DNA of 64,000 nucleotides from Acanthococcus lagerstroemiae (Eukaryota; Arthropoda; Insecta; Hemiptera; Eriococcidae): NCBI GenBank assembly GCA_031841125.1, contig CM063109.1:12624321-12688320 (forward strand), written 5' to 3'. The notes under the pieces are model-generated. The model was not told the origin of the DNA. It searched no databases and was given only the letters and a program-made list of their open reading frames with translations. Shown here in pieces: positions 1 to 64,000 of this stretch. Numbering within the stretch: the first letter of the stretch is position 1; each line of letters opens with the position of its first letter. Made by a program: the position numbers and the translations under genes.

Positions 1-890
1 AAGAAGCTCGAGGTGCCTTGAAGAGCTTATAAAACTATTAGAGTCTCAGAAAGTTTCAAGCAAGACTGGAAGATTCTTAAAGAGCAAAAACCACTTTGCA
101 AGATTAGTAGCAGCGTATTAGTTTACTACGTCGGGCCACAAATGGCCGCCAATTTGCCGAAAATAGACCAGCATAGGTTTTAGACTAAAAACTATGTTTA
201 TACCCGGTCAAGAAAGGGTACAAGATTCTGCTCCATGCGACCTTCCCGATTTTTCTGTCTCTTGAATTTACTGAAAATGTTCTATTTTCACCTCCGTCGT
301 GTTTATGTTTTCATCATTTGTTGACTTTAGTGCTTCCCTTTGGGAATTATGAGGAGTTAAGGATATAAAAATTCACAAGAAATGCTGAAAATACATTTTG
401 ATTCAACCTGAGTGAAATATAAGGCGATTGTGTTATTTATCGACCACATAAGCATCAGTGTACCAAGTTCCAACTTCATATTTACTACGTAGGCCCCAAA
501 ACCCAACTTCAAAAAAGGATTCTCACGTTCCTTTTCTAAGCCGACTCAATTTTTGAGAGCATCCTCATCTTCGTCTTTATAACATAAAAATGTGATAAAA
601 TTGGAAAGGATTTAAACGTTAGGCAGTTCTAGTTGTAAGTCATATTTCGAAGACTCTACGGGAGGCTATTACTTGAAAAATTGAAAATTCATCAAACATA
701 AAGTTTCTCGAGTTAATGAGTGCATTTTTTGAGTCATTTTAGAATTGATCTCTACTAGAAGCAAAGGGGGCCATAATCTGAAATATTGAAAATTCATTTA
801 GGCTCCATTTCGGGTAGAGGTTCAAGCTGAAATACCTTAAAATGAACTCAATGACTCATAAGGACCTATGTTTGATACTACTGATACCAA
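1..890. other. AT-rich non-coding stretch, nothing recognised
   Basis: No open frame with family character, RNA gene or clear terminal repeats was seen here. It reads as ordinary AT-rich intergenic DNA upstream of a transposon-dense block. Confidence 0.5.
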
Positions 891-1128
891 CTTGTGGTGT
901 GGTGGGACGTATGGCGATCTATGACACCGCACCCCGACATCGGAAACTACCCTTTCGAGTATCGCATCAGTGGCCAGAGAGACGCTTTGGGGCCGGACCC
1001 GAGCCCCCATTTCTCCAAGCCGCAACGGTGCACGCGTTCTGCTAGGGCCGCCATGAATTACCTACCTGAGCGCTCGTCTGGAATTCAGGTCCCCCAGAGC
1101 CAGACGCGCTGCCTCTTCACTCTCCGCT
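891..1128 (+). repeat. SINE-like GC-rich interspersed repeat, copy 1
   Basis: This GC-rich block begins with TGGTGTGGTGGGACGTATGG and runs through the shared landmarks AACTACCCTTTCGA and GAGCCCCCATTTCT to CTGCCTCTTCACTC. The same order of landmarks recurs at 49871-50170 on the same strand and at 20584-20876 on the opposite strand. This copy lacks the stretch after GGCGATG that the other two share. No coding frame is conserved among the three copies. A short retroposon is the best reading because copy 2 has a 15-bp target-site duplication, but no clear tRNA-type promoter boxes were identified. Confidence 0.55.
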
Positions 1129-2590
1129 CCAGCCCTTGCCTACGAGCGAGCTCTCGACCACTCTGTCTCCATCTTCTTCCTCATGATGGCCGAAACGAAG
1201 GCCGACACTCGGTTCCATCCGCTTCGGCTCACAACTTCCAATGATTCAGGTCGTAGTCCCTTGTGGAGCCTTCTGATTAGGGGTTTCAGATAAAATAAAC
1301 TCGATAACTCAAGAAACCCTATAATCGATGTATTGGAAGCTGCTAACCCCAATGTTTGCGTTCACTTCCTGTGGATTCTTCAAGGGTAGCGTGCGTCTAG
1401 AAAGGTCCATGGGATGTGCTCACTTTTGTAAATGGAATTCAATGAGGGAAGCTCTTGAGGAGTTTCTAGAAAGGCTGAACCCTCTTTACCTCGCTCTTTC
1501 ATGGTTAGCTTACTTGAAGTCACTTATCTTGGGCTTCAAGTAAAGAAAATTGACGCTACCTCGTGGAAAAAAGGGAACATCAAAGGAGTTTACAATCCGG
1601 CTAAATTCAACTGTGAAAAATGCCTCTCGTTCCAAAACTCAGTATCATCTGTACTTATGGTATTTTTGCACACGTTTTCGAGTAGTTATCTACGAATGAC
1701 TGTAAAGCTTGCTGATCTGTCAGTTTTGTTTCTTTCTGTACAAAAACTAAGGTGTTCGTTAATTGTCTAATTCATTACCTATTACCAGAAAAAAAGGGGG
1801 TTTGAAGACCGTAATACTTTAGTCCCTCTCTGTACATAACATGAAAGTCAAAGGAAAATTACCGGAGGAAATCGTAACCTCCCTTTCCTCTTCCTCAGCC
1901 GACCTTCAAGATGTAGAATTTGTGAGCGAAGATCAATCTCATTGTAATTCCAATCATTCTCGTGCGAAATCATTGTTCCTTGATCGCGTTTCGTTACCGC
2001 CTAGTCAATTTTATATATGCAACATATGTAGCACCTTCGCATTATTTCAAACTATACAACTGAAGGTGTAGAACTGACTACTAAACACGGGCTGTATCAA
2101 CGGTTATGGGTCGCTCCCAATAGAGGGCATTTTGGGCTTCAAATTGTGACCTCTCCTTCTTTCTTTTGTCTACGTGTTAAAATCTCAATTTGGCCTTTAT
2201 ATATGTCGACGTCACTCGTATAAACACGTAAGATTTCTTACAACACATTCCATTTCGAGTTGGATTCTCTGGCAAGATGACCCGCATATGTAAATTTACG
2301 TGTCCTGGTAATACTCCCCACTGATTTTGCCTCAAACTTGCCCAAAATTCTACCATCCGAACATGGTCCTACTTTTTAATATTTAAAATGCTTCTAAGCA
2401 TTGCGTTTTTGATCGTTTGTATTTTTTGTGCTTGGTTTTTGGTACAGGCTCATGTCTGGGCTCCGTACGTTAAAACCGGGATAACTGTACTTTCGAAAAT
2501 TCTTATTTTCCTTTTCAATTTCATGTTACCTTTCAGTATCAGTCTCTGTGCCCAAAACGCTCTCCATGCGTTTGCTCTTCTGATTTTAAT
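1129..2590. other. Non-coding stretch with short unconvincing frames
   Basis: There are several open frames of 60-100 codons (for example 1841-2071 and 2388-2690). They have no motif, no paralogue in the window and no splice context. I see no gene here. Confidence 0.4.
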
Positions 2591-2597
2591 TTCGTTT

Positions 2598-3180
2598 TCA
2601 GTTTTGTTGACGAACGATATTATATACGGAAACCACCTCGATAAATTTACTATTGATTTTGATCTCGCAGAAGGGAATTATGTTGGCTAAAATTTTTGTT
2701 TTGGTAAAGTTGATGGAGAGCCCTACTTTCTCGCTCTCTCTCCAGAGGTCTTCAGCCATACTCCGCTGTTCTTCTGCATTTTTTGCGATGATAACAATAT
2801 CATCTGCGCACTGGAGGTTGTTCAAATTTCTAGGTTTATCAAAGTAGAGCCCTCTAATTTTAATTTCCCTCCTTTCTCAGTTGATTTGCCGAAACACTTC
2901 CTCTGGCACTGCGTTAAATATGTTGAGGGAAAGGGGTCTCCCTGTTTGACTCCTCTGTTGATTTTAATAATGTCAGTCGCTTTATCTAGTTTTATAGTTG
3001 CTACTGAGTTTAAGAAAAGGTCAATTAAAATGTCGACAATTTTTTGGGGAACCCCTTGTTTCGCCAAAGCTAACCTAATACTATCGTGGTAGATGGAGTC
3101 AAACGCTTTGTTAAAATCAACGAACTTTAATGCTATTTCGAATTGGTACTCCTTTGCTTTCTCCAAAATTTGGTTCAGGG
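2598..3180 (-). pseudogene. RTE-like LINE remnant: reverse transcriptase core
   Basis: On the minus strand two frames overlapping at about 2822 carry non-LTR reverse transcriptase blocks. From about 3166 downwards come LKFVDFNKAFDSI and a following RGVKQGDP motif. From about 2825 downwards come NNLQCADDIVIIA, a diverged YADD catalytic box with Tyr replaced by Cys, and GLSINFTKTK. The change of frame between the boxes and the missing N-terminal fingers mark it as dead. It probably belonged with the endonuclease and linker at 6518-7640 on the same strand, the two parts now being separated by the 2.7 kb element at 3764-6517. About 150 residues expected between the parts are missing. Confidence 0.75.
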
Positions 3181-3399
3181 TGGGTATAATTCAGTAATTC
3201 TGACGTATAATCCAGAACAGACCGGCGTACTAATTGTCTTTAGTTACATGGACTAACCTTTTTTCTCAGTGAGACTAGTTTACCACATTCAATGAGGCAA
3301 ATTATCTCAGAACAGGTGAGTGTCACGAGGCATTACTGGTTTCAAGGCTTGTATGCGATGTCCATTTGTAGAGTCAATAGGTATGCGTTCTTCGGAATA

Positions 3400-3510
3400 A
3401 TTCACTTTGAAACACTCGTAAGTCGAACTACAGCTTAACAGAATTAAGGATGAAAAGCTCGTATGTCGTACATTACTTTGAAACTCTCGTAAGTCGAACT
3501 ATAGCTATGG
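3400..3510. repeat. Imperfect tandem duplication, two units about 71 bp apart
   Basis: The motif TTGAAACACTCGTAAGTCGA near 3410 is repeated with few changes as TTGAAACTCTCGTAAGTCGA near 3480, the units lying about 71 bases apart. It has no coding content. Confidence 0.6.
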
Positions 3511-3763
3511 AAAACTTGTACGTCCAACTTCCATAGATTTCAAAGTTAAAATATTTCCTGGCCGACTTACGTGTTTTTAAATCGTCCATTTGGAACGCTA
3601 CTGTGCATTTTAGACTTGCGAGATTTTCAAATTCAGATTCCTCATCTTTTTTACATCAAGAAAAACTGTTTACCTCAATTTGATGATTTCTGGACTTAAG
3701 TGATTTTCAAACCAAAGCGTCGAAATATAAGTGTTATTATAACGAAATGAAAGAACTTGCACA

Positions 3764-6517
3764 CATGGGTGTCGCTAAGGGGAGTAGACGGGTAATACTC
3801 ACCCCAATTTTTTTTTGGTGGGGGATGATTAAAATTTCCCCTACCCCCCCCCCCGCCAATTCAAAGGTTACTCGTCGTTATAAATAATTTGTAAACGAAT
3901 TAGTACAATATGATACCGCAATTAGTAGTACCGTACCATACACTTAACTCGCAATACACATATACGCAGAGTGTGTAACAGAATCAAAATCTGAAAATGG
4001 GTACCCCCCCCCCTCCCATTTCCTATGAATGCGCTAAAATAATAAAATGAAGCTAAAAATACTTCTTCGTCTATAATACTACATTTTCATGGGGAAAAAT
4101 CGAATTTTATTGTATAAGGTAGATGCGCCCAGTAAGGCCCGGATCCCCAATATAAGGCCCAATGTATCGATCTTGGCTGCTATGCTTTAGATTGCATTAA
4201 AACGTATAGCAAAGTTGTTCCTACGTGATATGGCAACACTGTCCAATTATTTTTATCAAGATATTAGTCCACCAGTGCGAGATATGCCGGTTGATAATTC
4301 TCCAATAACATCAAAAGTGCTCCCGTATGTTTTTCTTGTAACTTGGAGGATTCACAAGTATTATACTAGTCAAATGGAATTTATCCAGAAATCAAACACT
4401 GGATGATTGTTGTAGTGATATTTGGTTAACTATCGACGCCAGAAAAGTGAAATTTAAGCAGTTTGGAATCGAGATATGCGATACTCAAGAAAAATAGTGG
4501 CATGTGACCTAATAAGGCCCAACCTGGTAAGATCAATTGATTATCATTTCAGTTATCACTTACTCATAAATTTCTATTTGAACCATGCTTAACATTTGAT
4601 TTACCGAATTTCAGGTCAGGCTTCTTAGATATTAGGTTGGGCCTTAACAGGTCTTAGAGATTGGCAGTGGCGTAGCCAGAATTTTCCCAAGGGGGAGGCA
4701 AAGTAAGATTTTCAAGGAAGAAAAAGTCGAAAATTGAGGTATTTTTTAAAAATCGCCGATATTAGAGGACTATTTTATAAAAATGAAGGTAAAATTACTG
4801 CTCGAGCGAAAATTTTCTGGAAAAACGTGTTTTTAAGTCGAAGAATTGCTCATTCTTGCATATTTTATATTTAATTTCAAATGCCTTGGAGGAGGCATTC
4901 GCCCCCTTCGCCCCCCCCCTTGGCTACGGCACGGGAGATTGGGTCTTATTAGGTTTTAGGCACGGTCTTCTTCGATACACTGGCCTTATGAAGTTTTGAA
5001 AAAGGGGTATTTTTATTAGAAAATTTGAGGAACGTGGAGCAATATAGAAAAATTTCAAGATAGCCAATTAGTAAATATTTCAGTCGACGACTACCACAAA
5101 AAAATATAATAAAATAAAATAAAATCAATTACATGAATGTCTGGAGAGCCAAGACCTTAAATTAGGGCGTTATTGAGCTTACCTACCTAAATAAGCGCAT
5201 CACACGACTCACATGAGCATGTCATGCATGCGAAGATTCTTAAAGCTGGTATTTCGATTTATCGTCATTATCAAGACTGCAATTTTTATACACAAAAAAT
5301 AGCGAAATGCGCGTTGAGTCGCCGCATGATTGGCTCTTAAAATTTTTTTATTACTTATCAGTGATTTGGATTTTGTCAAGAATGAGCTGGTAGGTTCGGA
5401 AATACTGTAGAACAGTAAAATGTCACTGATGATAAAATAATGTGATTTTTGAATTCTACGGTCAATTTCATATTGAATTGACTATAATGTCGAATAAAAT
5501 TGCCGACTTATTGGAAAAAACAACAAAAAAACCGATAGCAATGCGCTTAATAACTAATGATAAGAACAAGAAGCAATAATTAAACTGCTGATGCAGTGTT
5601 ATTAACCGAATTGAAATTTTAGGTTAAAAAAGCTTAAAAGTTGAAAATGAGAACATTTGATAGCTCAACTTGTTGTTTAATTGATAAGTTTTCATTTTGA
5701 AATTTTCGGAATTTTCTCGTGTGGAGCGAAACACTTTTTTTAGAATTTCGTGTGGAGTATGTGCACCAATGCATATATTAAGTTGCCGGCCCTGAATATG
5801 CAAATACAATATGGGCACCATTTCAAAGGAAAAATTAAGTCGGATACACTGAGACAATTTTTATTCAATTTCAAAATATTCCAGCAAAGCATCTCCCAGA
5901 AGTCCAATCTTCTTTTAATAGGAAATGCACCCAGGAGATAATGCACCTATTCGTAATTTCTTGATGATAGGTGAATGTAATGAAGACAAGAGAAAGGTTA
6001 TCTCACATGTAAAAGAACATATTTTTCTAAAAGCTTTCTACTGATTCATTAACTATTAAGTCTTCTCAATTTTTCTTTTGAAGTCGTACATCCTTCTCTG
6101 AACTAAAAAAATAACTTTTTAGGGGGAAAATTGAAAAATAAGCTGAATTGGTGCAAAATATGCGGTAAATGCCGAAATATGCAGGATGAAGTGCTGCTCA
6201 CTTGACTCATAATAATTCTGTGATTCCTGAAGATCTTTTGAAACTGTATCTATACGCCATAGATAAAAATATGCATTCCCATAAAAATTGCAGCCTTGGT
6301 CATTATCATTATATTTTCCAATTCTAAATTCTTTGTTTTCTCTTTCAAGGTATAATTTGCTGATTCTTAAGTTTTTAATTGACCATGACTGACTGTTAAA
6401 CACTTTGATACAACATACTACACCCCTCCCCCAAAAAAATCCACCAACGCCGATGAATGTAGGTCAACACTGCTGAAAATCCCCCCCTGCGTAAAAAAAA
6501 TTCCAGTGACGCCTCTG
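3764..6517. mobile_element. 2.7 kb repeated element, copy A (hAT-like ends)
   Basis: This segment matches 42543-45176 in inverted orientation along nearly its whole length. Shared blocks include the AATATAAGGCCCAATGTATCGA region near 4150, a frame at 4215-4406, and the region from about 5750 to 6500. The right end reads inward as CAGAGGCGTCACTGGAA, a hAT-style CAGnGG terminus, and the left end is near GGTGTCGCTAAGGGG. The frame 4215-4406 (63 codons, beginning MFLRDMATLSN) has a same-length counterpart in copy B. No complete transposase was seen, so it is non-autonomous or decayed. It carries a nested MITE at 4665-4934 absent from copy B. The left boundary is uncertain and no target duplication was found for this copy. 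Confidence 0.65.
4665..4934. mobile_element. hAT-type MITE nested in copy A
   Basis: The terminal inverted repeats are CAGTGGCGTAGCCAGAATTT at the left and CTTGGCTACGGCACGG at the right. A perfect 8-bp target duplication, GAGATTGG, lies at 4657-4664 and 4935-4942. The 8-bp duplication and CAGTGG termini are typical of hAT elements. The interior resembles the shorter MITE at 38104-38268 (shared TTTTCAAGGA and AAAATTGAGGT stretches). The matching position in copy B is uninterrupted, so the insertion happened after copies A and B separated. Confidence 0.88.
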
Positions 6518-7640
6518 GTTATATTTCTAGTTATATCGCTATTGTAAATGTTTCCGTAAAAGTCTGTAGCCGTTCTAGTCATCTCCACCTCCACGCAGTT
6601 TGTAACTGTTTGACCTCTTAGATTCTTAATTTTGAGGAAAAGATACCCGCCTCTCGTCAAAGTTGTCCTAATTTGTTTAGTAGACCATGTGTCTTCGATT
6701 ATTGACTCCGCTATCTCTTGTTCAAACGTGTAAATGTCATCCCTAATTTTCTTTTTAATCAGTTTCTCGATTTCCACTATTTCACTTTGTTTATTTCTTG
6801 AGAGAGTAATTTTTTGTCTGAGCAGTGTGTGCTCGTTGATCAGATCTTTAGAACTCTGACTCAGCTTGTCGTCCGTCTGGGCCTTGTGTTTATCTATACC
6901 AAAAGTCTTAAGAACCTTGTTCATTTTGTCGACTGTCGCATCGTACTTCGATTGCATGTTAGACGAGTTAAGGTTATCCCAATTAATACCAGTGATTTTC
7001 CGATTTAGGAGTTCTTTGACTTCGGCTCTTCTGTGGACTGGTATCCACTTCTTTTTATGGGTTCATAGGGCGTATCTGATGGTGCCCGGATTTTGAAATT
7101 TATAGGTATTTTCAGCTGGCACCTTACTCGACGGTGGTCTGATGAGAATTACAGTGTGGAAATAACCCCTACGTCTTCTATAATACTTATTCGATCAGTC
7201 AGAGTATGGTTGATTTCGTTTTTGGTGATTCCGTCGGGTGACTTCCACGCGTCCATCTTCTATTTAGTCATTTCTGAAAGAAAGTATTAGCTAACTTGAG
7301 GTGATGTTCGTTGATAAACTTAATTGTTATAATCTTTGTTAGATGTGCCTATTAACCATGGCCCAACCCCTAGATTACTTCCATTTTCGATGCCTACCTT
7401 GGCACTGAAGTCGCCCATTGTAATCACTTTTGTGTGAGATGAAGCAGTCATCCAAGAGATAATAGAATTCTTTAGTTTCTTCTTTAATGGCCATCAAATT
7501 GGGAACATGCACCTGGAAGATCGATAGTACTCTGTTTTTGTTGATTCTAATCTTTAATAAAGGGAGTCTTTCAAAAAACCTTTTACTTCAATTATTTCGC
7601 TTTTGTGTTTCTTATCAATATAAAACACCACTCCTCTGTA
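6518..7640 (-). pseudogene. RTE-like LINE remnant: endonuclease and linker
   Basis: Read on the minus strand, the segment carries apurinic-type endonuclease blocks: KVITMGDFSAKVG (near 7395-7440), then the W.SPDG.TKNEINHTL block (near 7200-7260) and SSDHRRVR (near 7140). The linker follows, ending KIKNLRGQTV and TATDFYGNIY in the frame 6418-6957. This order is that of RTE-clade LINEs ahead of the reverse transcriptase. Frame changes and stops break it. The conserved part of the last frame runs into the 2.7 kb element at 6517, consistent with that element having inserted into this LINE. Confidence 0.78.
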
Positions 7641-8090
7641 CCGATGATCCTAAGTAGTAAAATAGGTTAGAACTAGAAGTAGAACTATAACTTTCAGACA
7701 TACTGTGTATAATTATTTTTCTTCATTTCTCTTTCTCCCCCACCCCCACAATTATTGGTTGAGACTTAGAACGGGTCTTGTGTTAGCTTACTTAGTCAAA
7801 TTTGATGTCCTTTCTATTCAGGCGAGCAGGCTGGTCCATTTAATCTTATATTCTCTAATCGAGAAAAAATAACAAGAAAACAGTACATAGCCTGACTTCT
7901 TAATTTTTAATCTGTATTTGAAAGGTTCGAATCATATTCTTCGTGACGAGTTTTTATCAGTATTCGAACGGTTCACATCATATCATTTTATTTACATCTG
8001 ATTTACGATCAAATCATATTTTCAATTAGGAGTGAAAAATTATCGTAATTAAAAATTTTTATTAAATTACCCTCATTGTTTCTTTTATAG
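7641..8090. other. Non-coding AT-rich stretch
   Basis: No recognisable gene or repeat pair was found; the stretch contains only AT-rich DNA with short homopolymer runs. Confidence 0.4.
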
Positions 8091-9300
8091 AAACATGCAT
8101 CATGATTGTCGTGATCTCCGGACCATTTGGCCCGGCAGTCCCGCAGGGGAGGACGGTCGGGCGGAGTGCAACGGTACACGGCGGCTTCGAAGTGACCGGA
8201 ACGCTGCACAATTTGTCCACACGCTCGTCTCACTGCAGAGCGACATCATTTATCGAGGGTAGTGGTGTAGAGAATTTCAAATGCACGAATTACGCGGGTT
8301 GAGGTGAATTCAAATTTAATACTTTATACACACTATGATGGGCTAACACGCACTACTATAGCCATTTAAAAAATAACTACGTTTATACAAATAAGTATGA
8401 GAAGAGCCAATGCGGGGGGGGGGGGAGGGGGTGTAATACAGCGGCACGGAATATCGAGATATCGGTTCGAGTCTGCGAATAACACTACCGGGCCTCCGTG
8501 ACGAGAGGCGACAAATCGGAATGCGGTCACGCGGATGGCCCTGTGTCCTAATTAACTTCGGTTAACTTAGGCTGGCTTGCTAGCTGTAGGGCCAGGGTTA
8601 GCAGGAGTTTGCTTGCGACTGGTGCTTGGTCCATTGTGCAAACGAGCTATAGGCTACTTGTCTACGCGCACAACCAGTAGGCAGCCAGGCCGGTACGTGA
8701 ACTTAAAAAGCAAGAAGGCAGGAAGTTAGAGTATAGAAGCAGGTTAGGCTTAAGGTAAGCGGAGTTCGCTTGCAACCAGGCGGCAAATGACCCCGGTACA
8801 CACTCGAGCTCGTAGGTACTTGCCTAGGTTCACAACCAGTAGGCAACCGGGCCGGTACGTGAATGTAAGAAGCAAGTAGGCCAGAAGGAGCAGTGGAAGT
8901 AGGCTAAGAGATAAGCAGAAGGAATTAGGCGGACAAAGCTACGAAGTAAACTAGGCTAAGCTAACACGAGAGCTACAGCAGTAAAAATAGCAGTCACTGA
9001 AAAAGGGTGGAGTCGGAGAATTTATAGAATTGTTCGGCGGGTATAGTCACCGCAAGATCTGGCGAATGTGAAGAAAAAACGGAACGTCGAGAGAGAAAGC
9101 GTGGCTGCAGCTTGATGACCGAATTCGTCGATCAATAGGGGAAAAAACCGAAACTGGTTAAAAGGATACACAAACAATGGCCGAAGGATACAAAAGGAGA
9201 GCACTGAACACGCGACCGGCGCTTTTTCGAAAGCTGGAATCAATTTTGGAAGACATGGTGAATGGGTGAGGGAGACGGTACTGGTTTCATGACGGTGCAT
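8091..9300. repeat. GC-rich island with an internal tandem duplication
   Basis: The segment is much richer in G and C than its surroundings. It holds two related units of about 130-160 bp (roughly 8600-8740 and 8763-8890), both containing CACAACCAGTAGGCA followed by GGGCCGGTACGTGAA or GGCCGGTACGTGAAC and then AAGCAAG. A poly-G tract lies at 8415-8430 and a GGTTCGAGTCTGC sequence near 8465 that looks like a tRNA B box. No open frame resembles a known protein. It could be the untranslated leader of a retroelement or a structured non-coding RNA; I cannot decide. Confidence 0.4.
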
Positions 9301-10120
9301 AATGATTAGGCCGCAGGGTCACGTAATTATTAGCTGTCGGACAGTTTTTCGCTCATCGCCGAATAATGTTGAGACAAACACGGATCGTCGTAACATGGTA
9401 AATTATAGACGTTTACCATAATTTAAAATTTACCATAACTTATGGTGAATTTACACGTTTTATTTGCATCGGTAAAAGTAAGCGTAAACAAAACGGTACG
9501 GTAGTTGAAAAGTTAGTAATAGTTGACGAACATTTACCAGTCCCCATCTCCACAAATATTGAATGATCTGTGAGAAACTATGATCCTCTTATTCCCACCG
9601 AAAAGTCTCCCATTGCATTACTAAATAGTGGACCTGTTATGCAGACGCCGACTACCTTCAGGAGACTTCAACTCCATAAGTGCTGAAGGAAGGGCCGGAA
9701 TCCCAAGAGTTCTCAATGATGGATATAAAATATGGAAATTGAACTAGGGACACGATTCAGGGACTGAAATTATGAAAGATTTCAATCCCTCCCCTCTTAC
9801 CGGCTAATATAAATTCATACTTCCACACCAATTTGTTGAATATTCTCAAAATTTTCGAATAACTTTTCTCTCTAGTGACTGATACCATCTTGCAGTGCAC
9901 TAATAATATCCAGACCTAGCAAAACGATGTTACTATACTAGAAAGCTCACCAGCAGCTTAAATGAAGTTAAAGTCTGGTCCATTTAGGAAACATGATTTG
10001 CAACCCGCAATACACAACAATAGCATGGGCATTGTGAAGTTGGAGGGGAAGGATGAGTTCAAGAAACGTTATCAGCGCGGCGAAAAAATTGTTTCTCAAA
10101 TGGACCAAACTTTAGAATTC
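9301..10120. other. Non-coding stretch with small local palindromes
   Basis: Around 9395-9450 short palindromes of TTACCATAA and TTATGGT type occur. No coding or RNA gene signal was seen. Confidence 0.35.
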
Positions 10121-10129
10121 GAACCGACA

Positions 10130-10320
10130 CTAGGCAAAATACTGTACACGGATGCAGGAATATCTCTTGCCGCGCCTGTGAATACGCGCTATGTATTGCA
10201 TACTCCACCTTCACAGGCGCAGCAAGAAATATTCCTGCACCCGTGTACAGTATTTTGCCTATTTGCACCCTTGGAATAAAATAGGAAATGTCAGTTTTTT
10301 TATTCTAACCTCTTCAAATA
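10130..10320. repeat. Foldback MITE, copy 1
   Basis: A long imperfect inverted repeat: GGCAAAATACTGTACACGGA at the left pairs with GTGTACAGTATTTTGCC at the right, enclosing GCGCCTGTGAA and TTCACAGGCGC. The same palindrome recurs at 61285-61525 inside gene B. The right flank (GGAAATGTCAGTTTTTTTATT) also matches the right arm of the second copy, so this copy is probably truncated at its left end. Confidence 0.75.
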
Positions 10321-10440
10321 GGAGACTATTCTGAAGGGAGGGAGGCTAAATCGGAATTAGAAACGTATGTTATTCTAGATGATGAGTGAAACAGGCGAAA
10401 ATTGTTTGGTTTTTTTAACCATTCTAATTTGGCAATTTAG

Positions 10441-11012
10441 TAGTGATGTAACAATATGAATTCATATCGATATACATATATCGATGTAAACTCATACCGA
10501 TATATATCAATATTCAATTTTTTCAATCGATATATATCGATTTCCCATATTTATCACTTTACAAGTTTTTTAAAAATCAATTGTGTAGCGCACTGAAATC
10601 CTGACGATCAGAAAGAGAAAGCCACGAAACTCTCCAAGTTCTTCTTTAATAGTGGCCGGAAACAAATTCTTCTAATAGTTACTTGAGGCAAAATCAAGAT
10701 TTCAATATTTTCCTGATGAATTATGTTTCATTTGCTTGATCCTTTTTTAGTTTTACTGGTTTTGATTTCTGTATTCGAAGTATGATAGGCGAGAACAGGA
10801 AAATGAGACCCTTTTGCTGTCCATCCACCTCTAAAGTACTGTATTATAATTATTCCATTGATTAATCACGTTTTACATTGGAAAAGTAGAGTATCCAACC
10901 ATCCACATCCACACGAAATAGTAAAACCCATGAGTTATGAAAAAACGCAGAAAACAGGCTTGAAAACTCCATATATATCGATATAAAATTTTTGCGATAT
11001 ATTACATCACTA
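10441..11012. mobile_element. MITE with TAGTGATGTAAC ends and TATCGA-rich arms
   Basis: The left end TAGTGATGTAACAATAT mirrors the right end ATATATTACATCACTA. Both arms contain runs of ATATATCGAT repeats. The flanking 8-mers CAATTTAG and AGATTTAG agree at six of eight positions, suggesting an old 8-bp duplication and thus a hAT-like origin. The interior does not code for anything recognisable. Confidence 0.6.
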
Positions 11013-11371
11013 AGATTTAGTCATATTCAATGTCTCTTCGAGCTGCAGAAGGGATACATGCTTGAACATATCTCGTTCATTTATGCCACTTAAACTTATC
11101 ATGGCGCTACTTACAAAGCATCTAGCCGTAGTTTCTGCCTGATTTGCGAAGATTTTTCTCATTTAACCTCACTAATTATGCGGCCCAACGTCACTGAGGA
11201 AAAAAAAATAGTAACCTATAGTGAATAAACGAATTTTTGATATCGTTCTCCAGAAGAACAAACCTGCTATGTGCAGAAAAGTAGCTTCTCCAAGACAAAA
11301 TGTACATAAAATGACCCTTGGCTTAGCTCAGAAGAAGTTTTTCTCAAACACATTGAAACAACAGAGAATAC

Positions 11372-13605
11372 TAACGCCATAGATAAAAATATGCATTCGC
11401 ATAAAAATTGCAGCCCTGGTCATTAGAATAGAATTTTCCCATTCTAAGTTCTTTGCTTCCTCTTTCAAGTTATAATTTACTGATTCTTAAATTGTTAAAT
11501 GACCATGACTGAAAACAATCGACATATCACCTCCTCCTACCGCTCAATAGCGCTCACTTGCGTAATGTGCAAGCTTATGGAGAAGATAATCGCCAAATGC
11601 TTATTATGGGTACTCCACAAGCTCGAGGCCATCTCCTCGTGCTGAAGTGGTTTCATTAAGCACCACAGCAACCTCCCTCATCTACTGGACCTACAACAGA
11701 ACATCCATGAAGCTTTCCTGCAACACCAATACCTGGTCTCTGTCTTCTTTGATATTGAGAAAGCTTACGACACAGCATGGAGGTATGTCATCTTGGATAA
11801 ACTTGTCGCAGTCGGAATCCGCGGACGGTTAGTCCAGTTCATAAGCAACTTTCTCCAGCAACGATCGATCCACACACGCAATGGAAACACACTAATGCCC
11901 AAACGCACAATTGACAACGGAGTACCTCTCTGCTTCCTGATCCTCATAAATGACATAGTCAAAGAAATTGCACCTATACAAACTCGACTCTTCGCTGACG
12001 ACCTCAATATCACGCTCCGAACAAGTAACCTAGGCTTTGCCGCAAATACCCAGCTATGCCTAGACAACCTCCAAGACTGGAGCAACAAAACAGGCTTGCG
12101 CTTCTTAGCCTCCAAAACCAAATACGTCATTTATACGAGGAAACGAACCAACACTTCTCTCAATCTCTGCATCCATGGGGCCCCACTCCAACAAACCACA
12201 GCGGCTAAATTCCTAGGTCTTATATTTGACCGCAGACTTACATGGAAGCCGCACATCCTCGAGTTAAAGAAGAAAAGCCTCCTTGCACTTAATATACTAA
12301 AGATGCTAAACAATCAATACCACACGGGCCTGCCTCCGAAAAATTGGTCACCATTTATAAAATCTTGATTCGATCAAAAATAGACTATGGTCCAAAACAA
12401 ATATATGCATCTGCATCTGATTATCTATTAAAAGCGCTGGAACCAGTCCAGAATGTACATCAGCACCTACCTCCTCAAACTCCTCCTTGGCAAGAAAACC
12501 GTACACAGATCCTCTGGACCCTCGCGCAACCAGAATTCAAGTCCGCAACACCTGAAAATATACATGGCAAATTTGACTCTGTAGTTAGCCGACACGTAGA
12601 CCTTATATGCTGCTTCAAGGATGGTTCCAAAACTCAGGAACGAACTGGAGCATATATCTCATAGACACAACTCTGAAGGTCTTCGCCCTCTCGCCCACTC
12701 TCAAAATCAACACAATGGAAATGGTTGCCATATACCAATACCTCCTACGACTACCAACTGAGGCACACACATAATTCCTGCTCTTCTCGGATTCTCAAAC
12801 CGCACTGCGTAAACTCGAAGCGGGAACCCCCCGTATCACTGAACCAGAAGCACTAACACCTCAAGCGCTTGCAACCCTCGATAGCCTTTACCAATCTAAT
12901 ATCAAAATCAAGCCGAGCCACTGCGGAATCCCCGGCCACGATGTAGTAGATTCAGTATCGAGGATCCAGCCCATTATATCACTACCATTCCTTAACGTGC
13001 CCGACCTCAAGTACCACTTTCGCGCTCTCCTGGATAAAGCCTGGAACGCTGAGTGGAATCTCACGGATGGGAAGCTCAAGTCCATCAAGCCAGATGTGCG
13101 CAGCTGGACTTCCATCGCTGGAAAAGCAAGCAACAAGTCATGGGTACTGGAAGCCACAGCAAATCGACTCCTGCTTGAGCACACACACGCCACCCACGAC
13201 TATATTTTCCCTCGCCAACCGCTACCGATGTGTACAACCTGCCACGACCCATTCACGGTACTCCACATCATAAGGAACTGCAAACAATACCATCAACACC
13301 GAAATGAGGTCAACGATTTCCGTATTGAGAATATCACCGGCATAATAAACTTTGTCCAGAAATCTAATCTATACGAATTACTATACTCGTAGACTACCCA
13401 ATACAATGTAAACCCCATCGCCTAGATCATAGCCTTCAGGCATTAAATATCTCCTTGAATAAAAAATTAAAATAAATGACTTAAATGACTGTTAGACACT
13501 AATACAACATACTACCCCCTCCCCCGAAAAAATCCACCAACGCCGATGAATGTAGGTCAACACTACTAACAAAATTACCCATTCCAGCAACGCCTCTGAA
13601 TGTAA
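11372..13605. repeat. Partial third copy of the 2.7 kb element, split by a LINE
   Basis: Bases 11372-11511 (containing ACGCCATAGATAAAAATATG) match the part of copy A near 6255-6400. Bases 13492-13605 (containing ACGCCGATGAATGTAGGTC and ending AACGCCTCTGAATG) match its right end near 6405-6517. The two pieces are one repeat interrupted by the LINE at 11512-13491. The left part of the element is missing in this copy. Confidence 0.75.
11512..13491 (+). mobile_element. 5'-truncated I/Jockey-type LINE with RNase H domain, broken
   Basis: The plus strand encodes a decayed non-LTR polyprotein. It starts inside the reverse transcriptase (YRSIALTCVMCKLMEKII), continues with VFFDIEKAYDTAW (near 11740), the catalytic box RLFADDLNI (near 11990), a thumb (KFLGLIFDRRLTWKPHI), then RNase H pieces (CFKDGSKTQERTGAY near 12610, FSDSQTALRKL near 12785, HCGIPGHDVVD near 12920) and a C-terminal Cys-rich segment (CTTCHDPF near 13230). 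Stops and frame changes separate these parts. The 7-bp direct repeat ATGACTG flanks it (505-511 and 485-491 of the 11 and 13 kb blocks), with an A-rich tail before 13480, as expected for target-primed insertion. Confidence 0.85.
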
Positions 13606-15190
13606 GTATTAATTATTGAATGTTTACTAAAATTTATAGTAATTATGTTAACATTCGAAACATCCAAAATTTCCTTCATACTTACAGTGAACATCACCGT
13701 ATTTTTTCATATTATTTTTTTCTCGGCGCAGCAAATAAGAAATAAAATTGCTTCAGATGATTTTACATCTGATAAAGTCGGGGGCGCCACCAGAACTTTT
13801 TTTGGTGGGAGCTAGAACTGAGAAAAAAAAAACTAGGGCAAGGGTGCAAACCCGATTTGGTACCTGGCGATTTTCATGGATTAATGTTGAAAAGTTTCAA
13901 ATTTTTGGGGCTACAGCCCCCTAGCACCCCTCCCCGCCCTTGGTTGCGCCTTTCGATGAAGTACTCATATAACTTGAAAGTATGGATATATATAGCCCAA
14001 CGTAATTACTTCCGACGAGTTGGTATGTAAATCCTACATATTTATTAGAAATTGAACATGAAACTGCGAACGTGTATTCAGTGAATGCAAAATTAGTTTG
14101 TAATGCGAAGATGCGAAGAGTAAAAAAAAACGTGTAGGTACAGAACCAGTGAAAGCTAATCTTCGCGGCTTGATGAAAACAACTGACAACATTCACGTGC
14201 AACATTATACAAGGACCCCCAGGGTCAAGGAAACAAAAAGTTCCATGTAATCTTGATTTTTTTTTTACAAGTCGAAAACCATAGTTAAAGATTATGACGG
14301 TACTCGTGTAATGATGAATTACGTTAAGTTCTTCTTAATTAATCAATATTCATTCTAATATTGCACGTCTGTTAAATAAGAATTAGATGTCGAAGCACTA
14401 TTACTTAGTTTCATTGATACTGATTTGAGCAGTAAAACTGAGTGTGTTCGGATTCGTTTTCGGTTAAATCGGCTTGTATTTTCCAGTCCAGAGAAACTCG
14501 TACAAAAGGTAACGCCATTTTTTACCATTTATATAAATGCATATCAACATAAGCTTTCCATGCTACTCATGTATTCTGGCACCGCAAATTCATACTGTAG
14601 AAATTGGCTTCAATATTGAATAAAAGTATCCCTAACACAGATTCAAGCATTATGTACCATAAGCCGGAAATACAAATTCATCCAGAGAGAAGGGTTAATA
14701 GCAGATCTCTGGAAGAAGTAATTCAGAATAAACAAAATTGAACAGTTTTTAATACATTTTCAATGTTCATTACAACAAGTACCATTCAATTTTTTGGCGG
14801 GAAAAGGACGAGCGGGACAGTTTTGTAACACCAGCCACTCATCAATACTCGTGTAAGAATTTTCAAGAATTTTTCAGACTTGTTTCAGACTCTTTAAGAC
14901 TCGCCTGAGCTTGTGCGAGATTCGCGAAAACTGTTCTAAGCCAGGTCTGTAGCGTGACCATATTTTCTGAGTAGGTTACCCTATTTTTTTAGGAGGGCAG
15001 AGCCAAATTTCACAAGTTGGAATTTAAAAAAAGAAAAGAAAAAAAAAAGGTTTTCAAAAGCTTGCAGAAAAAACGCAAAACGCCGAAAAATGCCAGGGTG
15101 GGAAACAAATCGTCTCAGGGTGGACTAAGCCCACTCTCCCTCCATTCCTTGTACCACGGCCTTGTTCAATTTTTTTTCCTTCTAAATTAT
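13606..15190. other. Non-coding stretch with possible decayed MITE
   Basis: Bases 13783-13952 begin GGGGGCGCCACCAGAAC and end CCCTTGGTTGCGCC, which look like worn CAGnGGCGC-type MITE ends, but no target duplication was found. The rest holds no gene signal. Confidence 0.35.
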
Positions 15191-15610
15191 TATGGAGCCA
15201 CGGAGCTACACTCTCGGGCTATGAGCTCGGAAAAGATTGTTGTCTATATGTCGCAGAGGTATCCAGCAATGGAAAGGTGGGTGAGGGTGTTGTTCATGTG
15301 CTTGTGGGAGTTGGAGAGGGCCAAAATTCGACTATGGGGGACGTGGTGAGAGTTACGAAGGTAGGTGAGGGAGAGGCATGAGAAGAGGTGGTCCACGGTG
15401 AGATTGTCTTCATCTTCTCAATGTGGGCAGTTGAGGGGATAAAGGTTAGTGAGAAGATGCGTACGTGTGCGTCGTGTGTGTCCAATCCTGAGGCGGGTGA
15501 AGATAACTTCCTCGCGGCGGGAGGAGCGTTGGGACGTTGACCAGGGGACAGGTGTAAGCTTGATTTGTGCGAGCTTGTTATGCCGAGAAGCTTGATGCCG
15601 CTATTCTTTC
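15190..15610 (-). pseudogene. LINE 3' remnant with Cys/His motif
   Basis: Minus-strand translation gives GHTRRTRTHLLTNLYPLNCP, then a stop where a Cys is expected, then LTVDHLFSC and LTYLRNS. This is the C-terminal CxxC...H...C segment that ends many Jockey/R1-group LINE proteins. Only this tail survives, and it is interrupted by a stop codon near 15420. Confidence 0.65.
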
Positions 15611-17016
15611 GCACTTCCCTAGTTTTGTTTAACAGGGTTTCTACCAAATTTGAATTTCGAAAATATATGACTTTATAGATTATATGACCCGGAATCGGGA
15701 CGAAGGCTGTTGCTTCAAAACATTGTTGAACTACCCCCCCCCTCTAAAAAAGAAACATGGATGTCATTTTGCAGCTGTTCTAATGCTGAATCTAAAGAGC
15801 TGAGGGCTGCCTTCAAGTCCCTTCAATGGTCTCTAACAGAATTCACTGATTGTGTTCCAATCTTTTTGAAGACTTTTCAATACTGGACTAGGACGTTTTA
15901 GGATCCGCCCAGACTAGTTTGAGGCCCTCCTGGTGGTTTACCGAACTTGTTCAACACTACCTAAGCAAACTCATTTACCATGTTTTCTCTGAGGTTTCAT
16001 TGACAATGAGACTCTTCAAAACTGTATCAAGTTTTCAAGACTCATCCATATCGGTTTAAGCCATTTCGACAGACAAGTTCAAGGCACGGTAATACTCTTT
16101 AAGATAAGTTCAGCTCCTTACGGCTCTTCCAGACTGATCCAGGACTCCTTATACCCATTAAGCAGTTAGGTGAAATAGGCCTCGTCGCAAATCATTACAA
16201 AGTTCCCGAAAAATCATTTCTTTTATTTTCAACTTCTTTCGTTCTTACCTTTTTCTTTCTTTTATAAACACGTTTTCAGTCGTCCATTCTTTCCGCCCGA
16301 ACACTCCCAGATTTGCCCCATTTCACTGATCGTTCACAATCGATCGACCTCTGCAGATTTTCAGATTTTAGGCAGACAGGTAACTGCTATGCGTTTTCGA
16401 TTTCGATAAAGGAGGCAAAGATCAGTTTTTCAGTATTTTTAGGGAGCAAATCGCGTTGGTTTTATGTGTACATTGCATACACCCATTGGTAGGAATTATT
16501 TTTGAATTATTTACAATTCAATGTTCCCGGAAGGGCACCCCCCTCCCCTCCTAATTACCCTTCGGTACACTGTAGTTCATAATGACGATTCACGTCCTGT
16601 CTCGAAATGTTAAATTAACTATACGTCATAGCGCTGTGCTGACAACTCTTGAGCAGACGTACAATGACCTTCGTGATACATATTTTACACCAGCAGACCT
16701 AAATCACAATTTGGCGTTACATTTGAATTTTATATTTCAGAAACCACCTAAGTCCAAACAGCAACACTTTTCAGGAACAAAATAAAACAATTTTTATAGC
16801 CTTCTAACGTGGTCTCTGCGGAAAAACTTGCACAGCACTCGATGCATTAGTAATGAGTAGACATTGTCACACAAATTTTTGCACATTTACGCAATATCTA
16901 TCGTTGTGGACGGAGTTTCAATGTGCTGGACTTACGTGGTTTCAGCACTACATGGTTTTCGCACCGTTGCTAATACTATTCACCGCTTAGACTTGCGTTA
17001 ATTTGTTGGTATCTCG
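15611..17016. other. Non-coding stretch, no gene seen
   Basis: A 67-codon frame at 16582-16785 has no family character or splice context. No repeat pair within the window covers this stretch. Confidence 0.4.
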
Positions 17017-17024
17017 TCTAAATA

Positions 17025-17343
17025 CAGGGACATACCAATAGGGGGGAGGGGGAGCTCCCCCCTTAGGAAATTTTTCACTCAGCAGTTAGGAAAATATGCC
17101 ATTTAAGTCAGGCGGACTTGGGAAATTTCGGTAAAGTTGGGAAAATCAAACAAGTCAAAAGCTTCTTTTTTTTCCTATTATTTTAACAGTTGCGAATTTC
17201 AAGTTTAGAAGTTGGAAAAATCCAACAAGCCAAAAGCTGTCATCTTTTTTTGCTTTGATATTTGGTTTTGTGAGTTGAAACAGTGGGGATTTTCACACTC
17301 CACCCCCCCCCCTCCCATGGAAAAACTCTTCGGTACGTCCCTG
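17025..17343. mobile_element. CAGGGACGTA-family MITE, copy 1
   Basis: The ends are CAGGGACATACCAATAGGGG at the left and TTCGGTACGTCCCTG at the right. The flanking 8-mers TCTAAATA and ACTAAATA agree at seven of eight positions. The interior has the family signature of repeated TTGGGAAA and AAGTCAAAAG blocks. Copies with target duplications also lie at 36649-36937 and 45348-45665. Confidence 0.87.
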
Positions 17344-17778
17344 ACTAAATACGTGTTTTATTTCGTAAAAACTCAGAATTCGGCGTTCTAGAAAACCTGA
17401 AAAAAGAACTAATTATTTATTAATGATTTCATTAAATCATAATAAATTAATTTCAGTTCGTTCAAAAAGGAGCGGAATGAATCTATAAATTAGAAACATG
17501 AAATATTTGGATCCAATTCAGTTTGCGGAACCAGCTTGTCTCATAAATACGCAAATGCATATATTTAGATCATCTCTGATCCCAAAAGTGATAAAAATGT
17601 TTACGTTTCAGAAAAATCCCTACATTTTGGGCCCTATTTCATTTTGTGTGATTTTACATAATTGAGGAAATTTACAAAAATTGTCCAAAATACGGCTATT
17701 TTGCGTTTCATCCTTGTAAAAAAAAAAAGAAAAAAAGTCGACTCCTGTTATAGGGAAAAAAAGTAACCTCTCTACTTG

Positions 17779-18012
17779 CAGTGACGTACCGAAGAGTTTT
17801 ATCGGGGGGAGGGGTAGGGGAAGAAATTGTTAAAAGTCTAACTGACTCAACTCAATGTTCCCAAGTATCAAAAGTTTTTTTGCATTGACTTAAAAAAAAA
17901 ACCTTTCATTTGTTGGATTTTCCCAACTTTTGATCCATCTACCAAAATTTCCCAACTCCGATGCGGAGGCTTGGGGGTAAGCTGTCCTCGCACCCCCTTA
18001 TTTTCGTCCCTG
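17779..18012. mobile_element. CAGGGACGTA-family MITE, copy 2 (worn)
   Basis: The left end is CAGTGACGTACCGAAGAG and the right end TTTTCGTCCCTG. The interior, with TTTCCCAACTT blocks, is in the opposite orientation to copy 1. The flanking 8-mers do not match, so one end may be altered. A further fragment of the family lies just downstream at about 18035-18250. Confidence 0.65.
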
Positions 18013-19100
18013 TATAAACCATAAACGTACAACTATCAAGTTTTCCCAATTTATTACTGAAGTGTTAAATTTTTCCAACTGCTGAGTGAAATTTCCCAAG
18101 TTACAGCAAACTTCGTGAAGAGTGATCCGTATTTCAAGGAGATTGAGTTTCCTACAGGAATTAAATTGATTTTCGGAATTTGTGCTTCAGTCGAGGGGGA
18201 GCCCCCCATCCCCAAATCAGTTCCATGTATTTAACCAAAAAAATTCCCAAGTTTGAGCAAAATTTGTAAAAGGTTTCGAGGAGGCTGAGTTTCTCGCAGC
18301 AATTACATAAATTGATTTTCGTAATTTAAACTTCAGTCAAGGGGGGAGCCCAGGGCATAAGCCTAAAAATTATTTTCCTTCTCACATGGAGGTTCTTAGA
18401 GTCAGTAAATTCATTTCTGATATTACTTTTCGTCTTCCTCCTTTGGGCTCCATAGGGGCTGATTTTCAATTATTTCAATATTTTGTTCCAATTTCCATAT
18501 TATTTAGAAGCAGGGTATTCTGGGTGGCTGAGTTCATGTTTGAAGTTCCTTTCCCCCTTTCCTTTACCCTGAAGGCTTAATAAGGGGCTGATCTTGAAAT
18601 TGGAATAATTAAACATGAGTCCCCCGTGGATTTCAAGGGATAATGGGGAGTAGTGTAGCCAGGGTTTTGGCAAGGGAGGCAAGCTAAATTTGTAAAACAT
18701 GCCTTTTTTTAATCGAGTTGCCCTAAATTTATTATAGCAAAAAAAAAAAAAGTCTCCTACAGAGACACGTAGTGTAACATTTTGTATGCTTCTCTACCCT
18801 AATGAAAAATTTAGTTCATGAATTTATTCACAGATTTTGCATATGTAACATTCCTGATCTTTTCCGATACCCGTGCATGCCACATGCGCCCATTTCTGGC
18901 CATGTTTGGAACTCTGCCTCGCAAATATTTCGTTCGATATTCAGCCCACAGGCCGTTCGTGATGATAATTGTAATTGATGTTCGATTAATAATACCAATT
19001 TATTCGTACAACAGTTACAACAAGGGCGCAGATAAGCGGGGCTGGGGGGGGGGGTTAGACCCCTTTAGCAAAAAAATTGTCCCTGGAAATTTCTATTAAC
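18013..19100. other. Fragments of MITEs and plain non-coding DNA
   Basis: Bases about 18035-18250 carry CAACTGCTGAGTGAAATTTC, the reverse complement of the interior of the CAGGGACGTA MITEs. Near 18650 AGTGTAGCCAGGGTTTTGGC resembles a worn CAGTGGCGTAGCC terminus. No gene was seen. Confidence 0.45.
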
Positions 19101-19105
19101 AACAC

Positions 19106-19390
19106 GGCTGCAGATTGTATCGCGCAGGGCGCAGCAAAGATCAAGATCAACATGACTGGAAGAAAAATAAATTTCCATGGAAATTTCAACCACCTGAACT
19201 TAATTGTCGCCATGAAGAGCTAAATTGTAAATATGTCAACCGTTGAATTCGTGTCGGGGAAGCGTTACAGGGGAAAGCGTTCCTGTTTTCGCTGAAGTAT
19301 ACCCAGTAGTAAAAACATATAAAATACTAAAATGAATTTCCATGGAAATGTCAACCACTGAATTCGTGTCGGGGGAGTGTTACAATTTTC
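19106..19390 (+). repeat. Dispersed TTTCCATGGAAAT repeat upstream of gene A
   Basis: The block contains GGGCGCAGCAAAGATCAAGA, AATTTCCATGGAAAT, CATGAAGAGCTAAAT and TGAATTCGTGTCGGGG, partly repeated within itself (near 19175 and 19335). The same modules recur inside intron 3 of gene B (49440-49870, 50210-50265 and 51960-52150). It lies 600-900 bp upstream of the gene A start. Confidence 0.7.
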
Positions 19391-19729
19391 AACATTTTTA
19401 TGTCTTTTCTTTGGCACACAACGAAAAAAAAGTTATGAAAATAATAATAATAATAAGTGGGTTCATACAGAAGAGATCGAGGGTATTAAATCATATTCAG
19501 TCTATTGTAGCAACCAATTCTAGCCACTATGCATAGCAAGCTTAAAATGACCGTAACGTAGCCAGTTTTACAGCATTTGGAGTACCACTTGTTGCGCCAG
19601 ACGTGATGATTTTACGCTACAATTTACAGGGCACCTAAAATTCAACGATATAAGGTGAAAATAATCGAATAAAGAGTCAACTTTTTAAAATCATATCTTA
19701 CTTTAAAAACGGGTGTGATTTATCGGCCC

Positions 19730-19910
19730 AGTAGAAGAAGGCGTGAGAGTAGTAAAAGTTGAGGCACAAGCAGTAAAAAATTAAGAGTAGCTGTATTTAA
19801 TGGTGTGAACAGTAAAAAAAACTACAGGGGTGGTAAAAAGATCTGATGATCAGTAGAGAACATCATTAAACTGTAAAATTGTCATTGCACAGTAAAAAAG
19901 GACAACGAAC
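19730..19910 (+). promoter_or_regulatory. AGTAAAA-rich stretch upstream of gene A
   Basis: The motif AGTAAAA occurs four times within about 160 bp (near 19751, 19770, 19809 and 19890), just 110-250 bp ahead of the gene A start codon. A promoter-proximal role is only a guess from the position; it could equally be decayed simple sequence in the 5' untranslated region. No TATA box was identified. Confidence 0.25.
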
Positions 19911-20000
19911 CAGTACAGTACAATTATTGCACAAGGAGTGCTTTTCTCGACTTCGACGGTCTTCCCCGCTTTACACTTTTCTGAAATGTTCCACAGCAAG

Positions 20001-23000
20001 ATGACCGAAAAATTTGAAGTTGTAATATCCGGGATGTCGGGGCGTTTCCCAGAATGCGATGACGTGAACACATTCAAACAGAAATTGTATAACAAAGAAG
20101 AATTCCTCACTATCGATAACCGAAAATGGCCAGTTGGTTACAAATATAAACGTAAGTATTCCACCAAAAGTATGTCCTCTAGAATATTTACAGAAACAGA
20201 TCGATGCAAAAGTTAGTTTTGTAACCAGAGCTATCAGAACGCTATGCTCAAATCCAAGAACCAGCCAATTCAGTTGAATAATAACATTTTGTTAATCATA
20301 ATTTGTAGTTGGAGAGAAAATTATCCCTGATGCCACAGGAAAATTTACGAAAGTGCACCAATTCGACTACAGAGTTTTTAAAATAAATAAATTGTCCGCA
20401 ATTAGCTCTGATGTATTGAATCGAAAAGTACTGGAACCAGCGTTCGAGGCGATCGTAGATGCAGGTAACTAACTACCCACATTTCTGGTAAATAAATAAC
20501 AGAATCGCATATCCCTTCATTTGCGTACCAGGGGGCAACCCTACAATCATTTTCCAGAACGAATTTCACATGTCTGGAACGTTCACGGACCAAGACAAGG
20601 AGATGAGAGGTGAGTGAAGAGACAGCGCGTCCGACCGTGGGGGACCTGAATTCCAGGCAAGCGCTCAGGGAGCGGGAACCTCGGTCAGTAGGGAACCCCA
20701 TGGTGGCCCTGGTAGGACGAGCGCACTGTTGCGGTACGGAGAAATGGGGGCTCGGCTGGCTCCAAGGCGTCCCTCCGGTCACTGATGCGATACTCGAAAG
20801 GGTAGTTTCCGGGGCGGGAGTGCGGTGTCATAGGGGCCACTCTGGCATGCGTGCATCGCCATACGTCCCACCACACCATGTCTGGAACGTTAATTACTAG
20901 ATCCAATCAAAATTGTTCATAGGTACACAGTTAAAGCGTTGAAACCCGAAAACATAAAAAATAATTAATCCCGATTCCCAACCACCAAAGATGAGAAGGT
21001 TCCACTGTTCTTGGATTTGCTGATTTCATACCCGATGTCAAATCATCAAGTACTGCACTGTGAAGTACTCGACATATGGAACCAAAACATTAGAACTAGA
21101 CCATTCATTACGGCATCAAAAATATGCGATCAACCATTTAGAACCTTTATATAAAGACGCAAGAAACCAACAAAAATTAACCGAGGATTACTTATATGTG
21201 ACCTGGAATCATAAAATGTGCCTCTGGTGTCAAAAAATCATTTTTCACTTTCTTGACAATTCTTATAGGAAAAATCACGCTCTTTCGAATGAAAAACAAT
21301 TCGTGGCTCCCTATCTTTATAAGTTTTTCCACAAATTGCATTTAAAAATCACATCAAAAGTTTAAAAACATCCGTTTGTATGGTGTCGTGTGAAACAGGC
21401 CTAGGGGAATGACAGAGAACAAGAATTCAAAACGCGGTTGTCATAGCAACGCATAAACGCACCACCAAAGACATACACGCTATGTACATCTGTGCGCAGC
21501 ACTACCACCATCCCATCTTTACACTCGTTTATTTCAAAAACCTGTTTTCGCACGAGAGGCACATTTCATGATTTCAGGTTACATAAATATAATTACATTC
21601 CCTGCGTCTAATCATCATAGAAAAAAACTCCGAGCCCGGAGGGAAAGTGGAGTTCGCAATGAGACCCAGTGAAATACAACTAAACCGAGAAAATATGGGC
21701 ATTTGAAAACTCAGTTTGTTGGAAAAATCCAGAACCTTTGAAAAAATTCGAGCCTGAAATGAATCTCTTTTTCCCCGTTCTTGTAAGGCCTGAAACCTGG
21801 TCCAGTGTATTTATTTACTGTATAGTCGAAAACATACACACTCATGCATTTCTTGCAAATACAAAGGCATAAATCCGTATTCATTGGACGGTCAAAATGT
21901 GGGAGTATTCATGTCCTGTGGCACCAATGACGTCGACAACAACTTATTCGGAGATAATCGGGAAATATTGTCTCTTATTGGATCGAATAAGACGATGTTA
22001 TCCAATCGTGTTTCCTTTGCTTTCAACCTCACAGGTTAGTTTGTACAGTATTACAGAAAGAAAAAAATCCATAAAAATCTAAGTGAATTAAAAACACACA
22101 GGTACCTACTAGAGAAACTGTAGCAGTTGGTAAGAAGATCAAAATCAAAAAGCGTAATAAAACGACTCCGATATTTATTTAAGCATAGATTATTAATTAG
22201 TAGGTACATTACTGAAACCATCATATTTCTATAAGACTACTCTTTCAGATGCAGGCCAAATAGAAGGCTTTGCCTTCAAAAATATATACCAATGAAAGTT
22301 GAATATAAATAATTAATAATGACATTAAATAACTATATGAATTCGGTTCTAGGTCCCAGTTTCACCTATTTCGCTGATGTACTCGGGGGTATGGAAGCGC
22401 TAGCCACAGGATATAAATACATATCAGATGGGTTTGTAGATGCTGCAATAGTAGGGGTTTCAGCAAGCATTATAGATCCGAAAGTTGGTTTTCAGTTGGT
22501 TGCATTGGGTTTACTCAGTCCAGATGGATGCACTCGCGCTTTCGATAAATTTGGTAATCAACTGATAAGATACCTAATAGTTAATATAAATTGTGGCTTA
22601 TAACAGTGGCGAACCTCCAGATGCATGGATGTACAAAAAGAAGGGAACGTCTCACATCGAAAGCTGTACACTGATGAGATAAACAATTTCAATTTTGCAA
22701 GTATAAGAAGATTTACATAATTCATATTTTGAAAAATTGTAACGATTTTTGACAACAAAGAAAAAAGGAGATGATTTGAGCCTTTCTCGACTGTTTCTTA
22801 CGTTCGCCAATAGCTAATTGTCTACCGAAATATTAGACTAGGTACTTCAATTAGGAATATTTATGAGACTTGACAACAAATTATCTTCATTTTTGTTTTT
22901 ATAACCAGCTGAGGGCTATGGTAGAAGTGAAGGGGTAGTTGTATTCTACTTACAACGAGAAAAAGAAGCAAAACGAAGTTATGGAACAATCAAACTCTGT

Positions 23001-23678
23001 GACACCTATTACTACGGTTCAAATCCGTCCACACTGTTGGGATATAATGAAAATTATTTGAAATCAGCATTAGAAAGAATTTATCAAAGACATAAGTACA
23101 CCGACAGAAATTCTTGGGAAATAGCATTTCTTGAAATGACCGCTTATGGCTGTAAGGTACTTCGATTTTATATACACCCATCAACAGATAATCAGGCGTT
23201 CTTCAAAACGTTGGCACATGCATCAACCAATCTAACGATAATTTTTCTTTTCAGAGATTAGAAAAAATTGAATCAAACGTGATTGCTAGCCTTTTCTGTA
23301 AAAACAGAAACAAACCTTTATTAATTGGATCGGTTAAAAGTAACACGGGACACACTGAAGCAGCGGCTGGCCTTATGTCAGTGATGAAAGCTTTGATGGC
23401 TCTAGACACTGGGGTTATAGCTCCAAACAAGAACTTCTCACAAATCAACGACGAAATTGAAGCACTCAAAGACGGGAGATTACAGGTTAACACAGAAGCT
23501 TATATCACGATTAAAAAATGGGAAACCTTTCGGGAATTCTCTGACATTCTTGATGGTATCCATCAATGTTAATACAGGTGGTTACAAGTCCAACTACATT
23601 ACCCGGGACAACAATTGCAGTAAACTCAATTGGATTATGTGGAACTGTGGCTCAGGCAATAATACAGCAAAATAAAAA
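20001..23678 (+). CDS. Gene A exons 1-7: ketoacyl synthase domain, nucleophile lost
   Basis: Exons: 20001-20151, 20309-20464, 21867-22034, 22353-22553, 22909-23156, 23255-23485, 23578-23678 (residues 1 to about 418). The fold is clear from FEVVISGMSGRFP at the N-terminus, NVGVFMSCG, GPSFTYF, LGLLSPDG, GSVKSNTGHTEAAAG and the C-terminal TIAVNSIGLCG. In active KS the Cys lies nine residues after the Gly of GPS (GPS..xDTACSS); here that residue is Val168, within ADVLGG. The first His of EAHGTG is Thr303 (LEMTAYGCK). The second His, His341 of KSNTGH, is kept. Without Cys the domain cannot form the acyl-enzyme for condensation. Intron 2 (1.4 kb) holds a SINE-like insertion and a foldback element. 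Confidence 0.92.
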
Positions 23679-26600
23679 GTATGTACATCGGTATTTGATA
23701 AGAATTAAATTTTACTCCCACAAATGATTATGTAACTTCGTGGGCAATACATACATTATGATCAATTTTAAAACACTTTGCAGGAAGCCGGAGGCCGATC
23801 CTTCTGTTGAAGAAAAACTCCCTAGGCTGTTGCTGATATGTGGCAGAACAGAAGATGATTTGAGAAAAGTGGTTGAAAAAGTATAACAGACTATCATTAG
23901 CATTAATTCACTTTTAGACAGAAAATCTTTAATATCCAAGCACTTAAAAATTTCAGATTGAGGGTCAACCTTACAATGCAGAATTTGTGGCTCTAGCAAA
24001 TGATGCCTTCACACAGCATATGCCTCTCCACGTATACAGAGCATATACTATTCTTCCAAAACCATTTAAAGCAATACACGGAATTGAGGTGAGTTTACAA
24101 CAACGGAATGAAATAAAAGACACTTGGTCGCCTCATGACAAAACTGTCGCTGATAATACTCCTTGAATGTTTTCAATTTCAATGAAACAGCGGAGTTAGT
24201 AGAATTGTTACCGTGATTAAAACGCATTTCTACCCAAGAGGGGGGGGGGCACATGTACCTGGAGGACTGAGCATAACACAAGGTTACATAATTTGCTTTC
24301 CCTACCATACAATGTAAACCAAGATCCAAAATGATCTCAGTTAGCATAATCTTTCACTTCAGGGGAAAAACCTTCTTGCACTCGGCCCTCCAACTCTGCT
24401 CAATATACCAAATAACAAGATCTTTTCTATTAATTAGGAAAGAGGAGATCAAAATCGACCAGTTTGGTTTCTCTTTTCTGGAATGGGATCGCAATGGAAT
24501 GGTATGGGAAAAGGATTACTCGATTTACCCATATTTGCTAACACCGTGGCTAGATGTGACAAAATATTGCAACCCAAAGGCGTCGACATTTACAATATTT
24601 TAACCACCGATAATCCCACGGTATTCGATGATATCCTCAATGCTTTTGTTGGTATAGTTACTATTCAGGTCAGTTTCCTATGTAAATGATATTTACGTGA
24701 TAACAGCTAATATAATACTGAATTACATCAGATAAAAAAAAGAGAAGCTTTAAAATTATTTCCAGGTAGGATTGGTGGAAGTACTTAAAGTTCTTGGTAT
24801 TGAGCCCGATGGCATCATTGGACATTCAACAGGAGAAAATGCCTGTGCATATGCAGATGGCTGTCTTACTCTCGAGCAAGCAGTATTAGCAGCATGGGCA
24901 AGAGGCGTTGCATCTTTGGAGGCGCAGACTATAAAAGGCATGATGGCTGCTATTGGTATGATAATCTTCTTCAATAATGTATAAGTAATGGTTCTTTGTA
25001 TTGTATTCAATAATGTATGTCTAATAGTTCTCTGCTTTGTACTACTATACGCGAACATAATTTGTAACAAGGAAAGGGATACACCGCCATTAAGCCATTA
25101 TTACCTGAAGGCATTGAAGTAGCCTGTCACAACTCTATGGAGAGTAGTACGCTCTCAGGGCCTGCGGAGAAAGTCAGCAAATTCGTAGAGCAATTACAGA
25201 AGGAAGGAGTTTTTGCAAGAACAGTAAATGCTGCTAATATTGCTTACCATTCCAAGTATCTAGCTCCTGCAGGACCTATTTTGCTCTCACGATTAAAGAA
25301 GGTACTTCGCATTTAATAATTGAGCTACCAGTAGTCATCAGAGTAGAAATATACCTATTGATGAAGGGTGAGAAAAGAGTGAAGCTCCCTCTAGCCCTGA
25401 CACTTCAGCCGGCTGCCATAATTACTTTCAGAGGACGATAGTTGAAAAATTATGTTCTATTACCTATTGGGATAACGTTCAGAATCAGCAACAGAGAAAC
25501 TGCGCACCATTTACATTGGCTTTTTGACATATCACATTTTTCAAACTTTGATACTCATCAATACCTAATACATTCCAGGTGATTCAAAATCCGAAGCCGC
25601 GTTCCTCTAAATGGATAAGCACATCAGTTCCAGAATCCAACTGGGATACACCGCTGACCAAACACTGTTCAGCTGAATATCTAACTAACAACCTTTTAAA
25701 TCCAGTTTTATTCGAGGAGGGTTGTAAGCACATACCAAATAATGCTATTGTGATTGAGCTCGCCCCACACGGAATTTTCCAAGCAATTTTGAAACGCTCG
25801 TCACCAGACACTTGCACGAATGTACCTTTGACCATGAGATCCAAAACACGCGATAACTTGAATTTCTTACTGTCTGCTATTGGCAAGTAGGTTTCAGTGT
25901 TTAAAACAGATATCTACTTTACGCTTTAGGTAGTTTTTATTCAGTAACTGATTGAGTACTTGATTTCTCATTTCCGTGCTGATTTTTCAAATTCAACACA
26001 AAACTTTCTTTGTTACAGTAATATTTTTAGGAAGTTTCAAGGGTCCTCGGTATTTTTTTCTAGTGTTCATGTTGGAGTGTGAGTGAACTTGGTAAATTCT
26101 GTATGTAGGGTGTGCCAATTCACAATTTCTTTCTTCTGTAGTCCAACTACAGAAGAAAGAAATTGTGAACTGACACACCCTACATACAGGACTATAGAAG
26201 AAAGAAATTGTGAATTGGGACACCCTACATACAGAATCTTTTTACTACTTCAAAATTCGTCCTTTGTGAATGCTATCAACCAAAGAACACTTCCCCATTG
26301 TACATAGTACCTATAAATGCTGCACATTCTCAATTTATTTTCAGATTATATATTGCTGGACTTGAGCCTAACGTGAACAACCTGTTTCCTAAAATCGATT
26401 ATCCAGTATCCAGAGGAACGCCCTCCATTTCTCCTCTTTGCACTTGGTATCACGATGCTGATGATGTATGTCCTCGACACTTGACACCAAAAAAGGTAAC
26501 ATGTGACAAACTGTTCGAACTTTTGAAAAAGGCATTAGGATAGTTGTGGCTGATGTATGTATTTTCTTTCAACAGGATGCACCATTATCGAATGAGTCTA

Positions 26601-29600
26601 TTCTAATTGATATCAAAGAAGATTCTGAGTACGCCTATCTTAGGTATCATAAAATCAATGATCAGGTCGTTATTCCGCCTTCCTTTTTTATGGTAAGTTT
26701 CCTAAACCCCGAGTTACAATTCTGAAAAAAGAATCAACCAAATAATTCCCTATTATAAGCACATACCTTGCTGAGATATTCCAGTAGACTAGAAAGAAGT
26801 AATACCAGAATTGGTTCGCGGTCCTAAAATTGAAATATGCGTGTTACTCTTTTGGTCAGTCAGGATAAAGTCGATTAATTAAAAAAGTAGCCGAGATACA
26901 TAAACGACAAAACGAGGAAGAAGAAGGTAGAAGGACACTTACATCCAGAAAAAATTAGCATTTTTGGACTTATTTGAAAAATACATAATAATCAAAGTTT
27001 CTTTAATGTTTTTTTTTAAAAACTCTAAATGTTACAAATAGTCTCTGTGGTTTCTATTTCTGGGAAAACAAATCCTCTAATCAGAATTTTGAAGCCTGCC
27101 TACTTTGAAAAGTTTTGCCCTCGATAACGAAATACCAACTGAGTCCTATACTGTCAACACTTTTCCATAGGGGGGAGGGGAAGCAATAGGACTATCTCCA
27201 CTTTCAATTATTTCAATTAAAAAATGCAAAAAAATCACGTGTTTGATTTGTGCGCCTGAATTTGGGAAATGAAAACATCCAAAATGGCAAACGGCCGTGA
27301 GCTCGGAGTCCCAATTTCCTCTTCCCCACCCAGAGACGCCACAGGCCAGCACCAAAATGTAATTTTGTATCGAATGCTGAAGCAGATATTTGAGTCATAC
27401 AAATGCAATGCCTCCTAGTTACCTACATCATCATTTTTGAATGACTCACGTATTTGCAAGCACATGCTAATGATGAGATAAGTAAGTATACAATTGTATT
27501 GCAGTACCTAACATGGTGGATACATTCGTACCAAAGGAACGAGAAGTTGGGCACAGCTTCGGTGATATTTGAAAATGTAAAAATACATAAGTTGATTACT
27601 GTCTCACTACAAAGTATGTACATTTCAATTCTAAAACTCACTTCCTTGTCCACATCAGGCGGGGCTCTCCCTGACCTATATTAACTTCATCAATTTTTAG
27701 ATTCCAGGTCTGTATCTATTATGATTCAGCATGGATCCGGAGATTTCGAGGTGTTGTTAGAAAATGAAAGCAATGCAGATGAAGTAAATGTCATTATCTC
27801 AGGCCGCATTACTGTTCCCTATGAGGATTTACCAACAACAGTGGTCGATACGAGACTATTTCAAGATGGGAAAGTTAAAATAAACAGAGTACAATTTTAT
27901 GAGACTTTCAGAGCAGTCGGTTACCAGTTAAGTGATTGTTTTACACAGATACAAGAACTATCTGGCTCTAATACAGGTAAGTTTCTAGTAACAATCTTCA
28001 ACACAAAAACTACACTGTAGGTAATAATCAGTTGTCAGCAGTACTGCAGGGACATATACTGAAAGAAACTGAGTTCTCATGATTCAATCAACGTGTACTA
28101 ACTGGCAACAACTAGGTAATTAGGTTATAATTCTGATCAATTCACCAGAATTATTACCATCAATCAAAAATTCCATCATTTTCAGATTATTTTGGTAAGA
28201 TAACGTGGAACCACAATTGGGTTACGCTATTAGATTCGCTTATGAAATTCCAGATGTTCTCAGATGTTAAAACCAATGCAGATTTACTTTATCCATCGCG
28301 CATCAGGCGGCTAGCTATTTGTAGCTCAGAACTGTCCTCTATGAAAACAGGTGGGTACGGAATTCACAATAAAGTTTGAAATCACGCAATTCGAAGAAGG
28401 TATTTACATTGTTCAGGAAAATACCTCTATAATTATATATTTACAATATAAACTATAACTGCAGTGAATTCTCGTGGTGAAGGGCGACTGAAAAATACAA
28501 ATCATTTTTTACAGGTTGCATCATACTATGCCACGCCGATTTAGTAACGAAACGATTAGTGGGGAATGGGATAGAAATGTCCGGAATGCAATGTCATATG
28601 TTATCCTCTAATGCAGACAGTGAACATGGAGTTCAATTACGAGGTTTGCAATTTGTTTCGCATGAAAATCCCAGATGCCAAGTCAGTACAATAATAATTG
28701 ATACTATTCAATTCTTCAAATTATATCCACTGCACACGAGTGTAATACCACTGTAGCTACTGGCACTTTTCAGAATATTGAAGAGTTCCTGACATTGTGT
28801 GTGCAGTTAGCTGTTGAAGACCTGTCCTTGGTGAATGGAGCCAAGCTTTGCATTGCTTCAGCTAGTGGAATGTACTCCAGAGTCATCAAAAATATAGTGG
28901 AGGGTGATAATTATTTACAAGTAAGAATTTTACTTCTACGCTTATGCTTATTATTATTATTTTTTTTCTTTTACCAATACCATCAAAATAGAACATACCT
29001 TTTGAGTTTCGGGAATCCGCTGGTACCCAAAATGCCAGTTATACTGATCAGTGATGAGTCAAGTCTGGTATACACACACATTTGGAAGTTCAATAATTAA
29101 TCTTGACATCTTGAGAAGAAAAAGTTTCAAAGCACCAAAATTACATTACACGAACTTAAGAACTATAAACACTATTAACCACAAGTTCACAAACCACACA
29201 CTAGCAAGAATAAGCAAAATCAGAGATTAGAGAACATCAGCCATGCAAGGAACTGAACACCATTAGCCACAAATTCACAATCTGTACACTAAGCATAACG
29301 TCGGTATCAAACAAAATTGGAGAACATCACCCGATCACCCACGCATTATCAGTATCTATATTACATACAGCAAAATAACATAACACGATATTATTAAAAC
29401 ACGAAACTGGACGAATAATAAAGATCAAACATCACAGTTTTGATTTGAAAGATTACTGCAATTCACTTGATCGACAACTATCACCGTTTTCCAGATACTG
29501 GAATCAGGAGCCGCTTACACAGCACAAGCCATTTCTCATATTTTGTAATCTTGCAGGAGGAGGGGGCAGCAGTTTCAGTTTTTGTTCAGGCGGTTCCGGA

Positions 29601-32600
29601 TAGCTGAACGGGAATCCAGGGTTGCCATGCCAGCCTTAGGGATTCATCATCAGATCTGAGGATTTTCTGGAGATTTTCAATTTATTTTTTTCTCTCACAC
29701 ACACACATAAAAAAAATAACTGCAAAAGTTTCCTTATCGCCATTTTCATGCTAATTAGAACTAAAGCCTCGTTCACACTAGCGTTTCATTTATTGCGAAT
29801 AATTGTGCAGCGAGTCCGTGCGAGTGTGTGAACGGAAAAAAGCTTAGCAGTTAGCGCAGAGCGAAACACTAGCGAGCTGGCGAGCAAGCGAATAAAATTA
29901 AAACTGTGCAACTTTTTGAGTGAATTCGTCACTCACAGTGTTTAGCTTGTAATGTGAATAGAGTTTATGCAAATATTCGCTCATTCGCTGTAGTGTGAAT
30001 GATTTTTGCTTTTATTCGCTGATTCGCTGCGTTCAAATCTAGATATTATTAACTTGAACTCCGCTAGAAGCGCTGTAATCGCTGGACGGCTGGCGGCTGG
30101 ACGAAAAGATGATAATGATTGTCCGTCCTTCGTCATCACCATCTGCTATAAACACTACAAACTACAGTGCAAAATATCAGTTGATTTACTGATCTGCTTT
30201 TAGTTTTTCATATTAAAATGAATTTGTTCACTTACCCTGCATGATAAAACAGAATTTTGTTCAGAAATGATTTATTTTCAATATCAAAATGATGTTCAAA
30301 GTTTGCATGTTCATACTGAAACTGATGTAGGGTTTGTAATACTTCATGTTTTCATCCGCTGATAAGCTTTATTCGAATATGTGAATTAGCCGGAGCAGAA
30401 CCTAAAACAACTGAACAAGTGATAAGAAACCAGCTAACCAAATTCGAATGAAGTTCGCATTTAATTTCCTGATACACGCTTCGCAGCTTCAGCTGTCTCT
30501 TGTGGCTCTATCACTAATAAAATTAAGTTGTAGAAAAGAAGTTTTGGTACGTACATAGGTATGTATTATCTAATTTGAACATTCCGTGTGTTAAGTCTAG
30601 CATCTCACTTTGTGCGATTGAAGAAGTTAATGGCAAAACAATATCCAAGGATAAGTGCTTCATGCTTGTGACAGATTTGCCGAAAGATGCTGTCAACATC
30701 AATGCTGACTATGAGTTCATTTTAGCGGTAGTGCCTTCTGAAGAACACATCCATTCCATTGTGCAACTGTCATTCATAAAAATCACTCAACAGACATTTT
30801 CTGGATACGTTTTCTGTCTAATGAAAAAGGTAAGTGTACTTTTGAGTACTGGAAAGTATTGGCTGGGGCCTAGCAATGATGGCGGAAGTCCCTCCCCTCA
30901 AATGTTTGACAAATAACTTCAGATGGGAAATCAACGGATTCTGGTAGGAAGAGAGGGGAGCAAATTTTCTTTAAACATTAGATTTCTTGTAATCACCAGC
31001 AACTGCAAAATTTAGTAATATAGATACCTTCAGGTTAACCACACGTAGGTACGTGAAAGAACTTATCTATTGTAATCGAGAACAATAGGGTAACTCGATC
31101 GTTTATTTGAATATGAAGTATTTTACATTATATAACCAACTCGTGAACTAATGAAACGAGGACAGCTTAAAAATAATCAATATTGATATTTTTTAATTCA
31201 TAATAATACATAACAGAACCCTTTATATGTATAGTAGCATAATGTCTGTTTATTCAGAAGTCATTTCAAAATGGACACAAACCACTGGTCTTTTTTGACG
31301 AACGAAACCGTATTCATTATCAGTATGCCATTGATGATACCGAGCATGAAACAAAATCATCAGTATTCTTGGTCCGGAAGAATATCGAATTCGCTGACTT
31401 GAATTTGATGCTGGCGAAGCAGAAGAAGCATTCACGTATCAGGTACCTGAGTATGTACTTGATATTCAATATTTGGGTCAGTACGAACACATCTTCTCTC
31501 CCTTTTTATTGGAGTTCGGGGTTTAGTGGAGTGGTTGACGGTAGCGAAAGTTCCAGCTGAAATCATACAAAGTTTGATTTTTAAGCATATAAAAAAATTT
31601 CCTAGTCTTCCGAACTATTTAGTGGAAGTTCCGGCCTTATAATTACAGTTTCTGAGGAGGAGAGGAGGTCTACATTCCGTGCATTTATGATAGTTCAATT
31701 CTCTCCAACATTAGATCGTGTAACTAGGATAAAACTACACATTATACCGATTGTCAAATATACAAACGATGAAAGGATACCTAAAGTCTTTCGTATATGA
31801 CTTGATATTTCGCAGATATTTGTTCATAATGGATAAAGAAAATCCCTGCCGACTGACTGAAAAGTCCTTGGAGCGACAAATAATGCAAGATTTACCAATA
31901 ACAATTTACCGACATGGAGAATGGGGTTCGTACAGAAATCTCTCAAAGGATCAAGAAAATCTAAGAAAATCGGATCAAATTCAAGTGGTGGAATCTTTTC
32001 TGAGTGACTTATGGTATGTGCGCGCATCTTGATTGTCTATATTGAATGCTGACCTGAATATTTCATTCGGGAAATGGTGGATTTCGACAATTTATGAAGG
32101 AGCTATGAGCATAGTTGTACAAATTGTATAGTCTTTCCACTGTATGTAGCATAAAGCACAATCATCAGGCCCGTAACCAGCAGCATATTTGTGACAAGGC
32201 GACTTTTTACAGTGCACAGAGATCCTTCAAAATGTTTTTTGGCTAGCCAAGGAGAGCAGACTAGTCAGTCAAGGAACTGTCTTGTCTACCTTCGCGTTAG
32301 CTATGGGCCTGCATAACAGTCATATGTGTATACTTACCTAGTTGTTGATAGCAGACACGATACACCTTTTATCTGTTGGTCGAAAATTAACTATTTATTT
32401 CATTACTTGCAGCTTGGAGTCACTGCAAGTTAAATATGTTTGCTTGGATGGTGGTGATTCATATGATAATACTCAAGAATTTCAAGTAAGTTTGAAAATG
32501 GTTCTTAAAATTGAAATAGTAACTACGTAACTACCTATATACGTATATCCTAGTTCGCATCACTTTTTTTTTGTATTGCCTGTAGATAGGCAATATCAAC

Positions 32601-35600
32601 TTTCAGGTATCGCGCACTATTGTTTATCGTCGACCTGCTGGTTGATATATGTTTACAATCATTGTGCTTTTCTTATAGGAGCTTGGAATTGGATATGCTG
32701 GCACTCGTAGTTCTGGAGAAAGAATAATTGGCTTAGCAAACATTTCTTCTCATGAAGAATCTTCTTCAATGGTTGATTTAAATCTATCATGGTATGTGCC
32801 GAAAGAATGGAGCTTAGAAGAAGCAGCAACGGTTCCTTATAACTACTCTCAGGTACCTATCTTTTGTACACACAATAATAGATAAACTTCCGAATGTTTC
32901 TTTTAAATTTTTTTTTTTTTTTTTTTTTTGTAATAAGACGTAAATTAAAGTTTTTTCTTTAGTTTAGTGTAATAATGATTTTCCTATTTTAGGCGTACAA
33001 TATTCTGTTCCTGATGAATACTATGCGAACAATAAAATCGATTCTCATTAATATGGAAAATGAGTCTTCACTAATAGAAGCTTGCATCTCACTGTCCCTG
33101 TATAAAGGTTATGAGGTATACATGACTGTTGCTGACGATCAGGATGTTGGCAATATCAAACAAAAGTTTCCAATGGTAAGTTATAAATATCAACTTTTTT
33201 TCATTTTTTTTTTCATCCGTATGAAGCGAGAAGAGGTGTGCATTCATTTTGAAACGTTCACTGAAATACATGCATAATAAATTTTATTGCATTTTTTAGT
33301 TGAAACATGTATTTGTCCTCGGCCAAAATGAAAATAAATTGGACATAACGATATTGCTCCAAACTGAAGGCAAAGGTGTAGATATGATAATTAATTTTCG
33401 ATCGGGCTGGGAGCATGTAACCGCATCGTTGAATTGTATTACACAATTTGGACTTTATGTAGAAGTAGGTGAAAATAATTGCAAGGACACTAATCAACTA
33501 GGTAAATTTTCCTCAAGTTTACGTCTTCTACTTATTACCACGGACCAATTTATGATTTTCTAAGTATGTAAGATGCGAGATTATGAACACTACCTATTTC
33601 CAAATATTGTTGCATTTATAGGGTTACAATCATTTTTGGAGTCCGTTACATTCATCACTATACCGAATAAGATTTCTAGTCTTTTGAATCTTGATGAAGA
33701 GAAGAAGAAAAATTTGAATCAACTTTTGCGAGATGGTATAAGAAATGGAGTTGTTGTTCCGTCAAAAATTACCCAGCAAAAGGCGGGGGTCGAGTATGTG
33801 TTTTATTAATTATTTATTTAGGTTAGAAAGCTATATTTTGTGGTGTACAGTAGGTATTATGTTTCCCGTGAAAATTTCTACTGTTCCGGAGGATAAAAAG
33901 GTGCCCCCGTTGATCTTTGGTTAAAAATTGCATGGTGTCAAACAGACTGTTAAGATTGAAGAAGCCCTTCTTAACTTCCTGCAACAATTTCCGCAAGATC
34001 TTATGAATTGTAATTTCCAGATCAACCTTACTACAGCATCAAAAAGTAATCAAGTGCAAATCTGGAAATGAAGTTCACCATTCAACCAACAAGAAATTAA
34101 GATACGACAGCAATCACTCATACATTATAATTGGTAAACGTACAATGCTGTTGGTACATAACATAATATGTGTATTACCTACTAAAAAACATTGAATCAT
34201 ATTCATTGCTTCAAGTCTTATGTTTCAGGAGGAGGGAGAAAAAAAAACTCTTGGTTCGACCTTGTTGAATTGTTGTTGGCCAGGGGTGCACGTAAATTTA
34301 TTGTTGCTCTAGAAAACTTGTCAGTGGGACCGAGAGTCTCCAATCAAATTAATCGACTACTATCCCAGAAGAGAGCAACCATTGTACTGACATCTTCATC
34401 AAAATTAGATAATTTTCAAGATTCTGAGCAACTGGCAACTGAAGCGAGCAAGATCGCTCCATTGGAAGCTGTTTTCTTCATTTCCGTGGTTAGTATTTTC
34501 AAGTATGCGGAAGTATAATGAAAACTTGATATGATGACTGATTTTCTGCAAATAGGTCATAATAATGTATTGGTATTATAACACAGACAACACTATATAG
34601 ACTGGCCCATCGGTTCTGTTGCTTATTCATTGGTCACTAAAACCCTCTACCCAATGAAATGTACTAATGTTAGGTTTGCACTCTCATTAGGATTCGGTGG
34701 GAAGTAAAATTCACAATCTTGATGCTGTAGTTCCTCCGAACGTTCATTTTGTGTGTCTGTTCTCCGGTGGACTAACTGAATGCGAATCGAGACGTTTTAA
34801 TGGATCACCAGCTATCCTTGTTCATTGTGAAAAAACAGAAGATATACCAACGGTCTTCCATGAAGTGGACAACATTCTAGCTAATTTTGACAATAACAAC
34901 TCTTGCGTATTCTATGAAGTTGTAAATCAAAATCAAACATCTAGTAAGTATTTTATTCATAGATACTGTAGTGATGATGAAGCATGCAAACTATTCTGAG
35001 CTTACCGAAAACTTCGTTTTTATTACAGAAAAGAAGCGTATCGATACAACTTTGCACGATTACTTTCCTAAAAATATTGATTCTCTAAGAACGATTGGCT
35101 GTAATGTTAGTGAAAAAGTGAAGTTTGTAGAAATGACCTCTTTAGGGCTCAGATTTCAGGAAACCCGGGGCGTTTACCCTGTGTTTGTATTACCAGCTCT
35201 ACATGGCACCTTGCTAGAACCTTTATTAAGAAAATTATTGTATCCTGTCTTCTGTGCCATGTTGGTTGAATCTAATATATCAGTGACTGATATGTCCAAA
35301 GATTTATTACAGGTTAGTGAATGAATTTGCAACATTAGTAAATGAACGTTTATACTTATGTAAATTTGCTTACAACTCCTTAGAGCGACTACCTGACTAC
35401 GTATCCTAAAGGGACAACTCGGGATCCAGGGGAAGGGGCCACTTAGGGCAGTGTAATAATTCCTATCTCCCAATTTCAGTAAACGGCAATAAAAACTTTA
35501 CTTCGATTGTTACAATCAAATTTGGAGAATATATGAAATCTTCCAAGCGTGAACATTCAATTCTGGAGCAGTGCTCCATTTGTCCCCTCCCCGGCCACAT

Positions 35601-38600
35601 TACAGGTTTGTCTGCTTATTACCTTGCAGGCTAACGGTTGAAAGAATTTGACTGTTGCGAGGATTCAATGTTTACTCGCCCTCTGCCCTTCAAATGTATG
35701 GGGATTAAATTTTAAGATTTTGATTTAAATAACGTTTTTCCTTTATTTCTTTATTTTTTTCTTTTTAGTCATTAAACATGATTCAGCCAACCGGCCCTGT
35801 GACATTAATCAGCGAAACGTGGAATTTAAATATCGCCTTAGAGCTGAAATCCCTTATCGCGCTGACAGGTCGGCCATCAAAATTATTCATTCTCGAAGGT
35901 AATCCAACAGACTGGCAAAAACGCATGAAGCACCTTGGTTCTGTGAATTCTGTGCAGTTTAAAATTAATTTGATCAAAGAGATTTTCCATTTTGACTCCC
36001 AGGTAAGTTAAACTTCCTTAGAATTTGAATTGGTTTTGGGCAATTAACTTCTCTAATTCATTAGATCGACGAACCGATTTCAGATCCAAACGGAGAAAAG
36101 ACTTGATCCTGCTATCTCATTTCAAGAGAAGGTTAGGCAGTGCGCCAGGAGGTATTTCATCAAGAACCGTGATGTAGATTCCGTAGTCAGAATTGCGAAT
36201 GTCATACACAAACAACTTTTGATGGCTTCGTCGTTCAGTTTGGAGGATAATATGCTCACCAATGTAATAATGTTTCAACAACATATGTCTAATGAAGCAG
36301 CGCTGAAGGTGAGTGAACGCAGTTTGATGCAATGTTATATGTAATTGATTTCTAACAAATTGCAATACTTGTAACTTCCGAAGGGATGGCCTTGTGTGCT
36401 CTGGACGAGACAGCTTCATTGCTAGAGAACATAGGGTAGCTGAGGCTGCATTCCCTTATTCCATGATTGTCTTGAGTTCTTAATTAAATTAATTGAAGAT
36501 GACAAATGATTGTTAAGATCCGTTTGAACTAGTAGGAAAAGAGTCATGAAGATTAATAAAAGGTATTTGAAAATTAAAAAAAGATTTAGAAGTAATGAAA
36601 TATTGAAGAGCAAATTTAGGAAAGCTTGTTCAAGTAATGTGTGATTATCAGGGACGTACCGATAGGGGGGCAGGGAGCAATTTACCCCCCTGTAGTAATT
36701 TTTCACTCAGCAGTTGGAAAAATTTACAACCATTTCAGTCAGGCGAGCTGGAAAATCCGAATAGTTAAAAAGTTTTTTTTTTTTTTACTTTAATACTTGG
36801 GAATTGAATTGAGAAGTTGGGAAAACCCAACAAAGTCAAACGATTTTTCTTCTTTTGCATTGATACTTGGGAATTTCGAGTTGAGTCAGTTGAGACTTTC
36901 ACCCCCTCCCCCTAGAAACCCTTTCGGTACGTCCCTGGTGATTATGCATAAACTATCATAAGTACAGTAACACCTCGTTATAGTACGATTGAAGGAACTG
37001 AATGAAATTCGCACCATAAGCGGGTTCGCACTAAAAGCGGGTTTCAAAAAAAAAAAAAAAAAAAAAATGCAATAAAATTCAAATGAAATCTGTAATGTGA
37101 ATTTGGCGAGTAGGCGTGTTACTAAACATAATAAAATGTTCCAGTCTATCAACATCAGATACAATATTATAAGGAGTACTAGTTGTAGAAATGTATTGTC
37201 GAAGAATATTAACAGCCTCTAAATCTGCATTTCGTGATGGTACTGCTGCAGCTTTCACAGCAACACCCAACACTACAATCATCTGCATCAAAATCTTCAT
37301 CACTTCCGACTGTATTTTCGGCTATAACTTACTTCTGTGTCGAAAAATACCTTCCTTATAAGCGGGTTTTACTCGCCTTATAAGAGGGTTCTTTCCTACA
37401 GGCTTTTATGGGAATGTCTAAGGACCATGAAAAATTCGCACTACATGCGGGTTCGCACTATAAGCGGGCGCACTATAACGAGGTTTTACTGTATTTATTA
37501 ATTTTCTATTCATCACCCCTCCCCCTCGGTCGGTATCACTTAACAGCATTCTTCGGCAAAGTTGGGGTAAGATCATGATGCGTGGTTACTCAAAGAAAGT
37601 AGTGTTTGGTTTCTCGAACAATCTTTCCTGCAGTGATTAAGAATACATAGTATGGCGCGCGAGGGAAATGCAGTTGTTGAAGTTAGCCCCTTAGAAATAG
37701 AATGACGAGTCCCTATTCCAGCCTTTTGCGAGTCGAGTGATGCCTCTACTACCAGGGGTTCAAATATTGTACCTACATAATATCCTCCTTGCTCTTCATC
37801 TTCGAGTCGAATAATACTGAAAATAAAGAGTAGTATGATGAAGAATAAACGTTTGAACCTTCAGTTAGGGTATGAATATCTTGTTTCTTTTTTGATCGTT
37901 GATAGTTTGTACTTAATTCGTGTACTATATCTGAATGCCGGAAATGCAAAGTATGCTAAGTGCCATTTTTTCGAAATAAAATTTTGGTGCAAAATACGCT
38001 AAGTCACATCCAACATGCATACAAATATTCATAAGCGTCGGAACACTATTCCAAGAGGTTCATATTTCCACTAGAAGATTTCGTTGTCTGTAACTCCATA
38101 ACCCAGTGGCGTAGCTAGGGGTTTCCCAAAGGGGGGCACTATAAGGTTTTCAAAGGAGAAAAAGGAGAAAATTGAGGTTTTTTTAAAAGTCGCCAATATT
38201 AAAGGACTATGTAAAGATATTGGGGACACGTGCCCCCTCGTGCCCCCCCCCCCGACGCTACACAACTGCCATAACCTTATTTTCAGGCAAATCATGCGAC
38301 GTGCTATCCGAGTCTACGCTGAACAACATGACGTTATCAGATTGCGTTATATGCACTGCAAATTTATTTTTTCCTCTCTCCTGTGAAGTTTGGTTTTTGG
38401 CACTTAGCATACTTTGCATTTCCAGCATTCATCTCAAGTTTACTGTGAAGTTTATATGGTTGCATAACTTGGAATGGGGCATTTCTTTGAAACTAAATTA
38501 AATAACTGTTAGAAAAATACTACGCTCATAAGTGGTTTTTAACGTTTCTTTCTTCTTCAGCTGTCCGTTTCCAGCGAGGTCATAGTACTGAATGAACCAA

Positions 38601-38689
38601 GTTACGAATGTTTCCTACGAAACCCGAAAATAAGCTCAACCATTAATGAAAATGCTGTGTTCAGCTGGTGGGATTTCTCGGTACACTAA
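20001..38689 (+). CDS. Gene A: fatty acid synthase-like pseudo-synthase, 35 exons
   Basis: A complete animal type I fatty acid synthase-like gene. All 35 exons have GT-AG introns and join in phase to 2,164 codons plus stop, somewhat shorter than usual animal FAS (about 2,400-2,500). Module order is KS, MAT, DH, inactive methyltransferase-like core, ER, KR, almost no ACP, TE. The start at 20001 (MTEKFEVV) is chosen because gene B starts at the same point (MSPKFDVV); in-frame ATGs also exist at 19938 and 19986. Active-site residues are lost in KS, ER, KR and TE and ACP is essentially deleted, while MAT stays intact, so de novo fatty acid synthesis by this protein is not expected. A classical pseudogene is unlikely because no frame is broken over 35 exons. 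The protein should be cytosolic, with no signal peptide. Gene B is a tandem paralogue on the same strand. Confidence 0.93.
20584..20876 (-). mobile_element. SINE-like repeat copy 2 in gene A intron 2
   Basis: This is the reverse-oriented copy of the repeat at 49871-50170. It is flanked by a perfect 15-bp direct repeat, CATGTCTGGAACGTT, at 20569-20583 and 20877-20891. A duplication of that length points to LINE-type target-primed insertion, that is, a short retroposon. The element ends are CACGGACCAAGACAAGGAG on the left and CGTCCCACCACAC on the right. It lies wholly in the intron. Confidence 0.85.
21193..21590. repeat. Foldback element in gene A intron 2
   Basis: The left arm TATATGTGACCTGGAATCAT with ATGTGCCTCT nearby pairs with the right arm AGAGGCACAT followed by ATGATTTCAGGTTACATAAA. 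The arms are about 35-45 bp. The element resembles non-autonomous DNA transposons. No convincing target duplication was identified. Confidence 0.6.
23784..25886 (+). CDS. Gene A exons 8-13: malonyl/acetyl transferase, intact
   Basis: Exons: 23784-23880, 23957-24088, 24438-24668, 24766-24955, 25072-25301, 25579-25886 (residues about 419-814). The linker carries LPRLLLICGRT. MAT begins RPVWFLFSGMGSQWNGMG. The nucleophile elbow is GHSTGE with Ser593, the substrate-carboxylate Arg is in AWARG, and the catalytic His is His695 in IAYHS, preceded by EVACHNS. The C-terminal part has APHGIFQAIL. Every residue needed to load malonyl or acetyl from CoA to the Ser is present, unlike the other modules. 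Hand comparison of the exon holding GHSTGE with that of gene B gives 51 of 64 residues identical, the highest among those compared. Confidence 0.93.
26099..26240. repeat. Near-perfect hairpin with an extra arm in gene A intron 13
   Basis: The arm TGTATGTAGGGTGTGCCAAT (26100 onward) is followed after a 5-base loop by its near-exact reverse complement ending CACACCCTACATACAG (26147-26188), giving arms of about 43 bp. A third copy of the right arm follows directly (to 26235). This could be a foldback MITE with a partial tandem duplication. Confidence 0.8.
26345..28681 (+). CDS. Gene A exons 14-19: dehydratase region, motif Gly lost
   Basis: Exons: 26345-26495, 26576-26692, 27505-27613, 27701-27976, 28186-28350, 28515-28681 (residues about 815-1143). 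Exon 14 is the MAT-DH linker (YIAGLEPNVNNLFP). The first hot-dog half has YLRYHKINDQVVIPPSFFM: the catalytic His890 and Pro899 of HxxxGxxxxP are kept but Gly is Asp894. The second half has NHNWVTLLDSLMK, keeping the catalytic Asp1049 while the usual Gln of DxxxQ is Lys1053. So the two catalytic residues survive but the helix-forming Gly and partner Gln do not. Activity is uncertain. The same changes at Lys and a charged residue at the Gly position occur in gene B. Confidence 0.88.
28774..32013 (+). CDS. Gene A exons 20-23: central methyltransferase-like structural region
   Basis: Exons: 28774-28920, 30596-30829, 31258-31442, 31816-32013 (residues about 1144-1397). In animal FAS this place is taken by the inactive methyltransferase and truncated KR structural subdomains. 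I see no S-adenosylmethionine motif, as in other animal FAS. The exons are assigned by phase and by similarity to gene B (for example SSISLCA versus SNVCLHK at the start of exon 21, and ADLNLMLAKQ versus TDLSIMLSKQ). Exon 21 uses an acceptor at GTGTTAAG with a weak pyrimidine tract. Intron 20 is 1.7 kb and holds repeats. Confidence 0.78.
29768..30005. repeat. Possible MITE in gene A intron 20
   Basis: The left end CTCGTTCACACTAGCG and the right end CGCTGTAGTGTGAATG are imperfect inverted repeats, and the interior is full of GCGAATAA and CATTCGCT palindromic pieces. No target duplication was found. Confidence 0.45.
32413..33793 (+). CDS. Gene A exons 24-28: enoyl reductase region, NADPH motif lost
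   Basis: Exons: 32413-32485, 32679-32852, 32993-33175, 33300-33501, 33622-33793 (residues about 1398-1665). The MDR-type enoyl reductase is recognised from WSLEEAATVPYNYSQAYNIL, SILIN, KGVDMIINF, CITQFGLYVEVG and LESVTF, all in the right order. The NADPH-binding stretch that in active enzymes reads SGSGGVGQAA is replaced by NMENESSLIEAC (from residue 1500), with no glycines and one extra residue. Reduction of the enoyl group is therefore not expected. Gene B has lost the motif with a different sequence. Confidence 0.87.
34021..34943 (+). CDS. Gene A exons 29-31: ketoreductase region, degenerate
   Basis: Exons: 34021-34133, 34229-34488, 34691-34943 (residues about 1666-1874). SYIIIG followed by GGRKKNSW replaces the Rossmann SYIITGGLGGFG, keeping only the first glycines. 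ELLLARGARKFIV and the HFVCLFSG strand are recognisable. The YxxxN/K-type catalytic Tyr expected in the following segment is absent (RRFNGSPAIL). NADPH-dependent ketoreduction is not expected. A run of nine A bases (34236-34244) falls exactly at the lost glycine motif; it was read as it stands because both sides stay in frame. Confidence 0.83.
35029..38689 (+). CDS. Gene A exons 32-35: missing ACP and inactive thioesterase
   Basis: Exons: 35029-35312, 35769-36002, 36084-36308, 38561-38689 (residues about 1875-2164; stop TAA 38687-38689). Between the KR tail and the thioesterase start (VYPVFVLPALHG) only some 45 residues remain where ACP and linker normally take about 130. A lone IDSL at 1891-1894 recalls the pantetheine-site DSL but no helical bundle surrounds it. 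The thioesterase elbow, normally GPYxVAGYSYG, is GPVTLISETWN: Ser is Thr1986 and both Gly are gone. The GDH box with the catalytic His near the C-terminus reads VLNEPSYECF. Hydrolytic release is not expected. Intron 34 (2.25 kb) carries three DNA transposon remnants. Confidence 0.85.
36649..36937. mobile_element. CAGGGACGTA-family MITE, copy 3, in gene A intron 34
   Basis: The ends CAGGGACGTACCGATAGGGG and CTTTCGGTACGTCCCTG form terminal inverted repeats. A perfect 8-bp target duplication GTGATTAT lies at 36641-36648 and 36938-36945. The interior shows the same TTTTTCACTCAGCAGTT block as copies 1 and 4. Confidence 0.92.
36965..37491 (-). mobile_element. Tigger/pogo-like transposon remnant in gene A intron 34
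   Basis: The ends CAGTAACACCTCGTTATAGT and ACTATAACGAGGTTTTACTG are inverted repeats of the CAGTA...CCTCGTTATA type, flanked by TA on both sides (36963-36964 and 37492-37493). A minus-strand frame at 37079-37303 includes NADLEAVNILRQYIS, like the C-terminal end of Tigger/pogo transposases. GCGGGTTCGCACTA repeats lie inside both ends. Most of the transposase is gone. Confidence 0.72.
38104..38268. mobile_element. hAT-type MITE in gene A intron 34
   Basis: The left end is CAGTGGCGTAGCTAGGGG and the right end CGACGCTACACAACTG, flanked by a perfect 8-bp duplication CCATAACC (38096-38103 and 38269-38276). It is an internally shorter relative of the element at 4665-4934. Confidence 0.88.
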
Positions 38690-38759
38690 TACTTGCACGT
38701 TTCTGATTTTCATTCCAATACTGATGTTATTTATTTTACTTCATTCTGTTAATTTATTC

Positions 38760-38765
38760 AATAAA
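38760..38765 (+). other. Polyadenylation signal AATAAA of gene A
   Basis: The hexamer lies 71 bases after the gene A stop codon and is the first such signal downstream. It supports the stop at 38687-38689 as the usual end of the transcript. A further cluster of AATAAA lies near 39280. Confidence 0.55.
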
Positions 38766-38798
38766 TATCATCTTCCATTTTTTTTCCCCAATTTTTAG

Positions 38799-38900
38799 AA
38801 CGGTTTTCCTGTAGTTCATTGGATTAGCATGATTCCGCGAAACATGTATCCCACAAATGTACTATCTAATGTCTCTTATGTAAAAAAGAGAACAGTCTAG
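38799..38900 (+). CDS. Possible alternative last exon of gene A
   Basis: A good acceptor (TTTTTTTTCCCCAATTTTTAG) precedes an open frame of 33 codons starting NGFPVVHWISM and ending with TAG at 38898-38900. Splicing from a GTACAC donor at 38681, inside exon 35, would join it in phase and replace the last two residues. The donor is weak and the normal thioesterase end is already reached, so this is only an alternative. Confidence 0.3.
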   Translation, partial: NGFPVVHWISMIPRNMYPTNVLSNVSYVKKRTV

Positions 38901-39475
38901 AACACGCTTCTGTTTACAGTCGACTTGACACCTATATTAGACATTTTGTCCAGTAGACTGTCAACAAGGAATTTGTATATTGACGTAGAGGTTGAAAAAA
39001 GAAGTGAATGTTTTTGTCTGTATAGAATTCATGTTGATACGAGTACATAGGTTTAGAAATATTGACATTTATGTCTATTCAGTATTTATGCACATTCATA
39101 TCAACATCATCTCATCTGACCAAATGGACATTCCACTCAATCCCAAGTCATAGTATTCTTTATGTACATTCATATTGGCATGTCTGCTTGAATTGTTCTA
39201 ACTCGGTTATTCCATAATCTCTCTGTAGTTGTGTTACCGTGACTGTAAACTTACAATACCAATATAAAACTTTCCTTTAATAAATAAATAAAAATAAAAC
39301 AGTCCTCATTTTTGTTCACTTTAGTGTCCATGTACATAATGTTTCGCGGGATGCATGCTCAATTACCTAGGATAAACAATATAATTCTAATTTTATCAGC
39401 AGGTTCCTAATTTGAGAAATTTTACGAAAATAATTTTTCTTAGTTGAAAATAGGATTTAAAAATTGGAAAATCAT
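38901..39475. other. Intergenic stretch after gene A
   Basis: AT-rich sequence with an AATAAA cluster near 39280 and no gene or repeat pair recognised. Confidence 0.4.
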
Positions 39476-39479
39476 ATTA

Positions 39480-39510
<31 letters not shown>

Positions 39511-39533
39511 TTTATTTCTTCTTCTTCTTCTTC

Positions 39534-39568
<35 letters not shown>

Positions 39569-39573
39569 TGTAA
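39476..39573. repeat. ATT/TTTA/TTC microsatellite
   Basis: A compound simple repeat of (TTA)n, (TTTA)n, (TTC)n and again (TTA)n directly abuts the MITE at 39574. Confidence 0.95.
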
Positions 39574-39763
39574 CAGTGGCGCAACCAAGGGGGGTGCATA
39601 GGGGCTAATGCACCCCCCCCCCAAAAAAAAAAAATTCTCAACAACAAAAATAGGTACCATAAGCTTACAAGTTAACGAATTGACAAATGAAATTAATTCG
39701 ACCTGGAAACAGAAATGTTTAATTCTAGCACCCCGTAAAGAAAAATTTCTGGTTGCGCCACTG
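39574..39763. mobile_element. hAT-type MITE with 13-bp inverted ends
   Basis: CAGTGGCGCAACC at the left is the exact reverse complement of GGTTGCGCCACTG at the right. The flanks ATTTGTAA and ATGTGTAA agree at seven of eight positions. The interior has a poly-C and poly-A run and no coding content. Confidence 0.9.
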
Positions 39764-40190
39764 ATGTGTAAAGTGAAGTATTCTGAGCTGATTTGTTAGT
39801 AGCATGTCCAACACATAAGCCACTATGTTTGAAGGGTAAACTTATTTACCTGTTCCAGCTTCAATACAAAAACAGTATTATTTCTATTCTAACATTGTTT
39901 CTTATTCAGTCTTAGATGCCTTGCTTATCTACGCCATCTTTAGGTCGTATGAATTAAATAGGATACTTAATACTGAATTTTAGTCTGATGATATCCAGAA
40001 TGAAAAATGATGAGCGAAAAATAAGGAAGAAAGAGAATAGTATAGTCGTTCATAAACACAGCCTGTATTTGCTTTTAAATCATTGGTACCAAGAAAAATT
40101 AGGCTTTCCTCCGAGAAGTGATAAAAAATGATCAAAAACAAAATACCGCAAATGCAAACAGCGCATAAATTTGCCTTCCATTAATATGTA

Positions 40191-42040
40191 CAGTAAGTCA
40201 CAAAAGTCTACCACACACCTGTAATATTTCCGTTGAGCTGTAATTCTATCCGACTCAATAAAGGAATAAAAATTTCAAAAAAATATGTAATGTGAAGTAA
40301 TACTTCTAAATTAAGTTGACAGAAGTTCGAGACAAAGGAACAAAAAATGAGCACGCTACAAGCAAATAATGGATGAAGGAACGAAAAATAAGGTCACAAA
40401 AGTCTACACACAGCCATAAAAAAAAAGTCTCTTCTTTACAAATGACGCATAGCATAACAATTAATACTTGGTTGCATATTCCTTATTAGCGATGACATCT
40501 CTGAGACGCTGTGGCATAGCTGAAATAAGTTAGTTTTGGTGATGAAATGAAGCATTCTGATGTTATTCACTAGTTTCGGTGCATAGTGGAAGTTATGGGT
40601 TACAGTAGCGTAACTACTCATTCCTTCTGTGGGGGGGGGGGGGAATTAAAATCATATAGAATAAAAAGTAGGTATGTTTTTTCACCAAGTTCAAAAAAAG
40701 AAACAAACTGATTACCTAAGTAAAAAGAATCGTTCAGATAAGCAAAAGAAAAATTCGAATGGTCGATTTTGAAATCACAGATATTTTCCGAAAAAAAACT
40801 TACCTACTTTTAAAGGGTTGGGGGTGTCCCCAAATCCCCCCTCCCGTATTTACGCCACTGATGGGTTAAGAAATGTCTATGGAAGTGCGAAAATTGTGAT
40901 CGTTTTGCATGCTACACGCGGTAGGTCGTATTCGGAAATCGCTACCTTCCTGCAGGTAAACAGAGATTTAAAAATGTCATACGCAGTGTAAATGTCCGAA
41001 AATTGTGACTGCCGAGGAAGTGCTCCAAATTATGCGGAAAGTAAAGGTGAATCCGAAGGTGAGCGCCTCAAAATTTACGGCTGAGTATTGTAAAAAAATG
41101 GGGAAAAAGTGCAGTGCGGAAGCAATCCTTCATTAATGAAGTTAATCGCAAACGAAGACTCGTTTTTGCTCGGAAGTGCGTTCTGAAGGATGAACGGTTT
41201 TGGTCAAATGTAATTTTCTGCGATGAGTCAGAATTTAATTTATTTAGCTCTGACGGAAAGGTAATGGTGTGGCGGAAGTCAAATGACGAATTTAAACCCA
41301 GGAATGTGAAAACGACGGTAAAGCATGGCGGAGAACATATTATGGTGTGGGCATGTGTTTCAGCCCATGGCACTGGGGAACTTGTCTTTATCGATGAGAT
41401 GATTAAGTGGCCCTTATATTTGCATATGCTAAAGACGAACCTCATCAAGAGTGCTACTAAAATGAGAATTTGCCAGACATTCCATTTCTATCAAGATAAT
41501 GATTTCAAGCACACTGGGCACCCAGGGAAGGAGTGGTTTTTGAATAATAATCCACACGTTCTAAAACACCCGCCCCGTCCAGTTGGACTGCCGCGTTCAG
41601 AAACCCCCCCCCTCCCCAAGTTCCAAAGAAGAGTTGCATTGCACGGAGAGAGAATGGGCGCTTATTTCCGCAAAGTACCCTTCAAAACTTACTTCAGCTA
41701 TGCCACAGCATCTCAGAGACGTCATCGCTAATAAGAGATATGCAACCAAGTATATTAATTGTTATGCTGTGCGTCGTCTGTAAAGAAAAGAGACTATTTT
41801 TTTTATGACTGTGTGTAGACTTTCGTGATCCCAATTTTCGTTTCCCTATCTCTTACTTGCTTGTAGCGCGCTCATTTTTTGTTCATTTGTCCCAAACTTT
41901 TGTCAACTTAATTTAGGAATTATTACTTTACATTATATTATATATTTTGAAATTTTTATTCCTTCATTGAGTCAAGTAGAATCTAGAATTACAGTTCAAC
42001 GGAAACATTACAGGTGTGTGTAGACTTTTGTGACTCACTG
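40191..42040 (+). mobile_element. Tc1/mariner transposon with long inverted repeats, decayed
   Basis: TA lies on each side (40189-40190 and 42041-42042). The ends read CAGTAAGTCACAAAAGTCTA and TAGACTTTTGTGACTCACTG. Homology of the ends continues inward for about 340 bp on each side, to TTCAGCTATGCCACAGC near 41690. The short motif GTCACAAAAGTCTAC is repeated inside the left arm near 40391 and mirrored near 41815, an IR/DR arrangement. Between the arms the plus-strand frame 41114-41731 encodes a broken transposase with VIFCDESEFNLFSSDG, GGEHIMVWACVS and FYQDND, the first two acidic positions of the DDE triad; the C-terminal part is frameshifted. A hAT MITE is nested at 40603-40860. Confidence 0.9.
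40603..40860. mobile_element. hAT-type MITE nested in the Tc1 element
   Basis: The ends are CAGTAGCGTAACTAC and GTATTTACGCCACTG. A perfect 8-bp duplication ATGGGTTA lies at 40595-40602 and 40861-40868. It inserted between the left inverted repeat and the transposase frame of the Tc1 element, so it is the younger of the two. Confidence 0.92.
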
Positions 42041-42542
42041 TATAAAATTTATTGTTCTCGGCTTTCTGGTGAGAACTATTTTTTATTGTGTTTCACGAAT
42101 GAGGTCATTATATTCATTCTATACCTACACTTACCAGGAATAATGTGACTTTCAAACGATGAAATCAATGAATAATTAGTGAAGATTATTTAAATTTTAA
42201 TCCAGGCTAATATAATGAATATATTAGAACAGTAATCGAATGTACAGCTAGAAACATTGACGTAAAAAGAAAGGCTACTAGACTCTATCCGCGTTGGTTC
42301 CGGATCGGATGCGTCGTATTACGTAAAAATCAGGTATGTAACAATAATGCCAATTTTAAAACTAAGTGAAAGTAATCCAAATGTGAGATCAGATGCTACC
42401 AGGAGAAAGGATAAAATATTTCGAAATATCTATATAGATATCCAGTAATTTATATTTTTTGCTCTTCTGGCGAGTGTCAGGAAAAATTAGGCATTTATTT
42501 GATGAAGCTACCTATGTAATTTACGATGAACAGACTCCTGAT

Positions 42543-45176
42543 CAGAGGCGTCGCTGAATTTTTTTGGGTGGGGAGGGAGAGGAGGGTAATTTTTTCAGCA
42601 GTGTTGACCTACATTCATCGGCGTTGGTGGATTTTTTGGGGGGAGGGGTGTAATATGTTGTATCAAAGTGTCTAACAGTTATGGTCACTTAAAAATTTAA
42701 GAATCAACAAATTATACCTTGAAAGAAAAAACAAAGAATTTAGAATTGAAGAGTACATGGAAAGAACGGGCTATCTGCATGTTTTCTAGTTTTGAGAAAA
42801 ATGAATTTGAATGCGAAAAACTTTATAAAATCAATAGTCTGCCATTAAGAAATCTGAAATTCTAAAATACTTAAGGTGTTACACTGGTGCATGTGATAAA
42901 AAAGTCAAAATACCTCCAGATTAATTTTTAATAAACTTATAACGATACAAAGTGTCAATAGTCCCAACAAACAGCGAAAAAACGGGCTATCAGCGTTAAT
43001 CACTTATGGGGCAGCCGTTCGTAGCAATTTCGTGCTCTTTCTTCACAAAACTGCTTCAAATGATTCAAATATGAATCGGGTAGGTAGGTTTGGAAGAGCG
43101 ACGGCTCACGATGTTAGTCCGATCTTTCGCTGTACCGTTCCAATAAACACGTTCTTTCGCTGTATACGAAACATTCCCGGCGGTTTTGAAGCCTTTAGAC
43201 CCGTTTTTTCGCTATTTTGACCTCATGGCTGTGTTCGGCGTCCAAAAATACATTTGGAACCCCACCCAACTCGATTTCGAGGGAAAATGCAGATAGCCCG
43301 TTCTTTCCCTGTACTCTTCAATTGGAAAATTCTTTTGTAATGACCAGGGCTACAATTTTTATTCGAATGCATATTTTTATCTGTGGCGTAGAGGTATATG
43401 TTTCAAAAGATCTTCACGAATCACAGAATTCTGAGTCAAATGAGCAGCACTTCATCCTGCATATTTCGCATATTTTGCACCAATTCTGCTTATTTTTTTA
43501 TTTTTTCCCCCAAAAAAGTTTTTTTTTTAATTCTAAGAATGATGTCCGACTCCAAAAAAAAATTGAGAAGACTTAATGGTTAATGAATCAGTAGAAAAGC
43601 TTTTAGAAAAATATGTTCTTTTGCACGTGAGATAACCTTTCTTTTGCCCGCATCACATTCATCAATCATCAAAAAATTACGAATACGTGCATTATCTCTT
43701 GGGTGCATCTCCTATTAAAAGAAGATCGGACTCTTAAGGAGATACTTTGCTGGATCATTTTAAAATATGATAAAAATTGTCTTAGTGTATCCAACTTAAT
43801 TTTTCCTTTATATTGTATTTGCACATTTATGCATATTTTACAATTTAGGCGCATATTTTCGGCATATTATTTAGGCTGAATTCAGTGTATAAAATATATT
43901 TCGCTATATTTTATGCATACAAATCGCAGCCCTGATAATGACGATAAATCGAAATATCAGCTTACAAGTCTCTTCGCATGTATGACATGCTCACGTGAAT
44001 CGTGTGAACGTGATCACCATGCGCGTATTGAGGTAGGTGAGCTCAATAAGCCCCTAATTTAAGGTCTTGGCTCTCCAGGCTTTCTTGTCAGTGATTTCAT
44101 GTTTTTCCTTTTTTGTGGTTAGTTGTCGACTGAAAATTTACAAATTCGCTATCTTGAAATCTTTCTATACTAAATACTGCCCCACGTTCCTCAGATCTTC
44201 TAATAACAATACCTCTTTTTCAAAATTTGATAAGGCCAGTGCATCAAAGAAGGCTGGGCCTATAACCTATATAAGACCCAACCTAATACCTTATAAGCCT
44301 GACCTGAAATTCAGTAAATAAAAAGTTAAGCATGGTTCAAATAGAAATTCATGAGTAAGTTATAACTGAAATGATAATCAATTGATCCTACCAGGTTGGG
44401 CCTTATTAGGTTACATAACACTATTTTTCGTGAGTATCGCATACCTCGGTTCCAAATTGCACAAATTTTACTTTCGTGGCGTCGATTGTTAACCAACTAC
44501 CACTACAACAACTATCCAATGTTTGATTTCTGGATAAATTCCATTTGACTAACATAATACTCGTAAATCCTCCAAGTTACACAAAAAACGTATCGGAGCA
44601 CTTTGTACGTTATTGGAAAATCATCAACCGGCATATTTCGCACCAATAGACTAATATCTTGATAAAAACGATTGGACAGTGTTGCCATATCACGAAGGAA
44701 CAACTTTGCTGTACGTTTTAATGCAGTCTAAAACAAAGCAGTCAAGATCGGTACATTGAGCCGTATATTTGGGATCCGGGCCTTATTGGGCTCATCTACC
44801 TTATGCAATAAAATTAGTATTTTCCCCCGTGGAAATGTAGTATTACAGAAGAAGAAGAAATAGTTTAAGCTTTAGTTTATTATTTTAACGCACTCATAGC
44901 AAATGGGGGAGGAGGTCATTTATTTTCGGATTTCGATGTTGTTAGACACCCTGCTATGTGTATTGCGATGAGTTAAGTGTATGGTATGGTAGGTACTACT
45001 AATTATGCGGTATCACATGGCACTAATTCGTTTACAAATTCTTTATAAATATAAAAATATAATTATTGACCTTCAAATTTATTATATATATATTTTTTTT
45101 GGGGGGGGGTGATTTTGATCATTTCTACCCTTAAGAAATGGGGGGTGGTAAGTTTTGCCTGTCTACCCCCGACAAG
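42543..45176. mobile_element. 2.7 kb repeated element, copy B (inverted)
   Basis: This is the inverted counterpart of 3764-6517. It starts CAGAGGCGTCGCTGAATTTT and ends near CTACCCCCGACAAG. The flanks CTCCTGAT and CTCATGAT agree at seven of eight positions, fitting an 8-bp hAT-type duplication. The minus-strand frame 44512-44703 (63 codons, beginning MFLRDMATLSN) corresponds in length and sequence to 4215-4406. About 500 bp near 42770-43310 have no match in copy A, and copy A has a MITE that this copy lacks. No transposase was recognised. Confidence 0.68.
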
Positions 45177-45347
45177 CTCATGATCTTATGATACCGCCGT
45201 CAGTATAACAAATATCAACTCTAATGGATAACTGAGAAGTAATCGCAAAAACCTTCTACCAAAAGATACATCATAAATTTTCTATACATGGACAAAATGT
45301 CAAAATTGTGTGCATAAACTTCGTGATTTAGTTGTAAAAAGAATTAT

Positions 45348-45665
45348 CAGGGACGTATTGATGTGGAAGGGGAGCTCCCGTCCCCGTAGGAATTTTTTAC
45401 TGAGCAGTCGAGAAAAGTACCATTTCAGTCAGGCGGAGTTGGGAAATTTCGGTTGAGTTGGAAACTCAACTCCAACAAGTTAAAACGGTTTTTTTCTTTC
45501 TCGCTTTGATACTTTAATACTTGGGAATTTTGAATTGAGAAGTTAATAAAATTCAACAAGTCAAAAGGTTTTTTTTTTTGCTTTGATACTTGGGAATTCT
45601 GAGTTGAAAACAACTTTCACCCCCCCCCCCACACACACACACACAAAAACTTCCGTACATTCCTG
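45348..45665. mobile_element. CAGGGACGTA-family MITE, copy 4
   Basis: The left end is CAGGGACGTATTGATG and the right end TTCCGTACATTCCTG, with flanks AGAATTAT and AAAATTAT agreeing at seven of eight positions. It shares TCAGTCAGGCGGAGTTGGGAA with copy 1 at the corresponding place. Confidence 0.87.
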
Positions 45666-46500
45666 AAAATTATACGCCTTCTTCGCTAACTGCAATAAGA
45701 ACTAAATTTCACTGGCAATGTGCAAGTAATCTTTTAGTTATAAAAATGTAGATGAATTACTTGAGAGCTTGACACGGATTTATAGCAAATGTTTCAATAT
45801 CCCTTCGTGATTTGTTTATTTATATTTATTTATTTTTCTATTATGATCATCATTATTTAGGTATTATTTATTTATTTATTCATTACTTTTTATTATTATT
45901 CATTTTTGAAAATCAAGAATAGTATTATGTATATGAGATGACTGGAAATCAGGTATAGGTATCTGTGAATACATTATTCATAAAATTCTCAAAATTACAT
46001 AAGGGCATCTCAACTTATGCACCTTAATTACTAAACATACATTAATTATGCATTAAACGTGGTAAAAACAGTATTTTTTGTGTGTAAAGGGGAGTCTTTC
46101 TGTCATCCTTATAGAAAATGGTGGCTGAGACATTTCATAGCGTATTGTAATGACGTAAGGCAAAAGTAGGTTTTGAAAGGAGGAGACACTCTCCCTACAA
46201 ATGTTATCAGTTGGCGGAAATAAACAAATAATATATTTGTTGTTTTCTTTTTTCAACAATTTGGAATGACTAGAAAGCCTTATTATTTCAAGCAAAATAT
46301 GTTGCACTGTAACGCAACTAGCAATGAGTATTCCGTTGTAGATTTGAAAATTGTCGGGGACAATGGTGCCATAGTTAGCAGTCCTGAAGTTTCCAGGTTG
46401 TAGAAAATTATTTTATCTTCCTTCCAGCCGCTTAGATGTCGCTTAGGGAACCAAGTGGTGTGTAGCACGTACTGAACTCGCTATGTAAGAGCATATTGAC
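45666..46500. other. Intergenic stretch before gene B
   Basis: AT-rich, with ATTTATTT runs near 45820-45900. No gene or repeat pair was recognised. Confidence 0.4.
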
Positions 46501-46505
46501 CACAG

Positions 46506-46691
46506 AGTTCAGTGTATGATAGACCACAACTGAATTGAACTCGCTGGTAAGTTTCGGCTTTCAGTGTTAAGAAAGCTGTAAAATAATCAATTTTCCATCG
46601 ACCTTAATTTTATAATCCATTTAGGTAATCTATGCTCTCTATTAATTGTGTTTCTAAAACGATAGTTCCGTACACAAGGTATACCAGTACC
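46506..46691 (+). promoter_or_regulatory. Possible initiator and spliced 5' leader of gene B
   Basis: TTCAGTGTATG at 46509 fits the arthropod initiator consensus TCAGT. It is followed by a donor CTG|GTAAGT at 46547 and, ahead of the start codon, an acceptor CGATAG near 46665, so a short non-coding first exon is plausible. This rests on consensus matching only. Confidence 0.3.
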
Positions 46692-49600
46692 ATGTCACCC
46701 AAGTTCGACGTAGTGATTTCCGGCGTATCGGGCCGATTCCCCCAGTGTGATGACGTGATCACATTTAGACAGAAATTGTACAATCAAGAGAATTTCATTA
46801 CATTCGGTGATGAAAAGTGGCCGGCACATTATAAGTACAAATGTTAGTTTTCAACAAGTACCTTAATAATTAGAAAAAAAAGAAATTTAAGCTATATCCG
46901 GATGCGCAATACGTTACCCTCTAATTACCCACAGAAAAGTTACCCATTTGCAACCCTCGGTTACCCTCAGATTACCCAGAAACCCATCGGTTACCCTTGG
47001 TTCCTTTTTCGTTACCCGGGTAACTGGCGGGATTTTGCGCATCGGGTATACATATATCTTCCGAACTACGCATTCTTCATAAGACCTACATTATTTTTCT
47101 GTTTCCAGTTGGCGAAGCTACCATTCCACATGGCACTGGAAAATACACAAATATCGATAAATACGACGCCATGGTTTTCAAACTAAATTACGTGTTTGCA
47201 AAAAGTAATGACATTATTAATCGGAAAGCCTTGGAGCCATCGTTTGAAGCTATAATGGATGCTGGTAATTGTTCAACGATAACGCTCAAGTACCTAATTA
47301 CACTACCAATTCAAAAGGGCATATAGGATTTCCCCGAGAAGTTATTCGGAAGATTCAGTCTTTCCTCCCTTGCCACACCCCACTGTGATTCTAATTTGAC
47401 TATATCTTATGATAACATTCGCAGGTATAAACCCATATACACTGGATGGACGAAACATTGGCGTATTTATGTCTTGCGGAATCAACGAAATGGACAGTAA
47501 AGGGTTGAATGCGAAAGGCGACGTACAAGATCGTAATTTACTAATGATGATCGGATCCAGCAAAACCATGATGTCTAATCGTATTTCATTTGCATATAAT
47601 TTCAAAGGTAATGTATGTGTATAAGATCAATAAGGTCTCATTGAATTAAAGCGACAGAGGATGAATGAATTTATTCATAATTAATTCAAAAACAATGTCG
47701 CTTCGAAATTGCGAGAACATGAACGAAGGTAGATGCTATCAAGGTAAGCTAAAAACTAACAGTGAAATATGATAAGCGGTAGGACAATCATGATGTGAGA
47801 ACGAGGAAGCGATTAGACGGGAATGAACGGGAAAATAGGAGAGAAGGAGTAACGGGATTACGAATGGTTCTTACATCCCCCTTTCCCAAACGTTTAAGAG
47901 CGCAAGGAGGATGAAGGGGGCTGAGGAAAAGGATTGGACATTCACTCTTACAAAGATGAGAAACTTATGACTAATTTACAGGCAAAATTTTACTTGCGTG
48001 GTACAAACGTTGAGAGTACGGTCCATGACCTAAGTTTACTTCAAAAACGTTACCAGAAAGCTGCTTAGAAATCGGATATGGACCGATGCGTAATAAGTCT
48101 AACTTGTCACGGTTTAACTTGCTACCGTTGGAAATATAAACTAAATCGCCTATTTTAAAATCTACATCTAATTTATTTTTATCGTAGACAGACTTATTAT
48201 AATTATGGTAACGTATCGTATTATTTAAAGCAACTCGCTTGTCGGTTTCGTAACTCGGGGAATTAATGAGCTCAGGAGGAAGAAAAGTTGAGGGAACGCC
48301 GGTAAGGAGATAAGAAGGAGAAAAGCAAGTGACGCTGTGAGGAGTAGAGTGAATAATTTATCGTGATGGGACAAATCAGTATACTCCGTTGGAAACTCAT
48401 AGGTTTCATGATCGAAGTCATCATCGAGGAGCTCTATAAAACTGAGTGCCCATACGTTACACTTGCTATCAGCCTTCGAACCCACAACATACATGGTAAA
48501 ACGTGCACGGACCGACGACATAACAGCGGAAGAAGAAAGTACGGCAACGAAACAAAGCACGTGAAACGTTGAAAAAAAAGAAAATTTAATTAGGTATTCG
48601 CAAAATACGCGAAACGAAAAGTTTTTGAATTTATAAGATCAATAAGGTCTCATTGAATTAAAGCGACAGAGGATGAATGAATTTATTCATAATTAATTCA
48701 AAAACAATGTCGCTTCGAAATTGCGAGAACATGAACGAAGGTAGATGCTATCAAGGTAAGCTAAAAACTAACAGTGAAATATGATAAGCGGTAGGACAAT
48801 CATGATGTGAGAACGAGGAAGCGATTAGACGGGAATGAACGGGAAAATAGGAGAGAAGGAGTAACGGGATTACGAATGGTTCTTACATGTGTATGACTAG
48901 CGAATTAGCATTATCATGTTAGTAAACAAAAGCGATTTTGGTAGGTTTGTAGACCTCTAGCTCCTGTTCGGGATAGAACGAATTACTGATAAGATTTTAC
49001 TGCATAATAAAGCCAGGTCTGGATTAAGGTTTCTGGGACCCCTAGGTTGCTTACTATGCTAGACCTTGAAAATGTCGTTTGGCGCCGTACTTAATAAACT
49101 TGACTGTAAACAAACTATACTACGCAGTATTTATGCATCAGTTCGAAAGAATTCAAGTATTTTTGCTTCGGGGATATGTCCAGTCTGTCTGTCTGTTTTC
49201 CCCGTTGCCCTTCCCATGCTCTACCCAATCAGTGGAAAGGCAGATTCGATTGGTCAGTCAGGCATCAGTGACAGTTTGTAGCGAAGAAAGACGTAATGGG
49301 TTTATATATGCTATGTACCTTAAAAATAGGAAAAAATCTTCCAAAATTCGGCAAGTTTTTTCAGATAGTTTCGTTTTTTTTGTTTTTTTTTTAATCTGTA
49401 TGTATAATATAAAAATGTGTATGTGTCCTCTTCATATTTCCATGGATATTTCTATTAACAATACGACGGCAGACTGTGGTCTCGTAGGGCGCAGCATAGA
49501 TCAAGTTCAGTGAGCACATGGCTGGAAGAGAAATAAATTTCCATGGAAATGTCAACCACTGAACTGACTTCTCACCATGAAGAGCTAAATCATACGGACT

Positions 49601-52600
49601 CGAAATTTCTATGGCTGCAAACTGCAGTTGCGCAGGGCTCAGCAAATGTCAACACGATTTTTACTCAAGTACACCCATGGCTGGAAGAAAATGGAAATAT
49701 CAACCACTGAATTGAATTGTCACCATGAAGAGCTAATGAACTGTGAGCTGAAAACTGAGCTGGAAATGAGAAGATAAAAGAAGAAGACCTGTAGTCGCGC
49801 AGGGCGCAGCAAGGATCAAGATCAATGAGAATATGGCTGGAGTTACGGTTTTCGCTCAAGTAATATACCCATGGTGTGGTGGGACGTATGGCGATGCACG
49901 CATGCTAAAGTAGCCTCTATGACACTGTACCCCCGGCCCCGGAAACTACCCTTTCGAATATCGCATCAGTAACCGGAGGGACGCCTTGGGGCCAGACCCG
50001 AGCCCCCATTTCTACGTGCCGCAACGGTGCGCGCGTTCTACCAGGACCACCATGGGGTTCTCTACTTACCGAGGTCCACACTCCCTGAGCGCTCGCCTGG
50101 AATTCAGATCCCCCAGGCCGGACACGCTGCCTCTCTTCACTCACCCCTCACCTCCTCGTCTTGGTCCGTGTGTCGACACATGCAGGTGGTAACGACAGGT
50201 GAGCATACCCATGGCTGGAAGAAAATGAGAATATCAGCCACTGAATTCGTGTCGGGAGACCTCACGACTGTCACTGTTGTGCTTATTTTCGCCTATCCAT
50301 GGAAATGGAGAGAGGGTGCACCTCACGACTCTCATTGTTGCGAAGGCTCCATAACGTATGTACATGGAACGGCTTTTTTCAGTTTTTCAGTTTTCTACTG
50401 TTATTACACTTCCACCTCACAAAGTGAACAGTGCTATTATAATACCGCGAGCCATAAGATCTTATCTTTCACAACGAAGTCATAATGCAATTAGACTTCA
50501 CAATATTGCCAATCAATTCAACCAATTTTCAAAATTTTGGGACTCATGTTGTTTCTGAACTATGTGGTTCAATTGTAGATAGGGGTTAGAGGACTTAAAA
50601 AGGAATAGGATACACGTATGGCGTTCATTGATACTGAAAATTTTTTTGAGAATACTTCGCAATATTGCGAATCAATCCAACAAATTTTCAAAATTTTGGG
50701 AATCATGTTATTTCTGAACTATATGGTTCAATTGTAGATGGGAGACTTGAAAAGGGTACGATACATGTATGGCATTCGTTGATACTGAAAAAGCTTTTGA
50801 CAATGTTAAATGGGATAAAATGTTTGATATTTTGAAAGGATGGGAATAAAGAAGAAAGTCAAGTTATTTGAAATTTATATACCTAACAGATAGAAAGCTA
50901 CATTAAGAATAGTAGGAGAGAAAGTGGAGGCTAATATGAAAAAAAGGCGTAAAGCAGGGGTGCTCCTTATCTTCAGTATTATTTAATTTGTACTTACATA
51001 GAGTGGGCTATAAAATAAATTTTTAAAAAAATTGAAGCAGGTGTAACTATACATGGAGAGCGAGTAAAGATGTAAAAATGCTCAGGTTTGTAAATGATAT
51101 TGTCTTATCAACTGAAAGAAGTACGGTACTGATTTGGAAAATATCTTCAATGAAATGGAGACGATTTTGAGTTGGAATACTGTATGAAAATATTTTAAAA
51201 AATAATACTAAAGTGATAGTATGTAATCGATGTGAACATGATAATTTGAAATAAAAAATTGGTCAGGGAAAAATTGAGGATGTGAGTGAATTTTGCTATA
51301 TCAGGAGTGAAATAACAAAATGTGGAAGGTTTAAAAGAGATATTGTAAAATAGCACAAGCTACATTTGAATTTTATCGAAAAAGTAATTTATTCAAATCA
51401 AAAACATTTTTGAAGTGTAGAGTTGTTTAAAAAGGTTCTCAAAAAGCTTTGAACTTTGTACTTTACTTACTTTGGGCACTCACACACATCTACTTTGGTC
51501 TTTTTCGTTATCAGTAGGATCACGATTAGGCTCCTCTACATTCTTTATTCCTCAAATTGGAGGTTGATGGTATCGAACTCATTTAAATCAACTCACTTTA
51601 GCCAACTCACTTAAGCCCACGGTCTAGCTGACCCGCTTTTCACTAATTTAATAGGAAAAATAGTTCAGAATTCAAGTAAAATTCTAATTAAGTTAAGGTT
51701 AAATCTTAAGTGCATTCCAAGTATGAATGAAAATATGTGTCTCCTAGACCCGATGCGCAGTCAGTTACCCTCTAATTACCCAGTTACCCACGGAAAAGTT
51801 ACCCATTTGTTACCCTCGAATTACTCTCAGTGTTCCCCTTTAGTTACCCAGATAACTGGCGGGTTACTACGCAATTAGTTACCCGGGTAACTTGTGGGAT
51901 TTTGTGCATCGGGGCAGAGACACGTAGTGTAACATTTTATATGCTTTCGTACCCTAATAAAAAAAATTTTCCATCGAAATTTCTGCTAACAACACGGCTG
52001 TAGACTGCAGTCGCGCAGGGCGCAACAAAGATCAAGATCAATGAGCACATGGCTGAAAGAAAAATATCTAAATTCCCATGGAAATGTCAACCACTGAACT
52101 AGTTGTCACCTCGAAGAGCTAAATCATACGAACTGGTTTCGTGTGGGGGGGGGAGATGGAAATTTCTACTAACAACACGGCGTAGTCGTGCAGGGCGTCC
52201 AGCAAACGTAGCGTCCAAAAAATTAGCGCGCCAAAAAATATGGAGCGCAACGTGCTCTGCGGAGTGTAGCGGACGACGAAATTCTCACGTCGGCGCATTC
52301 CGCAAAGCAGACATGAAAATGCTCTCCCGTGGTTGCAGACTCGTCTGCAAGATGATGCACTAGCAGAGCGTAGTGCTCGCAGGCTGGTACAAGGAATGTG
52401 ATGCTCGCAAGGAAATACAGGCTGATAGAAGGAGTTTGGTCCTCGCAGGCGAATAAAGAGTGCTGAGTCAATCAGTCAGTCAGTTCGTTACGGTTTTGCT
52501 CAAGTATATCCAGTAATAAAAGCATATAAAATGCTACGAGTAAATAATCCTTTTACCTTTAGCCAGCACAGTTTCCTAAAAAAAAAAATCATATGGTATC

Positions 52601-55571
52601 TTGTGACTGCGTGTGCAATCTTATACCTACTTCGCTCTCTCATAAGGAAACTATGAATAAATATTTTACATTTGAACACTGGGCTATAGGTGGGGGAGAG
52701 CCAAGTTCAGGGTTGCCAATTTCTGAAAAACCTGGAAAAGTCGTGGATTTTGGATGGTCAGGAAAAAGTAATGGAATTTTCATCCGAATCATGGGATTTT
52801 AATTCTCTGAATGACAAACTAGATTTATGGCTTATATTCTGTCAAAATTTATTGCCAGTGCATAATCACGCTTAAACATGAAAAAGTTTCACCCTTTAAA
52901 AAATATCAGTCATGTACTTTTTCGCATTATTATCAGGATTATGAGAAATAAAAAATCTTGCCAAAATCCATAACTCCTTCCCATCTTGAAAGAAAAAGTC
53001 ATGGAAAATAGAAAAATAAACCTGGAAAACCTGGAGAAATCATGGAAAATCATTATTGAAAAAAAAAAAAAAAACACCTTGAAGTTGCTAGGAAATCAGA
53101 AGAATTTCGCTCGCGAACAGTGTTTTCTAATACTTTTTCAATTTCAATCCCTCTCTTTTCCTGCGACTAAGCCACGGCATTACTTGGACTCGATAGTCAG
53201 TCGGCATATTTATCCTTAAAACGAGTATTGAAGAGTGAAAGTCAGTAACTTTGGATCCATTAGGAAAACAAGTTGTTTTGTTGTTTTTTTGTCTCCATGT
53301 CAATATTAAACATTTTTGCCATTCAGAAAGACAGTAGTCTTCTGTTGAAAAAATTTTAATCGTCTGGTAATAACTGTAGGATCCTCCCCCTTCCCTCTCC
53401 TCCTTTCAGAAAAGTTGCTCCAGTACGTCTTAAAATAAAATAAAAACGTATGATTGAATGAGACATCAACTTTATTGCCATATGTAACCTACTTGTACTG
53501 ATTATCTAGGACCCAGTTTCACATATTACACTGATACTCTTGGAGGCATGGAGGCGCTGCTCGCTGGATACAAAAATATAGCAGACGGATATGTTGAGGC
53601 TGCTGTAGTCGGAATGGCTTCCAGTATTGTCGATCCTAAAATTTCATTGCAGTTTTTGTCACTTGGTCTTCTAAGTCCAGATGCGATGTGTCGTTCCTTT
53701 GATGAATCTGGTAATACTAATGACCTTTAATACTTTCTGTTGTTAATTTACCAATTTCACTATTCAATCGGCCAGCCTCTTGAAATTGCTGTCCAATATT
53801 GAATAGATTTCAAGTTTAGTTTACCTGAAATGTTTGCAGCGAACGGGTTCGGCAGAAGCGAAAGCATGGTGCTTTTCTTCTTACAGAGGGCTGAGGATGC
53901 TAAACGCAACTATGGTACCATCAGGCTTTGCGATTCATATTATCTCGGACTCAATCCATCTACGCTAATTGGCTACGATGAAAATTATATTCTGGATTCG
54001 CTGAAGGCTATCTACAGCCATAGTGACGGGAGGATCAACCCGAGTGAAGTGTCATTTATCGAAATGAACGCATGTGGTGTCCAAGTAATTAAAAATCACT
54101 AGAGCATACATTCATAGGTATTCTTATGAGGACTTGCCGTCTATTGGCTTCAGTATTTTCAAGTGACTCTTGTGAGCACCTTATCAGATGTACACTCAGA
54201 AATTAATTCTAAAAATGGCTCGATAGCTGGAAATAAATTTTGTTCTCGCTAAAGCAATACCGAATTAATTAATTTACAAACCCTGACAAGGAATTTTTGA
54301 ATATTACTTTTTTTCTTTCTTGATATCCCGCTAGCTTCTCTCTATGGATATATGCAGAAGTACAACTAGGTCGCCGTAAAGAGGATGGGGAGTTTAAATT
54401 GGGAAAACTTTTAAAAATACTGTTTGCAAGTGTAGCAAGCGTAAATGTTTGAATTTTTCAGCAAATCCAAGCAGAAAAATTCATTTTTATTATCTGTGGG
54501 AGCAGTTTGAACTTCCAAAACACTTCCCACAACTATGACTCCTGGTGGGTGCCTGTCCCTGATTCCTCTTTACCCGGCTGAAACAAATCATCCTGCAAAG
54601 TTTCGCCAAGTCATTGTATTATTGAATATTTTGAATTTGTCGATTACAGCGACTGGAAGAAATTGAATCGAATGCCGTTGCTGAGATTTTTTGTAAAAAC
54701 AGAAAGGATCCGCTATTGGTTGGATCAGTCAAAAGTAACGTCGGGCATGCTGAAGGGGCATCTGCGATTATGTCTTTGCTGAAAGCTCTATTTATCCTGG
54801 ATACTGATGTTATAGCTCCAAATTTACATTATGAGAAAGCAAATAACACAAATAAAGCGATTCGCGATTGTAAATTGAAGGCACGTGCTATGTTTACTAA
54901 TTACACTACTGAACAACTATTTTGCACAATGCATTTCGACAGGTGATTCTGAGGTACTTTTTAACGCTGAACACGATACTGCGACTCATTTTTCTCTATC
55001 ACGTCACAATTCGGAGTTCTGAACGACTGAAATTCGTTTCCATTTTGTTTTTGCATTGGAATAAGCGGTACCACTGACTGATATTATCAGTGTTATCAGA
55101 CCACAATAACAGAAAACAAACAGACGGAATACACACCACTACACACGACCGCAACACACAACAACACGAATCAGTATGACCACATTCAGTTCCTAAACCT
55201 CTTTTTGAACACATTTTGTTGAATTTTTTATAGTTTTTGATCAGATAAACTAGACGTGATAGAGAAAAACGGCCGACGGCACTGTAATCAGCGTTGAAAA
55301 GTACTCAAGAATCACCTCCTTAAATGCGTTGTGCAAACAAAAAATTTCATTTTGTTCAGTAGTGTTATAATTAGTATTATATCGCTATTATTATAAGATT
55401 TTTAAAACCACATTCATTGATCTGATTCATTTTTGTTTTTTCGTCAACTTCTTTCAATGGTAATAAATAGGTAGTGAAAGAACTGACGAAGTTACCCGGA
55501 AATACTGTCGGTGTCAATTCATTAGGTTTGGTTGGATCGGTGGGACATGTAGTGATTCAACAAAATGAAAA
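46692..55571 (+). CDS. Gene B exons 1-7: ketoacyl synthase domain, nucleophile lost
   Basis: Exons: 46692-46842, 47109-47264, 47425-47607, 53510-53710, 53840-54084, 54650-54880, 55471-55571. Recognisable blocks are FDVVISGVSGRFP, NIGVFMSCG, GPSFTYYTDTLGG, LGLLSPDA, GFGRSESMV, GSVKSNVGHAEGAS and TVGVNSLGLVG. The residue at the catalytic Cys position is Thr173. The first His of EAHGTG is Asn307 (IEMNACGVQ) and the second is kept as His345. The domain cannot act as a classical condensing enzyme. Exon 6 is 231 bases, identical in length to that of gene A, which fixes its end at 54880 and requires the GC donor there. Confidence 0.91.
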
Positions 55572-58500
55572 GTAAGTCATTTTATTACAACCCACCTCCC
55601 GACGTTCCGACCCGTGTACATACTAATACTTCAATCTTTTGTTTTCAGAGAACAATCTGACCATGCAGGCAATGAAAGTACTTTTCCGAGACTTCTGTTG
55701 ATTTGCGGTCGAACAGAAGAGGGCTTACAGACAGCGATCGGTAGGGTAAGCAGTACTTCCCGTTATTTGTTCTCGTTATTAATACCTACCAAATATCCTT
55801 GATCCCACGCATTGTATGTTTTTTTCTATCTGTTGTAGATTGAAGCTCTACCTTTTAATGCCAACTTTGTATCCTTAGCTAATCAGGTATTTGCTTCATA
55901 CATGCCCCTGCATGTACACCGAGGATTCACAATACTCCCAAAACCATTCAAGTCGTGGTGTTTCACTGGGGTACGTTTGATTCGCTCAATGAATCACTTA
56001 TAGGTTCCTAAGTATAAATAAGTCTAACACTAGCACAATCCTGCAAAACTTGTGAAAATGGTTTCAGTAGATAATACCCAGGGCCGGCGGAAGTCCAGTT
56101 GCACTGAGCACGTGCACCAGATGCGGGATTTTCCACTTGATGCATTGCACCAGATAGAAAATCCACATGTTTTTAATAATTCAATTTTTTTAAACTTATC
56201 AGTACTTATTGGATGGTTTTGTGTTTCAATTTTCTTGGGGGGACGGGGAGGATGTTCCAAGGTTTCTTATTTAGAAGTCTTGTATTTGCACCAGAGGAGA
56301 AAATAAGAGATCGCTGCCTCTGACGATACCTGTCTTAGCGTTTCCATATTTACGGCGACGAATGAATAGAAAGAGCGTTTTTAATCATTTTCGATGTGTA
56401 TTTTAGGCTCGAGGAGATCGGAACAGACCCATATGGTTTCTGTTCTCTGGTATGGGTTCGCAGTGGAATTGTATGGGAAGAGGTCTGTTGGATATTCCAA
56501 TTTTCGCAAACGTGGTTCGAAGATGCAACGCTGTTTTACAACCCAGAGGTATAGACATATACAAAGTATTGACGTCTGATGATCCCACCATATTTGAAAA
56601 TATTGTAAACTCTTTTGTTGGGATTATTACTATTCAGGTAAGGAGAACTTTTACACTACACAACAGCATAAAGAACAATGTGATGAGATTATATGATTTT
56701 AGCTTTACAATGTTTACATGAATGCTCTGAATACAATAGCGTTAACTATTTTTCTCAAAAACCTCTCGTTTTCCATAGGTATTCAAAATTAAAATTTTAT
56801 TAAATTTTTCTCGTTTTATTCCTTTTTGTTGTCTACGAATAACTACACTGATATTGATAACAATTCGCGAATGTAAGCACCTGTAGATAGCGCTCGTTAA
56901 TCGGGATCGTGAATATTTTTTAAACATTGTAACACAATCTGCCCGAAGAAAACGTCACAAATGTCAGAACAAATGAATAATAAAATTCGCTTAAAATAAT
57001 TCACCTTCGATATAATATGAACAATTAATTGTAATTGTGAGCGAAAATTTCATTAGCATATACGACTCATCTTCATAATCCCGATTAACGATTAGTTTAT
57101 TCAACTGCCGCTAGTAGCGTAGTTTCACTTACATTCGCCAATACTGAACGTGCATAGTTGTTTGATCAGTGGTGTAATCTTGATGATACTAAAATTCGCA
57201 TTTCAGATATAGGAGGTAAGAAAAAAAAATTAACTATAATCCAAAAATTAACATCAGCATTAAATTCCTCATTGAAAATACTACTTATTGGCGTTTGGAC
57301 ACTCCTGTAGGTGGGTAGGTGCGCTAGTGTCGAGGGTGAGAAGATCATCAGAATATTTTCATCATAAAAACATGTACAAGTAAAATAAGCTCTAGCATCT
57401 TCAATATTGTTTTTTATGGAAAACTGAAGAGATTAACTAAAGTGTTAGCCCTTATCATTTCCTTTCAGATGAGCCCAACTTCAGTTTTTCTTTGCAGAAC
57501 ATTTTTGTCACTGATCATCTTTTCGTCCAAATACACCGCAATCAGCGCGCCGAATAGATAGAATCATTATGTTCTCATATCATTGTTTCTTACAAAATGT
57601 CAAATTTTTGTGTAGTGTTATTGATGAAAATCCTTCAAGCTCCATCTACGAACCTATTTCTATTTGTGAAATATTGTGAATTTTTCATTTAGATCGGATT
57701 GGTTGAAATACTAAAAGCTTTGAAAATCGAGGCCGACGGTATTATAGGTCATTCAGTTGGAGAAAATGGTTGCGCATATGCTGACGGCTGCCTTACTCTC
57801 GAACAAACAGTTCTAGCGTCGTGGGCTCGCGGCGTTGCATCCACTGAGGTCGTCACAGTGAAGGGCATGATGGCTGCAATTGGTGAGTTTCAAGTTTTTC
57901 ACATGCTACTAAAACCACTTGATTTTTCTGCTAAAAAGGTGTTACTTGCAGGCAGAGGATATGATGCGATAAAAACGTCATTGCCTCAAGATATTGAGGT
58001 GGCATGTCATAACTCGACTGACAACTGTACACTTACCGGGCCAGCAGACAAGGTGCACTCATTTGTGACTGAATTACAGAATAATGGAATATTTGCCAAA
58101 GCTGTGAATGTGGCAAATATCGCTTATCACTCTAACTACATAGCTCCAGCAGGGCCAGGATTGCTAACACGATTGAAGGAGGTAGAGCTTTATCAAGTGT
58201 TAGATATTTTACTTACATGTTAGGTACATTTGCAATTACAAGCTACACTGTATCAAAATATTCTCAAACTTTCCTCATTCCGAAGTTTCTATATGTACCT
58301 ATCTATGTACAGGTTATCACCGAACCAAAAGCGCGTTCTTCTAAATGGGTGAGCACTTCTGTGCCAGAATCAGCCTGGGATACGCCTTTAGCAAAATTTT
58401 GTTCCGCCGAGTACTTCACCAACAATTTACTCAGTGCTGTTTTATTTGAAGAAGGCTGTAAACATATACCTGATAATGCGATTGTGATTGAAATAGCTCC

Positions 58501-61500
58501 TCATGGATTACTTCAAGCTATTCTGAGAAAATCGCTACCTAGTTGTTCAAATATACCTTTAGCAGTGAGATCAAAAACTCTAGAAAATCTGAAGACTTTA
58601 CTGTCCGCGATAGGAAAGTAAGTGAATTAATAGGCTATAAATGCTTCATTTATGTACTTGCTATGTTGTCAATTGCTATACATATATTCGGAGGAAATAA
58701 TAACAGTTATCAATCGCAGATTATACATAGCTGGTTGCGAACCCGACGTGAACGCTTTGTATCCGGAAACCACGTACCCCGTGCCTAGAGATACTCCGCC
58801 AATCTCTCCGTTTGCAGTCTGGGACCACTCTGCCATAGACGTGAAAATGAAAGCTGTAGAACGACCAGTATGTAACATGTTCTGTTTATTATATTTGAGG
58901 AAAACTAATGGAGTCGAGAGCCTATAATAATTATTTCCTCTCTCACAATTTAGGAATGCAGTTTGTCTGGTGACTTCATTTACATTCAAGTGAACGAAGA
59001 TTCGCAGTATCACTATCTGCGGCATCATAAAATCGGCGAGAAAATTTATATTCCACCTGCATTCTTCATGGTTAGTAACTCGACTCTTCTATTATTTAGG
59101 TACAAAATGATGAATTTTCTTCTTTTATGCCGTGAGTATGATTAGGATACAGGACAAAACCTAAAAGTGCCTACCTAACTGAAGTTTGTTTTAGTATCTA
59201 ACATGGTCAATGTCATCTCTTATGAAGAACACAACAGTAGAAACTTCTTCCATATTATTTGAGAATATAAGGGTTCATAAAAATATCACTATTTCTTTAA
59301 CTGGTAAGTATGAGTCTGTAATACTACAATATACAACTTCGAGCACTTATGCGAGTGAATATGTGTTCTGAAATGTTCGAATCATATTCGGAAACACATC
59401 TCTGGTTGAGCCTGTTTTCCATGATTCGTAGAAATATTTTGAAGGACTGAAATAGCATTATGTATGCATCATCTTATACCAATATTTATATACCTAGTTC
59501 ATTCTTTCACTAGAGCCCAAAACAGTATCATTGATGATCCAAGAATCGGGAAATTTCGAGATTTTTTTGGAGAATGGAAATGAATCTCAGGAAGTCACCG
59601 TTATCATGTCTGGGAAAATAGAGCAAATTTCGCAAAATGCTAACATTAATTTCCGTGAAGACACTAGTGGTGATGCAAATATTATAATCAGCGCCGGCGA
59701 ATTCTACAGTTTGTTGAAACAAGCTGGTTACGTCTTAGATGATTGTTTCGTATCGGTGAAGGAACTGTGGAAAACTGAATCTGGTAAGCTACATGTACAA
59801 GCTACCTATTAGCTACCACTAGAGTACCTATAGTGCCTACATAGCATATATTCTCTGATATGCCGTATATGTGCTCTCATGAGCGACATTTTTCTAATAG
59901 CAAATACCCAACCTCTTTAAGTTGAGTGATGCGTAATCGTCGACTTGAACAACTTTGCAGACTGTTTTGGGCGAATTTTATGGAATGAAAATTGGGTAGC
60001 TTTCTTGGATTCACTTATGAAGTTCCAGATGTACTCGAGTATGACAACATCGAACTTATTCTGCCCAATATTCATTAGAAGATTGTTCATTTGTGGTTCC
60101 GAATTTAAGTCCATCCAGAAAGGTAGATTTTCTGAACAGTATGTTTTTTTCTCGAATTGGTTCACTGCAGTGAAAATCGTTTGTAGGTTCTTTGCAAGTG
60201 GATCGGAAATTTGATGTGTAACTACTGGTCATAGTAGCCGGTAGTGTTTTCTTAACAGTTAATATTTTTTTGGTGAATATTTCTGTATTTATCTGCAGGT
60301 AGTGTCTTCGTGTGCCACGAAAACCTTCTCACGAATAGTATACTGTGCAATGGCCTTGAGATGAGGGGCTTGGAGTATGAACCGATGCAGTTGTCTTCCC
60401 GGTGTGAAAGTGATTCAAAACTGAAACTGGAAGGATTGCGTTTCATTTCATATACGAACGGTGGATGTCAGGTAACCATTACTGAACGCTTTTTAGGAAA
60501 GCAAGGCTGACTCGAGGAAGAAAGGATGATTTCAAAAATGTAAACTAAAATCTCTAATGCTTAGCTGATAAGCAAACATGAGTTTAAAAAGTCCTCAGTT
60601 GACTCACGTGTGGTGTTTATAGCCGAAATCTGTCAAGAATGCCAGAAACTTGCCAATAATATCGACTTATCAGACGGAGTGGTGTTACCCACATCCTTTG
60701 CGTCGGCCTTGCTAAAAAGTAATCGTACTTGACTCTTTGTTCGCTGTGAAATAATACAGAATTTTTATCACGGTATAGTCAGAGTGCCAATTTATCAAAC
60801 TGTGTCTTCACTTGGTTTCTGAATACTTAATTATGGCAGAGAACAACAACGATAGCAAGCTCTCGGTTGTCAATGAATTGAAGTACCTTGAGGCACCTAT
60901 CAGGAGAATTATAAATGAGGACAGCACCTTAAAGGTATTCAGTTTCGTAGAACGGTTTTTTGAGACTTCAGAAACCGTGGTTACATACTTTTTACATTTT
61001 GCTGTTCGTTCTTCCAAATTCCAGTCTAATGTATGCTTGCATAAATCAAAAGAAGAATTTTGTTGGAAATCAAGTGGATGCAAAACGTGTCTTTTTTTAA
61101 TGACAGACGATCTTAGTGGAGCCATTACCTTTGATTTGGATCTTCTTTTTGCTTTAACCATCGTCCCAGATGATACTAATTTCGAGACCAGCAACGCATT
61201 CATTGAAATTCTGAAAAGAACGTGGAATAAACAAACCTATTATTTCTTCAAAAAGGTTAGTCAGATGTTTTAGTAGAGAGAATAGTTGAGGGGTAAAGAA
61301 TCAAAACTCACATTTGCCATTTTACTTCAAGGGCGCCAATAGACAAAATACTGTACACGCGTACAGGAATATCTTAGCTGCGCCTGTGAACGTGGAGTAT
61401 GTTATACATATCGCGCATTTACCGGCGCAGCAAAGATATTCCTGCACCCGTGTACAGTATTTTGCCTATTTGCGCCCTTGAAGTAAAGTGGCAAATGTGA

Positions 61501-63963
61501 GTTTTTATTATTTACCCTTCAGTCAAGTTTATCCGATCGGAATATTCAGTTAAGTCTTTTACAGCCTGTTTGGGGTTATGCATGGCCCCACTTGGTCTTT
61601 AACAGCCTATCATTCTCATATGGTTGTTATAGGATTTGTTCATTAGTTCACTAGATCTTTAATATCTACTCACTCACTCGCCCAATTTCATTGTAGAAAT
61701 CAACGCATAATGACCAAAATAAGCAACCAAACATAATGCAGTATGAAGATTGGATTTCAAAACCAAAGATGGGACGACCATTAGTTATTAAAAAACACAT
61801 GGATGCTACTGACTTGTCGATTATGTTATCGAAGCAGAACGGATTCAATGACACGAGGTAAAGGTTGGCGAAAAATTTATAGAAGACGTGATGATACTTT
61901 ACCACCATTGTTAATTCTACATACCGAGTATAACATAGTTAATTGACAGGCTGGAATTTCTAGATTCTTGTACCAGCTAGATGATTCGAAATTAACAGAA
62001 TATGAGAACTTATTAAAAAGCGGAATTGTCCAAGTCTTACCTACCGTTGTTCTAAAAAATGGAGAACTGGGAACCTATGAAAAACTGTCATCTGATTTGG
62101 ATACAATCCATCTAATTGAACAAGAAAAACCGAAAGATATACCTCCAACAAACATCCAGTGAGTATCACTTGAAAGTCTAAATCTGTGGGGAGACCTGAT
62201 ACAATTTACAAAAATTTACTTATTATTTGTAGATTGAAGTCTGTAGAGGTTCAGTATTTCAGCTTTTGTAAAGAAAATGTCGAAAGTTCTTCGGTAAGAC
62301 CTTTGCACTCGCTTCTGAAGAAATATTCTTATCATGGCATTCCACTTTACTCAAATTTATGCGCTGGTGCTTATGCATAACTTACAGAACAATCGAAACC
62401 GTTGTGTTGAATATTCAGGAGTTCACAAGTCTAGCCATCGAGTTATGGGTCTTACTCGCATCAACACGCTTGAACCAATGCAAACAAATATTGATTTAGT
62501 TTGGGACATTCCAGACAACTGGAGCTTGGAAGATGCTGCATCCGTATCGTTTCAATATGCCCAAGTGAGACTTGACTTCTATCCTATGTAAGAGCTTTTA
62601 TCCCACTTTATAATGATGAAAATGAAGTCAAATAAATTTTCGCGTTAGGCAGTTTTTTGGGGGTGTAATTTGAGGAAATAAATTTGATGAGGCAATAATC
62701 TGAACATCGCTTTTACTTTTTGCATGTTTGTTACCACACTCTTTCTTCGATACTCTAATATTGATAATTATTTATCATTATTCTGCATTAACTTAGAACC
62801 GAAAGGGCACTACTTTTCTCTCGTCACTTACTGAGTATGATCTACTGCTTGCACTCCTATGATCTGATGCCATTCAAAAAAGCCACGGGTGTTCATTGTT
62901 TCAATTTTAAATCATCCCTTAAATTGCTTTCGTCAATTACAGGCATATCACATTCTATTTTTAAAACCAAGCTGTAAACGGGCGAACTCCATTCTCATCA
63001 ATGTTGGAAACGAATATTTACTGGCTGACGCATGCATTGCTCTGGCCTTGCAGCATGGTTTTCACGTATTCGTGACTATTTCAAACCGTGCTGACAGAGA
63101 AGTTATAAAATCAAAATTTCCTGTGGTAAGTTGTGACCCTACTCTCAGTTTATTTATCCTACGGAATCGCTGCAATGTCTATCGTAGTACCTTTTTGACT
63201 TTGTTTGATTTATAAAAAAATTCAATTTCAGCTTGAGGAATCTCGTATTCTGTTCGAAGACAATTTCGACACCCAGTTATTAACAAAGACCAATTGTAAA
63301 GGAGTAGATATTGTAGTAAACTGCATTCCAGGGAAAGAGTACGTAACAGCATCTTTGAATTGCGTAGCACAGTTCGGATGTGTCGTCGAAGTAGGACAAC
63401 ATAATTGCAGCTATGTGAATAATTTAGGTAATGTATAGGTACCTATGTTGATTTTATGTACCCACAATCCCGATCTGAAAAATTGCTTTCCTTCACTCGA
63501 TTTGTACAGTTAAAAAGATCTCCAAACGAAGGTAATTTGACAGAAATGCTCTGTCTCTGTACTGGCATGACCAAAACCGAAATTTTGTCAGTCTACTGAA
63601 AGTGTTTGGTTTATTCTCTGATTCACTGGGTAATGAGCCACATGGCAAAAAAGTAGTCTCATTTGCTTCTCGCGAATAGCCCTCCAATATTTGATGACCC
63701 CAAAAATGAGTTCATTTTATTGAACTAAGACAATTTCTTTTATATTTTCATCTCTCAGTATTACTATTTTCTCTTTATTGCGCAGGTCTTTATCAGTTTT
63801 TGAAATCCGTATCGTTTTTTGCGGTATCTCATCGAATTGCAACTCTGCTAAACTTGCCCGAAGAAGATAAGAAAAAACTAAAAGCCTATGTCAATGACGG
63901 GATCAAAGAAGGAACAGTGAAGCCATTTACCAAAGTTCACTCAACTCCCAACCACACTGAACA
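46692..63963 (+). CDS. Gene B: second fatty acid synthase-like pseudo-synthase, 3'-partial
   Basis: A head-to-tail paralogue of gene A. The first 29 coding exons lie in the window (5,063 coding bases, about 1,687 codons) and the frame continues past the right edge from a donor at 63964 (GTAATT). Sixteen exons have the same length as in gene A. KS, MAT, DH, the central region and ER are seen; KR, ACP and TE lie beyond. The start ATG at 46692 (MSPKFDVV) agrees with gene A and has ACC before it. Active-site losses parallel those in A but with different replacement residues, while MAT is intact. All introns are GT-AG except intron 6, which needs a GC donor. Intron 3 is 5.9 kb and full of transposons. 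Residue numbers count from the ATG at 46692. Confidence 0.92.
46898..47046. repeat. TTACCC-rich element with GATGCGCA ends, copy 1 (gene B intron 1)
   Basis: CCGGATGCGCAA at the left mirrors TTGCGCATCGGG at the right. Between them are some ten GTTACCC or ATTACCC words. A longer copy lies at 51749-51914. No coding content. Confidence 0.75.
47622..48888 (-). mobile_element. Deleted Ty3/Gypsy retrotransposon with identical LTRs (gene B intron 3)
   Basis: Two direct repeats of about 255 bp (47622-47876 and 48634-48888) appear identical base for base. They are flanked by a 4-5 bp duplication (GTGTA or TGTG). On the minus strand a purine tract (GGGAAAGGGGG) abuts the inner edge of the 47.6 kb LTR, as expected beside a 3' LTR. 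The internal minus-strand frame encodes only the integrase C-terminus: HSVTCFSPSYLLTG, FKIGDLVYISNGSKLNR, then the GPY/F-type motif LLRIGPYPI. gag, protease and reverse transcriptase are absent, so it is non-autonomous. It starts 14 bp inside intron 3, antisense to gene B. Confidence 0.9.
49440..49870 (+). repeat. Dispersed TTTCCATGGAAAT repeat cluster in gene B intron 3
   Basis: Several partial units carry GCGCAGGGC(G/T)CAGCA, ATGGCTGGAAGA, TTTCCATGGAAATGTCAACC and CACCATGAAGAGCTAA. The same units lie upstream of gene A (19106-19390) and at 51960-52150. A SINE-like copy is inserted directly after. Confidence 0.7.
49871..50170 (+). mobile_element. SINE-like repeat copy 3 in gene B intron 3
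   Basis: Full-length relative of the copy at 20584-20876, here on the plus strand, from ATGGTGTGGTGGGACG to CTTGGTCCGTG. It is set within the TTTCCATGGAAAT repeat cluster. The target duplication was not resolved. Confidence 0.75.
50499..50790 (+). repeat. Tandem duplication of about 150 bp at a LINE edge
   Basis: TTTTCAAAATTTTGGGA, CTGAACTATGTGGTTCAATT and GTATGGCGTTCATTGATACT (50525-50645) are repeated in the same order at 50682-50790 with few changes. The second unit runs on into the LINE remnant. Confidence 0.75.
50760..51440 (+). pseudogene. LINE reverse transcriptase remnant in gene B intron 3
   Basis: Plus-strand pieces in shifting frames read AFVDTEKAFDNVKWDKMF (near 50775), VKMLRFVNDIVLST (near 51070, a changed FADD box) and EFCYI (near 51290). 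The order is that of an insect LINE with the FVDLEKAFDNV and MLRFADDI signatures. Many stops and frameshifts show it is dead. Confidence 0.7.
51749..51914. repeat. TTACCC-rich element with GATGCGCA ends, copy 2 (gene B intron 3)
   Basis: CCCGATGCGCAG at the left mirrors TGTGCATCGGG at the right. About ten TTACCC or near-TTACCC words lie between. GTTACCCGGGTAACT is itself palindromic and occurs in copy 1 as well. Confidence 0.75.
51960..52150 (+). repeat. Dispersed TTTCCATGGAAAT repeat, further copy
   Basis: It contains GCAGGGCGCAACAAAGATCA, ATGAGCACATGGCTGAAAGA, CCATGGAAATGTCAACCACT and AGAGCTAAATCATACG, in the same order as at 49440-49600. Confidence 0.7.
52150..53509. other. Rest of gene B intron 3
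   Basis: A GC-rich patch at 52180-52460 has no coding character I recognise. From 52705 to 53070 there are repeated AAACCTGGAAAA and TCATGGAAAAT words resembling a widespread insect repeat, without clear ends. Nothing else was seen. Confidence 0.4.
54881..54882 (+). other. Non-canonical GC splice donor of gene B intron 6
   Basis: The exon must end AAG at 54880 to join VVKELTKLPG of exon 7 in frame and to match gene A, where the same place is CAG|GTTAAC. Here the sequence is AAG|GCACGT. GC-AG introns are a known minor class. A GTGCTA four bases downstream would shift the frame. Confidence 0.7.
54941..55317. repeat. Foldback DNA element in gene B intron 6
   Basis: AGGTGATTCTGAGGTACTTT pairs with AAAAGTACTCAAGAATCACC, and further in CATTTTTCTCTATCACG pairs with GTGATAGAGAAAAACG. 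Arms are about 60 bp. It begins 60 bp after the GC donor. No target duplication was found. Confidence 0.72.
55649..58617 (+). CDS. Gene B exons 8-13: malonyl/acetyl transferase, intact
   Basis: Exons: 55649-55745, 55839-55970, 56407-56637, 57693-57882, 57952-58181, 58313-58617. Key blocks are PRLLLICGRTEEG, RPIWFLFSGMGSQWNCMG, GIIGHSVGENG with the nucleophile Ser597, SWARG with the substrate Arg, EVACHNSTDNCTLTGPA, and IAYHS with catalytic His699. All residues for acyl transfer from CoA are present. The 69-base intron between exons 11 and 12 (57883-57951) is a multiple of three and has no stop, so its retention would insert 23 residues after GMMAAIG. Intron 10 carries a MITE. Confidence 0.93.
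56866..57140. repeat. Possible MITE in gene B intron 10
   Basis: The ends CGCGAATGTAAG and CTTACATTCGCC are inverted repeats, and inside them CGTTAATCGGGAT pairs with ATCCCGATTAACG. The interior is AT-rich and non-coding. No target duplication was resolved. Confidence 0.6.
58720..60471 (+). CDS. Gene B exons 14-19: dehydratase region, motif Gly lost
   Basis: Exons: 58720-58867, 58954-59070, 59195-59303, 59514-59783, 59961-60122, 60299-60471. The linker has YIAGCEPDVNALYP. In YLRHHKIGEKIYIPPAFFM the catalytic His892 and Pro901 are kept and the Gly of HxxxGxxxxP is Glu896. NENWVAFLDSLMK keeps the catalytic Asp1049, with Lys1053 where Gln is usual. The pattern is the same as in gene A except that the Gly is replaced by a different acidic residue. 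Whether this half-kept site works cannot be told from the sequence. Confidence 0.87.
60565..62158 (+). CDS. Gene B exons 20-24: central methyltransferase-like structural region
   Basis: Exons: 60565-60718 (least certain), 60840-60934, 61025-61255, 61697-61857, 61964-62158. Exons 20 and 21 together correspond to the single exon 20 of gene A but encode 83 residues against 49, so gene B has an additional intron and probably extra residues. The start of exon 20 (acceptor ATGCTTAG) was chosen only because it gives the needed phase and an open frame. Exons 22-24 align well with gene A (SNVCLHK, DLSIMLSKQ, RFLYQLDDSKL). No methyltransferase cofactor motif was seen. Intron 22 contains a foldback MITE. 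Confidence 0.7.
61285..61525. repeat. Foldback MITE, copy 2, in gene B intron 22
   Basis: An almost complete palindrome with arms of about 115 bp: ACTCACATTTGCCATTTTAC at the left pairs with GTAAAGTGGCAAATGTGAGT at the right, and the CAAAATACTGTACACG cores match the copy at 10130-10320. Confidence 0.85.
62233..63963 (+). CDS. Gene B exons 25-29: enoyl reductase region, NADPH motif lost
   Basis: Exons: 62233-62293, 62388-62564, 62943-63125, 63232-63427, 63786-63963. Blocks matching gene A are NWSLEDAASVSFQYAQAYHI, SILIN, KGVDIVVNC, CVAQFGCVVEVG and LKSVSF. The place of the SGSGGVGQAA dinucleotide motif is taken by NVGNEYLLADAC, leaving one glycine and one extra residue, so NADPH binding in the usual way is unlikely. 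The last exon ends HTEQ-less at a phase-2 donor CA|GTAATT (63964), the same phase as in gene A; reading on would meet a stop at once. The KR, ACP and TE exons are expected to the right. Confidence 0.86.
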
Positions 63964-64000
63964 GTAATTTAAAATAATATTAATCTCCACTCACGCTTGC

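What the first reader, a model, noticed from the sequence alone, without database searches (positions are those of the whole stretch)
20001..63963. Tandem pair of FAS-derived pseudo-synthases that keep long open frames but lose most active sites
Seen: two head-to-tail animal type I FAS-like genes, one complete over 35 exons (2,164 codons, no stop or frameshift). KS, ER and, in gene A, KR, ACP and TE lack their defining residues, while MAT is whole. Known: active animal FAS needs all of these. Inference: these are retained pseudoenzymes with a new job, such as acyl-CoA or malonyl-CoA handling or acting as a partner or dominant subunit of a true FAS. Two copies losing the same sites with different replacements argues for long tolerance or selected loss rather than recent decay.
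Basis: partly seen in the sequence, partly recalled or inferred. Interest (0 to 1): 0.9.

Follow-up and report, generated by a model that had tools for sequence, protein, structure and literature searches.

The report
Ancient MAT-only insect pseudo fatty-acid synthases
In a scale-insect-like genome, a row of giant genes that look like fatty-acid synthases has lost the parts that build fat chains but keeps the part that picks up malonyl building blocks, and the same kind of protein occurs in cockroaches, locusts, beetles and bugs, so it probably has a job other than making fat on its own.

Summary
Gene A (20001-38690): 35 exons, 2,166 codons. Gene B (46692 onward) leaves the window and ends 6.6 kb beyond. 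With the best template neither model has a stop or frameshift. They are two of at least nine same-strand copies along 0.43 Mb. All nine lack the ketosynthase (KS) Cys and first His; all nine keep the malonyl/acetyl-transferase (MAT) Ser, Arg and His. ACP and half of KR are deleted and the thioesterase Ser is Thr in the six copies read that far.

They belong to an insect clade of condensation-dead FAS paralogues (Hemiptera, Coleoptera, Blattodea, Orthoptera): 64 rows held, none with KS Cys, MAT Ser/Arg/His intact in 64. Trees give it one origin (100/100) beside 'cluster II' FAS; a Hymenoptera group arose separately with a similar pattern. Young array copies show dN/dS 0.30-0.40.

So these are retained pseudo-synthases. 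The clade overlaps Finck's 'cluster III' (printed as unmodified in KS) and ar-clade 3 of Lin's FAS-like polyketide synthases; I found no report, in what I could search, that it is KS-dead. Best guess, inferred: a MAT-bearing accessory subunit of a competent FAS in cuticle-lipid synthesis.

The parts
20001..38690 (+). Gene A: 35 exons, 2,166 codons, FAS-like pseudo-synthase (one of nine array copies)
   Evidence: Spliced alignment to P0001
46692..63963 (+). Gene B, the 29 exons that lie in the window; 7 more exons lie beyond the window end
   Evidence: Spliced alignment with the fetched flank
22370..22390 (+). Gene A KS nucleophile site, FADVLGG in place of DTACSSS (Cys lost)
   Evidence: coordinates read
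53527..53547 (+). Gene B KS nucleophile site, YTDTLGG (Cys lost)
   Evidence: coordinates read
24438..25886 (+). Gene A MAT exons 10-13
   Evidence: Pfam Acyl_transf_1 residues 505-822, 241.7 bits against cut-off 32.7
24820..24837 (+). Gene A MAT nucleophile motif GHSTGE (Ser kept)
25242..25253 (+). Gene A MAT His motif AYHS (kept)
56407..58617 (+). Gene B MAT exons 10-13
   Evidence: Pfam Acyl_transf_1 221.0 bits
57747..57764 (+). Gene B MAT nucleophile motif GHSVGE (Ser kept)
35811..35828 (+). Gene A thioesterase nucleophile site, SETWNL in place of GYSYGG (Ser to Thr)

Best explanation
A and B are two of at least nine tandem copies, in a scale-insect-like genome, of an old insect clade of fatty-acid-synthase paralogues that cannot condense acyl chains. 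Shown from sequence: KS nucleophile and first His, the KR catalytic part, ACP and (in this coccoid branch) TE Ser and His are gone; MAT is the one domain with all its catalytic residues; the youngest copies are under purifying selection. Inferred: the KS and reductase folds are kept as a scaffold, and the protein works as a MAT-bearing accessory subunit that, through the FAS-type dimer surface or co-localisation, loads malonyl or methylmalonyl from CoA onto the ACP of a KS-competent FAS and so tunes lipids sent to cuticle hydrocarbons and wax. The retained-pseudo-synthase part I hold at about 0.9, the accessory-MAT mechanism at about 0.4; the figure below is for both together, loosely read.
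For: MAT Ser, Arg and His intact in 64 of 64 clade rows (A and B included) and in 9 of 9 array genes. Of 50 MAT columns invariant in 38 control FAS, 96% are kept in the clade, 96% in A, 98% in B; KS 64%, DH 49%, ER 51%, KR 27%, ACP 12%. In matched sets of six insects mean divergence is KS 0.23, MAT 0.31 in complete FAS but KS 0.60, MAT 0.42 in the clade. One clade, 100/100, no Cys-bearing row inside it among 222. A separate Hymenoptera group, 9 rows, lost KS first His, ACP Ser and KR Tyr and kept MAT Ser/Arg/His 9 of 9. dN/dS 0.30-0.40. The same genome has KS-intact FAS genes, one with an intact MAT too. Locust FAS3, in this clade, is mainly expressed in integument, lacks ACP, and its silencing alters hydrocarbons (PMC11855270, passages; PMC10764717, section 10).
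Against: No expression, biochemistry or interaction data. On young branches the dead domains are as constrained as MAT, so selection may be on the scaffold, not on MAT chemistry. The cluster II-like FAS on C8 of the same genome has its own MAT, so it does not need a second one. Array gene g1 was not clean with any of five templates, and clean models for others were picked among templates. KS Lys is lost in 3 and KS second His in 5 of 9 array genes, so the KS is still decaying. A review reports that knock-down of four Blattella FAS genes raised total hydrocarbons (PMC8027674, passages); if members of this clade are among them, a loader is a poor fit and a brake a better one.
Confidence: 0.5

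Rival explanations
1. Regulatory pseudo-subunit: it pairs with an active FAS as a dead half and lowers or redirects output; MAT is kept because it is the best-packed part of the KS-MAT body or binds malonyl-CoA as a sensor.
For: Dead domains are under purifying selection too. Four Blattella FAS knock-downs raised hydrocarbons (PMC8027674, passages; which genes is not known to me).
Against: All three MAT catalytic residues stay fixed in 64 of 64 and 9 of 9 rows while KS sites turn over, more than packing alone would need.
Confidence: 0.25
2. Stand-alone malonyl- or acyl-CoA hydrolase or transferase to a target other than a FAS ACP; the ancestral form may have paired MAT with a working TE.
For: TE Ser and His are both present in 18 of 64 rows, mostly beetles and cockroaches; TE Ser in 36 of 64.
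Against: TE Ser and His are both lost in the six array genes with data, so in this lineage only MAT remains.
Confidence: 0.15
3. Active animal FAS-like polyketide synthase, as ar-clade 3 is classed by Lin et al. 2024.
For: Locust FAS3 is placed in ar-clade 3 by that paper, and the record of that name, P0041, lies in this clade.
Against: No row of the clade has KS Cys, KS first His in 3 of 64, KR Tyr in 0 of 64, ACP motif absent.
Confidence: 0.04
4. Slowly decaying paralogues or an assembly artefact.
For: g1 shows a stop or shift with each of five templates; the DH-ER region evolves fast, dN/dS 0.40-0.66.
Against: The other eight genes have at least one clean model over the stretch held, though for g2, g3, g8, g9 and A other templates gave stops; dN/dS intervals for whole proteins exclude 1; the same losses recur in many species.
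Confidence: 0.06

Closest known systems
Finck et al. 2016 'cluster III' aberrant insect FAS (PMC5039406)
   Same: FAS paralogues without the ACP, with altered DH, ER, KR and TE, in several orders; includes a female-biased grasshopper gene and Tribolium TC000238 (passages and Discussion part 1).
   Different: They state that KS and MAT are unmodified and favour repeated lineage-specific origin from cluster II; here the KS is dead throughout the clade and one origin is supported for the sampled non-hymenopteran rows. I did not have their alignment, so overlap is by description and by shared kinds of species.
Arthropod AFPK ar-clade 3 (Lin et al. 2024, PMC10764717)
   Same: Locust FAS3 is their named member; the record P0041 of that name lies in this clade.
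   Different: They predict polyketide-making enzymes; the residues needed are missing here. That P0041 equals their accession was not checked.
Complete animal type I FAS (insect cluster I and II)
   Same: Same domain order in KS-MAT; parent family.
   Different: KS, KR and TE residues and ACP lost; about 155 residues fewer between KR motif and TE site.
Trans-acyltransferase polyketide synthases of bacteria (recalled)
   Same: If the inferred mechanism is right, an acyltransferase serves carrier proteins on another polypeptide.
   Different: Bacterial trans-ATs are small discrete enzymes; this would be a MAT inside a dead FAS scaffold, in an animal.

Membership tests
Functional animal type I FAS | KS Cys-His-His | tested here: not met
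   Cys and first His lost in A and B and in 9 of 9 array genes; second His kept in A and B
Functional animal type I FAS | MAT Ser, Arg, His | tested here: met
   9 of 9 array genes, 64 of 64 clade rows
Functional animal type I FAS | ACP with phosphopantetheine Ser | tested here: not met
   No Pfam match at E up to 1 in gene A; deletion
Functional animal type I FAS | KR Tyr and nucleotide motif | tested here: not met
Functional animal type I FAS | TE Ser and His | tested here: not met
   Thr and Tyr in the six array genes with data
Finck cluster III | FAS paralogue without ACP, altered DH/ER/KR/TE, derived from cluster II | tested here: met
   cluster II as neighbour in trees
Finck cluster III | KS and MAT unmodified (as printed) | tested here: not met
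   MAT yes, KS no
AFPK (FAS-like polyketide synthase) | Working ketosynthase | tested here: not met
   By residues only; activity not testable here
AFPK ar-clade 3 | Common clade with locust FAS3 | tested here: met
   P0041 inside the clade, 100/100; identity with the paper's accession not checked
Trans-acyltransferase system | Acyl transfer to a carrier on another protein | not testable with these tools
   Needs biochemistry
Trans-acyltransferase system | A partner synthase lacking its own AT | tested here: inconclusive
   C8 cluster II-like FAS of this genome has a MAT; a C3 one showed no MAT match in the 8.2 kb held, too short to say; Finck et al. report MAT-less cluster II FAS in Orthoptera, Coleoptera and Diptera

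The most novel reading that the evidence does not exclude
Insects run an in-trans acyltransferase system inside a dead fatty-acid synthase: one old FAS copy gave up chain building and became a dedicated malonyl/methylmalonyl loader and scaffold for the hydrocarbon-making FAS, and Hymenoptera evolved a similar arrangement a second time.
Probability: 0.25. Interest if true: 0.85.

Novelty: new variant of a known kind. Interest (0 to 1): 0.62.

Why it matters
At least 62 public proteins, many of them named fatty acid synthase or fatty acid synthase-like, sit in a clade that lacks the residues for the defining reaction. Published knock-downs of insect 'FAS' genes include the clade (locust FAS3 by my tree; Tribolium TC000238 by Finck's assignment, not checked here), so what those phenotypes mean needs rereading. 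The outcome, condensation lost and MAT kept, at least twice, allows a sharp test: what does a MAT do without its synthase? In this scale-insect-like genome the family forms an array of at least nine genes, and scale insects depend on wax.

Tried and rejected
Independent loss in each order: rejected for Hemiptera (31 clade rows held together with two hemipteran cluster II rows: log-likelihood 216 lower, p-AU 2e-101; the tree had been seen before the group was named). The Blattodea and coccoid versions were started and not finished. Hymenoptera first joined the main clade through one long row (P0070); with Orussus and Leptopilina added they moved next to or into hymenopteran cluster II, so I count two origins. 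A and B were sisters in trees without the array; with it they are not resolved as sisters, so 'tandem pair' is dropped. P0106 (Cys to Ser alone) and P0119 (Cinara), both in the complete-FAS part of the tree, and P0070 also lack KS Cys; they were dropped from the 67 rows without Cys to give 64. The 64 were picked for lacking Cys, so 'KS Cys in none' is by choice; the finding is that they form a clade with no Cys-bearing row inside. One of the 64 has a gap at that site. ACP Ser aligns as S in 5 of 64 rows, which I take as misalignment since the motif is absent. A-B dN/dS could not be given: silent sites saturated. No structure prediction was run: the spliced proteins exceed the length limit. The count of MAT domains in the genome (PF00698) did not complete. 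The ten paper searches and the passages read showed no report that this clade is KS-dead; the original LmFAS3 and BgFas papers were not seen, so this is not proof.

Full report
What is there. One search showed that the window is insect: the nearest proteins are two 'fatty acid synthase-like' records of the mealybug Planococcus citri (45% identity) and a protein of the soft scale Parthenolecanium corni (44%). I wrote a spliced protein-to-DNA aligner and used these as templates. Gene A is 35 exons, 20001 to 38690, 2,166 codons, no stop, no frameshift with template P0001; with P0003 the model ends one exon earlier and has one stop in a differently chosen exon. Gene B starts at 46692, leaves the window, and with the flank is 36 exons, clean with template A; it too ends after 2,166 codons (2,164 aligned plus two before the stop). 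A and B are 48% identical over 2,141 positions, 72% in MAT and 58% in KS, and share 28 of A's 34 intron positions and phases exactly.

A pair becomes an array. When the genome tool answered it placed the window at C4:12624321-12688320 of a 658 Mb assembly and listed KS matches along C4 from 12.40 to 12.82 Mb, all on +. I fetched much of that stretch and modelled nine genes on the same strand: g1 12398942, g2 12452264, g3 12506845, g4 12552862, g5 12594513, A 12644321, B 12671012, g8 12794567, g9 12820259 (first modelled base). C4:12718001-12794000 and three smaller gaps were not read, so nine is a lower bound. g3, g4, g5, A and B are read whole or nearly so; g8 lacks its first exon; g1, g2 and g9 were held in part. 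Templates matter: g4 and g5 are clean with the one template tried; g2 is clean with one of five, g3 with two of five, g8 with two of four, g9 with two of four; g1 with none of five (a shift near 12420613-12420635 with three, stops with two). For each gene a clean model was taken where one existed, which favours the open reading; lesions in g2, g3, g8 and g9 move from template to template, as mis-chosen exon ends do.

Active sites. In all nine array genes the KS nucleophile and first His are gone and MAT Ser, Arg and His are kept. KS Lys is lost in 3 and KS second His in 5 of 9. The KR catalytic part and ACP are deleted: 276-283 residues separate the KR glycine motif from the TE site in the six copies with data, 435 in the complete Planococcus FAS. 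In those six the TE Ser is Thr and the His is Tyr. Pfam agrees: gene A passes the curated cut-offs for KS, MAT and FAS pseudo-KR, not for DH, ER, KR, ACP or TE, while the complete P0057 passes for all of these.

The family. Two searches list 120 proteins each, 220 distinct, out of 1,111 and 2,367 that passed; the rest were not seen. Of 222 rows with A and B, 67 lack the KS Cys. Dropping P0070 (Hymenoptera) and P0106 and P0119 (outside the clade) leaves 64, A and B among them, which form one clade with no other row in a FastTree of all 222. With a site-mixture model and the tabulated catalytic columns removed, the clade has SH-aLRT 97 with P0070 inside and 99 without (75 rows), 100 (75 rows) and 100/100 bootstrap/SH-aLRT (48 rows). 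It holds Hemiptera, Coleoptera, Blattodea and Orthoptera and stands beside 'cluster II' FAS, which include mayfly and damselfly records. Whether it is sister to the whole of cluster II is not firm (SH-aLRT 87; open). No named fly, moth or caddisfly protein in the two capped lists fell in the clade, which does not show absence.

Pattern of loss. In the 64: MAT Ser 64, Arg 64, His 64; KS Trp at the Cys site 46, one gap; KS first His 3; KS Lys 63; KS second His 61; DH His 38; KR Tyr 0 (63 gaps); TE Ser 36; TE Ser plus His 18. Against 38 control FAS, 96% of 50 invariant MAT columns survive; linker 75% (11 columns), KS 64% (113), ER 51% (71), DH 49% (40), TE 44% (3), pseudo region 28% (6), KR 27% (60), ACP 12% (10). 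In matched sets of six insects the order of divergence, KS below MAT in complete FAS (0.23, 0.31), is reversed in the clade (0.60, 0.42). The residue before the MAT His is Tyr in 54 of 64, as in 19 of 20 cluster II rows, and Phe in 18 of 18 cluster I rows, which fits descent from cluster II.

A second, independent case. Nine hymenopteran rows (Orussus, Leptopilina, Belonocnema) have KS first His as Asp in 9, KS Cys kept in 8, KS second His in 1, no KR Tyr, no ACP Ser, no TE Ser, and MAT Ser/Arg/His in 9. Six of the nine were put in the tree (inside Hymenoptera cluster II, 99) and three in that (next to it, 81/99). So condensation was lost and MAT kept at least twice.

Selection. A and B differ at 0.78-0.88 of silent sites in the six blocks computed, while non-synonymous differences run from 0.17 (MAT) to 0.49 (which then stopped on a script error; completed). 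Young copies allow ratios: g3-g4 0.32 (0.27-0.37), g2-g4 0.30 (0.25-0.34), g1-g4 0.31 (0.27-0.36), g2-g3 0.40 (0.33-0.50). Domain values lie at 0.19-0.66; two intervals, both for g2-g3 (the DH-ER region and KR), reach 1. On these branches the dead domains are about as constrained as MAT, so the whole scaffold is under selection. In the coccoid tree g8 and g9 group with the Planococcus and Parthenolecanium proteins (100/99) and g1-g5, A and B form a group of their own (100/99), so the split between the two groups is older than the parting from those lineages.

Partners at home. Short loci of the same genome show KS-intact motifs: a cluster II-like gene on C8 with KS and MAT motifs intact, two C3 loci with KS Cys and an EAHG motif, and loci on C5, C6 and C240 with the Cys motif. 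The cluster names for these rest on motifs and, for C8 and one C3 locus, on best match, not on a tree. For that C3 locus no MAT match was found in 8.2 kb, which is too short to judge.

Mechanism. Standard enzymology (recalled): animal FAS condensation needs the KS Cys and an ACP. So these proteins should not make fat alone. Inference: strict conservation of MAT, twice, plus constraint on the rest, suggests a loader or scaffold acting with a real FAS. Papers give function without mechanism: locust FAS3 lacks ACP, is mainly expressed in integument, and its authors doubt that it completes synthesis alone (PMC11855270, passages); its silencing is said to alter hydrocarbons (PMC10764717, section 10; the original paper was not seen); Tribolium TC000238, put in cluster III by Finck et al., is lethal on RNAi (PMC5039406, passages and Discussion part 1). 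Against a simple loader, four Blattella FAS knock-downs raised total hydrocarbons, genes not named in the passage (PMC8027674). In a mealybug two FAS genes are up-regulated in integument (PMC9582030, passages); which kind is not known to me.

Relation to print. Finck et al. described cluster III, said its KS and MAT were unmodified and favoured repeated origin; Lin et al. counted ar-clade 3 among polyketide-making enzymes. My data disagree with the first on KS and on origin within Hemiptera, agree that a separate case exists (Hymenoptera), and make a self-sufficient polyketide role unlikely. I did not have their alignments, and their groups may be wider than this clade.

Noticed in passing
array genes g2 and g3 (G000 C4:12452264 and 12506845): Silent divergence in MAT (0.09) is about half that of the other domains (0.15-0.27), as gene conversion would give.
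   Followed up: no
P0041, residues 1100-1216: The locust FAS3 record carries a reverse-transcriptase match (PF00078, 66.6 bits) inside the protein: a retroelement insertion or an annotation error in a published gene.
   Followed up: no
11646-12368 (+): Reverse-transcriptase ORF (PF00078, 52.7 bits), a retroelement upstream of gene A.
   Followed up: partly
41063-41731 (+): 222-residue open frame between A and B that by eye resembles a DNA-transposon transposase (recalled); Pfam gave nothing at E up to 0.001.
   Followed up: partly
P0119 (Cinara cedri): Another FAS copy without KS Cys or first His but with MAT Ser and His, outside the clade among complete FAS: possibly a third loss of condensation with MAT kept.
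   Followed up: no
P0099 and Leptopilina rows: Hymenoptera copies keep KS Cys in 8 of 9 but have first His as Asp (EADG), a state also common in the main clade (Asp in 22 of 64), reached separately by my tree.
   Followed up: partly
window intron 3 of gene B, 47608-53509: This intron is 5.9 kb against 0.3 kb in gene A, with open frames on the minus strand near 47971-48638 that look like mobile-element remains by eye; Pfam gave nothing for 47971-48357.
   Followed up: no
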